Positions 1 through 64,000 of a DNA stretch of 64,000 nt are shown here, piece after piece. Made by a program: the position numbers and the translations under genes. Every line of letters begins with the position of its first letter. Positions within the stretch are counted from its first letter, which is position 1. Below the pieces are notes generated by a model. That model made no database searches and was not told the origin of the DNA. It saw only the letters and a program-made list of their open reading frames with translations. The DNA is from Nocardioides nitrophenolicus (GTDB lineage Bacteria > Actinomycetota > Actinomycetes > Propionibacteriales > Nocardioidaceae), in contig NZ_JAFBBY010000001.1 of the NCBI RefSeq assembly GCF_016907515.1, positions 5,642,001 through 5,706,000 on the forward strand. Direction: 5' to 3'.

Positions 1-231
1 GAGGACCTCACCTTCGACGCGCTCACCGCTCCTGCGCTGCTCGGTGGGCACCGGGTGATGAGCTCCGTCCTGCTCGTCGGAGCGCCGCCGAGCGCCCCGG
101 CCGGACCGGACCGCTTCGACCTGGAGGGCGGCGGCACCCTGTGGCGCCGGCTCGGCGTCCAGGCGCACGAGAGCGACCTGGGCCCGACCTGGCGCGCCGT
201 GCGTGAGTCGATCGGGTCCGAGGCCGGCTAG
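1..231 (+). CDS. C-terminal fragment of an unknown protein
   Basis: An open frame enters from the left edge and ends at TAG 229-231, giving the last 76 residues of a larger protein. The tail reads RRLGVQAHESDLGPTWRAVR and then SIGSEAG. I do not recognise a family. The stop sits in the first copy of a 12-bp tandem repeat, and a second in-frame TAG follows 12 bp later. It converges on the binding-protein gene, with stop codons only 8 bp apart. The 5' part is outside the window. Confidence 0.5.
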   Translation, partial: EDLTFDALTAPALLGGHRVMSSVLLVGAPPSAPAGPDRFDLEGGGTLWRRLGVQAHESDLGPTWRAVRESIGSEAG

Positions 232-252
232 TGGACCCGCTAGTGGACCCGC
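229..252. repeat. 12-bp perfect tandem repeat over two convergent stop codons
   Basis: TAGTGGACCCGC occurs twice in tandem at 229-240 and 241-252. The first copy supplies the stop of the left-edge gene. The copy junction (CTA 240-242) supplies the stop of the minus-strand gene. It is probably a slippage duplication. Confidence 0.8.
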
Positions 253-1316
253 GCGATCTGCTCCTCGACCCGGAACTCCAGCCCGTCGGCCGCGGCGACG
301 TACACGTCCTGGTCGAGGAGGTTGCCGTCGAGGCGCACCAGCCCACGCGGACTCTCGTAGAAGTGCCCACGGGGCAGCGACCGCGCGGCCTCGACGGTGA
401 GCGCGCCCGCGACCTCACCGACCCGCGCCAGGAACAGGATCGCCTCGTAGCAGGACTCCCCGACCGCGTTCAGCGCCGGCGCCCAGCGGCCCCAGCGCGC
501 GTAGTAGTCGCGCGCCAGGGCCGAGCCCTCCGCGGTGGCGAGCCGGTCGAAGTAGGCCGCGGCGGCGTACAGTCCCCGGTTGGCCTCCGCTCCCCCGGCG
601 AGCAGGGTGTTCTCCTCGACCGCCGGGCTCAGCCGCGGCAGCGCTCCGGCCAGCCCGGCGCGTCCGAACTGCCGGTTGAAGTGGACCGCGTCCTGGCCCA
701 TCAGCAGCATGATGACGCCGTCGACCGGCTCCCGCGCCAGCGCCTCGACCACGCCGCTGAAGTCGCTCGTGCCGAGCGGCAGGTAGGTCTCGCTGACGAT
801 CCGCGACGGCGTACTCTCCAGGGCGAGCCGGGCCGTGGCGCCGGTGACCCGCGGGAAGACATAGTCGTTCCCGACGATCGCCCAGCGCCCGACGCCGAGC
901 TGCTCACGCATCCAGTGCGCCGCAGGCAGCAGCTGGTTGATCGGCCGCTCCCCGATCAGGAACAGCCCCGGCGTCTCATCGCCCCCCTCGTGCATCGCGG
1001 CGAACGCATAGACCACCCGGCCGCCGACCCGCCGGGCGATAGCCTGGCGCACCGCGGAGATGTGCCACCCCGCGATCGCCTGCACCCGGCCGGAGTCGAC
1101 CAGCGCACCGACCTCCTCGGCCACCGCCACAGGCTCCCGGCCGGCGTCGACCACCACCAGCTCGACCCGCCGCCCGGCGACGCCGGTGCCGGCGTTCAGC
1201 TGCTCGACCGCGAGCTCGCCACAGGCAAGGCAGGAGGGGCCGTAGAGCCCCGTCGGACCCTGGAGCGGGACGACGAAGGCGACGGACAGGACGTCGTCGC
1301 TGCGCGAAACGGGCAC
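240..1316 (-). CDS. AmiC/UrtA-like periplasmic-binding-fold protein, apparently without a signal peptide
   Basis: A 358-residue type I periplasmic-binding-fold protein of the amide/urea/branched-chain amino acid group (AmiC, FmdD, UrtA). The core begins almost at once (SVAFVVPLQGPTGLYGPSC from about residue 10) and continues with NAGTGVAGRRVELVVVDAG and ERPINQLLPAAHWM, which is typical of amide-binding members. No signal peptide or lipobox precedes the core, so it may be cytosolic, as the amidase regulator AmiC is. No permease or ATPase genes are adjacent. It is divergent from a MarR regulator 122 bp away. A secreted version would need an upstream start that I cannot find. Confidence 0.75.
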   Translation of the reverse strand: MPVSRSDDVLSVAFVVPLQGPTGLYGPSCLACGELAVEQLNAGTGVAGRRVELVVVDAGREPVAVAEEVGALVDSGRVQAIAGWHISAVRQAIARRVGGRVVYAFAAMHEGGDETPGLFLIGERPINQLLPAAHWMREQLGVGRWAIVGNDYVFPRVTGATARLALESTPSRIVSETYLPLGTSDFSGVVEALAREPVDGVIMLLMGQDAVHFNRQFGRAGLAGALPRLSPAVEENTLLAGGAEANRGLYAAAAYFDRLATAEGSALARDYYARWGRWAPALNAVGESCYEAILFLARVGEVAGALTVEAARSLPRGHFYESPRGLVRLDGNLLDQDVYVAAADGLEFRVEEQIARVH

Positions 1317-1408
1317 GGGACCTCCGTGCGGCCTTCGGCTGCTGCGACCGGCGACGCTGCTGGCGACGGATCAACCGGGACGTGGGGTGCGCCACCTAGG
1401 ATAGGGCC

Positions 1409-1422
1409 CGGACCGTCGTCCG
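1409..1422. promoter_or_regulatory. Possible MarR autoregulatory inverted repeat
   Basis: CGGAC-CGTC-GTCCG is a perfect 5-bp inverted repeat. It lies just downstream of a -10-like TAGGAT (1397-1402) and before the MarR start, in the divergent gap. The position suits autoregulation, but the arms are short and only one copy is present. Confidence 0.3.
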
Positions 1423-1438
1423 TCCCGAGGAGGCCACG

Positions 1439-1828
1439 ATGACCCACCCGTCGAGCCTCGCCGTCCAGGTACGCCGGGTCGAGGCGGCCCTCCGCGCCGA
1501 GCTCCAGCCGATCCTCGACGAGCACGACCTGACGCTGGAACACTGGCGGATCCTCGCCGTCCTCGCCCACCAGCCGGGGCTGGGAATGACCTCGGTCGCC
1601 ACGGCGGCCGTCGTACCCGCCGCGAGTCTCGCCCGGCATGTCGACAAGCTGGTCGAGCGCGGCCTGCTGATCCGCCGGATCGACCCCGCGGACAAGCGGC
1701 GGGTGGTGGTGGCCCTGTCGCCCCGGGGGGAGGAGTACGCCGGGAGGCTGCGGGAGGTCGAGGGGGCGGTGGTGGACGTGGTGGGTGGGTTCGGTCGGTT
1801 TCGGGATTGGGCAGAGACTGCAGGTTGA
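1439..1828 (+). CDS. MarR-family transcriptional regulator
   Basis: A 129-residue winged-helix repressor-type protein. Residues 30-95 carry the MarR core: LTLEHWRILAVLAHQPGLGM, then VATAAVVPAASLARHVDKLV and the wing IRRIDPADKRRVVVALSPRG. ATG 1439 follows a strong GAGG ribosome site (about 1427-1433). The target is unknown, but the divergent AmiC-like gene is the obvious candidate. The last residues (FRDWAETAG) are encoded by a degenerate copy of the dispersed 22-bp element (1801-1822), so the C-terminus looks replaced or extended by the repeat. Confidence 0.9.
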   Translation: MTHPSSLAVQVRRVEAALRAELQPILDEHDLTLEHWRILAVLAHQPGLGMTSVATAAVVPAASLARHVDKLVERGLLIRRIDPADKRRVVVALSPRGEEYAGRLREVEGAVVDVVGGFGRFRDWAETAG

Positions 1829-1904
1829 GGGGCTGAATTGTTGCGGTTTGGGACCAAACCGCATGCGTGAGGGCTCGTGAACTGCGGTTTGGGACCAAAC
1901 CGCA
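1801..1904 (+). repeat. Dispersed palindromic element, unit 1 (three elements at 41-bp steps)
   Basis: A degenerate partner at 1801-1822 is followed by perfect 22-bp palindromes at 1842-1863 and 1883-1904. Each palindrome has arms TGCGGTTTGG and CCAAACCGCA around a 2-base centre (GA here). Steps are exactly 41 bp. The unit lies between the convergent MarR and helY genes, and the degenerate element lies inside the end of the MarR frame. Confidence 0.95.
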
Positions 1905-1994
1905 ACTGACGAACCGGGCCCGTCAGCTGCGCCAGTCGCCAGCAGCCCAGGCAGACGGGTCGGCGGCCCGGGCGACTGCTCCTGCCCAACCGGG

Positions 1995-2070
1995 TGGTCA
2001 GACCAGTCCACGTTTGGGCAGAGACCACACCTCAGAGCGCCGAAAAGTTGCGGTTTGGGACCAAACCGCA
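1995..2070 (+). repeat. Dispersed palindromic element, unit 2 (full-length 76-bp form)
   Basis: Layout: TGGTCAGACCA (1995-2005), 2 bp, degenerate partner containing GTTTGGGCAGAGACC (2008-2029), 19-bp linker, perfect palindrome (2049-2070). The outer GTT/AAC bases extend the palindrome to 26 bp. Same spacing as units 7 and 8 at 51.7-52 kb. Confidence 0.95.
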
Positions 2071-2115
2071 ACGAGGAGGACCGGACGAACCACGCCACGC
2101 CGGCAACGCCCCAGG

Positions 2116-4896
2116 TCACCCGGTCGCCACGATCCCCCTCCGCAGCAGCTTGACCAGCTGCCGCGCCGTGTCTCGGACCGGCGTACCGGCGGCCGCGTCG
2201 GCGATCTGGCCGGCGAAGTCGATGAGCTGCTTCATCTGGCGCACGAAGTCGCCGGCGGTCTGGTCGTTGCGGGTGATGATCTCGTCGAGCTCCTGCCCCT
2301 CGGCCCAGCGCCAGGCGGTCCAGGCGAACCCGGCGTCCGGCTTGCGCAGGAAGTCGAGCCGGTGTTCGCGCTCGAGCCGCTCGAGATCGCCCCACAGGCG
2401 GGTCATCGCGTCGATGGTGACCTGGATGGCGCCGCCGGGGACGTTGGCCGGGCCGTCCTCGGGCCGCCGTGCCTCGTAGACCAGGGCCGACAGCACCGCG
2501 CCGAGCTGCGGCGCGGACAGGTCGTCCCACAGACCCGTCCTCAGCGACTCGGCGGCGACGAGGTCGAGCTCGGAGTAGATGCGCATCAGGCCGCGCCCGC
2601 GCTCGGTGACCTCGTCCTCACGCAGGTAGTCGAGCGCCTCGAGGACCTCGCAGACCCGGTCGAAGGTGCGCGCGACGGTGTTGGTACGACGCTCGATCCG
2701 CGCGGCGAGGAGCTCGGAGTCCTTCTGCAGCTTGGCGTGCCGTTCGGCCCAGCGGGCGTGGTCCTCGCGCTCCGCGCAGCCGTGGCAGGGGTGCTCGCGG
2801 ACCTGGGCCCGCAGCGCCTGGATCTCCCGCGCCACGCCCTCGTCGACGGGGCCGCGCTCGGCCTTGGGCCGGGTGACCGACAGCGGCAGCGCGCGGACGG
2901 CCTCGCGGACCTGCTGGGCGATGTCCTTGCGCTGGTGCGGGTTGCGGGCGTCGACCCGCTTCGGCAGCTTGATCCGGGCGACCGGCTCGACCGGGGTCGG
3001 GAAGTCCATCATCGCCAGCCGGCGGCCCTGCCGCTCGGCGGTGATGACGAGCGGGCGGTGGCCGTGCTCGGACAGACCGGGGTCGACCACGACGGCAGGC
3101 CCGGCGAACTTCCCCACGGGTACGACGATCACGTCGCCCGGCTGAAGTCGTTCGAGCGAGGCGAGCGCCTCGTCGCGGCGGTCCTGCCGGCGTACCTTGC
3201 TCGACTCCTTCTCCAGCTCGGAGATCCGCCGGCGCAGGCCGGCGTACTCCATGAAGTCGCCGAGGTGGCACTGCGCCGCCTCGGCGTACCCGGCGAGCGC
3301 GTCCTCGGCCTTGCGCAGCTGGCGGGCGAGCCCGACGACCGCCCGGTCGGCCTGGAACTGCGCGAAGGACTGCTCGAGCAGCTCGCGTGCCTGGTGCCGG
3401 CCGAAGGAGTGCACGAGGTTGACCGCCATGTTGTACGACGGCCGGAAGCTCGAGCGCAGGGGGTAGGTCCGGGTCGAGGCGAGACCGGCGAGCTCGCGCG
3501 GGTTCATCCCCGGCTGCCAGAGGACCACCGCGTGCCCCTCGACGTCGAGGCCCCGCCGCCCGGCCCGACCGGTCAGCTGGGTGTACTCGCCCGGCGTGAT
3601 GTCGGCGTGGGTCTCGCCGTTCCACTTGCTCAGCTTCTCCAGCACGACGGTGCGTGCCGGCATGTTGATGCCGAGCGCGAGGGTCTCGGTCGCGAAGACG
3701 ATCTTGATCAGCCCGCGCAGGTACAGCTCCTCGACGCACTCCTTGAACGCCGGCAGCATCCCGGCGTGGTGGGCGGCGACGCCGCGCGACGCGGCGTCGA
3801 GGAAGTCGTGGTACCCGAGCACGTGGAGGTCGGCGGACGGCAGCGCGCCGAGCGTGCTCTCGACGTACGCGATCACCTCGTCGCGCTCCTCGGGCGAGGT
3901 GAGCCGGAGGTTGGCGTCGAGGCACTGCTGGACCGCGGCGTCACAGCCGGCGCGGCTGAAGATGAAGTCGATCGCCGGGAGCAGGTTGTCGCGGCGCAGC
4001 CGTTCCACCACGTCGAGGCGCCCGGGGATCCAGATCCGGCGGCCGTTGCCGACATTGCGGCTGCCGGGGCCGCCCTGCCGGGAGCCGCGGGGCTGCCGGT
4101 GGCCCTTGAGCCGGCTCGACGCCCAGTCGTCGCGGGCCAGCTTCATCAGCTCGTCGTTGACCGGCGCGCCCTCGCGGACGAAGCCGGCCGCCGCGTCCAC
4201 GTCGGTCGAGGCGAACAGGTCGAGCAGCCGTCGACCGACCATGACGTGCTGGAACAGGGGCACCGGGCGGCGCTCGGCGACGATGGTGCGGGTCGAGCCG
4301 CGCACCGTCTCCAGCCACTCGCCGAACTCCTCGGCGTTCGACACCGTCGCCGAGAGCGAGATCACCGACACCGACTCGGGCAGGTGGATGATCACCTCCT
4401 CCCAGACCGCGCCGCGGGAGCGGTCCGCGAGGTAGTGCACCTCGTCCATCACCACGAAGCCGAGGCCGACCAGGGTCCGGGAGCGCGCGTAGAGCATGTT
4501 GCGCAGCACCTCGGTCGTCATCACGACCACCGGCGCCTCGCCGTTGATCGTGGTGTCGCCGGTCAGCAGGCCGACCCTGTCGGCACCGTACCGCTCGACC
4601 AGGTCGTGGTACTTCTGGTTCGACAGCGCCTTGATCGGCGTCGTGTAGAAGCACTTGCGCTCGGTCTCCAGCGCGAGGTGGACCGCGAACTCCCCCACCA
4701 CGGTCTTGCCCGCGCCGGTCGGGGCCGCGACCAGCACCCCGTCGCCGTCCTCGACCGCCTTGCAGCCCTCGACCTGGAAGTCGTCCAGGTCGAACGCGAA
4801 GCCGGCCGCGAAGTCGCGGAAGACGGGGTGCTCCTTGTGCTTGCGGTACGACGCGTAGCGCTGCGCCGGGCTGAGGTCGTGGTCGTGGTCGCTCAT
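2116..4896 (-). CDS. helY: Ski2/Mtr4-like DEAD/DEAH-box RNA helicase HelY
   Basis: A 926-residue superfamily 2 helicase matching actinobacterial HelY (about 900 residues). Walker A APTGAGKT lies at residues 58-65, followed by the DEVHYL motif II, the SAT motif III, and motif VI QLTGRAGRRG. The C-terminal half is the long HelY extension with a DSHCT-like end. The expected role is ATP-dependent RNA unwinding or processing. ATG 4896-4894 overlaps the stop of the upstream lipid-kinase gene (ATGA), indicating translational coupling; the open frame further upstream is a shadow of that gene. The 3' end faces the repeat cluster at 1.8-2.07 kb. Confidence 0.93.
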   Translation of the reverse strand: MSDHDHDLSPAQRYASYRKHKEHPVFRDFAAGFAFDLDDFQVEGCKAVEDGDGVLVAAPTGAGKTVVGEFAVHLALETERKCFYTTPIKALSNQKYHDLVERYGADRVGLLTGDTTINGEAPVVVMTTEVLRNMLYARSRTLVGLGFVVMDEVHYLADRSRGAVWEEVIIHLPESVSVISLSATVSNAEEFGEWLETVRGSTRTIVAERRPVPLFQHVMVGRRLLDLFASTDVDAAAGFVREGAPVNDELMKLARDDWASSRLKGHRQPRGSRQGGPGSRNVGNGRRIWIPGRLDVVERLRRDNLLPAIDFIFSRAGCDAAVQQCLDANLRLTSPEERDEVIAYVESTLGALPSADLHVLGYHDFLDAASRGVAAHHAGMLPAFKECVEELYLRGLIKIVFATETLALGINMPARTVVLEKLSKWNGETHADITPGEYTQLTGRAGRRGLDVEGHAVVLWQPGMNPRELAGLASTRTYPLRSSFRPSYNMAVNLVHSFGRHQARELLEQSFAQFQADRAVVGLARQLRKAEDALAGYAEAAQCHLGDFMEYAGLRRRISELEKESSKVRRQDRRDEALASLERLQPGDVIVVPVGKFAGPAVVVDPGLSEHGHRPLVITAERQGRRLAMMDFPTPVEPVARIKLPKRVDARNPHQRKDIAQQVREAVRALPLSVTRPKAERGPVDEGVAREIQALRAQVREHPCHGCAEREDHARWAERHAKLQKDSELLAARIERRTNTVARTFDRVCEVLEALDYLREDEVTERGRGLMRIYSELDLVAAESLRTGLWDDLSAPQLGAVLSALVYEARRPEDGPANVPGGAIQVTIDAMTRLWGDLERLEREHRLDFLRKPDAGFAWTAWRWAEGQELDEIITRNDQTAGDFVRQMKQLIDFAGQIADAAAGTPVRDTARQLVKLLRRGIVATG

Positions 4897-5762
4897 GCGA
4901 TCACCTGCAGCGACCCGGGCACGCACTCGACGGTCAACGGCAGCGGGCCGAACCGCTCGCCGTCGGCGTACCCGACGATGCCGGCGCTGGCGACGGTCAC
5001 CCGGCGCACCCGGTGACGCTCGTACTGCGGATGGGTCACGTGACTCCCGTCGAAGAGCTTGGGGAAGGTCCGCAGCAGCTCGACCCGGCTGAGCGGCTTG
5101 ATCAGGACGACGTCGAGCAGGCCGTCGTCGAGCTCGGCACCGTGGGTGATCCGGAGCCCGCCGCCGAAGGACGGGCCGTTGCCGACGGCGACCAGCATCG
5201 CCTCCACCTGGCGCTCGGCGCCGTCGAGGTCGAGCAGGTAGCGCAACGGCCGAAAGGTGCGCAGCTCGGCGAGCGTCGCGAGGTTGTAGCGCAGCTGCCC
5301 CTTCGGCCAGCGCATCCGGTTGGCCCGCTCGTTGACGACCGCGTCGAAGCCCGCGGCGAGCACGCCGCCGAAGTAGCGCTCGCCGATCCGGGCCAGGTCG
5401 ACCGTACGCCGGGTGCCGTGCAGGATCCGGACGGCGGCCGCGGCGCCGTCGCCGCGCGGCAGGTCGAAGTAGCGGGCGAAGTCGTTGCCGGTGCCGGCCG
5501 GGAGGATGCCGAGCGGCACGTCGGTGCCGGCGACCGCCTGGATCCCGAGGTTGACCATCCCGTCGCCCCCGCAGACCACCAGCGCGTCCGGCTCCTCGGC
5601 CGCCGCGACCCGGGCCAGGTCGAGCGCCTCGTCGGCGTCGCGTCCGGTGAGGGCCGTCGTACGCCACCCGGCGCCGTGGAACCGGGGCAGCGCCTCGTCG
5701 CGCATGCGGGCGCCCCGCCCCTTCCCCGAGGTGGGGTTGGTCAGGATGATCGCGCGGGGCAC
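4893..5762 (-). CDS. Diacylglycerol kinase-like lipid kinase
   Basis: A 289-residue protein of the DAGK catalytic-domain (YegS/DgkB) family. It opens with the nucleotide-binding strand RAIILTNPTSGKG and has the family motif VVCGGDGMVN followed by LPAGTGNDFARYF. It probably phosphorylates a membrane diacylglycerol or related lipid; the substrate is not evident. I chose GTG 5762-5760, 10 bp after the tatC stop. An ATG 54 bp further upstream would overlap tatC by 44 bp and add residues lying before the conserved core. It is coupled to helY by a 4-bp overlap. Confidence 0.85.
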   Translation of the reverse strand: MPRAIILTNPTSGKGRGARMRDEALPRFHGAGWRTTALTGRDADEALDLARVAAAEEPDALVVCGGDGMVNLGIQAVAGTDVPLGILPAGTGNDFARYFDLPRGDGAAAAVRILHGTRRTVDLARIGERYFGGVLAAGFDAVVNERANRMRWPKGQLRYNLATLAELRTFRPLRYLLDLDGAERQVEAMLVAVGNGPSFGGGLRITHGAELDDGLLDVVLIKPLSRVELLRTFPKLFDGSHVTHPQYERHRVRRVTVASAGIVGYADGERFGPLPLTVECVPGSLQVIA

Positions 5763-5772
5763 GGGGTGAAGG

Positions 5773-6615
5773 CTACAGATCGAGGGGGCTGGCCTCGTCG
5801 GGCGAGAGCCCCGCATTGATCGCCCTGCCGGCTCGGCGGCGGTCGTTGAGGCGCGCGATCACCTCGGAGACGAGGAAGAGCACGACCATCGGCGCGGCCA
5901 TGAAGGTCATCGTGAACGGGTCGCCCGACGGCGTCATGACGGCGGCGAAGATGAAGGTGCCGACGATCATCCACGGCCGGTGGGCGCCGAGGGTCTTGCC
6001 CTTGAGGATGCCGGCCATGTTGAGCAGCACCACGAAGACCGGGATCTCGAAGGCGATGCCGAAGCCGAGCAGGGTGCGGCTGAAGAAGGTGAGGTAGTCG
6101 TCGAAGTCGACCAGGTTGGTGAGCCCGTCCGGGTTGAGCCCGATCAGGATCTCCAGGCCCTTCGGCAGGGTGACGTAGCCCAGGAGCACGCCGACGAGGA
6201 ACAGCGGGCCCGCGATGATGGCGAAGATGCCGGTCCAGCGCTTCTCGCTGGGGTGCAGGCCGGGGACGATGAACGCCCAGATCTGGTAGAGCCACACCGG
6301 GCTCGCCGCGATCAGCCCGGCGAGCCCACACAGCTTGAGGTGGAGCAGGAAGCCGGCGGCCGGACCCGAGCTAGTGCCGAGGCTGGTGCCCTCCGGCAGG
6401 CTGTCCTGGGCCGAGCGGTAGGGCTCCCAGACCAGGTCGAAGAGCGGGTCGAAGAAGAACAGTCCGACGATGAAGGCCGCGAGGACGGCGAAGCCGGCCT
6501 TGAGGATGCGTGCGCGCAGCTCGCGCAGGTGGTCGGACAGCGCCATCCGCCCGTCGTCACCGACGGGATGGACGGGCTTTCCGATGAAGAGCTTGAGAAG
6601 ACCCGTGAACGCCAA
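5773..6615 (-). CDS. tatC: Twin-arginine translocase subunit TatC
   Basis: A 280-residue polytopic membrane protein. Six hydrophobic segments, the N-terminal ALSDHLRELRARILKAG and the FGIAFEIPVFVVLL segment are characteristic of TatC, the receptor core for folded twin-arginine substrates. The reading starts with TTG 6615-6613, 2 bp after the tatA stop. A conventional ATG at 6546-6544 (MALSDHLREL) is the alternative and would shorten it by 23 residues. It lies directly downstream of tatA on the same strand, as in many actinomycetes that carry these genes beside pafBC. Confidence 0.93.
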   Translation of the reverse strand: MAFTGLLKLFIGKPVHPVGDDGRMALSDHLRELRARILKAGFAVLAAFIVGLFFFDPLFDLVWEPYRSAQDSLPEGTSLGTSSGPAAGFLLHLKLCGLAGLIAASPVWLYQIWAFIVPGLHPSEKRWTGIFAIIAGPLFLVGVLLGYVTLPKGLEILIGLNPDGLTNLVDFDDYLTFFSRTLLGFGIAFEIPVFVVLLNMAGILKGKTLGAHRPWMIVGTFIFAAVMTPSGDPFTMTFMAAPMVVLFLVSEVIARLNDRRRAGRAINAGLSPDEASPLDL

Positions 6616-6617
6616 GG

Positions 6618-6881
6618 TCAGGCGTTGTTCTCGCGACGCTCGTCGACGATCTCGCCCTCGGCGATGTCGTCGGCGGCGGGCAGCTCACCGGTCGACGTCG
6701 TGGGCTTCTTCTTGTCGTCCTCGTCGTCGCGCAGACCCTTCGTCTCGGCCTTGAAGATCCGCAGCGCCTGGCCCGTGCCGCGGGCGAGGTCGGGGAGCTT
6801 GGCGGCGCCGAAGACGAGCACCACGATCGCCAGGATGACGAGCCACTCGGCGCCCTGGGGCATTCCGATCAGGGGAAACAT
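6618..6881 (-). CDS. tatA: Twin-arginine translocase subunit TatA
   Basis: An 87-residue protein with one N-terminal transmembrane helix (EWLVILAIVVLVFGAAKLPD), the FGxxKLPD hinge, an amphipathic helix (LARGTGQALRIFKAETKG) and an acidic, Lys-rich tail. This is the pore-forming TatA/E type. ATG 6881 is used; a second ATG at 6863 (MPQGAEW) is equally plausible because neither has a strong ribosome site. It is cotranscribed with tatC, separated by 2 bp. Confidence 0.92.
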   Translation of the reverse strand: MFPLIGMPQGAEWLVILAIVVLVFGAAKLPDLARGTGQALRIFKAETKGLRDDEDDKKKPTTSTGELPAADDIAEGEIVDERRENNA

Positions 6882-6940
6882 CGGCGGGGACCAACTCTCG
6901 ATCGTCGGGTTGTGCTGTCGTCCACCATCCTACGCCGCCC

Positions 6941-7948
6941 TCAGCGATACAGGCTGAGGGTCTCCTGTGCGCGAGCGGTGAAAGTCTCGGTGAACTCCTG
7001 AGGACTGACCACGCTCGCGTGCGGCGCCAGCCGCAGCAGCAGCCGGGTCAACCACCGACGGTCCACCACCACCAGGTCGACGTCGGCCGAGCCGTCCTCG
7101 TGGACCCGGATGTCGCGCATCGGGTAGTAGTCCGTCGCCCACCGGGCCGCCGGCTCCAGGTGCAGCGTGACGACCGTCGCGTCGGGGACCGCGTCGTCGG
7201 TGAACAGCCCGTCACTCAGGTCCCGGGGCGCCCGGACCGGCGTACTGCGCTCCGTCGGCAGCAGCTCCGCCTTCGTGATCCGGTCCAGCCGGAACAGCCG
7301 GTCTCCCCCGGCGCGATGGCAGTGGGCGTCGAGATAGGAGAACACGCCGTGCGAGACCACGCCGTACGGGTCCACCACCCGCTCCGACTCCTCGTCGCGG
7401 GACGGCACGAAGTACAGCAGCCGCAGCTGGCGTCCGGTCGCGACCGCCTCGTCGACCAGCGCGGTGAGCTGGGCGGCCACGACCTGCTGGGCGTCGCGCG
7501 GCGACGGGGTGATCTCGACGTGCGGCGCACCGGCCGCCGCCTCCAGCTTCGCCAGCACGCGATCGACGAGCTCAGGATGGGCTCCCGCGGCCGCGGTGTC
7601 GCGGAGCATCCGCAGCGCCACGATCATCGCCGACGCCTCCGTCGCGCTCAGCCGCAGCGGCCTGGCCAGGTAGTCGGCGTTCTCCACCCGGATCACGCCC
7701 TCGCTGACCGGGCTGCCCTCCTCGGTGACGATCGCATCGAGGTCGACGTCGATCAGGTCGTCCGGCATGCCGCCCGGCAGACCGCACATGAACAGCACCC
7801 GGAGGTCCTGCACGACCTGCTTGGGCGTCGTACCGAGGAGCTGGGCCGCCTCCTCGAGGCGGACGCCGTCGCGGTGGTGGAGGAACGGGACCAGGGTGAG
7901 CAGGCGGGCCACCTGGTCGCGGGCGCCTGGCGCCGGTGTTCGCCTCAC
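6941..7948 (-). CDS. pafC: WYL-domain transcriptional regulator PafC
   Basis: A 335-residue HTH plus WYL-domain regulator. The N-terminal HTH reads DQVARLLTLVPFLHHRDGVR. The WYL-type region is RLLYFVPSRDEESERVVDPY followed by SYLDAHCHRAGG. PafC forms the PafBC complex, a RecA-independent DNA-damage activator in mycobacteria. Start GTG 7948-7946 follows AGGGGG and begins right at the family N-terminus. The longer open frame upstream runs through two copies of the palindromic repeat and is spurious. A repeat unit sits between pafB and pafC, which are usually tightly coupled. Confidence 0.9.
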   Translation of the reverse strand: MRRTPAPGARDQVARLLTLVPFLHHRDGVRLEEAAQLLGTTPKQVVQDLRVLFMCGLPGGMPDDLIDVDLDAIVTEEGSPVSEGVIRVENADYLARPLRLSATEASAMIVALRMLRDTAAAGAHPELVDRVLAKLEAAAGAPHVEITPSPRDAQQVVAAQLTALVDEAVATGRQLRLLYFVPSRDEESERVVDPYGVVSHGVFSYLDAHCHRAGGDRLFRLDRITKAELLPTERSTPVRAPRDLSDGLFTDDAVPDATVVTLHLEPAARWATDYYPMRDIRVHEDGSADVDLVVVDRRWLTRLLLRLAPHASVVSPQEFTETFTARAQETLSLYR

Positions 7949-7966
7949 CGAAGGGCCCCCTGACGT

Positions 7967-8029
7967 TGCGGTTTGGTCCCAAACCGCAACATTCCTCGGC
8001 GTGTCGTTGCGGTTTGGGACCAAACCGCA
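7967..8029. repeat. Dispersed palindromic element, unit 3 (inverted pair)
   Basis: Perfect palindromes at 7967-7988 (TC centre) and 8008-8029 (GA centre), offset 41 bp. Both have outer GTT/AAC extensions. The unit occupies most of the pafB-pafC gap on the minus strand. Confidence 0.95.
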
Positions 8030-8042
8030 ACGCCCAGCCCGC

Positions 8043-9005
8043 TCACGAGACCACCTCCGTGAGCCGCGCGACGACCTGCTCCCGGACCTCGACCGGCTCG
8101 ACCAGCACCACATCCGGCCCGTGCGACAGCACCTCGTCGGCCAGCCCCTGGCGCGGGCGGACCAGGACGACCCGGTCCCACCCCGTGCGGTCGTCGGGGC
8201 CGTCGACGCCGACGTCCACCCGCTCGGCCACGCGGCGCAGTCCGAGCCCGGCACCCTCGCGGACGAGCAGCACCGCCGTCGTGGTCGGGATCGGCGGGGC
8301 CATCCGCCGGGCGATCTCACGGACGTCGGTCTCCGGCGGTACGTCGTAGGCCCCCGGCAGGCCGACCAGCTCGACCTCGCCCTGGACCCGCGAGAGCCGG
8401 AAGACCCGCTCCGCGGCCCGGTCGGCGTCGTAGCCCACCAGGTACCACCGTCCCGAGTAGCGCACCACGCCCCACGGCTGCACCCGGCGGCGCATCGGTG
8501 CGTCGGCGTCGGGGCGCTTGTAGACGAACTCGATCGCGGTGCGCTCGCATACCGCGATCCAGCACTTCTCGAACGCCGGCTCTTCCGCGGTGAGGAGTGG
8601 CCGGGCGATCTGGAGCGCGTCGAGGTCGACGTCGATGCCGGCCGCGGTGAGCTTGCGGACGGCGTCGGTGGTCGCCTGGGCCATGGTGGCGTGCTGCCAC
8701 ACCCGGGAGGCGATGCCGACCACGGCGGCCTCCTCCGGCGTCAACTCGACGTCGGGCAGGGCGAACGCCTCGGGCGGGATCCGGTACCCGACCTCGTCCT
8801 CGAAGAGCGGGTCGATCGTCGCGACCTCGATGGGTACGCCGAGGCTGCGCAGCTCCTCCTTGTCGCGCTCGAACATCTTCTCGAAGGCGTCCGGGCGCGA
8901 GTCCGGGTACAGCAGCTCGCGGATCCGCTCCTTGGCGATCGGCCGTCGCTGCACCAGGAGCATGATCAGCAGGTTGAGGAGACGCTCACTCTTCGGTGCT
9001 GGCAT
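8043..9005 (-). CDS. pafB: WYL-domain transcriptional regulator PafB
   Basis: A 320-residue regulator with an N-terminal winged helix (KSERLLNLLIMLLVQRRPIA) and a clear WYL domain (GRWYLVGYDADRAAERVFRL). It is the usual partner of PafC in the DNA-damage-responsive PafBC activator and lies downstream of pafA. ATG 9005-9003 (MPAPKSERLLN) is the likely start; it overlaps the FKBP gene by 20 bp. The frame extends 25 codons further, but that stretch is Arg/Pro-rich and reads within the FKBP gene. Confidence 0.92.
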   Translation of the reverse strand: MPAPKSERLLNLLIMLLVQRRPIAKERIRELLYPDSRPDAFEKMFERDKEELRSLGVPIEVATIDPLFEDEVGYRIPPEAFALPDVELTPEEAAVVGIASRVWQHATMAQATTDAVRKLTAAGIDVDLDALQIARPLLTAEEPAFEKCWIAVCERTAIEFVYKRPDADAPMRRRVQPWGVVRYSGRWYLVGYDADRAAERVFRLSRVQGEVELVGLPGAYDVPPETDVREIARRMAPPIPTTTAVLLVREGAGLGLRRVAERVDVGVDGPDDRTGWDRVVLVRPRQGLADEVLSHGPDVVLVEPVEVREQVVARLTEVVS

Positions 9006-10110
9006 CCGTGCTCGGCTCGGCGCTCGGGTCGGTCGCGCCATCGGTCGGGGCCGCCCCGTCGGTCGGAGCCGCGTCGGCACTGGGCTCCGGTTCCGGGGTC
9101 GGCGGCGTGTCGGCGGCGTCGAGGATGTCGACGACGAAGTAGAGCGTCGAGTTCGCCGGGATGTCCTCGCCCTGGGCCTTGTCGCCGTAGCCCAGCTTCG
9201 GCGGGATCTCGATCATCACCCGGCTGCCGACCGGAAGGCCGACCAGCGCTTTCGACCAGCCCTTGACGACGCTCGCGGACTTGCCGCCGACGACGGCCTC
9301 GAGACCGGTGCCCTTCGAGTAGTTCTCGTCGAACGGCTTGTCGGCGCCCGGAAGCTGGCCGAGGTAGTTGACCAGGATGGTCTGGCCCTTGGCGACGACG
9401 GGGCCGGTGCCCTTGGTCAGGGTGGCGACCTCGAGGTCGCCGCTCGGCTTCGGCACGCCCTTGAAGTCGAGGCCGGCGGGCAGCCCGGCGTCCTCGACGA
9501 TCGTCGGCGCCCAGGCCGGAGCGGACTCCTCGGTGCCTTCGGGGCCGGCGATCTGGGCGATGTCCGCGACGAAGAGCAGACCGTCCTCGTTGCCGATGTC
9601 GAGTCCCGCGAGCAGGCTCGCGGCCTGGCTGCCGAGGTAGCCACCGAACGCCACGTCGCTGCCGACGGTGACCGCGATCCGGCTGCCGACCTTCTGGCCG
9701 GCCTCGATCTGGTCGGCGAAGCCGAGGGAGAGCAGGTCGGTGAGGGTCTGCGGCTCCTTCTCGGTGCCGACCTTGACCAGGGTGCTGAGCGACTCGGCGG
9801 CGTAGCTGTCGAAGGGAACCTTGTGGGTCCAGCCGTCGGCGAGGGTGAACTCGACCCGGACGACGTCGCCCTTCTTCAGCGTCGCGCCGTCACCCTCGGT
9901 GAGCACCTTCGTGACCGGCTTCTTCGCCGTCATCACCGACTTCCAGTCCAGCTTCGGGGACTCGCCGACGGGACCACTGACCGTGACGGCGTCGAGGCCC
10001 TTGGCCTGGTCGGAGTCCGACCCGCCGCACGCCGCGAGCGCGAGGCTCGCCGGGAGCAGGGTCGTCAGGAGGAGCATCGAGGGACGTCGCAGGCGCATCA
10101 GCACGCGCAA
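8986..10110 (-). CDS. FKBP-type peptidyl-prolyl isomerase lipoprotein
   Basis: A 374-residue exported lipoprotein. The signal peptide ends in the lipobox LALAAC-GGS (Cys about 28). Two FKBP-like domains follow, at roughly residues 70-190 (GDVVRVEFTLADGWTHKVPFD) and 225-335 (GQTILVNYLGQLPGADKPFD, with GSRVMIEIPPKLGYGDKAQG), then an acidic Ala/Pro/Thr/Ser tail. It probably assists proline-limited folding outside the membrane. FKBP genes commonly sit between pafA and pafB in actinomycetes. Only the second domain keeps the full canonical pattern; the first looks divergent. Confidence 0.9.
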   Translation of the reverse strand: MRVLMRLRRPSMLLLTTLLPASLALAACGGSDSDQAKGLDAVTVSGPVGESPKLDWKSVMTAKKPVTKVLTEGDGATLKKGDVVRVEFTLADGWTHKVPFDSYAAESLSTLVKVGTEKEPQTLTDLLSLGFADQIEAGQKVGSRIAVTVGSDVAFGGYLGSQAASLLAGLDIGNEDGLLFVADIAQIAGPEGTEESAPAWAPTIVEDAGLPAGLDFKGVPKPSGDLEVATLTKGTGPVVAKGQTILVNYLGQLPGADKPFDENYSKGTGLEAVVGGKSASVVKGWSKALVGLPVGSRVMIEIPPKLGYGDKAQGEDIPANSTLYFVVDILDAADTPPTPEPEPSADAAPTDGAAPTDGATDPSAEPSTDASTEE

Positions 10111-10137
10111 ACCCTACCGAGTGCCCGAAGGCTTGTG

Positions 10138-11499
10138 TCACATGCCGTCGATCAGGCGCTGCACCCGCTCGTCGTACGCCCGGAACGGGTCCTTGCACAG
10201 CACCGTGCGCTGAGCCTGGTCGTTGAGCTTGAGGTGCACCCAGTCGACGGTGAAGTCGCGCCGCCGCTCCTGCGCCCGGCGGATGAACTCCCCCCGGAGC
10301 CGGGCCCGGGTGTTCTGTGGCGGCACGGACTTGGCCTCGAAGATCTTCAGGTCGCTGCTCACCCGGGCGACGGCCCCGCGCTTCTCGAGCAGGTAGTAGA
10401 GGCCACGGCCGCGGTGGATGTCGTGGTACGCCAGGTCGAGCTGGGCCACGCGCGGGTGGCTGAGCGGGATGCCGTGCTTGGCGCGGTAGCGGTCGATCAG
10501 CTTCCACTTGATCACCCAGTCGATCTCGCGGTCGACCAGGCTGAGGTCGTCGGACTCCACGGCCTTCAGCCCGCGCTCCCACAGGTCGAGGGCCCGCTCG
10601 ATGATCGGCGTGGAGATGCCGCGCCGGTCCACGAAGTCGCGGGCCTTGGCGAGGTACTCCCCCTGGATGTCCAGCGCGCTGGCCTCCCGGCCGTTGGCGA
10701 GGCGGATCTTGCGGCGGCCGGTGACGTCGTGGGAGATCTCGCGGATCGCGCGGATCGGGTTCTCCATCGTGAGGTCGCGCATCACCACGTCCTCCTCGAT
10801 CATCCGCAGCACCAGGTCGCAGCTCGCGACCTTGAGCATCGTCGTCGTCTCGCTCATGTTCGAGTCGCCGACGATGACGTGCAGCCGGCGGTACTTCTCG
10901 GCGTCGGCGTGCGGCTCGTCGCGGGTGTTGATGATCGGCCGGCTCCGGGTGGTGGCGCTGCTCACGCCCTCCCAGATGTGCTCGGCGCGCTGGCTCACGG
11001 AGTAGCTCGTGCCGCGCGGGGTCTGGGTGACCTTGCCGGCCCCGACGATGATCTGCCGGGTCACCAGGAACGGGATCAGTACGTCGGCGAGCCGGGAGAA
11101 CTCGCCGGCGCGGGACACCAGGTAGTTCTCGTGGCAGCCGTAGGAGTTGCCGGCCGAGTCGGTGTTGTTCTTGAACAGGTAGATCTCACCGGCGATCCCC
11201 TCGTCGTGGAGGCGCTGCTCGGCGTCCAGCAGCAGGCCCTCGAGGACCCGCTCCCCCGCCTTGTCGTGGGTGACGAGCTCGGTCACGTCGTCGCACTCGG
11301 GCGTGGCGTACTCCGGGTGGCTGCCGACGTCGAGGTAGAGCCGGGCGCCGTTGCGGAGGAAGACGTTGCTGGAGCGTCCCCAGCTCACCACCTTGCGGAA
11401 CAGGTAGCGCGCGACCTCGTCGGGGCTGAGCCGTCGCTGTCCGCGAAACGTGCACGTGACGCCGTACTCGTTCTCGATCCCGAAGATCCGACGGTCCAT
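10138..11499 (-). CDS. pafA: Pup-protein ligase PafA
   Basis: A 453-residue carboxylate-amine ligase of the glutamine-synthetase-like fold that joins the C-terminal Glu of Pup to substrate lysines. The ATP/Mg-binding FGIENEYG lies at residues 6-13. The catalytic-base region [11 protein letters not shown] places Asp57 where PafA has its essential Asp. [18 protein letters not shown] and [18 protein letters not shown] are shared with Dop. The long Dop-specific loop is absent, which separates it from the dop gene at 16.1 kb. It is divergent from the Rieske oxidoreductase with a gap under 50 bp. Confidence 0.97.
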
Positions 11500-11543
11500 G
11501 TACGCACATTACTGCGGTGGTGCACATCGGGTACCGGACTCGC

Positions 11544-12968
11544 ATGGACGCGCCGAACGAGTTCGCTCCCCGCCCCTCCGCCAGCGCCCCGGTGTGGTTC
11601 GACCGGCCCCGTCTTGAGCCCTTCCCGCCGTTGGCCGGGCGGGCGTCGTACGACGTCGTGGTGGTGGGCGGCGGGCTGTGCGGACTCCTCGTCGCGCTGC
11701 TCCTGGCGCGGGGCGGGCGGTCGGTGGTGGTACTGGAGGCACGGCGGATCGGCGCCGGCACGTCGGGGCACACCACCGGCAAGGTCAGCCTGCTGCAGGG
11801 CACCAAGCTGAGCCGGGTGCTGCGGCGCAATCCGCCGTCCGTGGCCCGGGCCTACGTCGAGGCGGGCCGCGAGGGCCAGGCCTGGCTGCGCCGGTTCTGT
11901 CACGAGCACGACGTCGCCGTGGAGACGCGGCACGCGACGACGTACGCGACGACCCGGGTCGGGCTCCTGCGCGCCGAGGGCGAGCTGGCGGCCGCGCGCA
12001 CCACCGGGCTCGGGGTGCGGTGGAAGCGGTCGAGCGAGCTGCCGTTCCGCGTGCTCGGAGCGGTGCGCCTCGACGGGCAGTACCAGCTCGACCCGCTGCA
12101 GCTGCTCGACGCCGTACGCGACGCCGCGCTCGCCGAAGGCGTGGTGGTCCACGAGGACACCCGGATGGTCGGGGTCGAGCACAGAGGGGACGGTGTCGTG
12201 GTGCGTACCGATGCCGGGGAGGTCACCGCGGGCACGGCCGTCGTGGCGACCAACCAGCCCACCCTGCTGCGCGGGGCCTTCTTCGCACGGCTGCAGCCGC
12301 AGCGTTCGTACGCCGCCACCCTCGCCGCCGACTGGACGCCCCGCGGCATGCACCTCTCCGCCGACCTCCAGACCCGCTCCCTCCGCTCGGTGCGGGCCGG
12401 GGTCGGCGAGGAGCTGCTGATGATCGGCGGCTCCGGCCACGTCACCGGACGCGGGTCGGCGACCGAGCGGCTGGACCGGCTGCTCGGGTGGGCCGCCACC
12501 ACCTTCCCCGGAGCGCAGGTGCGGCACGTCTGGTCGGCGCAGGACCAGTCACCGGTCGACGGGCTGCCGTACGTCGGGCCCGTCGTCCCGGGCGACCACC
12601 GGATCCAGGTCGTTACCGGCCTCGACAAGTGGGGCCTCAGCACCGCCCCCGCCGCGGCGCTGCTCCTCGCCGCGTCCCTCCTCGGCGGCAGCGAGCCAGC
12701 GTGGGGGCGGGCGTTGCGGACCTGGGCGCCCCGGGAGGTGCTCGCCGCGGGTCGGGCCGCCGTCGTCAACGCCGAAGTGGGCTGGCGGATGGCGTGCGGG
12801 CACGCCCGTCGGGTGCTCCGGGCCGACAAGGCGCCGTTGTGCCCGCACCTCGGTGGGGTGCTGGTGTGGAATGGCGCCGAGGAGTCGTGGGACTGCCCGC
12901 TGCACGGGTCCCGGTTCGGGTCTGACGGGGCTGTTCTCGAGGGGCCGGCGACTCGGGCGCTGGAGTAA
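11544..12968 (+). CDS. FAD-dependent oxidoreductase with C-terminal Rieske [2Fe-2S] domain
   Basis: A 474-residue flavoprotein of the DAO/GlpD-like fold. The Rossmann motif is VVVVGGGLCGLLVALLLARG, with the GTSGHTTGKVSLLQG substrate-side motif. A C-terminal Rieske domain contains C-x-H (LCPHLGG) and C-x2-H (DCPLHGSRF), which would ligate a 2Fe-2S cluster. This matches the YhfW-like group of unknown substrate. ATG 11544 is preferred over GTG 11517, which would leave only 17 bp to divergent pafA. It ends 11 bp before a palindromic repeat and faces the DUF559-like gene. Confidence 0.85.
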   Translation: MDAPNEFAPRPSASAPVWFDRPRLEPFPPLAGRASYDVVVVGGGLCGLLVALLLARGGRSVVVLEARRIGAGTSGHTTGKVSLLQGTKLSRVLRRNPPSVARAYVEAGREGQAWLRRFCHEHDVAVETRHATTYATTRVGLLRAEGELAAARTTGLGVRWKRSSELPFRVLGAVRLDGQYQLDPLQLLDAVRDAALAEGVVVHEDTRMVGVEHRGDGVVVRTDAGEVTAGTAVVATNQPTLLRGAFFARLQPQRSYAATLAADWTPRGMHLSADLQTRSLRSVRAGVGEELLMIGGSGHVTGRGSATERLDRLLGWAATTFPGAQVRHVWSAQDQSPVDGLPYVGPVVPGDHRIQVVTGLDKWGLSTAPAAALLLAASLLGGSEPAWGRALRTWAPREVLAAGRAAVVNAEVGWRMACGHARRVLRADKAPLCPHLGGVLVWNGAEESWDCPLHGSRFGSDGAVLEGPATRALE

Positions 12969-12979
12969 CTGCACGGCTC

Positions 12980-13042
12980 TGCGGTTTGGTCCCAAACCGC
13001 ACGAATTCAGGCCGGTGTCATGCAGATCGTGCCCAAACGACG
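12980..13042 (-). repeat. Dispersed palindromic element, unit 4
   Basis: Perfect palindrome at 12980-13001 and degenerate partner at 13021-13042 (minus-strand reading contains GTTTGGGCACGATCTGCA), offset 41 bp. The partner is inside the 3' end of the DUF559-like gene and encodes its last residues and stop. Confidence 0.92.
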
Positions 13043-13980
13043 GGGTCGGTCGAGCGGTACCACCGGTTCATCACCCGGTCGCGTCCCTTCGCCGAGTAGA
13101 ACGAGTCGTCAATGAGCGCTCGCCACCTTCGCAGACGTTCCGCCTGATGAGGACGGTTGAGTGCGCGGTCGAGCTCGTGCATCACCGTCGCGGCGTGGTT
13201 GAGCAGGTCGTCGAGCGTGAACCCGCGGCGCCTGTAGCGAGTACTGGCGATCGCGCGCTCACGGCGTAGGTCGCGCTTGTGAACGGCCGACTCGCGGTGG
13301 ACCGCGCCGTCGTACTCGTGCAGGTCGAGCGTGCCCAGTACCTGCAGATCCGCCCGACAGACCCAGCGTCCGTGATCGTCGTGTACGTCGATCTGTGAGG
13401 CCGTGGGGATCTCCAGCACATCGTGGAACAGCCGCAGGATCGTCTCTCCGGCGGATTCGGCGCGACGATCATGCACCTCCCAGACCCGGCTCAGGCGACG
13501 AGTGCCAGGTCGCTTTGTCTCGAGGATCTCCTGGATGGCGTCGTCGTCGATGTGGCCGAGACGGGCGGCCGAGTCGACCATGATCGTGAGGTCGAGATCG
13601 CCAAGGTCACGGGCTGCTCTGAGCAGAATCTCGGCGGGCGCGTCGACAGGAAGTCCGTGCGCCGTCGATGGCGTCGAGTCATGGGTCAACCGCGAGCAGA
13701 TGAGACCGGGGCGCCGAGGTCGACACTGGCCACGTACGGCGGCGAAGTGGGGAACCTGCTCCGGCAGGGCGGGCAGCTTCCATCCGAGCAGCCGCGCCGC
13801 AGTGACGTGGGTGAAGACGGCGCCGGGCGGCAGGACGAGGAGGAGAGCGCCCAGGTCGCGGAGGAGGTTCTCCCAGTCGCCGATCTCTGGTGTCTCGATG
13901 CGATACAGGCCGTGCGCGACACGCTGATGGCCCGCGGCGCGTACCTCGCCGCGGATCGCGCCGTCTGCGCCCATCTGCAT
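13018..13980 (-). CDS. AbiEi-like/DUF559-type predicted nuclease protein
   Basis: A 320-residue protein with the layout common in actinobacterial DUF559/VSR-like proteins. The N-terminal winged-helix-like part has RVAHGLYRI and FTHVTAARLLGWKLP, as in AbiEi antitoxin-like domains. The C-terminal endonuclease-fold core has SAGETILRLF, VCRADLQVLGTLDLHEYDG and KRDLRRERAI. The Glu, Asp and Glu of these motifs are candidate metal-binding residues. Its role is unknown; relatives are usually lone defence-like genes. Its base composition is lower than its neighbours (36 of 60 G+C in one line counted by hand), suggesting transfer. Its C-terminus VVWARSA lies in a repeat element. Confidence 0.65.
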   Translation of the reverse strand: MQMGADGAIRGEVRAAGHQRVAHGLYRIETPEIGDWENLLRDLGALLLVLPPGAVFTHVTAARLLGWKLPALPEQVPHFAAVRGQCRPRRPGLICSRLTHDSTPSTAHGLPVDAPAEILLRAARDLGDLDLTIMVDSAARLGHIDDDAIQEILETKRPGTRRLSRVWEVHDRRAESAGETILRLFHDVLEIPTASQIDVHDDHGRWVCRADLQVLGTLDLHEYDGAVHRESAVHKRDLRRERAIASTRYRRRGFTLDDLLNHAATVMHELDRALNRPHQAERLRRWRALIDDSFYSAKGRDRVMNRWYRSTDPVVWARSA

Positions 13981-14065
13981 GTCGACAGCGTCGGTGAGGA
14001 GGACGCCTCACTCAAGCGGCAGTTGCTGGCCTGTGGATACCGCTCTGACGGCCGGTTGCCAGCTG

Positions 14066-14128
14066 ACGCCATTGGGCAGAAACCGCAGCCAGCGGGCCGG
14101 AATTGTTGCGGTTTGGGACCAAACCGCA
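14066..14128 (+). repeat. Dispersed palindromic element, unit 5
   Basis: Degenerate partner at 14066-14087 (TTGGGCAGAAACCGCA) and perfect palindrome at 14107-14128, offset 41 bp, joined by a linker ending GGAATTGT. It lies between the DUF559-like gene and the end of prcA. Confidence 0.95.
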
Positions 14129-14148
14129 ACAACCCGAGCCGCCAACCG

Positions 14149-15066
14149 CTAGAGCGGGGGCGCGACAGGCGGCTCCCCAGAGGGCGGCTCACCACTAGTG
14201 GGGTTCTCCAGCGGCGGTACGTCGCCGGAGACCTGGTCGGTCGGGTCGCCAGGATCGTCCGACCCGGCACCCCCGGACGACTCGCCACCCCCAGACGACC
14301 CCGACCCTCCGGACACCCCGCCAGCCTGCACCCCGTCGTCGGGCAGCGGCGCGGCGTGCTCGGGGGTGCCGCGGGGGCCGAGGAGCTCGGCGACGCGGGC
14401 GGGGCGGAGGCGGGAGAACTTCCGCGGCTGCACCCGGGTCCGGTCGAGGACCGCTACCTCGAGGTCCTCGACGGGGATCACCCGGTCGCCGTCGCCGGTG
14501 TGACCGAGTGCGGCCACGGCGACTGCGAGGGCCGAGGCCAGGGAGGCGCCGGCGGCGTAGTGGGCGGACAGGTACGTCGAGACCGTCTCGCTGTCGCCGC
14601 CCATGACGGCGAAGCCGTGCTCGTCGGCGACCCGGCCCTCGTAGGTGAGGCGGTAGATCTGGTCCTCGTCCGCGCGCGAGCCGACCTCGGCGACGAAGAT
14701 CTCGACCTCGTAGGGCTTCTCGCCGCCGGAGGAGAAGATGGTGCCGAGGGTCTGGGCGTAGGCGTTGGCGAGGCCGCGGCCGGTGACGTCGCGGCGGTCG
14801 TACGCGTAGCCGCGCATGTCGGCGAGCCGGACGCCGGCGATGCGGAGGTTCTCGAACTCGTTGTAGCGGCCGACGGCGGCGAAGGCGAGGCGGTCGTAGA
14901 GCTCGGAGACCTTGTGGAGGGCCTGGGAGGGGTTCTCGGTGACGAGCAGGACGCCGTCGGCGTACTGCACCGCCGCGAGGGACCGGCCGCGGGCGATGCC
15001 CTTGCGGGCGAAGTCGGCCCGGTCCTTCATCAGCTGCTCGGGCGAGACGTAGAAGGGGGTGCTCAT
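14149..15066 (-). CDS. prcA: 20S proteasome alpha subunit PrcA
   Basis: A 305-residue alpha-type subunit forming the outer gating rings of the core particle. The N-terminus [20 protein letters not shown] is the actinobacterial gate sequence, followed by [20 protein letters not shown]. There is no N-terminal nucleophile Thr, as expected for alpha. After about residue 230 it carries a Gly/Ser/Pro-rich tail of about 70 residues, which makes it longer than the roughly 250-residue mycobacterial protein. The gene begins 1 bp after the prcB stop. The usual next gene, pafA, is displaced by two unrelated genes and two repeat units. Confidence 0.97.
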
Positions 15067-15067
15067 C

Positions 15068-15922
15068 TCAGGCCTCCTCCCCCGCGCCGGGCAGGGGTGC
15101 CAGTGGACCGTCGGGGCGGCCCATCCGGGCGCCCACCACCTGGTCGGCGAGGGCGCCGATGGTGGCCTCGTCGAGGGCGACCGCGCCGTCGGCGGTGACG
15201 ACCCACACGATCGGGAAGATCCGGCGGGTCAGGTCGGGGCCGCCGGTGGCGGAGTCGTCGTCGGCGGCGTCGTAGAGCGCCTGCAGGCAGACCCGGACGG
15301 CGTCGTCGGACGACAGGTCGTCGCGCCAGAGCTTCTTCAGCGCGCCGCGGGCGAACAGCGAGCCCGAGCCGACGGTGAAGAAGGACGCCTCCTCGTGGCG
15401 GCCGCCGGTGACGTCGTAGCCGAAGATCCGGCCGGTGCCGCTGTCGAGGTCGAAGCCGGCGAACATGGGGACGACGGCGAGGCCCTGCATGGCCATGCCG
15501 AGGTTGGCGCGGATCAGCGCGGAGAGCCGGTTGGCCTTGCCGTCGAGGGAGAGGATCGAGCCTTCGATCTTCTCGTAGTGCTCGAGCTCGACCTGGAACA
15601 GACGCACCATCTCGACGGCGAGCCCGGCGGTGCCGGCGATGCCGACCACGGAGTACTCGTCGGCCGGGAAGACCTTCTGGATGTCGCGCTGGGCGATCAC
15701 GTTGCCCATGGTGGCGCGGCGGTCGCCGGCCATCACCAGGCCGCCGGGGAAGGTCACCGCGACGATGGTCGTGCCGTGGGGCGCGAGGTCGCCGGCGCCG
15801 GTCGCACCGGCGGGCAGCGACCGGCGCGCCGGCAGCAGGTCAGGGGCGTTCTCGGCGAGGAAGTCGCTGAAGGAGGAGGTGCCCGGGCGCAGGAAAGCGC
15901 CCGGGATGCGCGCGTCGCTCAT
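15068..15922 (-). CDS. prcB: 20S proteasome beta subunit PrcB
   Basis: A 284-residue catalytic subunit. A 50-residue propeptide ends in DLAPHG. Processing before [11 protein letters not shown] would expose Thr51 as the N-terminal nucleophile. GDRRATMGN and the later [10 protein letters not shown] region are typical. The acidic, Pro-rich end is short. It lies between pup (6 bp upstream) and prcA (1 bp downstream), so one transcript should provide equal subunit amounts. Confidence 0.97.
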
Positions 15923-15928
15923 CGGGGA

Positions 15929-16126
15929 CTACTCGCCGCCCTTCTGGATGAACGACTTCACGAAGTCCTCGGCGTTGGTCTCGAGGACGTCGTCGATCTC
16001 GTCGAGGATCGCGTCGACGTCGTCGTCGAGGGCCTCCTTGCGCTCGGCCACGTCGGACTCGGGAGCGACCTCGGTCGTCTCCTCCGCCTCGTCGGACCTG
16101 CGCGGCTGCTTCTGCTCCTGAGCCAT
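15929..16126 (-). CDS. pup: Prokaryotic ubiquitin-like protein Pup (GGE form)
   Basis: A 65-residue, strongly acidic and intrinsically disordered protein tag. The central helical segment LDDDVDAILDEIDDVLETNA should bind the ARC/Mpa coiled coil. The C-terminus FVKSFIQKGGE ends directly in Glu, so it can be ligated by PafA without prior deamidation, unlike the GGQ form of mycobacteria. It is 17 bp downstream of dop and 6 bp upstream of prcB. Confidence 0.97.
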   Translation of the reverse strand: MAQEQKQPRRSDEAEETTEVAPESDVAERKEALDDDVDAILDEIDDVLETNAEDFVKSFIQKGGE

Positions 16127-16143
16127 GACGCCAGCCTAGCCAC

Positions 16144-17652
16144 TCACCGACTGAGCGCGCGGACCAACTCCTCCGCGGTCGCGCACCGGTCGATCAGCTC
16201 ACCGACGTGGGCCTTGCTGCCGCGCAGCGGGTCGATGGTCGGGACCCGCTGCAGCGACTCGCGGCCGGGGAGGTCGAAGATCACCGAGTCCCAGGACGCG
16301 GCGGCGATGTCGGGGGCGTACTTCTCGAGGCAGCGGCCGCGGAAGTACGCGCGGGTCTCGGCCGGCGGGTTGGTCATCGCCGACTCGACCTCGGCGTCTC
16401 CGAGGAGCCGCTGGATGCGGCCCGCGCCGACCAGGCGGTGGTAGAGGCCCTTCTCGGGCCGGATGTCGGAGTACTGGTAGTCGATGAGCTGGAGCTTGGC
16501 GTCGTCCCAGGCCAGCCCGTCGCGGGAGCGGTACTGCTCGATCAGCTTGAGCTTGGCGACCCAGTCGAGCTGGTCGGCCAGCGACATCGGGTCGGACTCG
16601 AGCCGACCCAGGACGTCCTCCCAGCGGTGCAGTACGTCGACCGTCTGGGGATCCGCGTCGGCGCCGAAGCGGTCCTCGACGTACTTCTTGGCGAGGTCGA
16701 GGAACTCCAGCTGCAGCTGGACGCCGGTCAGCCGCCGGCCGTCGGCCAGGGTCACGGTCTGGCGCAGCGTGGGGTCGTGGGACACGGCGCGCAGCGCGGC
16801 GACGGGCGTGTCGACGGCGAGGTCACGAGTGATGAACCGGTCCTCGATCATGGCGAGGACGAGCGAGGTGGTGCCGACCTTGAGGTAGGTCGCGATCTCG
16901 GAGAGGTTCGCGTCGCCGATGATGACGTGCAGCCGGCGGTACTTCTCGGGATCGGCGTGGGGCTCGTCGCGGGTGTTGATGATCGGCCGCTTGAGGGTGG
17001 TCTCGAGCCCGACCTCGACCTCGAAGAAGTCGGCGCGCTGGCTGATCTGGTAGCCGTGGTCGCGCCCGTCCTGGCCGCGACCGACCCGGCCGGCGCCGCA
17101 AAAGACCTGGCGGCTGACGAAGAAGGGCGTGAGGTGTCGGACGATGTCGGCGAAGGGGGTGGAGCGGCGCATCAGGTAGTTCTCGTGCGCGCCGTAGGAG
17201 GCACCCTTGTTGTCGGTGTTGTTCTTGTAGAGCAGGATCGTCGGGTTGCCGGGGAGCTGCTGGGCGCGCCGGGCGGCGTCGAGCATCACCTGCTCCCCCG
17301 CCTTGTCCCACCGGACCACGTCGAGCGGGGTGACGACCTCGGGGGTGGAGTACTCCGGGTGGGCGTGGTCGACGTAGAGCCGCGCGCCGTTGGTCAGGAT
17401 CACGTTGGCGAGGCCGAGGTCCTCGTCGGTGAGCTGGGTCGGGTCGGCGATCTGGCGCGACATGTCGAAGCCGCGGGCGTCGCGCAGCGGCGACTCCTCC
17501 TCGAAGTCCCAGCGCGCGCGCCGGGCCCGCACGGTGGCCGTGGCGTAGGCGTTGACGACCTGGGAGGAGGCCACCATCGGGTTGGCGGTCGGTTGACCCT
17601 GGACCGAGATGCCGTACTCCACCTCGGTGCCCATCACGCGGCGCACGCTCAT
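16144..17652 (-). CDS. dop: Deamidase/depupylase Dop
   Basis: A 502-residue PafA homologue. [20 protein letters not shown] is the Dop N-terminus. Residues about 43-85 hold the Dop-specific loop ([17 protein letters not shown]). [14 protein letters not shown] places Asp95 at the catalytic position. It removes Pup from substrates and, where Pup ends in Gln, deamidates it. Because this Pup already ends in Glu, depupylation is the expected main role. It is first in the dop-pup-prcB-prcA unit. Upstream, where arc is normally found, there is instead a divergent DUF1206 gene and then the island. Confidence 0.96.
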
Positions 17653-17738
17653 GCGTCCAGCCTACGGCGTCGGTACGACGGAACGGCGGGATGCCGACGC
17701 CCGGTTCGGGTAGCGGACCTGGAGGGGGGTGGTCCACG

Positions 17739-18569
17739 GTGACGAAGGTGGAGCAGGGTACGGAGCGAGCGGCGCGCGAGACGCGCGACCACCCGGCGGT
17801 CACCGGGGTGGCCCGGGCCGGGATGGCGGCGTACGGCGTGGTCTACGTGATCGTGGGGTGGCTGGCGGCACAGCTGGCGCTCGGCCACCCCGACGGCTCG
17901 GCGTCCGGTCAGGGTGCCCTGGAGCAGCTGCGGGACCAGCCGCTGGGCGCGGTCGTGCTGTGGTTGGTCGCGGTGGGCCTGGCCGGTCTCGTGGTGTGGG
18001 AGCTGTGTCAGGCCGTGGGCGGCCACCGCGACCAGGAGGGTGCCCGGCGGTGGCTGGCCCGAGCCGTGTCGGCGGGTCGCGGCGTCGTCTTCGCCGTGCT
18101 GGCCGTGCTCGCGGTGCGCACCGCGAGTGGCGGTGGTGCTTCAGGCGGCGGCTCTGGCGGCGGTGGCCTCACGGGGCGCCTGCTCGCGCTGCCGGTCGGG
18201 CCGGCGATGGTGGTCCTGGTCGGACTCGGGATCGCCGGCGTCGGCGTCTTCAGCATCGTCCACGCCATGTCGGACCGCTGGCGCCGGGGCGTCGAGCCGC
18301 AGGCACGCGCCGGGACGCTGGGCAGCGTGGTGACGGCGCTCGCGCGGATCGGCTTCGCGACCCGCGGCGTGGCGTTCCTGGTGCTGGCCGGGATGTTCGC
18401 GTGGAGCGGCGTCACCCACGACCCGTCGAAGTCGGGGGGCCTGGACCAGGCGATCGTCCGCTTCCGCGACGAGCCCTACGGGCCGGCGGCGATGGTCGTC
18501 GTGGCGCTCGGCCTCGGCTGCTACGGCCTGTTCCACGTCCTGCGGGCGGCCTTCCTCCGCGAGGACTGA
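17739..18569 (+). CDS. DUF1206 integral membrane protein
   Basis: A 276-residue protein with six hydrophobic segments arranged as three repeated pairs, the DUF1206 pattern: GVARAGMAAYGVVYVIVGWL, then AVSAGRGVVFAVLAVLAVRT, then ARIGFATRGVAFLVLAGMFA. Its biochemical role is unknown. GTG 17739 follows a strong GGAGGGGGG (17721-17729); an ATG 48 bp upstream lacks such a site. It ends just before a strong hairpin that probably terminates it and the facing small gene. Confidence 0.85.
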   Translation: MTKVEQGTERAARETRDHPAVTGVARAGMAAYGVVYVIVGWLAAQLALGHPDGSASGQGALEQLRDQPLGAVVLWLVAVGLAGLVVWELCQAVGGHRDQEGARRWLARAVSAGRGVVFAVLAVLAVRTASGGGASGGGSGGGGLTGRLLALPVGPAMVVLVGLGIAGVGVFSIVHAMSDRWRRGVEPQARAGTLGSVVTALARIGFATRGVAFLVLAGMFAWSGVTHDPSKSGGLDQAIVRFRDEPYGPAAMVVVALGLGCYGLFHVLRAAFLRED

Positions 18570-18587
18570 TCCGCGAGGACCGACGCG

Positions 18588-18615
18588 ACGTGCCGGGCCC
18601 GAAGGCCCGGCACGT
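18588..18615. terminator. Strong hairpin, probably a bidirectional terminator
   Basis: A perfect 12-bp stem (ACGTGCCGGGCC with GGCCCGGCACGT) closes a CGAA loop. It lies between the DUF1206 gene and the end of the small minus-strand frame. There is no long T-tract, as is usual in actinomycetes. Confidence 0.75.
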
Positions 18616-18622
18616 GCGGGAG

Positions 18623-18697
18623 TCAGCGGCTCTTCGCGACCTTGACGGCGGCGGTGACGCCGAGCGCGACGAGGGCGACGATGATGAGCTTCTTCAT
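18623..18697 (-). CDS. Small single-helix membrane peptide (24 residues)
   Basis: A short frame begins MKKLIIVALVALGVTAAVK and ends in basic residues AKSR. It is one hydrophobic helix flanked by lysines. ATG 18697-18695 follows an excellent GAAGGAG ribosome site, which is the main support. It resembles the N-terminus of DLW-39-type small actinobacterial proteins but lacks their acidic Trp-containing end, so the assignment is not secure. It is followed by the bidirectional hairpin. Confidence 0.5.
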   Translation of the reverse strand: MKKLIIVALVALGVTAAVKVAKSR

Positions 18698-18789
18698 GGG
18701 ATGGCTCCTTCGGGAGTCGAGGGGGTGGTCGGCCCCATCATGACAAGCCGGTGGGAATCCGCGCCCGGCGACGCGCGGCACGCAGCGGG

Positions 18790-20001
18790 TCAGCCCCCGA
18801 GAACCCCGCGCAGCGCGGCCAGGGTCCGGTCGACGTCGCCGCGGTCGGTGTACGGCGCCAGGCCGAGCCGGAGCCCGCCGCCCGCGGGGAGTCCCAGCGC
18901 CCGGGCGCCCTCGGCGGCGTAGAAGGTGCCGGCCGAGGCGCAGATGTCGTGGTCCGCGAGCGCGGCGACCAGCTCCTGCGGGTCGCGGCCCTCGACGGTG
19001 AGCAGCAGGGTCGGCGTACGCCGGGCCGCCCGGGACAGGACCCGCACCCCCGACAGCTCGGCCAGGCCCTGCTCCAGGACGGCGCGGAGGCCGTCCTCGT
19101 GGGCCTCGACCGCGCTCATCGCGCGGGTCAGCCGGCCCCGGCGGTCCTCGCCGGCCCGCTCCGCGACCAGCGACGCCAGCACGTCGATGGCCGCGCTGGT
19201 GCCGGCGAGCAGCTCGTACGGCAGGGTGCCGAGCTCGAAGCGCTCGGGCACGGCGTCGGTCGACGGCGCCAGCTTGGCCGGCCGCAGCCGCTCCAGGGCC
19301 GCGCGGCGAGCGACGAGGACACCACAGTGCGGTCCCAGGAACTTGTACGGCGAGCAGACCAGGTAGTCGACGTCGAGCGCCCCGAGGTCGACCGGGGCGT
19401 GGGCGACCAGGTGCACGCCGTCGACCCAGACCTCGGCGCCGTGGGAGCGCGCGAGCGCCGCGACGGCCGGCAGGTCGGGGCGGGTGCCGACCAGGTTCGA
19501 GGCGCCGGTGATGGCGACCAGCCGGGTCCGCTCCGAGAGCTGGGCGGCGACCCGCTCGACCGGGATCTCCGCGGTCTCCGGGTCCGGGTCCACCCGGCGG
19601 ACGACGGCGCCGGCGGCCGCCGCGGCGAGCACCCAGGGCCGGATGTTGGAGTCGTGGTCGAGGGTGGAGACGACGACCTCGTCGCCGGGCGCCCAGTCGG
19701 CGGCGATGGTGCGGGCCAGGTCGAAGGCGAGCTGGGTGGCGCTGCGGCCGGCGACCACGGCGTGGTCGTCGTCGGCCCCGAGCAGGTCGCCGACGGCCGT
19801 GCGGAAGCCCTGGACGACCGCCTCGGCGTTGCGGGAGGACGCGGTCACCGAGCCCCGGTTCGACAGCGGCGCGAGCAGGACCGCCCGCATCGCGTCGGCG
19901 ACCGGGCGCGGGGTCTGGGTGCCGCCGGGACCGTCGAGGAAGACGGTGCCGCCGTCGAGGGCCGGGACCAGCGAGCGCAGCCGCGCCACGTCGTACGTCA
20001 T
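18790..20001 (-). CDS. Cysteine desulfurase-like (class V, PLP) enzyme
   Basis: A 403-residue fold-type I PLP enzyme of the class V aminotransferase group, nearest the cysteine-desulfurase-like subfamily rather than IscS/SufS. FLDGPGGTQTPRPVADAM opens the domain. VDGVHLVAH holds the cofactor Asp (about 194), and CSPYKFLGPHCGVL holds the Schiff-base Lys (about 220). It could cleave a C-S or similar side chain. It is last in the minus-arm operon, and ATG 20001 overlaps the amidohydrolase stop (ATGA). A role in releasing sulfur or alanine from an island intermediate is inference only. Confidence 0.85.
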   Translation of the reverse strand: MTYDVARLRSLVPALDGGTVFLDGPGGTQTPRPVADAMRAVLLAPLSNRGSVTASSRNAEAVVQGFRTAVGDLLGADDDHAVVAGRSATQLAFDLARTIAADWAPGDEVVVSTLDHDSNIRPWVLAAAAAGAVVRRVDPDPETAEIPVERVAAQLSERTRLVAITGASNLVGTRPDLPAVAALARSHGAEVWVDGVHLVAHAPVDLGALDVDYLVCSPYKFLGPHCGVLVARRAALERLRPAKLAPSTDAVPERFELGTLPYELLAGTSAAIDVLASLVAERAGEDRRGRLTRAMSAVEAHEDGLRAVLEQGLAELSGVRVLSRAARRTPTLLLTVEGRDPQELVAALADHDICASAGTFYAAEGARALGLPAGGGLRLGLAPYTDRGDVDRTLAALRGVLGG

Positions 20002-21209
20002 CGGACCACCCCGTCCTGCAGCACCAGCCGGAGATTCTCGGCGAAGCGGCCCAGGTCGGCCCAGTCGCCGTCGAGGACGACGAGATCGGCCCGGGCGCCG
20101 GCGGTGACGGTGCCGACGTCGTCGAGACCGAGCAGCTCGGCGCCCGACCGGCTGGTCGCGAGCACCTCCGCGGGTCGCATCCCCGCCTCGGCGAGCAGGC
20201 CCAGCTCGCGGTGGTTCTGGCCGTGGGCGAACACACCGCTGTCGGTGCCCAACGCGATCCGCACCCCCGCATCGTAGGCGCGGGCGACGGCGGCGAGGTG
20301 ACCGTCCGCGATCCGGCGCGCCTTGTCCTCGACCTCCGGGGGGACCCGCATGCCCGCGTCGATCGACTCGACGAGGGCGACCGGGGCGAGCAGGGTCGGG
20401 ACCAGCCAGGCGCCGCGGTCCAGGAGCAGCTCGATCCCCTCGTCGTCGAGGTACACCCCGTGCTCGATCGAGCGCACGCCCGCGCGCAGCGCCCGGTGGA
20501 TCCCCTCCGCGCTGTGCGCATGGGCCATCACGCCGAGCCCGTGGTCCGCGGCCTCGGCGACGCAGACGGCCAGCTCGTCGGCGGAGAACTGCGGGTGGTG
20601 CGGGTCGTCGCGGGTCGACATCACGCCACCCGAGGCGCACACCTTGATCACGTCGGCCCCGGCCCGGGCCAGCTCGCGCACCCGCAGCCGCATCCCCTCG
20701 ACCCCGTCCACGACGCAGGCCGGACGCCCCGGGTGCGGGACGAGGAGCCGGACGTCGTCCCCGTGGACGGTCCACCCGTCGGCGTGGCCCCCGGTCGGGC
20801 TCAGCACCGAAACCGCCGTCCGCAGCCTCGGCCCGGGCAGCAGCCCGCGCTCCTGGGCGACCTTCATCCCGAGGTCGGCGCCACCCGCGTCGCGCACCGT
20901 CGTGACGCCGGCCGCGAGCGTCGCGGCCATCGCCCGGGCGGCCTGGAAGTACTGCAGTGAGAACGGCTCGGCCTGGAGCCGCTGGGAGTCCATCCCGTCG
21001 AACACCAGGTGGACGTGGCAGTCGACCAGGCCCGGCGCGACGACCGCACCGCTGACGTCGAGGACGTCCACCCCGCCGGCCGGCGCCGGGGCAGGCAGGT
21101 CGAGCCCGACCGCCGCGACCCGGCCCTCGGCGACGAGTACGTCGGCCCGCACCGGGGCGGTTCCGTCCCCGACGAGGACGTGACCACCCCGCAGCAGGGT
21201 GCTGGTCAT
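19998..21209 (-). CDS. Imidazolonepropionase-like metal-dependent amidohydrolase
   Basis: A 403-residue amidohydrolase-superfamily protein. The metal site is LVDCHVHL (His65, His67), then DVIKVCASGG, AHAHS, SIEHG and the terminal GTDSG Asp. The group contains HutI-like and prolidase-like enzymes that open cyclic amides or cleave peptides. In this operon it is a good candidate for ring opening of an imidazolone- or hydantoin-type intermediate, but the substrate cannot be read from sequence. It overlaps its neighbours on both sides by 4 bp. Confidence 0.88.
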   Translation of the reverse strand: MTSTLLRGGHVLVGDGTAPVRADVLVAEGRVAAVGLDLPAPAPAGGVDVLDVSGAVVAPGLVDCHVHLVFDGMDSQRLQAEPFSLQYFQAARAMAATLAAGVTTVRDAGGADLGMKVAQERGLLPGPRLRTAVSVLSPTGGHADGWTVHGDDVRLLVPHPGRPACVVDGVEGMRLRVRELARAGADVIKVCASGGVMSTRDDPHHPQFSADELAVCVAEAADHGLGVMAHAHSAEGIHRALRAGVRSIEHGVYLDDEGIELLLDRGAWLVPTLLAPVALVESIDAGMRVPPEVEDKARRIADGHLAAVARAYDAGVRIALGTDSGVFAHGQNHRELGLLAEAGMRPAEVLATSRSGAELLGLDDVGTVTAGARADLVVLDGDWADLGRFAENLRLVLQDGVVR

Positions 21210-22285
21210 CCAGCGATCTCCTCGACCGCCCGGAAGTCGGTGTCGTAGCCGAACCGGCGGGGACCGCTGATCTCGACGCCGGCCGGGGTGCGCCAGTGCG
21301 CGTCGGCCGGCAGGCCGATCACCGCGACCCGGTAGCCGTAGCGGATCACCTCGGACGGGATCGGCTCGCCGGAGTCCAGCTCCATCGCCATGATCAGGTC
21401 CGGGGTGGTCGCCACGAACTCGCCGTTGCGGGTGGCCGCCAGGTTCTCGTTCTGGAAGTACATGACGAACTCCTGGCCCTCGAAGGCGTCCAGGCCCACC
21501 ATGGTCGCCTCGCCGATGGTCCAGCCGTCCTTGTTCTGGCGCTGCACGGACTGCACCTTGCCGGTGAACAGCAGCACGCCGTCCTGCTGGTCGAGCACCG
21601 CCTGCACCGGGTTGACGTGCTGCTCGCGGGCCTCGCGGATGGCGCGGCCGATGTCGGAGGCCGTCGTGAGCGCGCCGCGGACCAGCCGCTGCTTCGCCTC
21701 GGCGCCGGTCATCGGGTAGAGCGCCATCGCGGCGTTCGCACCGCTCGCCAGGACGCCGGCCCGGGCGTAGTCCTCGGCCCAGGCGTTGGTCGCGGTCTCG
21801 GCGAACATGGTGTTGCCGTGCTCGTCGAGCATCACGAAGGGCGTCGCCTTGCCGCCGTAGAGGGTCGGGGTGACCATCTCCAGCTTCGGGAAGGCCCGGC
21901 CCATGCCGTCGGCGTCGATGACCGGTACGCCGGACGGACCGGCACAGGCGAAGGGGGTCACGGCGTTGAGGCCGCCGGCCTCGGCCGGGCACACGTAGTC
22001 GTACTTCTGGCCGGTGAACCGCTCCAGCTCCTGCAGCACGCGCTCGTACTCCGCGGCGCGCGGCAGCTTCTCGATCAGCACGCCGGGGGCGCCGATGCCG
22101 GCGATGAACACGATGTTGGCGTCGTCCGGCACCTCCTCGAGATCCACCAGCGGCACCGGGCCGTGCTTGCGGATCGCGTCGCGGGCCAGCAGCATCCCGA
22201 CGTGGGGGTCGCCGCCGCCGCCGGAGCCGAGGATCGTCGATCCGAGGGTCATGTCGAGCAGTGCCTGCTCGTCGATCAGCTTCAT
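21206..22285 (-). CDS. DUF917 / S-methyl-thiohydantoin desulfurase-family protein, copy 1
   Basis: A 359-residue DUF917 (S-Me-THD) protein. The Gly-rich start TILGSGGGGDPHVGMLLARD and the middle EAGGLNAVTPFACAGPSGVPVIDADGMGRAFPKLEM are diagnostic. Family members are found next to hydantoinase-like proteins, and the Pfam name reflects desulfurisation of an S-methyl thiohydantoin. It forms a coupled pair (ATGA) with the HyuA-like gene upstream. A second such pair, arranged the same way, is at 27.8-30.4 kb. Confidence 0.9.
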   Translation of the reverse strand: MKLIDEQALLDMTLGSTILGSGGGGDPHVGMLLARDAIRKHGPVPLVDLEEVPDDANIVFIAGIGAPGVLIEKLPRAAEYERVLQELERFTGQKYDYVCPAEAGGLNAVTPFACAGPSGVPVIDADGMGRAFPKLEMVTPTLYGGKATPFVMLDEHGNTMFAETATNAWAEDYARAGVLASGANAAMALYPMTGAEAKQRLVRGALTTASDIGRAIREAREQHVNPVQAVLDQQDGVLLFTGKVQSVQRQNKDGWTIGEATMVGLDAFEGQEFVMYFQNENLAATRNGEFVATTPDLIMAMELDSGEPIPSEVIRYGYRVAVIGLPADAHWRTPAGVEISGPRRFGYDTDFRAVEEIAG

Positions 22286-23847
22286 GCCAGTGCACCTTCC
22301 AGCTCGCTCTTGGTGGCCGTGAACGGCCCGACTGCCTTGATCCGGACGTGGACCGCGCCGCCACCGGGCAGGTGGGTGAGCGGCACGTCCTCCACGTCGA
22401 TGACCCGGACCAGCTCCGGGTCCGCGCCGGCCTCGACGGCGAGCCGGCAGGCCTCCTCCTCGGCCTCGGCCAGCACCTCGGCCCGGGTCCGGGTGGCCAG
22501 CGAGTAGGTGCGGTCCACCTCTCCCCCGGCCTCGGCGAACGCCGCGCCGACGGCGTTGGCCACCCCGGCCTGGTCGGGGATGACCAGGTCCTCGAGCCCG
22601 GGCACCGCCTTGAGCAGCGGGGCACCCCCGCCGACCACGATCACCGGTACGGCGTCCTCACTGAGCTTGGTCCGCTCCACGGCGTGCACCAGCCGGTCGC
22701 GTACGACGCCCAGCGCGCGCTCGGTCGTGGCGGCGTCGATCCCGGCGGCGCGGGCGGCCTCGCCCACCTCGGGCGCGCCGGCCGCGACCGCGACGTCGGT
22801 GAAGGTCACCGTGGATCCGCCGAACACCAGCGCCTCCTCGGTGATCCGGTAGCCCACGCTCTCCGGACCGACGACCGCGCCACCGTCGGCGACGATGGTG
22901 CCGCCGCCGAGGGCCAGCGAGAAGACGTCGGGGATCCGGAAGTTGCTGCGGACCCCGGCGAGGCTCATCGCGACCGTGGACTCCCGAGGGAAGCCGTTCT
23001 GCAGCAGGCCGATGTCGCTCGTCGTACCGCCCACGTCGACGACCACGCCGTCCTGCAGGCCGGTCAGCAGCGCCGCGCCGCGCATCGAGTTGGTCGGTCC
23101 CGAGGCGATGGTGAAGATCGGGTAGGCCCGGGCCCGGTCGAGGGACATCACGGTGCCGTCGTTCTGCGAGAGCAGCACGGGCGCGGCGATGCCGACCCCG
23201 GCGACGACCTTCTCGAGGCCGTCCACGACGTTCTCGGCGAGGCCGAGCAGCGCGGCGTTGAGGATGGTCGCGTTCTCCCGCTCGAGGAGCCCGACCCGGC
23301 CGACGTCGGCCGACTTGGTGATGGTCGCGTCCGGCAGCTCCTCGGCGAGGATCGCGGCGGCCCGGTCCTCGGGCTCCGGGTTGACCGAGGAGAACACCGA
23401 GCTGAGCGCGACCCGGCGCAGGCCCGCGGCGCGGATCTCCGCGGCGATGGCGCGCAGTCCGGGCTCGTCGAGCTCGGAGAGCAGCCGGCCGTCGAACTGG
23501 GAGCCGCCGGCGCACACGAAGATGTGCTCGCCGACGACCGCGCGCAGGTGCTCGGGCCAGCCGCTGTGCGGGAACATGCTCTGCGGCGGGGTGGCCAGCC
23601 GCACGAAGGCGACCGGCTCGAGGCCGCGGGCCTGGGCGATGGCGTTGATGAAGTGGGTCGTGCCGATGAAGACCGACGAGACGTCCGCGGCGTCGACGTC
23701 GTGGAGCACCTCGGTGAGGGCGACGAGGATGCCGGACGTGACGTCGGGGGTGGTCGGGCTCTTGGTCGAGGCCACGACCCGGGAGCCGTCGAGGACGGCG
23801 GCGTCGGTGTTCGTGCCACCGACATCGACTCCGATGCGCAGGGACAT
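22282..23847 (-). CDS. Hydantoinase/oxoprolinase family protein (HyuA-like), copy 1
   Basis: A 521-residue protein of the ATP-binding hydantoinase A/oxoprolinase fold. The N-terminal phosphate loop is GVDVGGTNTDAAVL. TTHFINAIAQARGLEPVAFVRLAT, ASGPTNSMRGAALL and VVDVGGTTSDIGLL are ASKHA-type motifs. It is the length of an A subunit; no HyuB partner gene is present, and a DUF917 gene takes that place. Probable action: ATP-dependent handling of a cyclic imide such as a hydantoin or oxoproline. It follows the importer permease by 45 bp in the minus-arm operon. Confidence 0.9.
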   Translation of the reverse strand: MSLRIGVDVGGTNTDAAVLDGSRVVASTKSPTTPDVTSGILVALTEVLHDVDAADVSSVFIGTTHFINAIAQARGLEPVAFVRLATPPQSMFPHSGWPEHLRAVVGEHIFVCAGGSQFDGRLLSELDEPGLRAIAAEIRAAGLRRVALSSVFSSVNPEPEDRAAAILAEELPDATITKSADVGRVGLLERENATILNAALLGLAENVVDGLEKVVAGVGIAAPVLLSQNDGTVMSLDRARAYPIFTIASGPTNSMRGAALLTGLQDGVVVDVGGTTSDIGLLQNGFPRESTVAMSLAGVRSNFRIPDVFSLALGGGTIVADGGAVVGPESVGYRITEEALVFGGSTVTFTDVAVAAGAPEVGEAARAAGIDAATTERALGVVRDRLVHAVERTKLSEDAVPVIVVGGGAPLLKAVPGLEDLVIPDQAGVANAVGAAFAEAGGEVDRTYSLATRTRAEVLAEAEEEACRLAVEAGADPELVRVIDVEDVPLTHLPGGGAVHVRIKAVGPFTATKSELEGALA

Positions 23848-23892
23848 GGGGAACTTCCTCTCGAGAGGGGTGGAGGCGCGGGGGTGCGCAGG

Positions 23893-24888
23893 TCAGTCGC
23901 GGCGGGCGCGGTCGATGCCGACGGCCACGAGGAGGACGACGCCCTGCACGGCGCCGATCCAGAACTGGGGCATCCCGCTGAGCAGCAGGATGTTGGCGAG
24001 CACGACGAGGAACAGGATCCCGAGCAGGGTGCCGAACAGGCTGCCCTGGCCGCCGGAGAACCGGGTGCCGCCGAGCAGCACCGCGGTCAGCGCGAAGAAC
24101 TCGTTGCCGAGCCCGGCCGAGGGATCCGCCGCGCCGAGGTTGCCGAGCAGCAGCAGGCCGGCGACGCCCGCGCACAGGGAGCAGATGCCGTAGCAGGCCA
24201 TGGTGATCGCGGTGACCGGGAGACCCGCGAGGCGGGCGGCCTCGCGGTTGCTGCCCACGGCGTACACGTTGCGGCCGAAGACGGTGCGGTTGAGCACCAC
24301 CCACAGCAGCGCGAACACGACCGCCGCGACCACGATCGGGGTGCGGATGCCGAGCACCTCGCCGTTGGCGAGGGTGTCGAGCGCGGGGCTGTGGACCGGC
24401 TTGCTCGCGCCGTCGAGGATCACCCGAAGCAGGCTCGGCAGGATCGTGTACGTCGCCAGGGTGACGATGAAGTAGTTCATCCGGGCCCGGGTGATCAGCA
24501 GTCCGTGGACGACGGCGCCGATCGCGGTGGCCGCGAGCAGGCAGACCACGATCATCAGCCCGTCGGTGAAGACATGGCCGACCAGCAGGTAGACCAGGCC
24601 CCCGGTGAAGCCCTGGACCGCGCCGGTCGACAGGTCGAAGCCGACCTGCAGGACGACGAAGGTCTGCCCGAGCGCCATGATCAGCACGGCCGAGTAGGTC
24701 GCCAGCTGCAGCATCAGGTACTCGGTGTCCCGCATCTGGGCGACGAAGGGCATCGAGCCGAGGAACATCGCGAGCAGGATCAGGCCGAACAGCGTCTGCT
24801 GGCGCAGCGTCGGCGGCAGCGCCCGGACCCGGTCGAGCACCGGGTTGCCCGAGCCGGAGGGCTCCACGGGAGCGGTCACGGCGGTCAT
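23893..24888 (-). CDS. RbsC-type ABC transporter permease
   Basis: A 331-residue membrane protein with about nine hydrophobic segments. It belongs to the ribose/autoinducer permease family (BPD_transp_2): LGQTFVVLQVGFDLSTGAVQGFTGG near the first third, and GRNVYAVGSNREAARLAGLPV as the conserved cytoplasmic loop. ATG 24888 overlaps the ATPase stop (ATGA). With the neighbouring ATPase and binding protein it forms an importer; substrate identity is unknown. Confidence 0.92.
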   Translation of the reverse strand: MTAVTAPVEPSGSGNPVLDRVRALPPTLRQQTLFGLILLAMFLGSMPFVAQMRDTEYLMLQLATYSAVLIMALGQTFVVLQVGFDLSTGAVQGFTGGLVYLLVGHVFTDGLMIVVCLLAATAIGAVVHGLLITRARMNYFIVTLATYTILPSLLRVILDGASKPVHSPALDTLANGEVLGIRTPIVVAAVVFALLWVVLNRTVFGRNVYAVGSNREAARLAGLPVTAITMACYGICSLCAGVAGLLLLGNLGAADPSAGLGNEFFALTAVLLGGTRFSGGQGSLFGTLLGILFLVVLANILLLSGMPQFWIGAVQGVVLLVAVGIDRARRD

Positions 24889-26444
24889 GCGAGCACCTCT
24901 TCCAGGTTGTCGGTGGGATCGGTCGGAGGCACGGCGGCCGGCGCGGTCGCGCCGAGCGACGCCGCGAGCACCTCGTCGGGCGTGGTGGCCGAGCAGTGCC
25001 GGTCGAGCACCACCCGGCCGTCGTAGAGCACGACGATGCGGTCGGCGAGCGCGAACAGCTCCTCGAACTCGCTGCAGACCACGAGCACCGCGGTGCCCTC
25101 CTCGGCGCTGGCGACCAGGGCGTCGTGGATCGCGCTGCGGGCCGCCGCGTCGACGCCCTGGGTGGGCTCGTCGGCGATCACGACCCTGGGCCGTCCGGCG
25201 AGGGCGCGGGCCACCGCGACCTTCTGCTGGTTGCCGCCGGAGAGCAGCCCGGCCTGCTTGTCGGGCAGCGGCGGCCGGATGTCGTACGACGCCACCAGGC
25301 TCCGCCCCACTCGGCGCTCGCCGCGCCGCGACCGGAACGGCCCGGTGCGCAGCGTGCTGTCGCCCTGGCCGAGCAGCAGGTTGGCCTCGACGCTCTGGTT
25401 GCCCATGATCGCGGCCGCGTGCCGGTCCTCGGGGACGTAGGCGATGCCCGCGGCGCGTGCGGACCGGATGCTCCCGGTCCGCACGCTCGTCCCGGCGACC
25501 GTCACCGTGCCGTGCGCCGGATGCGACCCGGCGAGCGCGGCGGCCAGGCGCGAGCGGCCGCTGCCGCTCTGCCCGGCCACGCCGACGATCTCGCCGGCGC
25601 GGACGACCAGCTCGGGCACGTCCAGCCCCCGCCAGCCCTTCAGGCCGGTGGCCCGGAGCACCGCCGGGGCGTCGGCCGGCGCGCGGTGGTCGCGGTCCAC
25701 GCGCGACTCGGCGGACAGCAGCGCGACGATCTCGCGCTCGGTCTGCGGGGTGACCGCGCAGTCGAGCTGGACCCGGCCGTTGCGCAGGGCGACCACGTCG
25801 TCGGCGAGCTCGAGCACGTCCTTGAGGCGGTGCGACACGATCAGGACGGTGCCGCCGCGCTCCCGGAAGGAGCGCACCAGTGCGTGCAGCGCGACCACGC
25901 CGTCCTCGTCGAGCACCGCCGTCGGCTCGTCCAGCAGCAGCACCTGGGGATCGCGGGCCATCGCCGCCGCGAGCTGCACGAGCTGACGCGTGGACTTGTT
26001 CAGCGAGCCGGTCGGCCGGTCCAGCACGTCGGCGGGAAGCAGTCCCGCGACGTGCCGGGCCGCGAACCGCCGGGCCTTGCGGTCGTTAAGCAAGAACCCG
26101 GTGCGACGCGCCGGACTGACCAGGCTGACGTTCTGCCACACGGTGAGGTGCCCGGCCAGGGTCGGCTCCTGCGGAACCAGGACCACCCCGGCGTCGAGCG
26201 CGGAGTGGACCGAGCGGACCTCGTGCGAGCCGAAGGCGAGCACCCGGCCGGCCGAGGGAGCCAGCAGCCCCGCGAGGATGCGCAGCAGCGTGCTCTTGCC
26301 GGACCCGTTCGCGCCGACCACGGCGGTGACCCGTCCCGGGGCGAAGCTCAGCTCGACCTCGTCTAGGGCGAGGGTCGGACCGAACCGGCGGGACACGGAC
26401 ACGACCGACAGCGCGGGTGTCGTCTCGAGACGGTGGGCGTTCAC
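24885..26444 (-). CDS. RbsA-type tandem ABC transporter ATPase
   Basis: A 519-residue double-domain ATPase of a CUT2-type importer. Domain 1 has Walker A VVGANGSGKST, Walker B VLLLDEPTAV and H-loop SHRL, but its signature reads LNKSTRQLV instead of LSGGQ. Domain 2 has a substituted Walker A (GQSGSGRSR) with an intact LLSGGNQQKVAVARAL signature and ADEPTQGVD. Such asymmetry is usual for RbsA-like proteins, leaving one competent site. GTG 26444-26442 lies 10 bp after the binding-protein stop; the longer frame upstream reads through that gene. Confidence 0.9.
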   Translation of the reverse strand: MNAHRLETTPALSVVSVSRRFGPTLALDEVELSFAPGRVTAVVGANGSGKSTLLRILAGLLAPSAGRVLAFGSHEVRSVHSALDAGVVLVPQEPTLAGHLTVWQNVSLVSPARRTGFLLNDRKARRFAARHVAGLLPADVLDRPTGSLNKSTRQLVQLAAAMARDPQVLLLDEPTAVLDEDGVVALHALVRSFRERGGTVLIVSHRLKDVLELADDVVALRNGRVQLDCAVTPQTEREIVALLSAESRVDRDHRAPADAPAVLRATGLKGWRGLDVPELVVRAGEIVGVAGQSGSGRSRLAAALAGSHPAHGTVTVAGTSVRTGSIRSARAAGIAYVPEDRHAAAIMGNQSVEANLLLGQGDSTLRTGPFRSRRGERRVGRSLVASYDIRPPLPDKQAGLLSGGNQQKVAVARALAGRPRVVIADEPTQGVDAAARSAIHDALVASAEEGTAVLVVCSEFEELFALADRIVVLYDGRVVLDRHCSATTPDEVLAASLGATAPAAVPPTDPTDNLEEVLA

Positions 26445-26454
26445 GGCCGGTGCC

Positions 26455-27510
26455 TCAGTAGGTGTGCGGGAGCTCGACGTACTGGATGCGCTCGGGCCAC
26501 GGCACGAAGTCGGCCACGTTGTCCTGCGTGAAGATCGTGCCGAGCGGTGCCTCGACCACCTCGTTGTCGAGCTGCTCGCCCTCGAGCGAGCGGGCCACCA
26601 GCTCGGCCATCTTCTTGCCGTAGTTGGTGCCGTCGAAGTCGTACGACAGTGCCAGGTCACCGGTCCGCAGCTGCTCGATGTTGGCGTCCTCGCCGGCCAT
26701 CGTGGCGATCTTGACGTGGTCCAGCACGCCGGCCTGGCGGGCCGCGGCGATCGCTCCGGTCGCGGAGGCGGAGTTGTAGACGACCAGCGCGTCGAGGTCG
26801 GGGTGCTGGGCGAAGATGCCCTGCGCGATCTGCTGGGCCCCCGGGGCGTCGTCCTTGAGGTTGCGCTGGTTGGCCGGGTCGCCGACGATCTTCAGGCCGC
26901 CGGCCTCGAGCCCCTCGACCGCGCCGGCCACGGCGTTCTCGATGTTGTCGGTCGGGATGCCGGACAGCACCGTCGCCTCGCCCTCGCCGCCGACGATCTT
27001 CGCGAGCGCCTCCCCGGTGTCCCGGCCGCGCTGCTCGTCGGGGAAGGCGAGCTTGCCGGTCACGTCCAGGCCACCGAGATCCTGGAAGATGAACAGCGGG
27101 ATGCCGGCCTTCTCGGCCGCGGCGACACCGGGGCTGATCGAGTTCACGTCGAGCGGGAAGGCGACGATCGCGTCGACGTCCTGGGCGATCGCCTCCTGGA
27201 TGCGCTGGTTGGCGACCGCGAGGTCGAGCTGGTTCTGCGCGTTGGTCTGGTAGACGTCGACCAGCTTCGCGCCCTGGGCGTTGAGCTCGGTGGCCAGGCC
27301 CTGGGCGATGCCCTCCATGAGGGCGTTGCCGGGCATGCCGTCGATGTAGGTGACGGTCTTGCCGGCGAGCGGACCCGAGGCGTCGATGGTCGCGGCCTTG
27401 ACCTCGGGGGCGGCGGGGCCGGAGCCGCCGCTGCCGGTGGTGCCGCTGCTGCACGCCGTGATGGCCAGCGTCGCCGAGGTGGCGAGGGCGAGGAGGAGTG
27501 GACGGTTCAT
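26455..27510 (-). CDS. Substrate-binding lipoprotein of an RbsABC-type importer
   Basis: A 351-residue lipoprotein. The signal peptide LLLALATSATLAITAC-SSG gives a lipobox Cys near residue 20. A Gly/Ser linker and a type I periplasmic-binding (Peripla_BP_4) domain follow: VTYIDGMPGNALMEGIAQGL, then QDVDAIVAFPLDVNSISPGV, then DALVVYNSASATGAIAAARQ. ATG 27510-27508 has a GGGAGA ribosome site; the frame extends upstream without a signal-like start. It is first in the minus-arm operon, consistent with high expression. The family binds sugars, but the genes here suggest a cyclic amide or purine-like ligand. Confidence 0.9.
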   Translation of the reverse strand: MNRPLLLALATSATLAITACSSGTTGSGGSGPAAPEVKAATIDASGPLAGKTVTYIDGMPGNALMEGIAQGLATELNAQGAKLVDVYQTNAQNQLDLAVANQRIQEAIAQDVDAIVAFPLDVNSISPGVAAAEKAGIPLFIFQDLGGLDVTGKLAFPDEQRGRDTGEALAKIVGGEGEATVLSGIPTDNIENAVAGAVEGLEAGGLKIVGDPANQRNLKDDAPGAQQIAQGIFAQHPDLDALVVYNSASATGAIAAARQAGVLDHVKIATMAGEDANIEQLRTGDLALSYDFDGTNYGKKMAELVARSLEGEQLDNEVVEAPLGTIFTQDNVADFVPWPERIQYVELPHTY

Positions 27511-27584
27511 GATGTCTCCCGGTGGAGGGGCTGTCGGTGTGGCGGCAGTCAAGTGCGACGGGAGCCCTCGGCGCAGGAGGCATT

Positions 27585-27595
27585 GAGCACTGCTC
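27585..27595. promoter_or_regulatory. Short palindrome in the divergent control region
   Basis: GAGCA-C-TGCTC is a perfect inverted repeat about 75 bp upstream of the binding-protein gene. A related CTGAGCAC follows at about 27607-27614. It may be a regulator site for the minus arm, but it does not match the operator described at 27684. Confidence 0.3.
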
Positions 27596-27683
27596 GCCGG
27601 TCCGCACTGAGCACATCGCCCGATCCGCGCGGGTCGCGGCCCGGACCAGCGCCGGCAGCCGATCGCGACCGGCGTCACACCAC

Positions 27684-27698
27684 TGGGCGATCTGCCCA
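27684..27698. promoter_or_regulatory. Island operator, site C (perfect palindrome)
   Basis: TGGGC-GATCT-GCCCA is a perfect 5-bp inverted repeat with a 5-bp centre, in the 254-bp gap between the divergent arms. It matches the TGNGC-N5-GCCCA sites at 31964 and 34532. It most likely serves the minus arm or both arms. Confidence 0.6.
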
Positions 27699-27715
27699 GG
27701 GTCCGCGCCAGTGAC

Positions 27716-27758
27716 TGTGCAGGACGCCTGGCAGGCGGTCCGCCGCTGTCACTAGGCT
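27716..27758 (+). promoter_or_regulatory. Promoter of the plus arm with island operator, site D
   Basis: TGTGC-AGGAC-GCCTG (27716-27730) matches the island operator with a degenerate right half. It lies 23 bp before a -10-like TAGGCT (27753-27758). The -10 box ends 6 bp before GTG 27765, so the transcript is predicted to be leaderless. Confidence 0.5.
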
Positions 27759-27764
27759 GCCGGC

Positions 27765-29351
27765 GTGGACCGCGTGCTGCGCCTCGGCATCGACGTCGGT
27801 GGGACCAACACCGACGCGGTGCTGCTCTCCGGCGACACCGTGGTCGCGACCGCGAAGGAGGCGTCCACGGCCGACGTCACCAGCGGCATCGCCCGGGCCG
27901 TCGGTGCCGTCGTCGCCGCCCGGCCCGGCCTGGCCCGCGAGGTCGCCGCCGTGATGATCGGCACCACCCACTTCCTCAACGCGCTCGTCGACGGCTCCCA
28001 CCTCGCGCCCACCGCCGTGATCCGGCTGGGGCTGCCCGCGGCGGCGGCCGTGCCCCCGCTGTCCGGCTGGCCGGACCGGCTGCGCGCCTCGGTCGGCGGC
28101 CATGTATTCATGTGCCACGGCGGTCACGAGTACGACGGCCGGCTGATCTCCCCCTTCGACGCCGCCGAGTTCCGGGCGGCCGTGGACGCGGCCCATCACG
28201 CCGGCGCCCGCTCGTACGCGATCTCGTCGGTGTTCTCGCCCGTGGCACCGGACCTGGAGCTCGCGGCCGCCCAGCTGCTCGCCGAGGAGCTGCCCGACGC
28301 GCCGGTCAGCCTGTCCCACGAGATCGGCACCCTCGGCCTGCTCGAGCGGGAGAACGCGACCGCGCTCAACGCGGCACTGCGGGAGCTGGCCGAGGTCGTG
28401 ACCGACGGCCTGGTCGGCGCGGTCCGCGCGGCGGGCGTCGCGGCGCCGATCTTCCTCAGCAGCAACGACGGCGCGCTGATGGGCGTGGAGTACGCCCGCC
28501 GCTTCCCGGTGACCACCCTCGCCTCGGGTCCGGCGAACTCGATGCGGGGCGCCGCCGTCCTCGCCGGCCGGACCTCCTGCACCGTCATCGACGTCGGCGG
28601 CACCACCGTCGACGTCGGCGTGCTGGAGCAGGGCTACCCGCGCGAGGCGCCCGACGACGTCAGCGTCGCGCTGGTGCCGACCAATGTCCGGATGCCCGAC
28701 GTCATCTCGCTGAGCTTCGGGGGCGGCAGCGTCGTGGGCGGCAGCGCCGACCGGCCCACCCTCGGCCCGCGCAGCGTCGGGCTCCGGCTGCGCCAGGACG
28801 CGCTGGTCTTCGGCGGCGACGTGCTGACCGCGACGGACATCGCGGTCGCCGCCGGCCGCAGCGACCTCGGCGAGCGCGGTCTCACCCGCGGCGTGCCGCG
28901 CTCCCTCGTCGACGCCGTCCTGGCCCAGGTACGCCGCTCCCTCGGCGACGCCGTCGACCGGATGCGGCTCTCGGTGGATCCGGTGACCGCGGTCGTCGTG
29001 GGCGGCGGGGGCGCGATCGTCGCCGACGACCTGCCCGACGTCGCCGAGGTGATCCGCCCCGAGCACCACGAGGTCGCCAACGCCGTGGGCGCCGCCGTCG
29101 CCCGGGTGAGCGGCGAGGTCGACCGGGTGGTGACCGCGACCGGAGCCGGCGCGCGGGACGCGGTCGACGCCGCCGCCCAGGAGGCGGTGGACCGGGCCAT
29201 CGCCGCCGGCGCCCGGCCGAGCACGGTCCAGGTCGTCGACACGGTCCGGCTGCCGCTCAACTACCTGCCGGGCGAGGCCTACCGGGTGCGGGTGAAGGCG
29301 GTCGGCGAGCTGGCCCTCCAGGACCCGCTGCCGGAGGTGCGCCGTGGCTGA
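27765..29351 (+). CDS. Hydantoinase/oxoprolinase family protein (HyuA-like), copy 2
   Basis: A 528-residue paralogue of the protein at 22.3-23.8 kb, sharing GIDVGGTNTDAVLL, ADVTSGIARAVGAVVA, TTHFLNAL, ASGPANSMRGAAVLAG and VIDVGGTTVDVGVLEQGYPR. It is again paired with a DUF917 gene and not with HyuB. GTG 27765 appears leaderless; a GTG 9 bp further on is an alternative. The stop lies 6 bp inside the next gene. Two diverged copies in one locus suggest two substrates or a heteromeric enzyme. Confidence 0.9.
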   Translation: MDRVLRLGIDVGGTNTDAVLLSGDTVVATAKEASTADVTSGIARAVGAVVAARPGLAREVAAVMIGTTHFLNALVDGSHLAPTAVIRLGLPAAAAVPPLSGWPDRLRASVGGHVFMCHGGHEYDGRLISPFDAAEFRAAVDAAHHAGARSYAISSVFSPVAPDLELAAAQLLAEELPDAPVSLSHEIGTLGLLERENATALNAALRELAEVVTDGLVGAVRAAGVAAPIFLSSNDGALMGVEYARRFPVTTLASGPANSMRGAAVLAGRTSCTVIDVGGTTVDVGVLEQGYPREAPDDVSVALVPTNVRMPDVISLSFGGGSVVGGSADRPTLGPRSVGLRLRQDALVFGGDVLTATDIAVAAGRSDLGERGLTRGVPRSLVDAVLAQVRRSLGDAVDRMRLSVDPVTAVVVGGGGAIVADDLPDVAEVIRPEHHEVANAVGAAVARVSGEVDRVVTATGAGARDAVDAAAQEAVDRAIAAGARPSTVQVVDTVRLPLNYLPGEAYRVRVKAVGELALQDPLPEVRRG

Positions 29352-30384
29352 GCGGCGCATCGAGCGCGAGGACGTCGACGCCTTCGCCGCCGGGGCGGCC
29401 ATCCTCGGCGCGGGCGGCGGGGGCGACGTGCGGGTCGGTGCCCACCTGCTGCGGCACCTGCTCGCCGAGCGCTCGCTGCGCCTGGTCCCGGCGGCCGACC
29501 TCCCGCCCGACGGGATCGTGGTCCACACCGGCGCGGTCGGCTCCCCCGACGTGATCTCCGAGCGGCTGCTCAGCCCGGTCGACCTGGCCCGCGCGGCCGC
29601 CGCGGTGGCCGAGCAGGTGATGGGCCCGATCCGGGCGGCCGCCGCGTTCGAGATCGGCGGCCTGAACGCGCTGGTCGGCGCGATCGGCGCCATCGAGCTC
29701 GGCCTGCCGTTCGTCGACGGCGACCTGATGGGGCGTGCCTTCCCGAAGCTCACCCAGAACACGCTCGCGCTCAACGGCGTCGCGCCGGTGCCGCTGGCCG
29801 TGGCGAGCCCGGCCGGCGACGTGGTCGTCGTGCCGCTGATGGGGCCGCGCGCCGTCGAGCCGATCCTCGCCGGCATCACCGCCGGCATGGGCGGCGCGGC
29901 GTCGGTGGCGGGCTATCCGATCGCCGCGGGCGACCTGGACCGGATGGGCGTGCGCGGCAGCGTGAGCGCCTGCATCGAGCTGGGCCGCCGGTTCCTGGCC
30001 GCCCGGTCGGCGGCGCTGCCGGTGCTGATCGGCGACCTCGGCGCCCGGCTGCACGGCGTCGGGCGGGTCGAGGAGATCGTGCCCCGCAGCAGCACCGCGC
30101 CCGGCACGCTCACCGTCATCGACGGCGGCGACGGCGCCGTGGTGCGGGTCGACCACCAGGAGGAGTTCCTCGCCACCACCGTCGACGGCGTCCCGGGCGC
30201 CAGCACGCCCGACGTGGTCGCCGTCCTCGACAACCGCAGCCGGCGACCGCTCCAGGTCGAGGAGGTCCGGGTCGGGCAGGCGGTCGTCGTCTGCTCCCTG
30301 CCCGCGCTGCACACCTGGCCCGCGAGCGCGCGCCACCTGGTCGGCCCGAGCGCCTTCGGCCTCGTGGAGATGGAGGAACGATGA
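29344..30384 (+). CDS. DUF917 / S-methyl-thiohydantoin desulfurase-family protein, copy 2
   Basis: A 346-residue paralogue of the DUF917 protein at 21.2 kb. It has AAILGAGGGGDVRVGAHLLR at the start and EIGGLNALVGAIGAIELGLP then VDGDLMGRAFPKLTQNTLAL in the middle. It starts inside the end of the HyuA-like gene (8-bp overlap) and its stop overlaps the PucR start (ATGA), so the three are translationally coupled. Confidence 0.88.
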   Translation: MAERRIEREDVDAFAAGAAILGAGGGGDVRVGAHLLRHLLAERSLRLVPAADLPPDGIVVHTGAVGSPDVISERLLSPVDLARAAAAVAEQVMGPIRAAAAFEIGGLNALVGAIGAIELGLPFVDGDLMGRAFPKLTQNTLALNGVAPVPLAVASPAGDVVVVPLMGPRAVEPILAGITAGMGGAASVAGYPIAAGDLDRMGVRGSVSACIELGRRFLAARSAALPVLIGDLGARLHGVGRVEEIVPRSSTAPGTLTVIDGGDGAVVRVDHQEEFLATTVDGVPGASTPDVVAVLDNRSRRPLQVEEVRVGQAVVVCSLPALHTWPASARHLVGPSAFGLVEMEER

Positions 30385-31901
30385 GCGAGACGCTGCGCGT
30401 CGCCGACCTGCTGGGCGAGCCGGAGCTGCGCGACGCGCGGGTCGTGGCCGGCGCGGCCGGCCTGGAGCGACTGGTCCTCGACGTCGGCTGGTACGACGCC
30501 GACGACCCCGAGGCGGTGGCCGACAGCCTGCTGCTGTGCCGGCCCGAGGCGGTCACGCCGGCGTACCGGCTCGACGCGCTCGTCCGCCGGGCGCACGACT
30601 CCGGGGTCGCGGGCCTGCTCGTGGTCGCCCAGACCGAGCTGCCGCTGCTGGCCACGAGCCGGCTGGCCGACCGGCTCGCCGTACCCCTGGTGTGGCTGCC
30701 GCGCGGGCGGCCGGTCCAGGTGCTGCAGGAGCTGACCGTGCGGGTCCGGGCTCCCGAGCTGGCCGAGGCCCGGGTCGTCAACCGGGTCGTCCGGCGCATC
30801 CACGGGCGCCACACCGCGCCCGAGATCCTGGGCGCCGTCGCCGACGAGCTGGGCGTGCCGGTGTCGATGCTGACCGCCGACGGCCGCAGCCTGGTCGGTC
30901 CCGAGGTGGAGCTGCCGCCCGACATCCACCTGGACCGGGCCATCCCGCAGCGCGACGACGGCTGCCTGGTCCACCCGGTGCACGACCCCGACAGTCCCCG
31001 GGTCACCGCCTGGCTGGCCTGCCGGCTGCCGCGGCCCTCCCACGGCCGGATGAACCAGGTCGCGAGCGCGCTGGCCGTCGCCGAGCCCCACGTCCGCAGC
31101 TGGCTCACCACCCAGCGGGCGCAGAGCCGGCACGACGCGCTGGTCGAGCGGCAGACGCTCGCCGAGATCGTCGCGCACCGCGACGGGGTCAGCCGCGGGG
31201 TCGTCGAGAGCGCCGTCTCGCTCGGCTGGCAGCTGCAGCACTGGCATGTCGGCGTGCACGCCGTGCCCAGCCCCGGCCTCGACGACAGCGAGCGCGAGCG
31301 GGCCCGCGCCCGCTGGGCCGCGGAGCTCGCCGCGCAGGGCATCGCCGTGGTCGCCTGCCAGGACGACGGCGACCGCTGGCTGGCCTGGTCCTCGGCGGAG
31401 GCCGAGCCCCCGACGGCCGACGCGCGCGCCGTCCTGCAGCGGGTCCGCCGCGCCGCCGCCGCGATGCCCCGCGACCTCGGGATCGCGGTCGGCATCGGCC
31501 GCCCGCACCGCGGTCCCGGCGGCCTGGTCGAGACCCTCGACGAGGCCCGCAACGCCGCGCTGCTCGCGCTCAGCCACGACTACCGGCCGGTGGTCGAGCA
31601 CTCCGACGAGCTCGGCGTCGCGCGGCTGCTGGCCACCTGGCAGGAGTCGGAGGTGACCCGCTCCTTCGCGGAGACCGCCCTCGCGCCGCTGCTGGATCCC
31701 GCCTCCCAGGGCCTGCTCGCGACCCTGCGCGCCTACCTGGAGTGCGGTGGCTCCGTCGTCGAGACCGCCGCCGCCACCGGGGTGCACCGCAACACGATCA
31801 CCACCCGGCTCCAGCAGATCCGCGACCGGCTCGGTGTCGACCTCAACGACCCCAGCCAGCGGCTCGCCCTCCAGGTCGCCTGCCGGTCGGTGCGGGCCTG
31901 A
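30381..31901 (+). CDS. PucR-family transcriptional regulator
   Basis: A 506-residue regulator. The N-terminal part matches the purine-catabolism PucR sensory region (LRVADLLGEPELRDARVVAG). A GGDEF-like middle follows. The C-terminal HTH_30 reads LRAYLECGGSVVETAAATGV then HRNTITTRLQQIRDRLGVDL. PucR-type proteins control purine, allantoin and related nitrogen-source pathways, often as activators. It is coupled to the HyuA-DUF917 pair, so it is the likely regulator of the island operators TGNGC-N5-GCCCA. Confidence 0.9.
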   Translation: MSETLRVADLLGEPELRDARVVAGAAGLERLVLDVGWYDADDPEAVADSLLLCRPEAVTPAYRLDALVRRAHDSGVAGLLVVAQTELPLLATSRLADRLAVPLVWLPRGRPVQVLQELTVRVRAPELAEARVVNRVVRRIHGRHTAPEILGAVADELGVPVSMLTADGRSLVGPEVELPPDIHLDRAIPQRDDGCLVHPVHDPDSPRVTAWLACRLPRPSHGRMNQVASALAVAEPHVRSWLTTQRAQSRHDALVERQTLAEIVAHRDGVSRGVVESAVSLGWQLQHWHVGVHAVPSPGLDDSERERARARWAAELAAQGIAVVACQDDGDRWLAWSSAEAEPPTADARAVLQRVRRAAAAMPRDLGIAVGIGRPHRGPGGLVETLDEARNAALLALSHDYRPVVEHSDELGVARLLATWQESEVTRSFAETALAPLLDPASQGLLATLRAYLECGGSVVETAAATGVHRNTITTRLQQIRDRLGVDLNDPSQRLALQVACRSVRA

Positions 31902-31963
31902 GCCCGCTGACCCGCCGGTGGCCCCGGCGGATGCGGCTACCGGCCCAGCCGGCCCGCCGGGCC

Positions 31964-32008
31964 TGTGCATCTCGCCCATGCCCGGCCGCGCGGCCCCGGA
32001 CCTAGCGT
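31964..32008 (+). promoter_or_regulatory. Promoter of the racemase operon with island operator, site A
   Basis: TGTGC-ATCTC-GCCCA (31964-31978) lies 25 bp before a -10-like TAGCGT (32003-32008). The whole block is closely similar to the one upstream of the aminotransferase gene at 34532-34575. The operator would cover the -35 region, as for an activator. Confidence 0.6.
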
Positions 32009-32036
32009 CGGAGCTCCCCGACCAGAGGAGCACCTC

Positions 32037-32756
32037 ATGCACATCCGCGTCATCCTGCCCGCGATCGGCGACACCTTCCTGCAGGCCGCCCTCGACGACG
32101 CCACGTCCTGGGCGCTGCCCGACACCAAGATCGACGCGGTCCCGCTGCTGCGCGGCACCGCCAGCATCGAGTCGGAGTACGACGAGGCGCTCGCCGCGCC
32201 CGGCATCCTGGACCGGATCGCCGAGGCGAAGGCCGACGGCGTCGACGGCGTCTTCATCACCTGCTTCGGCGACCCGGGCGTGCACGCGGCCCGCGAGGTG
32301 ATCGACGTACCGGTGGTCGGCGGCTACGAGCCGGCCATCTTCACCGCGATGGCCCACGGCGAGCGGATCGCGATCATCACCGTGCTCCCCAACGTGCTCC
32401 CGATGCTGCGCTCCCTCGCCCGCCGCTACGGCGTCGAGGACCGGATCTCGGCGATCCGGGTCATCGACCTGCCGGTCCTCGGCCTCGACGACCACGAGCT
32501 GATGATCGAGCGCCTCTCCGAGCAGGCCGTCGACCTGGTGGAGTCCGGCGAGGCCGACGTCGTCGTGCTCGGCTGCACCGGGATGCTCGGCGTGGTCGAC
32601 CGGATCCGCGAGGCGCTGGCCGCCGCCGGCCACCGGGTGCCTGTCGTCGACCCGACCGGCGCGGCGATCTCGTGGCTGGAGAGCAGCGTCCGCCTCGGGC
32701 TGTTCCCGAGCCGCACGACCTACATGGTGCCGCCCGACAAGGCCCGCAACGCGTGA
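32037..32756 (+). CDS. Asp/Glu/hydantoin racemase family protein
   Basis: A 239-residue cofactor-independent racemase. Two catalytic-type cysteines are present: VFITCFGDPG (Cys76) and VVLGCTGM (Cys180). The N-terminal MHIRVILPAIGDTF is typical of hydantoin/allantoin racemases. It would interconvert enantiomers at an acidic carbon, for example C5 of a hydantoin. ATG 32037 follows AGAGGAG; the frame further upstream overlaps the promoter. It is first of three overlapping genes. Confidence 0.88.
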   Translation: MHIRVILPAIGDTFLQAALDDATSWALPDTKIDAVPLLRGTASIESEYDEALAAPGILDRIAEAKADGVDGVFITCFGDPGVHAAREVIDVPVVGGYEPAIFTAMAHGERIAIITVLPNVLPMLRSLARRYGVEDRISAIRVIDLPVLGLDDHELMIERLSEQAVDLVESGEADVVVLGCTGMLGVVDRIREALAAAGHRVPVVDPTGAAISWLESSVRLGLFPSRTTYMVPPDKARNA

Positions 32757-33484
32757 GTCAGCTCCCCCTGCAGAGCCCCGGCACGGTTCCCGTGCCGGGG
32801 CTCTGGCTCACCGTCCTCGGTCCCGCCGCGCTGGCCGCCGTACTCGCCGACGAGGCCGCCCGGCCCCGGTGGCTCGGGATCGACCTCCAGCACGGCGAGA
32901 TCGCGGCCGCCGACCTCCCCGACCTGCTGCGCTGCGCCGAGCTGCACGACACCCCGGTGCTGGTCCGCACCGCCGACCACTCCGCCGCCGCGATCGGTCG
33001 CGCCCTCGACCTCGGCGCGCGCGGGGTGGTGGTGCCGGCCGTCGAGAGGGCGGGTCAGGCGGCGTCCATCGTCGCGGCGACCCGGTTCGCCCCCGACGGC
33101 GTCCGCAGCGACGGCTACCGACGTCCCCGGGCCCGCTCGACCGGGCTGCCCGGCTTCTCCGACCCGCTGGTGCTGCCGATGGTCGAGACCGCCGCCGGCC
33201 TCGCCGCGGCCGGGGACATCCTCGGCGTCGACGGCGTGAGCGGCGTCTTCGTCGGGCCGATCGACCTGGCCCGCTCGGCCGGCTGGCGCCCCGACGGACC
33301 CGAGCTGCTGGCCGCCGTCGCCGACCTGTCCGCGCTCAGCCGGGACCACGAGCGGCGGCTGGCGATGTTCGCCCTGTCCGCCGAGCACGCGGCCACGCTG
33401 CCGCCGCTCGACCTCGTCGCCCTCGGCACCGACCTCGGCCTGCTCGGCACGGCGGTGTCCCACACCTTCGGAGAGGCCCGATGA
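32753..33484 (+). CDS. HpcH/HpaI-family class II aldolase
   Basis: A 243-residue metal-dependent aldolase of the HpcH/HpaI/citrate-lyase-beta fold. GIDLQHGEI carries the metal-side motif. GARGVVVPAVERAGQAAS, DGVRSDGYRRPRA and DGVSGVFVGPIDLARS follow the family order. It normally cleaves 2-keto-3-hydroxy acids to pyruvate plus an aldehyde. GTG 32753 overlaps the racemase stop (GTGA). It could act on the keto acid made by the aminotransferase downstream (inference). Confidence 0.85.
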   Translation: MSQLPLQSPGTVPVPGLWLTVLGPAALAAVLADEAARPRWLGIDLQHGEIAAADLPDLLRCAELHDTPVLVRTADHSAAAIGRALDLGARGVVVPAVERAGQAASIVAATRFAPDGVRSDGYRRPRARSTGLPGFSDPLVLPMVETAAGLAAAGDILGVDGVSGVFVGPIDLARSAGWRPDGPELLAAVADLSALSRDHERRLAMFALSAEHAATLPPLDLVALGTDLGLLGTAVSHTFGEAR

Positions 33485-34572
33485 CCCTTGACTTCACCAG
33501 CGACCACGCCGCCCCCGCCCATCCCGCGGTGCTCGCGGCGGTGGCCGAGGCCAACCGGGGCCGGACGCCGTCGTACGGCGCCGACCCGTGGACCCGGGAG
33601 GCCGAGCGCCGGCTGCGGCAGGTGTTCGGCCCGACGGCGTCGTACGTCCCGGTCTTCAACGGCACCGGGGCCAACGTGCTCGCCCTGTCCGCGATGACCC
33701 GGCGCTGGGAGTCGGTGCTGTGCGCCGAGGACGCGCACGTCCACACCGACGAGACGGCCGCGCCGGAGCGGGCCGGGCTCAAGCTGGTGCTGGCGCCCTC
33801 ACCCGCGGGGCGGATCCGGCCCGGCGGGCTCGCTCCGCATCTCGCCCCGGGCAACCGGCACCGGGCCCAGGTGTCGGTGCTCTCGCTCACCCAGAGCACC
33901 GAGCTCGGCACCTGCTACGACGTCGCCGACCTGCGCGCGCTGTGCGCCGAGGCGCACGACCTCGGGCTCGCGGTGCACCTCGACGGCGCCCGGCTGGCCA
34001 ATGCCGCCGCCACGCTGGGCGTCTCGTGGGCCGAGCTGACCACCGCCGTCGGCGTCGACGTGGTGTCGCTGGGATCGAGCAAGAACGGCGGCCTGCTCGG
34101 CGACGGCCTGGTCGTGCTCGATCCCGGCACCGTGCCCGGCATCGAGTTCCTGCAGAAGGCGGTGGGACAGCTGCCCGCCAAGACCAGGTTCGTGTCCGCG
34201 CAGCTGCTCGCGCTGCTCGAGGACGACCTGTGGCACCGCAACGCCGAGCACGCCAACCGGCAGGCGTCGCGCCTGGCCGCCGGGCTCGGCGCGCTCCCTG
34301 ACGTCGGCCTCCCGGTGCCGACGGAGGCGAACGCGGTCTTCGTCGACCTCGCCGCCCCCGTCGCCGACCGGCTCACCCAGGACGTCGCGCTCACCACCTG
34401 GCGGGCGTCCGGAGAGCGGCGGCTGCTGCGGCTGATGACGGCCTGGGACACCGACCCCGCGGACGTCGACCGGGTCGTCGCGCTCGTCGCAGCGGCCCTG
34501 GGGGCGGGCCGCCCGAAGCGCGCCGACCAGGTGTGCAGCTCGCCCACTGCCCCGGCCGTGCCGCGTCCCTAG
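33481..34572 (+). CDS. Threonine aldolase-like (beta-eliminating lyase) PLP enzyme
   Basis: A 363-residue fold-type I PLP enzyme matching low-specificity L-threonine aldolases. DFTSDHAAPAHPAVLAAV opens it. AVHLDGARLANAA holds the cofactor Asp, and SLGSSKNGGLLGD holds the Schiff-base Lys (201). It would split a beta-hydroxy amino acid to glycine plus an aldehyde. ATG 33481 overlaps the aldolase stop (ATGA). Its last 14 codons overlap the operator and promoter of the next gene. Confidence 0.88.
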   Translation: MTLDFTSDHAAPAHPAVLAAVAEANRGRTPSYGADPWTREAERRLRQVFGPTASYVPVFNGTGANVLALSAMTRRWESVLCAEDAHVHTDETAAPERAGLKLVLAPSPAGRIRPGGLAPHLAPGNRHRAQVSVLSLTQSTELGTCYDVADLRALCAEAHDLGLAVHLDGARLANAAATLGVSWAELTTAVGVDVVSLGSSKNGGLLGDGLVVLDPGTVPGIEFLQKAVGQLPAKTRFVSAQLLALLEDDLWHRNAEHANRQASRLAAGLGALPDVGLPVPTEANAVFVDLAAPVADRLTQDVALTTWRASGERRLLRLMTAWDTDPADVDRVVALVAAALGAGRPKRADQVCSSPTAPAVPRP

Positions 34573-34575
34573 GGT
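34532..34575 (+). promoter_or_regulatory. Promoter of the aminotransferase gene with island operator, site B
   Basis: TGTGC-AGCTC-GCCCA (34532-34546) lies inside the end of the threonine-aldolase-like gene, 24 bp before a -10-like TAGGGT (34570-34575). The -10 box ends 7 bp before ATG 34583, so a leaderless transcript is predicted. Confidence 0.6.
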
Positions 34576-34582
34576 CGCCACC

Positions 34583-35635
34583 ATGACCGACACCTCCCTC
34601 GCGGCCGACCCGAGCACCACCTTCGGCGCCTCGCTGGCCGACCACATGGTCACCCTGCGGTGGACCGCCGACGGCGGCTGGTCCCCCGCCCGCGTCGGGC
34701 CGCTGGCCGACCTACGGCTGTCCCCGGCCGCGATGGTGCTCCACTACGGCCAGGCCATCTTCGAGGGGATGAAGGCCTACCGCGGGGACGACGACGCGAT
34801 CCGGCTGTTCCGCCCGGAGGTGAACGCCGCCCGGCTGCAGGCCTCCGCCCGGCGGATGGCGATGCCCGAGCTCCCGGTCGCCGACTTCGTGACGGCCCTC
34901 GAGCTGTTCACCGCGGCCTGTGCGGACGTCGTACCGGCGGGCTCGGGGCGCAGCCTCTACCTGCGGCCGTTCATGATCGCCACCGAGGCGGCGCTCGGCA
35001 CCCGGCCCGCGCGGGAGTACGCCTTCCACGTGATCGGCTCCCCGGCCGGCTCCTACTTCGCCTCCGGGTACGACGGCATCCGGGTCTGGGTCGAGGAGCA
35101 CCAGCCGCGGGCCTTCCCCGGCGGCACCGGCGCCGCGAAGTGCGCCGGCAACTACGCCGGCGGGATGCTGATGCAGCAGGCGGCCGCCGACCGCGGCTGC
35201 CAGCAGGTGCTCTACCTCGACGCCCGCGAGGGCCGGCACCTCGAGGAGCTCGGCGGGATGAACGTCGTGGTGGTCCTCGAGGAGCCCTCCGGCACCACCC
35301 TGGTCACGCCGCCGACCAGCGACACCATCCTGGCCGGCGTCACCCGCGACTCGATCCTCACCCTGGCCCGCGACCTCGGTGCCCGCGTCGAGGAGCGCCA
35401 GGTCGCCTTCAGCGAGGTCCAGGCCGGTGCCCGCTCCGGCCGGGTCGCCGAGGTGTTCGCGTGCGGCACCGCCGCGGTGGTCACTCCGGTGGCCGAGCTG
35501 TGCTGGTCCGACGGCTCGGTCCAGGTCGGCGACGGCCGCCCGGGCCGGTGGACCACGGCGCTGCGCGATGACCTGCTCGGCATCCAGGAGGGCCGCAGCC
35601 CCGACCGCTACGGCTGGACGCGGGTGGTCCGATGA
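34583..35635 (+). CDS. Class IV (branched-chain-type) aminotransferase
   Basis: A 350-residue fold-type IV PLP aminotransferase close to IlvE. LHYGQAIFEGMKAYRGDD, then RSLYLRPFMIATEAALG, then GGTGAAKCAGNYAGGM with Lys186 as the Schiff-base residue, then EELGGMNVVVVLEE. It should transfer amino groups between hydrophobic amino acids and 2-oxoglutarate. Because it shares the island operator and is coupled to the M20 gene, it may be catabolic rather than the housekeeping biosynthetic enzyme; sequence alone cannot decide. Confidence 0.88.
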   Translation: MTDTSLAADPSTTFGASLADHMVTLRWTADGGWSPARVGPLADLRLSPAAMVLHYGQAIFEGMKAYRGDDDAIRLFRPEVNAARLQASARRMAMPELPVADFVTALELFTAACADVVPAGSGRSLYLRPFMIATEAALGTRPAREYAFHVIGSPAGSYFASGYDGIRVWVEEHQPRAFPGGTGAAKCAGNYAGGMLMQQAAADRGCQQVLYLDAREGRHLEELGGMNVVVVLEEPSGTTLVTPPTSDTILAGVTRDSILTLARDLGARVEERQVAFSEVQAGARSGRVAEVFACGTAAVVTPVAELCWSDGSVQVGDGRPGRWTTALRDDLLGIQEGRSPDRYGWTRVVR

Positions 35636-36984
35636 GCGCCCGCACCGCGGAGCTCGCGGCCCGTCTCGACGCGCTGCTGCCGGACGTGCTGGCGCGGCTG
35701 GACGAGCTGGTCGCCGTACCGTCGATCAGCGTGGACCCGGCGCACCGCGCCGACGTGCTGCGCAGCGCCCGGCAGACCGCCGAGGCGTTCAGCGACCTCG
35801 GCGTCGACGTCTCGGTGGTGTCGGTCGACGGCGGCCAGCCGGCCGTGCTCGGCCGCTCCGCACCGGTCGACGGCCCGACCGTGCTGCTCTACGCCCACCA
35901 CGACGTCCAGCCCACCGGCGACCTCGACGCGTGGACCAGTCCACCCTTCACGGCGACCCGGCGCGGCGAGCGGCTCTTCGGACGGGGCTCCGCCGACGAC
36001 AAGGCCGGCATCGGCGTCCACCTGGCCGCGCTCGCGGTCCTCGGTCCCGACCTCGGCTGCAACGTCCGGATCCTGGTCGAGGGCGAGGAGGAGATCGGCT
36101 CCCCGAGCCTGCCCAAGCTCCTGGTCGAGCACCGCGAGGCGCTCGCCGCCGACGTGGTCGTCGTCGCCGACTCGGTGAACTGGGCGGTCGGCACGCCCTC
36201 GCTCACCACCTCGCTGCGCGGGATCCTCGACCTCGAGGTCGCCGTCGGCGTCCTGGACCACGACCTGCACTCCGGCGCCTGGGGCGGCGCGGTGCCGGAC
36301 GCCGCCGGCGCGCTGGTCCGCGCCCTCGCCACCCTCTACGACGCCGACGGGGCGGTCGCCGTGCGGGGTCTCGACGGCCCGGCCCGCACCCCCGCGGTGG
36401 AGTACGACGAGCAGGTGCTCCGCGCCGACGCCGGCGTCCCCGCCACCAGCCGCCTCCCCGGTCGCGGCTCGCTCACCTCCCGGCTGTGGCGGCAGCCGTC
36501 GATCACCCTCATCGGCACCGACCTGCCGCCCGTCGGCGAGGCCGCGCACGTGCTCCGGGCCCGCGCCACCGCCCGGCTCTCGGTGCGGATCCCTCCCGGC
36601 GTCGTACCCGAGGCGGCGGTGGACGCCGTCACCGCGCACCTGCGCGCGCACGTCCCGCACGGCGCGGTCGTGGAGACCACCCTGCGCGCCAGCGCGCACC
36701 CGGTCGACCTCGGCGACGACAGCGCAGCCCACGCGGTGATGACCGGCGCCCTGCGCGACGCCTGGGACGCCGAGCCGGTCGAGATCGGTGTCGGCGGCTC
36801 GATCCCGCTGATCCACCTGCTCGCCGAGACCTTCTCCGACGCGACGGTGCTGGTCACCGCCGTCGAGGACCCGGACACCCGGGCGCACGGGATCGACGAG
36901 AGCCTGCACCTCGGCGAGTTCCGCAAGGCGTGCCTCGCCGAGGCGCTGCTGCTCGACCGGATCGCGTCCGGTCTCGCCGTCTAG
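35632..36984 (+). CDS. M20-family metallopeptidase (dipeptidase/carbamoylase-like)
   Basis: A 450-residue M20 protein. Metal and catalytic motifs: [13 protein letters not shown], then [18 protein letters not shown], then [13 protein letters not shown], and a late His (GIDESLHL). Family members cleave dipeptides, N-acyl or N-carbamoyl amino acids. Opening of a hydantoin yields an N-carbamoyl amino acid, so a carbamoylase role would fit the island, although the sequence looks more dipeptidase-like. ATG 35632 overlaps the aminotransferase stop. Its stop and that of arc on the other strand share CTAG at 36981-36984. Confidence 0.88.
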
Positions 36985-38744
36985 AGGTACTGGCCGGTGT
37001 CGTTGACGGTGTCGATGGACCGGCCCGGCTCGGTGCCCTGCTTGCCGGTGATGAGGGTGCGGATGAACACGATCCGCTCGCCCTTCTTGCCCGAGATCCG
37101 CGCCCAGTCGTCGGGGTTGGTCGTGTTGGGCAGGTCCTCGTTCTCCTTGAACTCGTCGACGCACGCCTGGAGCAGGTGGGACACCCGCAGGCCCTTCTGG
37201 TCGTGGTCGAGGAAGTCCTTGATCGCCATCTTCTTCGCCCGGTCGACGATGTTCTGGATCATCGCGCCGGAGTTGAAGTCCTTGAAGTACAGGACCTCCT
37301 TGTCGCCGTTGGCGTAGGTCACCTCGAGGAAGCGGTTCTCCTCGGTCTCGGAGTACATCCGCTCGACCGTCGCCCGGATCATGCCGCCCACCGTGGCCTT
37401 GCGGTCGCCGTGGAACTCGGCGAGGTCGTCGGCGTGCAGCGGCAGGCTCTGGGTGAGGTACTTGCTGAAGATGTCGCGCGCCGACTCGGCGTCGGGCCGC
37501 TCGATCTTGATCTTCACGTCGAGCCGGCCGGGCCGCAGGATCGCCGGGTCGATCATGTCCTCGCGGTTCGAGGCCCCGATGACCAGCACGTTCTCCAACA
37601 GCTCGACGCCGTCGATCTCGCTGAGCAGCTGGGGGACGATGGTGTTCTCGACGTCGGAGGAGACCCCCGACCCGCGGGTGCGGAAGAGCGAGTCCATCTC
37701 GTCGAAGAACACGATGACCGGCGTACCGGTGCTGGCCTTCTCGCGGGCCCGCTGGAACACCAGCCGGATGTGGCGCTCGGTCTCGCCGACGTACTTGTTG
37801 AGCAGCTCGGGTCCCTTGATGTTGAGGAAGTACGACTTCCCCTCCTGGCCGGTCTTCGCCGCCACCTTCTTCGCCAGCGAGTTCGCGACCGCCTTCGCGA
37901 TCAGGGTCTTGCCGCAGCCCGGCGGGCCGTAGAGCAGGATGCCCTTCGGCGGCTTGAGCTCGTGCTCGGCGAACAGCTCCGGGTAGAGGTACGGCAGCTC
38001 GACGGCGTCCTGGATCGCCTCGATCTGGTTGCCGAGGCCACCGATCGTGTCGTAGGTGATGTCGGGGACCTCCTCGAGTACCAGCTCCTCGACCTCCGAC
38101 TTCGGCACCCGCTCGTAGACATAGCCCGCGCGGGAGTCGAGCAGCAGCGAGTCGCCGGCGCGCAGGGTCTCGCTCAGCAGCGGCTCGGCCAGCCGCACGA
38201 CGCGCTCCTCGTCGGCGTTGGCGATCACCAGCACGCGCTCGCCGTCAGCGAGCACCTCCTTGAGCATCACGACCTCGCCGACCGTCTCGTAGTCGAACGC
38301 GGCGACCACGTTGAGCGACTCGTTGAGCATGACCTCCTGGCCGCGCCGCAGCGTGTCGAGCTCCACACTCGGGCTCACCGTGACCCGCAGCTTGCGACCG
38401 CCGGTGAACACGTCGACTGTGTCGTCCTCGTTGCGCTGCAGGAAGGTGCCGAATCCCGCCGGCGGCTGCGCCAGGCGGTCGACCTCCTCCTTGAGCTTGA
38501 GGATCTGGTCGCGGGCATCGCGCAGCGTCCCCGCCAACCGCTCGTTCTGGGCCGTCACCGCCGCCAGCGACCGCTGCGCCTCCGCCAGCCGCCCCTCGAG
38601 CGAACGGGCCGCGCCGGACGGGCTGTCGACCAGACGGCGCCGGAGATCGCCCACCTCCTCCTCGAGGTAGCGCACCTGGTCCTCGAGCTCTTCCCGGCTC
38701 GGGGAGCGGTGTCCGCCTGTCGTGCCTTCTCCCATGCTCGTCAT
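36981..38744 (-). CDS. arc: Proteasome-associated AAA ATPase ARC/Mpa
   Basis: A 587-residue ring ATPase that recognises Pup and feeds substrates to the 20S core. An N-terminal coiled coil ([20 protein letters not shown]) and OB domains precede the AAA module with Walker A GPPGCGKT and Walker [11 protein letters not shown]. The C-terminus TGQYL is the hydrophobic-Tyr-X motif that docks into the alpha ring. ATG 38744 has a near-perfect AAGGAGG site. It is normally adjacent to dop; here they are about 19 kb apart. Confidence 0.96.
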
Positions 38745-38799
38745 GGCACACCTCCTTGGTCCGACACTACTCGGGCGGGTGTTACAAGGAAGTGATTAA

Positions 38800-38862
38800 T
38801 GCGGTTTGGTCCCAAACCGCATGTTTCGGGCCGGAATTGTTGCGGTTTGGGACCAAACCGCA
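38800..38862. repeat. Dispersed palindromic element, unit 6 (inverted pair)
   Basis: Perfect palindromes at 38800-38821 (TC centre) and 38841-38862 (GA centre), offset 41 bp, with a linker ending GGAATTGT. The unit lies between the end of trmI and the start of arc on the minus strand. Confidence 0.95.
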
Positions 38863-38876
38863 ACGTCCGGACCCCC

Positions 38877-39830
38877 TCAGTCGTCGGCCGACGTCTCCGG
38901 CACCCCCGGCGGCCGCGGCCCCTTGTAGTCCGGCCCGTACGCCCCGGGAGCCGGCCGGCGCTTCTTCAGCGGCGCTCGCTCCCCCGGCGCCATCCGCCGC
39001 GCCGTGACCAGGAAGGCCGTGTGCCCGATCATCTTGTGACCCGGCCGCACGGCGAGCCCCTCGACGTGCCAGTCCCGCACCAGCGATTCCCACGGCGCCG
39101 GCTCGGTGAACCCGCCGTGCACCCGCACCGCCTCGACGAACTTCGACAGCTGCGTGGTCGTGGCGACGTACGCGCACACGATGCCGCCGGGCAGCAGCGC
39201 GTCGGCGGCGGCGTCGAGGCAGTCCCAGGGGGCGAGCATGTCGAGGATGATCCGGTCGCACCGCTCCCCCGACGCGGGCAGCGCCTCCGCGAGGTCGCCG
39301 AGCGTGAGCCGCCAGGCCGGGTGGTCGCCACCGAAGAACTGGGTGACATTGCGGCGGGCGACGTCGGCGAACTCCTCCCGCCGCTCGTACGACGACACCC
39401 GGCCGTACGGCCCGACGGCCCGCAGCAGCGAGCAGGTGAGCGCCCCGGAGCCGACGCCGGCCTCGACGACGTGGGCGCCGGGGAAGATGTCGGCCATCGC
39501 CACGATCTGCGCGGAGTCCTTCGGGTACACGACCGCCGCGCCGCGCGGCATCGACACCACGAACTCCGAGAGCAGCGGCCGGAAGACGAGGTACTCCCCG
39601 CCGACCGAGGAGGTGACCGCGAAGCCCTCCTCGCGGCCGATCAGCTCGTCGTGCTCCAGGTGGCCCTTGTTGGAGAAGAAGCGCTTGCCGGGCACGAGCT
39701 CGAAGTTGTGCTTCCGGCCCTTCCCGTCGACCAGCCGGACCCACTCGCCGGCACGCAATGGGCCGCGGTGGACACCGGACCAGGCTTCGGGGGGTACGTC
39801 GCCAGTGGGGTCGTGGGGCGCATCGGTCAC
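38877..39830 (-). CDS. trmI: tRNA (adenine-58-N1) methyltransferase TrmI
   Basis: A 317-residue SAM-dependent enzyme. The substrate-side domain is GPLRAGEWVRLVDGKGRKHN. SAM-binding motif I is VVEAGVGSGALTCSLLRAVG, followed by SYERREEFADVARRNV and LDMLAPWDCLD. It methylates A58 in the T loop of tRNA. A basic, Pro-rich tail extends the C-terminus. In actinomycetes it usually stands directly upstream of arc, as here, with a repeat unit in the gap. Confidence 0.93.
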   Translation of the reverse strand: MTDAPHDPTGDVPPEAWSGVHRGPLRAGEWVRLVDGKGRKHNFELVPGKRFFSNKGHLEHDELIGREEGFAVTSSVGGEYLVFRPLLSEFVVSMPRGAAVVYPKDSAQIVAMADIFPGAHVVEAGVGSGALTCSLLRAVGPYGRVSSYERREEFADVARRNVTQFFGGDHPAWRLTLGDLAEALPASGERCDRIILDMLAPWDCLDAAADALLPGGIVCAYVATTTQLSKFVEAVRVHGGFTEPAPWESLVRDWHVEGLAVRPGHKMIGHTAFLVTARRMAPGERAPLKKRRPAPGAYGPDYKGPRPPGVPETSADD

Positions 39831-39847
39831 CGGCGCAATCTACCGGC

Positions 39848-40978
39848 TCACCTGCGCACGGCTCGGATCAGGTCGGCGGCGGAGAGGACGCCGTACACCC
39901 GGCCGTCGTCGTCGAGCAGCACGTACTCCGAGGCCGGGGTGGTGCGCACCTTGTCGAGCAGCGCCGCGCCGGTGATCCGCACCGGCAGGGCCAGGCCCGG
40001 CTCGAGGGTGCGCGCGACGCTGGAGACGGCCACCCAGGGCGCCCGTTCCGCGGGTACGGCGCGGGCGGCGGTCTCGTCCACCACGCCGACGGGCCGCCCG
40101 TCGGCGGTCGTGGTGACGATGCTGCCGGCGCCCGCCTCGCGTGCCTGGCGCATCGCCTCGGCGAGCGGCAGGTCGTCGGGGACGCTCAGGGCGCGCCGGG
40201 CGAGGTCGCTGGCGACCACGCCGTCGAACTGGCGGGTGATCCCGGCGACCGCCAGCGCCTGGCTGGCGCCGGTCCACAGGAAGAGGGCGACGATCAGCAG
40301 GACGAGCGGGTTGACGAGCGAGCCGTCACGGGAGGCCCACAGCGCCCACACCGCGACCAGGACCGCCGTACCGCGTCCGGTCCAGGCGGCGACGGCGGTG
40401 CCGGTGTGGACCCGGCCGGTGATCGCCCAGACGCCGGCCTTGAGCACCCGGCCGCCGTCGAGCGGCAGGCCCGGCACCAGGTTCAGTACACCGATCATCA
40501 GGTTCGCGCCGGCCAGCCCCTCCACGACCAGGCGCAGCAGCCCGTCGGGGGTGACGAACCACGCCGCCAGCGCCGCCGCCCCGACCGCGATCGAGGTGAT
40601 CGGACCGACCACCGCGATCCAGAACTCCTGACGCGGGCGCCGCGCCTCGCCCTCGATGGCGGTCGCGCCACCGAGGAAGTGCAGGGTGATCGAGTGGACC
40701 GTGAAGCCGAACCGGCGGGCCACCACCGCGTGGGAGGCCTCGTGGAGCAGGACGGCGAGGTAGAGCGCGATCGCGAAGGCGACGCCGACGACGTAGGTCC
40801 ACACGCCGAGGCCGGGCTGCACCTGCTCCACGCGCGGGCTCATCACCACCGCGATCAGGCCCGCGATGAGGAACCAGGAGCTCGAGACCAGGACGTCGCT
40901 GCCCGCGATCCGGCCGATCCGGAACATGCCCCGGGGCAGGGGCGCGCGCTCCTGGGCGGGACGTCGACTTCCGGACAC
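39848..40978 (-). CDS. Site-2 protease (M50) with CBS domains
   Basis: A 376-residue membrane metalloprotease. The zinc site HEASH lies in LYLAVLLHEASHAVVARRFG, and the second motif is NLVPGLPLDGGRVLKAGVWA. The C-terminal third (from about residue 255) forms two CBS-type repeats, including ASEYVLLDDDGRVYGVLSAA. It is predicted to cleave transmembrane regulators. Start GTG 40978; MFRIGRIAG at residue 18 is an alternative. It lies 17 bp upstream of trmI in the conserved proteasome neighbourhood. Confidence 0.92.
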   Translation of the reverse strand: MSGSRRPAQERAPLPRGMFRIGRIAGSDVLVSSSWFLIAGLIAVVMSPRVEQVQPGLGVWTYVVGVAFAIALYLAVLLHEASHAVVARRFGFTVHSITLHFLGGATAIEGEARRPRQEFWIAVVGPITSIAVGAAALAAWFVTPDGLLRLVVEGLAGANLMIGVLNLVPGLPLDGGRVLKAGVWAITGRVHTGTAVAAWTGRGTAVLVAVWALWASRDGSLVNPLVLLIVALFLWTGASQALAVAGITRQFDGVVASDLARRALSVPDDLPLAEAMRQAREAGAGSIVTTTADGRPVGVVDETAARAVPAERAPWVAVSSVARTLEPGLALPVRITGAALLDKVRTTPASEYVLLDDDGRVYGVLSAADLIRAVRR

Positions 40979-41076
40979 GTGACGAGGCTATCCGGGAATC
41001 GGCTGCCGGACGTCGTCGGCCCGGTTGCTCGTCGAAGTGATGCTCCTGTCGACCTCAGAGCCGAGCGGAGCCTGGC

Positions 41077-41832
41077 TCAGCGCTCGACGACGAGCTGCCA
41101 AGCGAACCCGATGCGGTTGAACGGCTCTCGGTCGCACAGCTCGACCTCGAGGGCCAGGAGCTCTTCGAAGAAGGCAGGGTCGTGCTTGGCCGTGTTGTCG
41201 ACCAGGAGGTCGTTGGCGATCCGGTTGCCGTAGACGCCTACGGGCGTGAGCCCCACTGCGGTGGCCTCGTTCGTGGTGGCGTCGACGCCTACCTTGCGGG
41301 CTTCGGTCTGGAAGGTCTCGACCTCGGCGCGTTCGGCGTGGAGCTCGGCGAGTGCGGCGGCCGGGCCGCCGTTGAGCAGCTCCCGCAGGACGCGGCCGTC
41401 GGGGTTGACGTCCATGATGGAGAGCCGCCCGCCAGGACGAACGCGGGTCGCGAGTGCTGCGAGGTCAGCGCTGTCGCGGCTGCGGTAGCGCAGGACGAAG
41501 TGACACATGACGAGGTCCCACTCACCAGCGGGCAGGTCGTCGAGCCCGCCCAGCACGGTCGTGACGTTCGTGCCGGCGGCTGCTGCGCGACGCTCGGCCT
41601 CGGCGAGCCACTCGGCCGACGGATCGACGATGGTCACCTCGTGCCCCGCCGACGCGAGTGGTACGGCGTCCATGCCGTCGCCGCCCCCTACGTCCAGAAC
41701 GCGGATCCGGTCGCCGAGGTGCTCGGTCTGACGGCGCAGGACCTCGCCGACGACGCCGTACCGGATTCGCGCCCACGGGGTCTGTGTGTACTCGCGCCAG
41801 GCCGCCAGCCTCTCGCCGAACACGTCAGTCAT
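41077..41832 (-). CDS. Class I SAM-dependent methyltransferase
   Basis: A 251-residue methyltransferase. The start VFGERLAAWREYTQTPWARI leads into motif I RIRVLDVGGGDGMDAVPLAS, then TIVDPSAEWLAEAERRAA and DLVMCHFVLRYRSR. It resembles the SmtA/CmoM-like group common in actinomycetes; the acceptor substrate is not evident. ATG 41832-41830 starts at the conserved N-terminus. The frame upstream overlaps the divergent RecB-type gene and is discarded. Confidence 0.82.
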   Translation of the reverse strand: MTDVFGERLAAWREYTQTPWARIRYGVVGEVLRRQTEHLGDRIRVLDVGGGDGMDAVPLASAGHEVTIVDPSAEWLAEAERRAAAAGTNVTTVLGGLDDLPAGEWDLVMCHFVLRYRSRDSADLAALATRVRPGGRLSIMDVNPDGRVLRELLNGGPAAALAELHAERAEVETFQTEARKVGVDATTNEATAVGLTPVGVYGNRIANDLLVDNTAKHDPAFFEELLALEVELCDREPFNRIGFAWQLVVER

Positions 41833-41892
41833 GTGAGCAGTCTGCCGCCGCCCGACTTCTGCGGCGGCCGGCATACTGTCGGAGGGCTGTCC

Positions 41893-41898
41893 TAGTGT
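41893..41898 (+). promoter_or_regulatory. -10 box for the RecB-type gene, predicted leaderless
   Basis: TAGTGT ends 7 bp before ATG 41906, the spacing expected when transcription begins at the start codon. No ribosome site precedes the ATG. Confidence 0.45.
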
Positions 41899-41905
41899 CG
41901 ATCGC

Positions 41906-42853
41906 ATGACCACCACACCAGCGGCTCCCGGCGTCGAGCCGGCCGATCCGTCCGAGCGGGGCGGCACCCGCGTCGACGGCGTCGAGGTGCTGGGCGCGCT
42001 GTCCCCGTCCCGGGTCGGCGACTTCCTCAACTGCCCGCTGCTCTACCGGTTCCGCAGCATCGACCGCCTCCCCGAGCCCGCGTCGCCCGCCGCCGTGCGC
42101 GGCACGGTCATCCACCGCGTCCTCGAGCAGCTCTACGACCTGCCCGCCGCCGAGCGCACCCCCGACCAGGCCGACCGCCTGCTCGCCCCGGCCTGGGCCG
42201 AGCTGCAGGAGCTCGAGCCCGCCGTCACGTCGATGTTCCCCGAGGACGGCCCCGAGATCACCGCCTGGCTGGCCTCCTGCCACGACACCCTCGCCAAGTA
42301 CTTCGACCTCGAGGACCCCACCCGCCTCGAGCCCGCCGAGCGTGAGCTCTACGTCGAGACGCTGACCGACGCCAAGCTGCTGCTGCGCGGCGTGATCGAC
42401 CGGGTCGACGTCGCGCCCGACGGGGCGATCCGGGTGGTGGACTACAAGACCTCGGCCAGCCCCCACGAGATGTTCGAGGCCAAGGCGCTCTTCCAGCTCA
42501 AGTTCTACGCCCTGGTCCTGTGGCGGATGCGCGGGGTCGTGCCGAAGATGCTCCAGCTGGTCTACCTCGGCAACAGCGAGGTGCTGCGCTACGAGCCCGA
42601 CGAGCGCGACCTGCTCGCCACCGAGCGCAAGGTCCTGGCGGTCTGGGACGCGATCCGCGCGGCTACCGAGCGGCGGCAGTTCGAGGCGCGCAAGGGCGCG
42701 GTCTGCGCGTGGTGCGCCCACCAGGCGCTGTGCCCGGCCTACGGCGGCACGCCCCCGCCCTACCCGGTCGAGCAGGTGACGAGAGACGAGGAGCCGGAGA
42801 CGGACGAGGAGGTGGTCAGGCCGGATCCAGCGCGCCCAGATCCGTCGGCGTGA
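41906..42853 (+). CDS. RecB-family PD-(D/E)XK exonuclease
   Basis: A 315-residue single-domain nuclease. The core is LSPSRVGDFLNCPLLYRFRS, then GTVIHRVLEQLYDL, the catalytic LLLRGVIDRVDVAPDGAIRV and VVDYKTS. The late cysteines (CAWCAHQALCP), together with the early NCP Cys, can hold a 4Fe-4S cluster as in AddB/Cas4-type nucleases. It is a normal member of the arc/trmI neighbourhood. Its 3' end overlaps the convergent HAD gene by 38 bp. Confidence 0.9.
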   Translation: MTTTPAAPGVEPADPSERGGTRVDGVEVLGALSPSRVGDFLNCPLLYRFRSIDRLPEPASPAAVRGTVIHRVLEQLYDLPAAERTPDQADRLLAPAWAELQELEPAVTSMFPEDGPEITAWLASCHDTLAKYFDLEDPTRLEPAERELYVETLTDAKLLLRGVIDRVDVAPDGAIRVVDYKTSASPHEMFEAKALFQLKFYALVLWRMRGVVPKMLQLVYLGNSEVLRYEPDERDLLATERKVLAVWDAIRAATERRQFEARKGAVCAWCAHQALCPAYGGTPPPYPVEQVTRDEEPETDEEVVRPDPARPDPSA

Positions 42854-43469
42854 GCCCCTCGAGCGTGTCCCGGAACGCCCGGCCGGGCCCGGGCGGCACC
42901 GGGACGTGGTTGGGGACGACGAGCACCGTGCAGCCGGCGGCGGCGGCCGACGTGGCGCCGGTGGGCGAGTCCTCGATGGCGACGCAGTCCCCGGGGTCGA
43001 CGCCGAGGGCGGCGGCAGCCGTGAGATAGGGCTCCGGGTGGGGCTTGCCGTTGTCGACCATGTCCCCGGTCACGATGACCCGGAAGGTCTCGGGCGGCAG
43101 GTGCTCGAGGATCGGCGCGACGAACCGCTGGTACGACATGGTGACCAGGGCGCACGGCACGCCCGCGTCGTGCAGGGCGAGGAGCAGCTCCCGAGAGCCC
43201 GCGCACCACGGCACGGCGTGACGGACCTGGGCGACGACGCCGTCGAGCAGCAGCTCGACGACCTCCTCGGCCGACTGGGCGAGGCCGAGCTTGGCCTTGA
43301 TGTACTCCCCCGACACCAGCAGGTCGTTGCCGACCAGGTGCATGGCGTCCTCGTGCGTCCAGGTGCCGCCGTGCTCGGCCGCGATGGCCTCCTCGGTCGC
43401 CATCCAGTACGGCTCGGTGTCGACGAGGGTGCCGTCCATGTCCCACAGGACCGCAGCAGGAAGCTTCAC
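42816..43469 (-). CDS. HAD-superfamily phosphatase (beta-phosphoglucomutase-like)
   Basis: A 217-residue HAD hydrolase. Motif I WDMDGTLVDTEPYW gives the nucleophile Asp. The helical cap follows, motif II is VTMS, and motifs III/IV are NGKPHPEPYLTAA and AIEDSPTGATSA. This is the subfamily with phosphosugar phosphatase or mutase activity; the substrate is unknown. It overlaps the RecB-type gene tail to tail by 38 bp and lies downstream of the MocR gene on the same strand. Confidence 0.9.
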   Translation of the reverse strand: MKLPAAVLWDMDGTLVDTEPYWMATEEAIAAEHGGTWTHEDAMHLVGNDLLVSGEYIKAKLGLAQSAEEVVELLLDGVVAQVRHAVPWCAGSRELLLALHDAGVPCALVTMSYQRFVAPILEHLPPETFRVIVTGDMVDNGKPHPEPYLTAAAALGVDPGDCVAIEDSPTGATSAAAAGCTVLVVPNHVPVPPGPGRAFRDTLEGLTPTDLGALDPA

Positions 43470-43553
43470 GAGCCCACCCTAGGAGCCGGAGCCCCGCGGC
43501 TGCTCATCGGCGAGCCCGACCGTCCGGGACCCGCCGGTGGCCGCACCGCGCCA

Positions 43554-45011
43554 TCAGGGGCGACGGAGGTCGGCGACGGCGGCCGCCAGCCGCCGCACCA
43601 CCTCGGTCATCAGGTCGGGCTCGAAGGTGAACGGGAGCCGGAGGTGGTCGTCCCAGGCGCCGGTGGGGTCGGTCTCGCGGCCCGGCGTGACCTCGACACC
43701 GTGGCGCAGGGCGACCTGCGCGAGGATGCCGGCGTCGTAGCCGGGCAGCCGGATCCACAGCGCGGTGCCGCCGGCGGGGGCCTGCCACGACCAGTCGGGC
43801 AGGTGGGTGCGGAGCAGCGCGCCGGCGTGCGCGAGGCGGTCGCGGGCGACGGCGGTCCGGTCGGCGGCGAGGGCGGCCAGGTCCGGCACCAGGCGGGCGG
43901 CGACCGCCTGGTCGAGCAGGGGCGTGCCCATGTCGGCGTGAGCCTTGAGCCGGGCGAGCTCCTCGACGTCCTGCTCGCTGGCTCGCACCCAGCCCAGGCG
44001 CAGGCCGGCCCACAGGGTCTTCGACAGCGAGCCGGCGGTGAGCACCCGTCCGCCGGCGGAGGCGGAGGCGGCGACCGGCGGCGGGAGTGGGCCGTCATGG
44101 GTGAGCGCGGTGGCGTAGGCGAGGTCCTCGACGACCGGTACGCCGTGCTCGGCGGCGGCCCGCGCGACCTCGGCGCGGCGCCGGGCCGACATCAGGGTGC
44201 CCGTCGGGTTGTGGAAGCTCGGCATCACGAACAGCGCCGCCACCTGCTCCGCGACGAGCATCTCGCGGAGCCGGTCCACCCGGAGGCCCTCCTCGTCCGT
44301 CGGTACGCCGACCATCCGGGCGCCGACCGCGCTGAAGGTGTCGAAGCAGCCCGGCCAGCTCGGCGACTCGACGGCGACGGTGGCGCCGCGCTCCAGCAGC
44401 AGCTGGGAGACCAGGGCGAGGGCCTGGTGGGTGCCGGTGGTGACCAGGACCTGCTCCGCTGACGTCGGCAGCCCGAGGCCGGTGTGGTGGTCGGCGAGGG
44501 CCTGGCGCAGCGCGGGCAGGCCGCGCGGCAGGTACCCGACCTCGTCGAGCAGGCTCGGCAGGTCCTCCTCGACGACGTCGGCCAGCGCCGAGGAGATCCG
44601 GGGGTCGCCGGGCTCCAGGGCGTACCTCATCGAGATCAGCCCGTCGGGGGCGTCGTCGAAGCGCCGCACGGTCGCGGCCGACAGCCCGCGCCGCAGCCGG
44701 CGGGTCACCGCGGCCGGCTCGCGGTCGGCCGGGGCCGCGATCCGGCTGCCGCTCCCCTGCCGGCTCTCGAGGACGCCTCGCCCGCGGAGCTCGTCGTACG
44801 CCGCCACCACCGTCGCCCGGCTGACGTGCAGCGCCCGGGCCAGGTCGCGCTCCGACGGCAGCCGGTCGCCGGCGACGAGGGCGCCGTCGCTCACGGCGCC
44901 GGCGAGCGCCGCGGCGAGCTGGCGGTAGAGCGCGCCGGTGCCGGACAGCGCGTCGCCGAGTACCCGCGCGAGCTCGACGGGGTCGCGAAAACGGTCCACT
45001 TGCGCCTCCAT
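43554..45011 (-). CDS. MocR/PdxR-type regulator (GntR HTH fused to aminotransferase domain)
   Basis: A 485-residue protein. A GntR winged helix lies at residues 30-95 (LPSERDLARALHVSRATVVA). A fold-type I aminotransferase-like domain follows, with VLTTGTHQALALVSQLLLERG-type and SFHNPTGTLMSARRR motifs; TAGSLSKTLWAGLRLGWV supplies the PLP Lys. MocR proteins sense PLP or an amino-acid adduct and often control a divergent gene, here the LysE exporter 70 bp away. ATG 45011 marks the start of the conserved region. Confidence 0.9.
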   Translation of the reverse strand: MEAQVDRFRDPVELARVLGDALSGTGALYRQLAAALAGAVSDGALVAGDRLPSERDLARALHVSRATVVAAYDELRGRGVLESRQGSGSRIAAPADREPAAVTRRLRRGLSAATVRRFDDAPDGLISMRYALEPGDPRISSALADVVEEDLPSLLDEVGYLPRGLPALRQALADHHTGLGLPTSAEQVLVTTGTHQALALVSQLLLERGATVAVESPSWPGCFDTFSAVGARMVGVPTDEEGLRVDRLREMLVAEQVAALFVMPSFHNPTGTLMSARRRAEVARAAAEHGVPVVEDLAYATALTHDGPLPPPVAASASAGGRVLTAGSLSKTLWAGLRLGWVRASEQDVEELARLKAHADMGTPLLDQAVAARLVPDLAALAADRTAVARDRLAHAGALLRTHLPDWSWQAPAGGTALWIRLPGYDAGILAQVALRHGVEVTPGRETDPTGAWDDHLRLPFTFEPDLMTEVVRRLAAAVADLRRP

Positions 45012-45013
45012 TG

Positions 45014-45052
45014 GCCCGGGTCCGCCCGGGCGGTCGGCGCCCACGCTAGAGG
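45014..45052. promoter_or_regulatory. MocR-LysE divergent control region
   Basis: GCCCGGG occurs twice as a direct repeat (45014-45020 and 45024-45030), the style of site used by MocR proteins. A -10-like TAGAGG at 45047-45052 would serve the exporter. The repeats are GC-rich and short, so chance is possible. Confidence 0.35.
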
Positions 45053-45081
45053 ACGTCCTCGCCACCCGAACGGAGTCCGCC

Positions 45082-45753
45082 GTGAGTCCCGCCCTCGAGC
45101 CCGGCCAGCTGCTCGCCTTCGCCGCCGCGTCCGTCGTCCTGGTCGGCATGCCCGGCCCCAACACGATCTACATCACCACCCGCGCCCTCGCCCACGGGAC
45201 CCGCGCCGGCGTGGTGTCGGTGCTGGGCGTGGAGAGCGGCACCGCCGTGTACGCCGCCGCGACCGCGCTCGGGCTGTCGGCGCTGATCGCGACCAGTCCG
45301 ACCGGGTTCGCGGCGATCCGCTATCTCGGCGCGGCCTACCTGGTCCTGCTCGCCGTGCGCGAGCTCCGCCGTCGCCGCCGGCCTGGGGATCCGGCGGAGA
45401 CCGGACCGGCCGCACTGGGCCGGGTGTACCGCGACGGGCTGCTGATGAACCTGCTGAACCCGAAGGTGGCACTGTTCTTCCTGGCCTTCCTGCCACAGTT
45501 CCTGACACCCGGCGCGACCGGCGCCGCGGCGCAGGCCGAGGTGCTTGCCCTGGGCCTGGTCACGGTGCTGGTCGCGCTGGCCGTCGACCTGACCTACGCC
45601 GTGGTCGCGGGCGGCCTGGGTCGCCGGCTGCGCGCCGCCCGCGGGCCTCGGCGCGACGCTGGGTCGAGGTCGAGGCTGGCCGGGCTGCCCGTGGCCGGGG
45701 TCTACCTGGCGATCGCGGCGGCGGCCGCGACCGGGACCGGCGCGGGCGGCTGA
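45082..45753 (+). CDS. LysE/RhtB-family amino acid exporter
   Basis: A 223-residue membrane protein with about six hydrophobic segments. MPGPNTIYITTRALAHGTRA, GVVSVLGVESGTAVYAAATA and LMNLLNPKVALFFLAFLPQF are family hallmarks. It should export an amino acid or a small analogue. GTG 45082 follows GGAG at 45072-45075. The longer frame upstream overlaps the MocR gene and is discarded. The divergent MocR regulator is its likely controller. Confidence 0.88.
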   Translation: MSPALEPGQLLAFAAASVVLVGMPGPNTIYITTRALAHGTRAGVVSVLGVESGTAVYAAATALGLSALIATSPTGFAAIRYLGAAYLVLLAVRELRRRRRPGDPAETGPAALGRVYRDGLLMNLLNPKVALFFLAFLPQFLTPGATGAAAQAEVLALGLVTVLVALAVDLTYAVVAGGLGRRLRAARGPRRDAGSRSRLAGLPVAGVYLAIAAAAATGTGAGG

Positions 45754-45757
45754 GCGA

Positions 45758-46228
45758 TCAGGCCGGTGGCGGGCCGAGGATCTCCTGGCCACCGGCGACG
45801 CCGGCGGCCACCAGCGCGCCGAGGCCGACCTCCCAGCCGTCCGGGCGGGGGTCGGTGACCCGTCGTCCCGCGCCCCGGAAGAAGGCCTCCATCCCGCTGG
45901 GGGTGCAGATGGTCAGCAGGTCGACGTGCGGGGAGGTGAACCGGTAGGCGTGCGGGACCTCGCGCGGCAGGAACATCGCGCCGCCCTGCCCGACCTCGTG
46001 CCGCTCGTCGCCGACCCAGAACACGCCGTGCCCGTCGAGGAGCACGAACATCTCGTCCTCCTTGCGGTGCAGGTGGAGCGGCGAGGCGGCGCCGGCGCCG
46101 AGCGTGCTCCGCACGACGGTGACCTGGCCGGCGGTATGGGAGCCGTCGAGCAGGATCTGGAGCTCCGAGCCCTCGATCCACTCGATCCGGTCGTGGTCGC
46201 TGGCCTGGGCGATGTAGGCGAGGCTCAT
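45758..46228 (-). CDS. Cupin-domain protein
   Basis: A 156-residue single-domain beta-barrel protein. The metal-binding cupin motif 1 is SPLHLHRKEDEMFVLLDGHG, and motif 2 is LPREVPHAYRF. It is similar to quercetinase-like or hypothetical cupins in which the His residues hold a metal; the reaction is unknown. ATG 46228 follows GGGAGAA. It is divergent from a TetR gene and shares an operator-like palindrome with it. Confidence 0.85.
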   Translation of the reverse strand: MSLAYIAQASDHDRIEWIEGSELQILLDGSHTAGQVTVVRSTLGAGAASPLHLHRKEDEMFVLLDGHGVFWVGDERHEVGQGGAMFLPREVPHAYRFTSPHVDLLTICTPSGMEAFFRGAGRRVTDPRPDGWEVGLGALVAAGVAGGQEILGPPPA

Positions 46229-46269
46229 CGGGTTCTCCCGTCGTCGAGGTGGTGTCGATTCGACTACCC

Positions 46270-46299
46270 ACCGTCTAACCAATATATGGACGGTAGGAT
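46270..46299. promoter_or_regulatory. TetR operator-like palindrome and -10 box
   Basis: ACCGTCTA (46270-46277) and TGGACGGT (46287-46294) are inverted arms with one mismatch, separated by AT-rich sequence. They overlap a -10-like TAGGAT (46294-46299) that ends 6 bp before the TetR start. The position suits repression of both the cupin gene and the TetR gene. Confidence 0.65.
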
Positions 46300-46305
46300 C
46301 CCCGG

Positions 46306-46932
46306 GTGGCCGAGGTCAAGAGGCGCTATCACTCACCCCTGCGCAGTGAGCAGGCCGAGGCGTCCCGCGCCGCGGTGCTGCGCGCGGCGCGGGAGCTCTT
46401 CGTCGAGCAGGGCTACGGCCGCACGACCATCGAGCAGGTCGCCGCCCGCGCCGGGGTCAGCAAGCCGACCGTCTTCACCGCCGTCGGCAACAAGGCCACC
46501 CTGCTCAAAGTGGTCCGAGACGTGGCGATGGCCGGCGACGACGCCCCCCGCACCGTCACCGAGCGCGAGGACGTCGCCGCCATCGCCGCGGCCGGTGACC
46601 TCGACCGGGCGATCGCGCTCACCGCACGCCACATCGTCGACGTCAACGCACGCTATGACGAGGTCCACGAGGTGATCCGCGGCGCGTCGGGCGCCGACCC
46701 GGCGGTCGCCGCGCTGTGGGAGACGAGCGAGGCGGAGCGACACGTCGGTGCCGGCCACCTGCTCGCCCGCCTCCACGCGGCGCCCGCTCTCCCCGTCCGC
46801 CGCGCCCAGGACCTGCTCTGGCTGCTCATGGCGACCGACCACTACCACCGCCTGGTCGTGGGCCAGGGGTGGTCGCGGCGGGCCTACGAGCGGTGGCTCA
46901 CCGAGGGGATCCGGGCGCTCTTCGAGACGTGA
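46306..46932 (+). CDS. TetR-family transcriptional regulator
   Basis: A 208-residue regulator. The N-terminal HTH is ARELFVEQGYGRTTIEQVAA then RAGVSKPTVFTAVGNKATLL. The C-terminal ligand domain is not assignable. GTG 46306 appears leaderless. It is divergent from the cupin gene with an operator-like palindrome between them. The stop is 3 bp from the end of metH on the other strand. Confidence 0.9.
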   Translation: MAEVKRRYHSPLRSEQAEASRAAVLRAARELFVEQGYGRTTIEQVAARAGVSKPTVFTAVGNKATLLKVVRDVAMAGDDAPRTVTEREDVAAIAAAGDLDRAIALTARHIVDVNARYDEVHEVIRGASGADPAVAALWETSEAERHVGAGHLLARLHAAPALPVRRAQDLLWLLMATDHYHRLVVGQGWSRRAYERWLTEGIRALFET

Positions 46933-46935
46933 TCC

Positions 46936-50721
<3,786 letters not shown>

Positions 50722-50738
50722 GTCCCATCCTTCCTGTC

Positions 50739-50812
50739 GGAAGGCGTCCTTGGTTCCTCGGCCGAGCGTGGCGGAGCGTCCAGGGTGGACGGTCCGTTGC
50801 AACGCCTCTCGG
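50739..50812 (-). promoter_or_regulatory. S-adenosylhomocysteine (SAH) riboswitch upstream of metH
   Basis: Reading the minus strand from 50812: CCGAG, then AGGCGTTGCAACGGACC, an internal hairpin GTCCA-CCC-TGGAC (50790-50778), CTCGG pairing with the first CCGAG (50766-50762), and ACGCCT (50747-50742), which is complementary to AGGCGT (50807-50802) and would form the pseudoknot. The order and the GAGGCG-TTGCAAC core match the SAH riboswitch class. That class occurs before SAH-recycling genes and turns them on when SAH is high. Confidence 0.85.
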
Positions 50813-50857
50813 TTGGTGCCGATCCTACTCGGGTCCGCGACTAGGCTCAGGAGAGTG

Positions 50858-51703
50858 ATGGAGATCGAGACGGTCCCCGAGCTGGTCCGGCCCGTGGTGA
50901 TCGCGGCGTTCGAGGGATGGAACGACGCCGCCGAGTCGGCGACCGCGGTGGTCGACCACCTGATGAAGGCGTGGGACGCCCGGGTCGTCGCGGCGATCGA
51001 CCCGGAGGAGTTCTACGACTTCCAGGTCAACCGGCCCACCGTCGGCATCGACGAGAACGGCTTCCGCAAGCTGACCTGGCCCAGCACCCACATCGCGGTC
51101 GCCTCTCCCCCGGACCTGGACCGCGACGTGATCCTGGTCCGCGGGATCGAGCCCAACATGCGCTGGCGCCAGTTCACCGCCGAGATCCTCGCCACCATCG
51201 ACGACCTCGGCGGCGAGCTGTTCGTCACCCTCGGCGCCCTGCTCTCCGACAGCCCCCACACGCGGCCGATCCCGGTGTCCGGCTCCACCACCGAGGCGGA
51301 CCTGATGGACCGGCTGGTCCTCGAGCAGTCGACGTACGAGGGACCGACCGGGATCGTCGGGGTGCTCCAAGACGCCTGCGCCCGGGTCGACATCCCCGCG
51401 GTGTCCTACTGGGCCGCGGTCCCCCACTACGTCGCCCAGCCGCCGTGCCCCAAGGCCACCTTGGCGCTGCTCACCCGGCTCGAGGACCTGCTCGAGATCC
51501 CGATGCCCCTCGGCGACCTGCCCGACGAGGCGCGGGCCTGGGAGCGCGGGGTCGACGAGCTGGCCGAGGAGGACGAGGACATCGCCGACTACGTCCGCTC
51601 GCTGGAGGAGTCGCGCGACACCGCCGACCTCCCCGAGGCGTCCGGCGAGGCGATCGCCCGGGAGTTCGAGCGGTATCTCAAGCGGCGGGGCGAGGAGTCC
51701 TAG
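50858..51703 (+). CDS. PAC2-family protein
   Basis: A 281-residue protein of the proteasome-assembly-chaperone-2 family found throughout actinomycetes. [20 protein letters not shown] opens it. [31 protein letters not shown] and [20 protein letters not shown] are typical. An acidic C-terminal segment ([20 protein letters not shown]) follows. The function in bacteria is not settled, and linkage to this proteasome locus is loose (over 12 kb). ATG 50858 follows AGGAG. It is divergent from metH. Confidence 0.9.
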
Positions 51704-51728
51704 TCAGCCTCGGGCTGAGCCACGCCGT

Positions 51729-51804
51729 TGCGGTTTGGTCCCAAACCGCAACTTTTGGCGCCCTCCAGCTGCGGTTTCCGCCCAAACCCGAGGTGGTCTG
51801 ACCA
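51729..51804 (-). repeat. Dispersed palindromic element, unit 7 (full-length 76-bp form)
   Basis: Perfect palindrome at 51729-51750, 19-bp linker, degenerate partner TGCGGTTTCCGCCCAAAC at 51770-51791, 2 bp, then TGGTCTGACCA (51794-51804). Spacing is identical to units 2 and 8, in the opposite orientation to unit 2. Confidence 0.95.
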
Positions 51805-51882
51805 GCTGCCGCTCGGTGGACGACGGCCCCCGCGCCCGTTCCGACAGGAGCTCCACGCCGGCCGGCGACCGAGCAGCCCGCT

Positions 51883-51958
51883 TGCGGTTTGGTCCCAAAC
51901 CGCAACATTCGGCGCCCTCGACCTGCAGTTTCCGCCCAAACGTGAACTGGTCAGACCA
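51883..51958 (-). repeat. Dispersed palindromic element, unit 8 (full-length 76-bp form)
   Basis: Perfect palindrome at 51883-51904, 19-bp linker, degenerate partner TGCAGTTTCCGCCCAAAC at 51924-51945, 2 bp, then TGGTCAGACCA (51948-51958). Same orientation as unit 7; the linker shares GGCGCCCTC with it. Confidence 0.95.
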
Positions 51959-51993
51959 CCTCAACCGGCCCGCCGATCACCCGACCGACCCGC

Positions 51994-52021
51994 CAGGACC
52001 GACCAACCAGGACCGACCAAC
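51994..52021. repeat. 14-bp tandem duplication
   Basis: CAGGACCGACCAAC occurs twice without a gap (51994-52007 and 52008-52021), just beyond the end of mshC. Probably replication slippage. Confidence 0.8.
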
Positions 52022-52037
52022 CCCCGTACGGCGCCCG

Positions 52038-53273
52038 CTACAGCGCGAGCCCGAGCGCCGCGTCCAGCACGGGCAGCAGCGTGACGGCCGCCTCGGCGTC
52101 ACCGGTGTCGGCGAGCCCGTCGGTGCCGAGCGTGGCCCGGACCCAGGCGTCGACGGCGGCGGTGGCCCGCGGCGCGTCGAGGTCGTCGGCCAGCGCCGCG
52201 AGGATCTCCTCGACCACCGGCGCGGCCGGCGCCCCCGCACCGAGCGCGAGCGCCCGGCGCCAGGCGGCGACGTCGTCGACGGCCTGCCACAGCTGGGCGT
52301 CGGTCCACTCCCAGTCGGTGCGGTAGTGGTGGCGGAGCAGGGCGAGCCGGATCGCCATCGGGTCGATGTCGCTGTTGCGCAGCGCGGAGACGAAGACCAG
52401 GTTGCCGAGCGACTTCGACATCTTCTGGCCGTCGTAGGCGACCATCCCGGCGTGCGAGTACACCTTCGCGAACGGCTCGCCCGTCGCCACCTGGACGTGC
52501 CCCGCGCACATCTCGTGGTGCGGGAAGACCAGGTCGCTCCCGCCGGCCTGGACCTCGAAGGCGCCACCGAGGTGCTGCAGCGCGATCGCCGCGCACTCGA
52601 TGTGCCAGCCGGGCCGGCCGGGGCCGAACGGGCTGTCCCAGGACGGCTCGCCCTCGCGCTCGCCGCGCCACACGACGCAGTCGAGCGGGTCCTTCTTGCC
52701 GTCGCGGTCGGGGTCGCCGCCGCGCTCGGCGAAGAAGCGGAGCATCGTGTCGCGGTCGTAGTTGGACTCCGCGCCGAAGGCGGGGTCGGCGGCGACGGAG
52801 AAGTAGAGGTCCTGGTCGACCCGGTAGATCGAGCCCGCGGCCTCGAGCCGCTCGATCAGCTCGATGACGAGCGGGATCGACTCGACCGCGCCGACGTACT
52901 CGACCGGCGGGAGCACCCGCAGTGCCTCCATGTCCTTGCGGAACAGCTCGGTCTCGCGCTCCGCCAGCTCGACCCAGTCGACGCCGACCTTGTCGGCCCG
53001 CTCGAGCAGCGGGTCGTCGACGTCGGTGACGTTCTGGACGTAGCGGACGTCGTGTCCGGCGTTGCGCCACGCGCGGTTGAGTAGGTCGAAGGCGACGTAG
53101 GTGTTGGCGTGGCCGATGTGCGTGGCGTCGTAGGGGGTGATCCCGCAGACGTACAGGCGCGCGGCGCCGTCGGGGCGGCTCTCGACCTTGCCGCCCGTCG
53201 CGGTGTCGTGGAGGACGACCTGGGGGCCGGTGACCGGGAGCACCGGGAGGCCCGGTGCGTTCCATGCGCGCAT
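52038..53273 (-). CDS. mshC: Cysteine:glucosaminyl-inositol ligase MshC (mycothiol synthesis)
   Basis: A 411-residue class I tRNA-synthetase-like ligase that joins Cys to GlcN-inositol, the penultimate step of mycothiol synthesis. [20 protein letters not shown] carries the zinc Cys and the HIGH-type motif. [20 protein letters not shown] and FPHHEMC complete the Cys-specific site, and KMSKSLGN is the second ATP motif. It is shorter than CysS and lacks its tRNA-binding end. It is last of the phosphatase-DUF3090-SCO1664-mshC unit, the order seen across actinomycetes. Confidence 0.96.
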
Positions 53274-53295
53274 GCCTTGATGTTAGGGGTTGGCT

Positions 53296-54048
53296 CTAGA
53301 AGGGCGGCCACGGGATCGCCGGCCAGCTCCCCGACGGGCCCGGCAGCACGCCCGCGGCGAGCAGTCGTTCGGTACGCCGCTCCAACGCGCGGATCTCGTG
53401 CTCGGCGAGGTGGGTGGCCAGCCGTTCGCCGAGCTCGCCCCGGACCGCGGCCAGCACCGCGGTGACGACCTCGGTCTCCTCGGAGGTGAGCGGCAGCCCC
53501 GCCCAGCCCCACAGCACGGTGCGCAGCTTCGGCTCGTGGTGGAAGGCGACGCCGTGGTCGACGCCGTAGCGGTGGCCGCCGGGCATCGCGAGTACATGCC
53601 CGCCCTTGCGGTCGGCGTTGTTGACCAGGACGTCGTAGACCGCGAGCCGGCGCAGCGCCGCCGAGTCCTCGTGGACCAGGGTCACCGGGTGGTCGCGCTC
53701 GTCGAGCCCCTCGACCACCTCCAGCCAGCCGTCGGGCACCTCGCCGGAGCGGACCAGGGTGACCGCGTCGTCGTCGGGGTCGACCTCCTGCCACTCCTGC
53801 ACCATGCCCGGGCCGTGGGGTCCCTCGCCCCACCAGGTACGCGGCACCAGGCCCCAGCCGGTGGCCTCGGAGACTGCGTACGCCGCGATCTCGCGGTCGG
53901 CGAGGGTGCCGTCGGGGAAGTCCCAGAGCGGCCGCTCCCCCGCGACCGGCTTGTAGACGACCTCGCGTCCGTCGAGCTCGGCGAGGAAGGTGGCATTCGA
54001 GGCCGGCATGATCCGGCCGCGGATCTCCAGGCTCACCGGCAGGATCAC
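53296..54048 (-). CDS. SCO1664-family protein
   Basis: A 250-residue protein conserved beside mshC in actinomycetes. SNATFLAELDGREVVYKPVA then GERPLWDFPDGTLADREIAA opens it. DVLVNNADRKGGHVLAMPGG and YGVDHGVAFH resemble the catalytic and metal-binding parts of HipA/PI3K-like kinase folds; that relation is inference. The function is unknown. GTG 54048 overlaps the DUF3090 stop (GTGA). An ATG at the conserved MPASNATF is the alternative. Confidence 0.85.
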   Translation of the reverse strand: MILPVSLEIRGRIMPASNATFLAELDGREVVYKPVAGERPLWDFPDGTLADREIAAYAVSEATGWGLVPRTWWGEGPHGPGMVQEWQEVDPDDDAVTLVRSGEVPDGWLEVVEGLDERDHPVTLVHEDSAALRRLAVYDVLVNNADRKGGHVLAMPGGHRYGVDHGVAFHHEPKLRTVLWGWAGLPLTSEETEVVTAVLAAVRGELGERLATHLAEHEIRALERRTERLLAAGVLPGPSGSWPAIPWPPF

Positions 54049-54608
54049 TGCTCGGTGGGCTCGCGCCGCTTGAACCCGTTGGCGCGCACGCACAGGTGCC
54101 CGTCGGGGTCGATCGGCTGGCCGCAGAACGGGCAGGTCGGGCGGCCGGCGCCGACGACGTTCTCGGCCCGGCGGACGAACGCCCGGGCCTGGCCAGGCTC
54201 CAGGCGGACCAGCAGCAGCTCGGCCGGGTCCTCGCCGTCGGTGAGCTCGACCGGCTCCTCGCCGACCGGGAACACCTCGACCACGACCCGCTCGTCGTCG
54301 GGGTCCCACGACAGGGTCATGGTGCCGGCGCGGAACTCCTCCTCGATCGGCAGCTCCAGCGGCTGGTCGTCGGCGAGCCCGAACGGCGCCATCGCCGGGA
54401 CGACGCCCTGGGTGCGCCCGTCGGCGATCACCTCGTCGAGCAGCTCGTCGATCCGCTCCGCGAGCGCGATGACCTGCTGCTTCTCCAGCGCGACCGACAC
54501 CAGCCGGGCGCCGGCCCGGGCCTGCAGGAAGAAGGTGCGACTGCCGGGCTCGCCGACGGTGCCGGCGACGAAGCGCTCGGGCGGGTCGAATCCGTGGACG
54601 ATCGGCAT
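54045..54608 (-). CDS. DUF3090 family protein
   Basis: A 187-residue protein with a C-terminal zinc-ribbon-like Cys motif (TCPFCGQPIDPDGHLC). The N-terminal FVAGTVGEPGSRTFFLQARA and ARLVSVALEKQQVIALAERI are family features. Its role is unknown, but it is constant in the mshC unit, which suggests work connected with mycothiol or the neighbouring SCO1664 protein. ATG 54608 lies 20 bp after the phosphatase stop. Confidence 0.9.
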   Translation of the reverse strand: MPIVHGFDPPERFVAGTVGEPGSRTFFLQARAGARLVSVALEKQQVIALAERIDELLDEVIADGRTQGVVPAMAPFGLADDQPLELPIEEEFRAGTMTLSWDPDDERVVVEVFPVGEEPVELTDGEDPAELLLVRLEPGQARAFVRRAENVVGAGRPTCPFCGQPIDPDGHLCVRANGFKRREPTEQ

Positions 54609-54618
54609 GCTCCGAGCC

Positions 54619-54638
54619 TAGTGGTCCACTAGTGGTCC
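54619..54638. repeat. Duplicated TAGTGGTCC motif at the phosphatase stop
   Basis: TAGTGGTCC occurs at 54619-54627 and 54630-54638, and the phosphatase stop (CTA, 54629-54631) lies in it. It echoes the TAGTGGACC duplication at 229-252, which also supplies stop codons. Confidence 0.6.
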
Positions 54639-55357
54639 GCCGAGCCAGGACCCGCGCCGCCGCCGACCACGGCGCCCTCGGCCTTCGCCCGCCGCTTGCG
54701 GCCCGGCTTCGGGGCCAGCCAGGACAGGTCGCCGTCGTGGGTGTTGCTGGCGAGGACGTAGGGCCGGTCGGGGGCGTACCTGACCACCGACACCGAGGCC
54801 GGGTCGACGTTGATCCGCTGGAAGAGGTCCAGGTGCATGCCCAGGGCGTCGGCGAGCACCGACTTGATGATGTCGCCGTGGCTCACCGCCACCCAGACCG
54901 CACCCGGGCCGTGCTCCTCGGTGACGGCGGCGTCGATGCGTCGTACGGCGGCCACGGCCCGGTGCTGCATCGCGACCATCGACTCGCCGCCGGGGAACAC
55001 CGCCGCCGAGGGCTGGCGCTGGACGGTCTGCCACAGCGGCTCGCGCAGCAGCTCCTTGATCGCCCGGCCCTGCCACTCGCCGTAGTCGCACTCGGCGAGC
55101 CCCTTCTCCGTGACCGCCCTCGTCACGGCGTGCCCGCGCTCGCGCTGGGCGACCGCGATCGCCTTCGCGGTCTGCTTGCAGCGCTCCTGCGGACTGGTCA
55201 CCAACGCCGCCAGCGGGACCGTCCCGATCCGGCCGCCGGCCCGCGCTGCCTGCTCGATGCCGAGCTCGTCGAGCCGGACGCCCGGCGTACGGCCCGCGAG
55301 CAGGCCGGAGGCGTTCGCGGTGGTCCGGCCGTGGCGGACGAGCAGCAAGGTGGCCAT
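54629..55357 (-). CDS. MSMEG_4193-type histidine phosphatase
   Basis: A 242-residue phosphoglycerate-mutase-like phosphatase. LLLVRHGRTTANASGLLAGR contains the catalytic RHG His. SPQERCKQTAKAI, ECDYGEW and the second His in WVAVSHGDIIKSVLADAL complete the site. This subtype is the conserved upstream gene of the mshC unit; its substrate is not established. ATG 55357 begins at the family start. The C-terminus is basic and then Gly-rich. Confidence 0.9.
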   Translation of the reverse strand: MATLLLVRHGRTTANASGLLAGRTPGVRLDELGIEQAARAGGRIGTVPLAALVTSPQERCKQTAKAIAVAQRERGHAVTRAVTEKGLAECDYGEWQGRAIKELLREPLWQTVQRQPSAAVFPGGESMVAMQHRAVAAVRRIDAAVTEEHGPGAVWVAVSHGDIIKSVLADALGMHLDLFQRINVDPASVSVVRYAPDRPYVLASNTHDGDLSWLAPKPGRKRRAKAEGAVVGGGAGPGSADH

Positions 55358-55374
55358 GGCGGGGAGCCTAGCCA

Positions 55375-55380
55375 TAGCGT
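55375..55380 (+). promoter_or_regulatory. -10 box for corA, predicted leaderless
   Basis: TAGCGT ends 6 bp before GTG 55387, with no ribosome site, so transcription probably starts at the start codon. It lies in the 29-bp gap to the divergent phosphatase gene. Confidence 0.45.
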
Positions 55381-55386
55381 TGGCGC

Positions 55387-56367
55387 GTGATCGTCGACAG
55401 CGCCGTCTACCGCCAGGGCGTCCGCCTCCCGGTGGACTGCCATCTCCACGACTACGCCGCGCTGCGGGCGGCGGCCAGCGCGGAGCACGACTTCGTCTGG
55501 GTCGGGCTGTACGAGCCCAGCCACATCGAGCTCGGCGAGATCGCGAAGGCCTTCGACCTGCACCCGCTCGCCGTCGAGGACGCGGTCGTCGCCCACCAGC
55601 GCCCCAAGCTGGAGCGCTACGACAACAGCCTGTTCCTGGTCCTCAAGACGCTCTGGTACGTCGACGAGGACGACGCCGTCGAGACCGGCGAGATCAACGT
55701 CTTCATCGGCGCCGACTTCGTGATCACCGTCCGCCACGGCCGCGGATCGGCGCTCAGCGACGCCCGCCACGACCTGGAGAAGAAGCAGGCCGTCCTCGAC
55801 CACGGCCCCTCGGCCGTGATCTACGCCGTCTGCGACGCCGTCGTCGACGGCTACACCGCGGTCGTCGCGGAGCTGCAGGTCGACGTCGACGAGGTCGAGG
55901 CATCGGTCTTCTCCGACAAGCGCACCCAGGACGGCGACCGGATCTACATCCTCAAGCGCGAGCTCTCCGAGGTACGCCGCGCCGTGCTGCCCCTGCGCGA
56001 GCCGATGCGCCGCTTCGCCACCGGCGCCGTCGACCTCGTCGAGGCCGAGGCCGCGCCCTTCTTCCGCGACGTCAGCGACCACCTCGCCCAGGCCGCGGAG
56101 GAGATCGACACCCTCGACCTGCTGCTGTCGTCGGCGTTCGACGCGCACGTGTCCCGGATCGCCATGCAGCAGAACGACGACATGCGCAAGATCTCGGCGG
56201 GCGCGGCGCTGGTCGTCGTGCCGACGCTGATCGCGGGGGTCTACGGCATGAACTTCCGCCACATGCCCGAGCTGGACTGGTCGTTCGGGTACCCGTTCGC
56301 GCTGCTGCTGATGGCGTCGACGATGGCGGGGCTGTGGATCTTCTTCAAGAGGTCGGGCTGGTTCTGA
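55387..56367 (+). CDS. corA: CorA-type magnesium/cobalt transporter
   Basis: A 326-residue CorA-family channel. A long cytoplasmic domain is followed by two C-terminal transmembrane helices around GVYGMNF (GMN at 287-289), the selectivity signature. The C-terminus ends in basic FKRSGWF. It is full length. From the Asn codon of GMN to the stop (56251-56367), the sequence is repeated 1563 bp downstream at 115 of 117 positions; the downstream copy is only a fragment. Confidence 0.93.
   Translation: MIVDSAVYRQGVRLPVDCHLHDYAALRAAASAEHDFVWVGLYEPSHIELGEIAKAFDLHPLAVEDAVVAHQRPKLERYDNSLFLVLKTLWYVDEDDAVETGEINVFIGADFVITVRHGRGSALSDARHDLEKKQAVLDHGPSAVIYAVCDAVVDGYTAVVAELQVDVDEVEASVFSDKRTQDGDRIYILKRELSEVRRAVLPLREPMRRFATGAVDLVEAEAAPFFRDVSDHLAQAAEEIDTLDLLLSSAFDAHVSRIAMQQNDDMRKISAGAALVVVPTLIAGVYGMNFRHMPELDWSFGYPFALLLMASTMAGLWIFFKRSGWF
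56251..56367 (+). repeat. 117-bp direct repeat, left copy (corA 3' end)
   Basis: This segment, from codon 289 to the stop of corA, recurs at 57814-57930 with two mismatches seen on reading (GCGTCG/GCCTCG and GGCTGG/GGGTGG). The two copies bracket the islet with two unknown genes. Confidence 0.95.
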
Positions 56368-56404
56368 ACCCGTTGGCCCGGCCTCGGAGTGAGATGCTCG
56401 CCTC

Positions 56405-57067
56405 GTGACCGACTGGGACCAGTTCGTTCGAGAGGTGACGTGGTTCGCCGACGGCAGTAGGCAGATCCGCGTGGGCGCGCCGTCGCGATGGTCCCGCGGC
56501 TCGGTGCTGACCCTCCCGGGGATGAGCCGCCTTCTGGAGTCCGCGACCGTGACGCCGGTCGTTCGAGACGACCGGTCCTACGAACTGCTTGCCTGGGGAC
56601 CACCAGAGCACCGCCGGGGCTGGCTCTGTCTCCCGCCTGAGAAGTCGCCCCTACCCGGTCGACTCCATCCTGACCACCTCAGGCTGCTGGAGCGCATCGG
56701 CGGGATCGTGGAGTTCTTCGGTGAGCCTCCGTGCTGGTGGAACAACCAGAACGAGGTGCTGACGTTGTCGGCCGCGGGATTGTCTGTGGCCGCGGTGCTG
56801 ACCGACTACTCGTGGCTGTGGACGGACGACGGCCTGGAGCTCCCCGTAGACCCCGACGACTTCTACGCCGTTGCCGTCGAGGCCAACGGGAACTTGACCC
56901 TCGCTCATCGCGGCAGTGGCGCCGTGCTGTTGTTCGCCCCCGATCATGCCTTCGACGGGGTGACAGCACTGGCTGGAAGTCCGCCGTACTCGCTCATGAC
57001 GATCGATGCGGCGCCGGACCTGACCACCTGGATCGAGTCCACCGTCGACGCTTGGTCCACTGCCTGA
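56405..57067 (+). CDS. Unknown protein, possibly SUKH/SMI1-like
   Basis: A 220-residue soluble protein with no signal or membrane segment. Features are GIVEFFGEPPCWWNNQNEVL, LTDYSWLWTDDGLELPVD and FAPDHAFDGVTALAGSPPYS. The WWNN and FAPDHAF(D) patterns recall SMI1/KNR4-like (SUKH) immunity-type proteins, but I cannot confirm this by eye. GTG 56405 is the start. It lies inside the corA direct-repeat islet and is less GC-rich than corA (39 versus 44 of 60 in single lines counted by hand), consistent with acquisition. Confidence 0.6.
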   Translation: MTDWDQFVREVTWFADGSRQIRVGAPSRWSRGSVLTLPGMSRLLESATVTPVVRDDRSYELLAWGPPEHRRGWLCLPPEKSPLPGRLHPDHLRLLERIGGIVEFFGEPPCWWNNQNEVLTLSAAGLSVAAVLTDYSWLWTDDGLELPVDPDDFYAVAVEANGNLTLAHRGSGAVLLFAPDHAFDGVTALAGSPPYSLMTIDAAPDLTTWIESTVDAWSTA

Positions 57068-57284
57068 CCTGCGAACAAAGAACGACGGGCATGGTGCTCG
57101 AAGAACTCTCACCCAAGGCCCTCCCAGAACTCGGCCCATGGGTTCTGGTTCGCCATCGCCTTGAAGGGGGCTTCGACGGGTGGCTTGTTCTGGTTCTTCA
57201 GACGGTCAGGCTGGCTGTAGTCCGCTGGCGACGTCGCCTCACTGCTGCAGTTGCCCGACCACCAGAGGCAGCTACGCTGCCGTC
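57068..57284. other. Gap inside the islet, no clear gene
   Basis: A frame from ATG 57091 (MVLEELSPKALPELGPWVLV) runs on out of phase into the next gene and ends as Ser/Pro-rich noise, so it is either a remnant or chance. No promoter or hairpin stands out. Confidence 0.5.
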
Positions 57285-57764
57285 GTGGATCTGTCTGAGC
57301 CCTATCAGCAGGCCGACGGCCTGTGGTGCGTCTCGGTCAACCCGGGTCACGCCGACGAGTTGCTCGGTGCGCTCGATCCCGAGTTTCCCTTCGTGCTGAT
57401 CGAGACGTGGGACGGCGACTCTGACTGGCACGAGGCGGTAGTGAGCGTCGGCCCCAACGACGTGGCCCGGCCACGTCTCGTTCGTCACCACTCGTTCGAT
57501 CTCCTCGTCACGCCAGTCGAGGCGCGAGGTGTCGGCGTCCACCTGCGGGCTCAGGGTCTCGCGGGTGGTGGCCTGGGCTGCTTCCAGTTCCGGGAGCGTC
57601 CAGCGCCCGCTTTCCGCGTTCCCGCATCACTAGCGGGACGCCGTTCGGCGTTGGAAGGACAGAAGGTCGAGATAGCAATCGAGCTGCCGCACGATGGTGA
57701 GGTCGCAGTCGTCGCCTCACCGAGCAGGGCGCGCCTGATCGCCTATGGACAGCGACTGGCCTGA
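57285..57764 (+). CDS. Hypothetical protein of the corA islet
   Basis: A 159-residue protein I do not recognise. It begins VDLSEPYQQADGLWCVSVNP and contains FPFVLIETWDGDSDWHEAVV, then a Gly/Ala-rich middle and ELPHDGEVAVVASPSRARLI. It is soluble with no signal. GTG 57285 is the most sensible start, as the frame upstream is Cys/Ser-rich and reads like non-coding sequence. One line counted by hand has 36 of 60 G+C, low for this window. It lies between the SUKH-like gene and the truncated corA copy. Confidence 0.5.
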   Translation: MDLSEPYQQADGLWCVSVNPGHADELLGALDPEFPFVLIETWDGDSDWHEAVVSVGPNDVARPRLVRHHSFDLLVTPVEARGVGVHLRAQGLAGGGLGCFQFRERPAPAFRVPASLAGRRSALEGQKVEIAIELPHDGEVAVVASPSRARLIAYGQRLA

Positions 57765-57813
57765 GTGGTCCCGCCCGCTCCCCGTCAGCGCCTGTCGGGA
57801 ACAACACCGCGAC

Positions 57814-57930
57814 AACTTCCGCCACATGCCCGAGCTGGACTGGTCGTTCGGGTACCCGTTCGCGCTGCTGCTGATGGCCTCGACGATGGCGGGGCTGTGG
57901 ATCTTCTTCAAGAGGTCGGGGTGGTTCTGA
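57814..57930 (+). pseudogene. Truncated corA copy (right copy of the 117-bp direct repeat)
   Basis: This encodes only the last 38 residues of CorA, from the Asn of GMN through FKRSGWF to the stop. The upstream bases are unrelated to corA. A frame opening at 57745 reads into it, but it would lack the whole cytoplasmic domain and the first membrane helix. It marks the right edge of an insertion or duplication. Confidence 0.9.
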
Positions 57931-57944
57931 GCGGCCACGCGCAC

Positions 57945-58550
57945 TCACCCCTCGCCGGCATAGCCCCGCAGGAACACCCGCGCCCCGGTGCGAACGACCG
58001 CCTCGTGGGCGGGTGAGCCGGCGCCGCCGGGGAAGTCGTCGGCGGCGATCAGCTGCAGCAGGTGCCGGGCGGCCAGCTCGGGGTCGGGGAGGTCGAGGCC
58101 GAACCGGGGGGCGAGCTCGGCGAGGCGCGCCGCCAGGGCCCGGCGTACGGCGAGCGGGCCGGCCTCGCGCCAGGCGCGGAGCGCGGCCTCGGGGATGTGG
58201 TCGCGTTCGGCGCTGACCTGGCGGACCAGGGCCCAGTGCTCGGACAGGTCCTCGGCGCTCCGGCGGCCCCAGTCGAGCCCGAGCGCGACCAGCGCCGGCT
58301 CCAGCTCGCTCACGTCGCCCAGGTGGCGCTCGATGATCGCGATGTGCCGATCGGCCACCTCGGCCGAGCTGGCCGCGATCACCGCCTGGAAGAGCCCCGC
58401 CTTGTCGCCGAAGTGGTTGTAGAGGGTGCGGGTCGACACGCCGGCCTGCTCGGCGATCGCGTCGACGCTGGCCCGGGTGTAGCCGTCGCGGGCGAACAGC
58501 GTCAGGCCCCCGGCCAGGAGGTCCTGACGCTTGGCGGCTCGGGGGCTCAT
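57945..58550 (-). CDS. TetR-family transcriptional regulator
   Basis: A 201-residue regulator. The HTH is GGLTLFARDGYTRASVDAIA then EQAGVSTRTLYNHFGDKAGL. The C-terminal domain (HWALVRQVSAERDHIPEAAL) resembles the AcrR-type C-terminal domain common in actinomycetes. ATG 58550 starts at the conserved basic end MSPRAAKRQ. It is divergent from the FMN reductase/MFS operon, with two matching operator palindromes in the 87-bp gap, so it most likely represses that operon and itself. Confidence 0.92.
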   Translation of the reverse strand: MSPRAAKRQDLLAGGLTLFARDGYTRASVDAIAEQAGVSTRTLYNHFGDKAGLFQAVIAASSAEVADRHIAIIERHLGDVSELEPALVALGLDWGRRSAEDLSEHWALVRQVSAERDHIPEAALRAWREAGPLAVRRALAARLAELAPRFGLDLPDPELAARHLLQLIAADDFPGGAGSPAHEAVVRTGARVFLRGYAGEG

Positions 58551-58570
58551 GGGACGGGATCCTACCAATT

Positions 58571-58586
58571 TGCACCGAACGTTGTA
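58571..58586. promoter_or_regulatory. TetR operator, site 1
   Basis: TGCACCGAACGTTGTA; its reverse complement matches site 2 at 14 of 16 positions. It lies closer to the regulator gene, centred 36 bp from site 2. Confidence 0.7.
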
Positions 58587-58606
58587 CTTTGGTTGACGAC
58601 CAGAAC

Positions 58607-58622
58607 TACAACGTACGTTGCA
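58607..58622. promoter_or_regulatory. TetR operator, site 2
   Basis: TACAACGTACGTTGCA, containing the perfect 12-bp palindrome CAACGTACGTTG (58609-58620). It ends 15 bp before the reductase start, so binding would block the promoter or early transcription. Confidence 0.75.
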
Positions 58623-58637
58623 CATTGGGAGACAGAC

Positions 58638-59228
58638 ATGACCACCATCGGACTCGTTCTCGGCAGCACCCGGCCCGGCCGCCGCGGCCACCTCATCGGC
58701 GAGTGGGTCGCCCGGCGGGCAGCCGCCCGCGACGACGGCGTGGGGTACGTCGGGCTCGACCTCCTGGAGTTCGGCCTCCCCGTCCTCGACGAGCCGCTCC
58801 CGGCGAAGTGGGGGCGCTACGACCACGAGCACACCCGGCGGTGGTCGGCCGCCGTCGGGGCGTGCGACGGCTTCGTCTTCATCACGCCGGAGTACAACCA
58901 CGCCGAGCCCGGCGGCCTCAAGAATGCGATCGACTTCCTCTTCGACGAGTGGGCGCACAAGGCCGCAGGCTTCGTGACGTACGGCATCCAGGGCGGCTAC
59001 CGCGCCGCCGAGAGCCTGCGCCTGGTGCTGGCCGAGCTGCACGTCGCGACGGTCCGCCAGCAGGTCGCGGTCAACCTGATGACCGACTTCGAGATCGTCG
59101 ACCCGACCGAGCCCGGCAGCTACCGGCCCGCCGAGCACCACGAGCGCGACCTGGCCACCCTGCTCGACGAGGTCGTGGCGTGGTCGACCGCGCTCGCGCC
59201 GCTGCGCTCCGCGCCGGCTGTGCGATGA
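58638..59228 (+). CDS. NADPH-dependent FMN reductase-family protein
   Basis: A 196-residue flavodoxin-like enzyme. IGLVLGSTRPGRRGHLIGEW binds the FMN phosphate. FVFITPEYNHAEPGGLKNAI is the diagnostic middle, followed by VTYGIQGGYRAAESLRL. It is probably a quinone, azo-compound or flavin reductase. ATG 58638 follows GGGAGA; the longer frame upstream crosses the operators and is discarded. It is coupled to the MFS gene (ATGA), suggesting a TetR-controlled detoxification pair. Confidence 0.9.
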   Translation: MTTIGLVLGSTRPGRRGHLIGEWVARRAAARDDGVGYVGLDLLEFGLPVLDEPLPAKWGRYDHEHTRRWSAAVGACDGFVFITPEYNHAEPGGLKNAIDFLFDEWAHKAAGFVTYGIQGGYRAAESLRLVLAELHVATVRQQVAVNLMTDFEIVDPTEPGSYRPAEHHERDLATLLDEVVAWSTALAPLRSAPAVR

Positions 59229-60616
59229 CCACGGTCGAGGCGACCGAGACGGAGATCCCGCGCGAGGTGTGGCGGCTGGCGTGGCTGATCGCGTGCGGCG
59301 CCTTCGCCACCGGGCTCGACACCTCGGTGGTGCACGTCGCGCTGCGCACCATCCAGCTCGAGTACGACGTCACGCTGGCCGCGGCGCAGTGGGTCTCGAC
59401 CAGCTACCTGATCGCGCTCGCGGTCTCGCTGCCCGTGTGCGGCTGGCTCGGCGACCGGCTCGGCACCGGCCGGCTGTGGCTGGGCGCGCTGGCGGCGTTC
59501 ACCGTCGCCTCCGGGCTCTGCGCGGCCGCACCCAGCCTGGAGCTGCTGGTCGCCGCCCGCGTCCTCCAGGGACTCGCCGCCGGCCTGCTCGTGCCCGCCG
59601 GCCAGACCATCCTCGGCCGCGCGGTCGGACCCGGACGCCTGGGTCGGGTGATGTCCCGCCTCGGCATGGCCGTCGCGCTCGCCCCGGCCCTCGGACCGGT
59701 CCTCGGCGGCCTGCTCCTCGACGACCTCGGCTGGCGCTGGCTGTTCCTGGTCAACCTGCCGATCGGAGCAGTGGTCCTGCTGGCGGCGCGGCGACTGCTC
59801 CCCACGCCGCCCGGCAGCGCCGGCACGCCGCTCGACGGCGTCGGCCTCGCCGCGCTCAGCATCGGCCTGCCGTGCACCGTGTACGGCCTCACCGCTCTCG
59901 GCGCCGGCGGCTTCCACCCCGTGCCGATCCTCGTCATCGGCCTCGCCGCCCTCGCGCTGTACGTCGTACGGAGCCGGTTCCGCCCGGAACCGCTGCTCGA
60001 CCTCGGCCTGTTGCGGATCCCGGCGTTCCGCGCGGCCGGCGCCACGATGGCGGTGGCCGGGGTGCTGATCTTCGGCTCGACCCTGCTCTACCCGCTCTAC
60101 TTCCAGCTCGCCCGCCACGAGGACGTGCTGACCACCGGACTCCTGACCTTCGCGCTCGGCCTCGGCACCGCCCTCACCCTGCCGCGGGCCGGCCGCCTCG
60201 TCGACCGGTACGGCGGCGGCCGGGTGGCACTCGCCGGCGGCCTGCTCGACCTGGCGGTCTCGATCGAGCTGGTGAGCGTCGGGGTGGACCAGCCGATCCT
60301 CGTCATCCAGCTGCTGCTCCTGCTGCAGGGGGCGGGGACCGCGCTGCTCGCCGTACCGCTCACCGTCGCGGCGTACGCGGCCGTGCCCCCGCACCGGCTC
60401 GCCGACGCGGCCGTCCAGGTCAACATCGTCAACCGCATCGGCGGAGCGCTCGGCGCGGCGATCTTCGTGGTGGTCATCGACCGCGACCTGGCCGCAGGAC
60501 CCGCCGTGGCCCTGCGCCACGCCTTCGCCTGGCAGCTCGGCGCGGCCGCCCTGTCGGTGGTCGGGGCGCTCCTGCTGACCCGCGTGCAACGAGCCGGCCC
60601 CCCGCGGGCCGGGTGA
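59225..60616 (+). CDS. MFS transporter (DHA2-type drug efflux)
   Basis: A 463-residue major-facilitator protein with about 12-14 hydrophobic segments. FATGLDTSVVHVALRTIQLE, QWVSTSYLIALAVSLPVCGW and WLGDRLGTGRLWLGALAAFT form the motif D and motif A region. ALGPVLGGLLLDDLGWRWLF is the antiporter motif C region. It is likely a proton-driven exporter of an aromatic or quinone-type toxicant. ATG 59225 overlaps the reductase stop. It converges on uppP with 2 bp between the stops. Confidence 0.9.
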   Translation: MTTVEATETEIPREVWRLAWLIACGAFATGLDTSVVHVALRTIQLEYDVTLAAAQWVSTSYLIALAVSLPVCGWLGDRLGTGRLWLGALAAFTVASGLCAAAPSLELLVAARVLQGLAAGLLVPAGQTILGRAVGPGRLGRVMSRLGMAVALAPALGPVLGGLLLDDLGWRWLFLVNLPIGAVVLLAARRLLPTPPGSAGTPLDGVGLAALSIGLPCTVYGLTALGAGGFHPVPILVIGLAALALYVVRSRFRPEPLLDLGLLRIPAFRAAGATMAVAGVLIFGSTLLYPLYFQLARHEDVLTTGLLTFALGLGTALTLPRAGRLVDRYGGGRVALAGGLLDLAVSIELVSVGVDQPILVIQLLLLLQGAGTALLAVPLTVAAYAAVPPHRLADAAVQVNIVNRIGGALGAAIFVVVIDRDLAAGPAVALRHAFAWQLGAAALSVVGALLLTRVQRAGPPRAG

Positions 60617-60618
60617 CC

Positions 60619-61461
60619 CTAGGCCGTCAGCACGCCGGTGGCGAGAAACACCAGCACCGCCGCGCCGAGCACGACCCGGTAGACGACGAACGGCGTGTAG
60701 GACTTGGTGGTGACCCACTTCAGCAGCCAGGCGATGGCGGCGTACCCGACGACGAAGGAGACCACGGTGGCCACCGCCGTCGGAGCCCAGCCGTAGTTGG
60801 CCTCGCCGGCGTGGGCGACCCCGACGTTGCCGATCTCCTTCAGCTCGAACACCCCGGCGCCGACGACGGCCGGGATGGCCAACAGGAAGGCGAACCGGGT
60901 CGCGGCCTCGCGCTCGTAGCCGAGGAAGCGGCCCATGGACAGGGTGGCGCCGGAGCGGGACACGCCGGGGACCAGGGCGAGGGCCTGGGCACCGCCCATC
61001 AGCGCGGCGTCGCGCAGGCGCATCTGCTTCATCGCCTTCTCGTTCCTGCCGACCCGGTCGGCGAGGCCGAGCACCAGGCCGAGCACGATCAGGGTGCAGC
61101 CGATGATCCACAGATTGCGGAAGTCGCGCTCGATGACGTCCTTCAGCAGCACGCCGAGGATCACGATCGGCAGCGAGCCGACGATGATGTACCAGCCCAT
61201 CCGGGCGTCGAGCGCGCCGCGGTACTCCGGCTTGAACAGCGAGAGCACCCACGCTCGGGCAATGCGCCAGATGTCCTTGCGGAAGTACACCAGCACGGCC
61301 AGCTCGGTGCCGATCTGGATCACCGCGGTGAAGGCGGCGCCCGGGTCGCCCCAGCCGAAGAGCTCGGGGAAGATCCGCAGGTGGGCGCTGCTGGAGATCG
61401 GGAGGAACTCGGTCAGCCCCTGGAGTACGCCGAGGAACACTGCCTGCAGGAAGTCCGCCAC
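60619..61461 (-). CDS. uppP: Undecaprenyl-diphosphate phosphatase UppP (BacA)
   Basis: A 280-residue integral membrane enzyme that recycles the lipid carrier of cell-wall synthesis. Signature motifs are FLGVLQGLTEFLPISSSAHL and ALVPGVSRSGATLSMGRFLG, with eight or so hydrophobic segments. GTG 61461 starts at the conserved VADFLQAV; upstream sequence overlaps the divergent reductase region. Its activity is also linked to bacitracin tolerance in other bacteria. Confidence 0.94.
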   Translation of the reverse strand: MADFLQAVFLGVLQGLTEFLPISSSAHLRIFPELFGWGDPGAAFTAVIQIGTELAVLVYFRKDIWRIARAWVLSLFKPEYRGALDARMGWYIIVGSLPIVILGVLLKDVIERDFRNLWIIGCTLIVLGLVLGLADRVGRNEKAMKQMRLRDAALMGGAQALALVPGVSRSGATLSMGRFLGYEREAATRFAFLLAIPAVVGAGVFELKEIGNVGVAHAGEANYGWAPTAVATVVSFVVGYAAIAWLLKWVTTKSYTPFVVYRVVLGAAVLVFLATGVLTA

Positions 61462-61557
61462 GAGGGGCCATCCTAGGGACACTCCGGTGACGACCGTCAT
61501 CGGCGCGCCCGGCGTGCCCGGCGCGTCCCGCTCGGCCGGGCCGATACCTTGTGCCCC

Positions 61558-62511
61558 ATGCAGCAGCGGTACGTCGGCGCCAGCGGCCTCCAGGTCTCGC
61601 GGCTCGCCCTCGGCACGATGACGTGGGGCAAGGACACCGACGAGCACGAGGCGCGGGACCAGCTGACCGCCTTCGTCGAGGCCGGCGGTACGACGATCGA
61701 CACCGCCGCCGGCTACACCGACGGCCGCTCCGAGGCCCTCCTCGGCTCCCTGATCGGCGACGTCGTCCGCCGCGACGACCTGGTCCTGGCGACCAAGGCC
61801 GGCATCTGGCGGCGCGGCACCGACCGGCTCACCGACACCTCGCGCGGCGCCATGCTGCGCGGCCTCGACACCTCGCTGAAGCGCCTCGGCACCGACCACG
61901 TCGACCTGTGGCAGGTCCACATCTGGAGCGACGACGTCCCGCTCGAGGAGACCCTGGGCGCGCTCGACCTCGCGGTGAGCAGCGGCCGGGCGACGTACGT
62001 CGGGATCTCGAACTTCAACGGCTGGCAGACCGCACGGGCGGTGACCCTCCAGGAGGCCGCCGCCGGGCGGGCGCGGATCGCGTCCACCCAGATGGAGTAC
62101 TCCCTGGTCAACCGCCGCATCGAGCGCGAGGTGCTGCCCGCGATCGAGGCGCTCGGCCTCGGCCTGTTCCCCTGGTCACCACTGGGGCGCGGCGTACTGA
62201 CCGGCAAGTACCGCACCGGCACCCCGTCGGACTCCCGCGCCGCGTCGCCCGTCTTCGCCGGCTTCGTCGACGCCTACCTCGACGACCACAGCCGCGGCAT
62301 CGTCGAAGCCGTCGCCCGCGCCGCCGACGGCCTCGGCTGGACCCCGCTCGAAGTCGCCCTGGTCTGGGTGCGCGACTCCCCCGGCGTCACCGCGCCGGTC
62401 GTCGGCGCCCGGACCGCCGCCCAGCTCGCCGGGGCGCTCGGCTCGGAGGCGAAGACGTTGCCACCCGAGATCCGGGCCGCGCTCGACGACGTCTCCGGAG
62501 GTGCCGCATGA
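61558..62511 (+). CDS. Aldo/keto reductase
   Basis: A 317-residue TIM-barrel NADPH oxidoreductase. Catalytic residues are visible: Asp and Tyr in TIDTAAGYTDGRSE, Lys in LATKAGIWRRG, His in LWQVHIWSDDVP. GISNFNGWQTARAV and FPWSPLGRGVLTGKYRTGTP are typical. The physiological substrate is unknown. ATG 61558 is chosen; TTG 61549 would add three residues. It is coupled to the DUF5703 gene by ATGA. Confidence 0.92.
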   Translation: MQQRYVGASGLQVSRLALGTMTWGKDTDEHEARDQLTAFVEAGGTTIDTAAGYTDGRSEALLGSLIGDVVRRDDLVLATKAGIWRRGTDRLTDTSRGAMLRGLDTSLKRLGTDHVDLWQVHIWSDDVPLEETLGALDLAVSSGRATYVGISNFNGWQTARAVTLQEAAAGRARIASTQMEYSLVNRRIEREVLPAIEALGLGLFPWSPLGRGVLTGKYRTGTPSDSRAASPVFAGFVDAYLDDHSRGIVEAVARAADGLGWTPLEVALVWVRDSPGVTAPVVGARTAAQLAGALGSEAKTLPPEIRAALDDVSGGAA

Positions 62512-62741
62512 ACGTCTCCCTGCTCCGACCCGGCGTGATGCGCGGCCTGGGTCGCGGCGTCGAGTGGGAGTTCGAGCGAGTCACCTTCGACCGCGGGTTC
62601 TCGCGGAACATGGTCGCCAAGCTGCTCGTCGAGCGGGCCGAGCATGGTGGGTGGGAGCTCGATCGGGTGCAGATCGGGCCGGATGGGCGGCGGCGGGTCG
62701 TGCTGCGGCGGAAGATCATCCGGGCTGTGCGGACTGCGTGA
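62508..62741 (+). CDS. DUF5703 family small protein
   Basis: A 77-residue protein with the DUF5703 pattern: VEWEFERVTFDRGFSRNMVA then HGGWELDRVQIGPDGRRRVV and a basic LRRKIIR end. It is widespread and uncharacterised in actinomycetes. It overlaps the aldo/keto reductase by 4 bp. Its stop is followed 4 bp later by a palindromic repeat unit. Confidence 0.85.
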   Translation: MNVSLLRPGVMRGLGRGVEWEFERVTFDRGFSRNMVAKLLVERAEHGGWELDRVQIGPDGRRRVVLRRKIIRAVRTA

Positions 62742-62745
62742 CTGT

Positions 62746-62808
62746 TGCGGTTTGGTCCCAAACCGCAACAATTCGGGCCCTGAACACACGGTTTGGTCCC
62801 AAACCGCA
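62746..62808 (-). repeat. Dispersed palindromic element, unit 9
   Basis: Perfect palindrome at 62746-62767 and a copy with two mismatches at 62787-62808, offset 41 bp. A TGGTCAGACCA element lies further out at 62835-62845 and overlaps the stop of the M20 gene. The unit lies between convergent genes. Confidence 0.92.
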
Positions 62809-62837
62809 GCCGGTCAGGTGGTCAAGAGGCCAGGTGG

Positions 62838-64000
62838 TCAGACCAGTTCGACGAACCGATCCATCACCCTCGCCCCGAACTCCAATCCCTCCACCGGCAC
62901 CCGCTCGTCCACCCCGTGGAAGAGAGCGGTGAAGTCCAGGTCCTCGGGCAGCCGGAGCGGCGCGAACCCGAAGGACCGCATCCCGAGCTTGGTGAAGTGC
63001 TTGGCGTCGGTCCCTCCGCTCATCAGGTACGGCGCGACCAGCGCCTCGGGGTCCTCGGCGAGCAGGCTGCGGGTCATCGCGTCGACCAACGCGCCGTCGT
63101 ACGGCGTCTCCCAGGGCGCCTGGCGCGAGACGAAGTCGATGTCGACGCCCTCACCGGTGAGCTCGGCGAGGGTGGCGAAGAACTCGTCCTCGTAGCCGGG
63201 CAGGAAGCGGCCGTCGACGTGGGCGGTGGCGTCGGTGGGGATGACGTTCACCTTGTAGCCCGCGGACAGCATCGTCGGGTTGGTCGAGTTGCGCAGTACC
63301 GCGCCGAGCATCCGGGCGGCACCGCCGAACTCCTCGACCAGCGTGGGCGCGTTCTCGGGGGTGGCCTCGACGCCGGCGAGCTCGCCGACGGTGGCGAGCA
63401 GGGTCCGCATGGTCGGGGTGAGCCGGACCGGCCAGTCGTAGGCGCCGATCCGCGCGACCGCGGAGGCGAGCCGGGTGACGGCGTTGTCGTCGTTGAGCAT
63501 GGAGCCGTGGCCGGCGCGGCCGCGGGCGTTGAGCCGCATCCAGGCCATGCCCTTCTCGGCGGCCTCGATCAGGTAGAGCCGGCGTCCGCGCACCGTCGTG
63601 CTGAAGCCGCCGACCTCGCCGACGGCCTCGGTGCAGCCTTCGAACCACTCGGCGTGGTTCTCGACGAGGAGCTGGGCTCCGTCGTGGCCGCCGGCCTCCT
63701 CGTCGGCGGTGAAGCAGAGCACCACCTCGCGCTCGGGCGCCCGGCCGGCGCGCTGGCGGGCCCGGACCACGGAGAGCAGCATCGCGTCGAAGTCCTTCAT
63801 GTCGACCGCGCCGCGGCCCCACACGTACCCGTCCTGCACCTCCCCCGCGAACGGGTCCACCTGCCAGTCCTCCGCCGCCGCTGGTACGACGTCGAGGTGG
63901 CCGTGCAGCAGCAGCGCACCCCGCCCCGACCCATCCCCGGAGCCGCCCCAGCGCGCCACCACGTTGGCCCGGCCGGGCTTGGTCTCGATCACCTCGGCGG
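62838..64000 (-). CDS. M20/M25/M40-family metallopeptidase (5' end outside window)
   Basis: 387 residues of an M20 hydrolase that continues past the right edge. LLLHGHLDVVPAAAEDWQVD, GRGAVDMKDFDAMLLSVVRA and CFTADEEAGGHDGA give the two-metal site. AEKGMAWMRLNARGRAGHGS is the dimerisation-side motif, and FHGVDERVPVEGLEFGARVM contains the late His. This is the ArgE/DapE/carboxypeptidase-like branch. It differs from the M20 protein at 35.6 kb. Its last two codons and stop lie in a TGGTCAGACCA element. Confidence 0.9.
   Translation of the reverse strand, partial: AEVIETKPGRANVVARWGGSGDGSGRGALLLHGHLDVVPAAAEDWQVDPFAGEVQDGYVWGRGAVDMKDFDAMLLSVVRARQRAGRAPEREVVLCFTADEEAGGHDGAQLLVENHAEWFEGCTEAVGEVGGFSTTVRGRRLYLIEAAEKGMAWMRLNARGRAGHGSMLNDDNAVTRLASAVARIGAYDWPVRLTPTMRTLLATVGELAGVEATPENAPTLVEEFGGAARMLGAVLRNSTNPTMLSAGYKVNVIPTDATAHVDGRFLPGYEDEFFATLAELTGEGVDIDFVSRQAPWETPYDGALVDAMTRSLLAEDPEALVAPYLMSGGTDAKHFTKLGMRSFGFAPLRLPEDLDFTALFHGVDERVPVEGLEFGARVMDRFVELV

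Follow-up and report, generated by a model that had tools for sequence, protein, structure and literature searches.

The window analysed here, a stretch of 64,000 nucleotides of Nocardioides nitrophenolicus (positions 5,642,001-5,706,000 of a single-contig genome of 5,815,017 bases), carries 13 copies of a 22-bp palindrome, 12 of them perfect, with the form TGCGGTTTGG(GA/TC)CCAAACCGCA, and one with two mismatches; none is expected by chance (100 dinucleotide shuffles). Six degenerate partners, starting at 1801, 2008, 13021, 14066, 51770 and 51924, differ by 0-3 mismatches from the core given in the original prediction made on this DNA, the weakest being the one at 13021 (three mismatches). Neighbouring palindromes are offset by 41 bp in all ten cases (10/10). 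Three units have a long form, which adds a TGCRGTYTCTGCCCAATC-type partner and TGGTC-W-GACCA at one end, and which is found again in two other genomes of the genus (G034 and G014). The perfect palindromes, the mismatched copy, the degenerate partners and the three long units had all been claimed in the original prediction and are present; we add a fourth TGGTCAGACCA at 62835. The sites given there for the nine units are likewise confirmed, except that the one at 1801 is a triple rather than a pair (1801, 1842 and 1883). The paired-palindrome observation is thus confirmed as real and non-random (Table 1).

Table 1. Palindrome units and the candidate cognate gene in the window (window coordinates)
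Feature	Position	Strand	Composition	Context
Triple unit	1801-1904		degenerate 1801, perfect 1842 and 1883	end of MarR-type gene, convergent gap with DEAD/DSHCT helicase gene
Complete 76-bp unit	1995-2070		TGGTCAGACCA, degenerate partner 2008, perfect palindrome 2049-2070	
Perfect inverted pair	7967-8029			between two WYL-domain genes (9 and 8)
3'-side unit of gene 13	12980-13042		perfect 12980-13001, weak degenerate 13021-13042	degenerate partner overlaps gene-13 end
Gene 13, candidate cognate protein	13018-13980	-	320 aa, predicted two-domain fold	palindrome on each side
5'-side unit of gene 13	14066-14128		degenerate 14066, perfect 14107-14128	downstream of proteasome-subunit gene at 14149
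Perfect inverted pair	38800-38862			downstream of TrmI-like gene, upstream of proteasomal-ATPase gene
Complete 76-bp unit	51729-51804			convergent gap, PAC2-family gene / class-I tRNA-synthetase-like gene
Second complete 76-bp unit	51883-51958			tandem duplicate of 51729 unit at 154 bp (77% over 110 bp)
Pair	62746-62808		perfect plus two-mismatch copy	convergent gap before M20-peptidase gene

Part of the window (5773-39758) is a Pup-proteasome gene region, with genes for a Pup ligase, a proteasome subunit, a proteasomal ATPase, PafC-type WYL regulators and TatC. WYL genes 9 and 8, which are separated by a palindrome pair here, overlap and have no unit between them in four other genomes (G024, G072, G076 and G036). 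Rfam at gathering scores gave no match within the window. The idea of a catabolic regulon was dropped, as the scan of neighbouring genes showed housekeeping functions of the proteasome region and the sites lie at 3' ends.

The whole genome of N. nitrophenolicus holds 45 palindrome sites with at most two mismatches, while a reversed-pattern control gave none. Across the genus, palindrome matches occur in 47 of 196 Nocardioides genomes, compared with none of 21 genomes from other families of the order, a smaller sample. Among the matches listed, at least 120 named stretches with the exact palindrome are labelled Nocardioides or Pimelobacter, and the exact palindrome was not found in viral contigs. 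Orthologous sites persist between divergent species. In the loci that we fetched, 453 distinct sites fall into convergent gaps (130), tandem gaps (262), divergent gaps (11), called ORFs (32) and locus edges (18), the genes having been called by our own simple script, which leaves gene edges approximate. The 403 gap sites are 32% convergent, 65% tandem and 3% divergent, against 14%, 62% and 24% expected from gap bases; 219 of the 262 tandem-gap sites are closer to the 3' end of the upstream gene than to the next start. The claim that units are never mid-gene is correct for the window, in which partners reach into gene ends only, but it fails across the genus, given the 32 sites in called ORFs, although ~91% of the fetched loci is coding.

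The offset of 41 bp, originally called invariant, is slightly too strong a claim for the genus as a whole: pooled over the fetched loci, 152 of 161 close pairs are 41 bp apart, and the others 40 (two pairs), 42 (six) or 43 (one). When the 45 sites of the N. nitrophenolicus genome are aligned, each palindrome column holds 1.5-2.0 bits, and most positions of the 19-bp linker stay under 0.8 bit, apart from a weak GGGCC signal. That the spacing is kept while the linker varies leaves room for the earlier suggestion of a protein bound on one DNA face; the helical phasing of spacings above 60 bp is no more than a hint (n = 27, with many periods scanned). When a palindrome is read in the GA orientation, its partner is found 41 bp upstream, so that a perfect pair with TC and GA centres forms an inverted repeat; direct pairs, with equal GA/TC centres, also occur. 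As RNA, perfect pairs fold into a single long hairpin of about -46 to -47 kcal/mol, the one pair folded as DNA giving -28.9, and single-palindrome hairpins reach -12.7 kcal/mol (RNA) and -9.2. For two units with a degenerate partner, the RNA fold of the whole unit is barely better than that of shuffles (z = -1.35 and -0.91). The genome also contains two triples with the rare spacing 42+41, at 0.23 Mb and 5.47 Mb; the recurrence of this architecture fits what is expected if whole units are copied.

Gene 13, whose neighbours in the window encode a DAO/Rieske oxidoreductase and a proteasome subunit, is predicted to fold into an AbiEi-like domain (residues about 34-171) and a Vsr/homing-endonuclease-like domain (about 173-276). 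The fold of the second AbiEi domain is present in the predicted structure, and the predicted Vsr-like domain has invariant acidic and histidine residues that may correspond to the active site of Vsr/EDxHD-type endonucleases. An AbiEi winged helix was not seen: the model has two short, low-confidence strands before residue 35, the PADLOC match begins at profile position 37, and nine codons upstream of the start there is a stop. The notion that such a winged helix reads the palindromes was withdrawn after this check of the domain border. In the window, no AbiEii-type toxin gene adjoins gene 13. The protein had no match in a sequence search against solved structures or in plasmid and phage collections, and the literature matches listed, from a coverage that leaves subscription journals mostly outside, contained nothing on the palindromes or on an AbiEi-DUF559 fusion. 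Distant paralogs of gene 13 (35-43% identity, 19 loci, L307-L326 except L324) have no consistent flanking palindrome.

The strong part of the case is the association between gene 13 and the palindromes. An ortholog (E ≤ 1e-60) is present in 58 of the 196 genomes, and palindromes occur in 40 of these 58 versus 7 of the 138 genomes without one, in a test that ignores phylogeny; seen from the other side, 40 of the 47 palindrome-bearing genomes have the ortholog (the totals of 58 and 47 were tallied by hand). Eighteen ortholog genomes gave zero palindrome matches, and the four of them that were tried with a variant pattern all had sites. At 48 orthologous loci, palindromes lie on both sides of gene 13 in 25, on one side in 8 and on neither in 15. 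In one genome (G026), gene 13 lies outside the proteasome region and has palindromes of a lineage variant (TGGCG type) on both sides; its 15 sites are spread over six contigs, and it therefore does not show clustering. In another (G077), the usual place of gene 13 lacks the gene and 17 sites remain, which we read as units that outlast gene 13 or need no gene 13. The place of the missing gene still has a palindrome, with TTCGG/CCGAA as a changed core (L302:17346).

To place the units on chromosomes, we tabulated the 12 genomes in which the chromosome is one contig with at least 14 sites (G082, G109, G139 and G188, each with one contig and 1-6 sites, were omitted; for G077 the position of gene 13 is that of the missing gene). 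GC skew was too weak for finding the terminus, and dnaA and dif were placed on the chromosomes. Eleven of the 12 genomes have an excess of units near dif, and gene 13 lies 35-61 kb from dif. However, 97 units of 11 genomes are found no more than 150 kb away from gene 13, and their median position relative to this gene is +15 kb, the positive direction pointing away from dif. When the flankers of gene 13 are set aside, 198 units are left; a stretch of 5% of the genome contains 111 of them if taken around gene 13, 90 if taken around dif and 7 if taken around dnaA. In Nocardioides sp. TF02-7 (G195), gene 13 is 2.09 Mb from dif, with unrelated neighbours, and among the matches listed 15 of 20 units surround the gene in its new position, whereas the surroundings of dif have 0 of 20 (the 41 zero-mismatch sites used came from 46 of 81 listed). 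Only 1 of 75 TF02-7 proteins at 2.155-2.275 Mb, gene 13 itself, matches the terminus set of N. nitrophenolicus, compared with 39 of 72 in G024, 30 of 50 in G076 and 5 of 16 in a TF02-7 stretch at 4.10 Mb, nearer dif. Mis-assembly is possible in TF02-7 because the assembly is rated 70% complete. The clustering near the terminus is better explained by gene 13 than by dif, and a moved gene with repeats around its new place would be an unusual natural experiment on local spreading.

The palindromes also vary between lineages in a coordinated way. Among 11 representative variants, picked by hand, stem pairs 1, 3, 4, 6 and 9 show more than one Watson-Crick type, with both arms changing together; one stem mismatch each is kept in G024 and in the G036 and G140 types, and G024 also has an end wobble. 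In two orthologous gaps, the copies in N. nitrophenolicus, in G024 (one gap) and in G076 (3 of 4 and 4 of 4) mostly carry the variant of their own genome. In a third gap, after the proteasome-subunit gene, neither G076 (0 of 3) nor G024 carries its own variant. Over the whole G076 genome, 11 of 15 sites carry the G076 variant. Such partly concerted variation could reflect copying or conversion of the units, or else their co-evolution with a protein that binds them.

In many respects the system resembles the REPtrons, in which REPINs or BIMEs are accompanied by a RAYT gene. Inverted doublets, a bias toward 3' ends and a single flanked gene are described for REP/RAYT systems (PMC8266576; PMC3116915; PMC3733652), and here too the doublets are inverted, dispersed, extragenic and mostly downstream of genes, while a single-copy gene is flanked by palindromes (both sides at 25 of 48 loci) and correlated with the presence of the repeats. 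The earlier description as a REP/BIME-like hairpin pair therefore fits well, with inverted doublets, gene ends and dispersed copies. The differences are that we found no Y1/HuH match in the N. nitrophenolicus genome and no GTAG/CGTC tag, that there are tens rather than hundreds of copies, at a nearly fixed offset of 41 bp and concentrated near the gene, and that the predicted enzyme fold is of the Vsr/homing type. The system thus works like a REPtron, and we do not class it as one, because the Y1 enzyme and the tag were not found. REP-type repeats are widespread. HuH RAYT is described as the enzyme class tied to REP-type repeats, and a CGTC family is said to be without a dedicated transposase (PMC3733652). 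The main text of a 2025 survey of REP sequences makes no mention of Nocardioides (PMC12306157).

We tentatively suggest, at close to an even call, that the units form a dispersed, REP/REPIN-like repeat family made of inverted palindrome pairs and served by a dedicated protein, the product of gene 13, in a REPtron-like arrangement with an unrelated nuclease. The suggestion of spread by a transposase acting in trans would then change to the action of a nuclease-like gene that co-occurs with the palindromes and is flanked by them. The gene-13 protein would recognise the inverted pair, and its Vsr-type domain may nick or cut there; repair or re-integration could then place copies of the unit elsewhere, in most cases close to the source gene, and could convert older copies to the current variant. 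Insertions would survive mainly just 3' of genes, where they are least harmful, and may act as bidirectional hairpins. It is possible, and somewhat more doubtful, that the system arose independently, with a fused AbiEi-like/Vsr-like nuclease instead of a HuH transposase spreading and homogenising the pairs and favouring sites near its own gene. If this is true, unrelated enzyme families are able to run dispersed palindromes in bacteria, and a second enzyme class for palindrome pairs would be a candidate answer for orphan repeats of the CGTC type. Nuclease-driven spreading is, we infer, the most likely mechanism. The I-Bth0305I homing endonuclease and the Vsr repair endonuclease differ from the gene-13 protein, whose similar domain is joined to an AbiEi-like one and whose gene has dispersed palindromes on its flanks. 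The paired palindromes are more interesting than originally stated.

It would be tempting to regard the units as binding sites only, with the gene-13 protein or another one binding the pairs, regulating gene 13 and organising or silencing its neighbourhood, and with selection rather than spread keeping the sites. There is precedent, since the antitoxins AbiEi and Rv2827c are described as binding to their own promoters at paired inverted repeats of 23 bp (PMC7319586), and the conserved palindromes around a linker kept in length but not in sequence, together with the retention of orthologous sites between divergent species, would suit such a role. The present case differs from these antitoxins in that the 22-bp units are palindromic in themselves, 19 bp apart and dispersed, an extra nuclease-like domain is present and the adjacent genes are not toxins of the AbiEii type. 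Against binding alone, the nuclease-like residues are invariant and no AbiEi winged helix is seen. In addition, divergent gaps hold just 11 of the 403 gap sites and tandem sites keep to 3' ends, which is not a promoter-operator pattern, and the rare 42+41 triple recurs as a whole unit at both places. We therefore consider pure binding unlikely. Bidirectional transcription terminators or mRNA 3'-end stabilisers without a dedicated protein are improbable: the bias to 3' ends and convergent gaps, the strong RNA hairpins and the palindromy maintained by paired changes across lineages are all expected of them, but a terminator needs only a stem, not a near-invariant 22-bp sequence at a 41-bp spacing, the units in which one partner is degenerate gain little in folding over shuffled sequences, and the link to gene 13 is left unexplained. 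Furthermore, terminator-like hairpins with a U-tract were absent from the units at window positions 1-20000 (five of the nine), where two matches lay elsewhere.

Sites that organise the terminus offer another model. The matS sites bound by MatP are palindromic and over-represented around the terminus, and this likeness became attractive once dnaA and dif had been placed and units proved over-represented near dif in 11 of 12 genomes. The present units, however, are paired, have their centre nearer to gene 13 than to dif, which lies at -35 to -61 kb, in the other 11 genomes, and lie with the moved gene in TF02-7; the idea is weakened accordingly, and we hold it to be very improbable. Classical REP elements moved by a Y1/HuH RAYT would account for inverted palindrome doublets at gene ends. 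Nevertheless, the RAYT/TnpA-REP gene for which a search had been proposed was not found by a profile search for PF01797 in the N. nitrophenolicus genome, the family occurs in 1 of 196 genomes of the genus (G172, itself without palindromes), and the flanks of the 45 aligned sites carry no conserved GTAG/CGTC tetranucleotide, which makes this reading extremely unlikely.

Several further arrangements of the palindromes were seen. In five genomes, the gene of a fused precorrin methylase has a palindrome or pair, kept in frame, where its two domains are joined, the linker protein reading FGTK (L174:5774-5836, at 5,063,773 of the N. nitrophenolicus genome; L166, L042, L065 and L070; Pfam was run on four of the five); the palindrome within an ORF in L047 belongs to an unrelated protein. 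Nocardioides sp. Root190 has a perfect pair (2640-2702) separated by about 80 bp from a dif-like core (2783-2797; L036:2640-2797). Three single-palindrome units with a spacing of 145-146 bp share one divergent gap of the N. nitrophenolicus genome (L177:5488-5800, genome positions 5,501,487-5,501,799). TF02-7 has palindrome arrays of five and four copies, one per 92-93 bp (L038:6858-7249 and L056:5870-6168), as well as a second repeated palindrome type, TGAGGTTTCCCCGG...CCGGGGAAACCTCA, whose sequence is unlike the first (L223:14938, L224:1832 and L224:10535).
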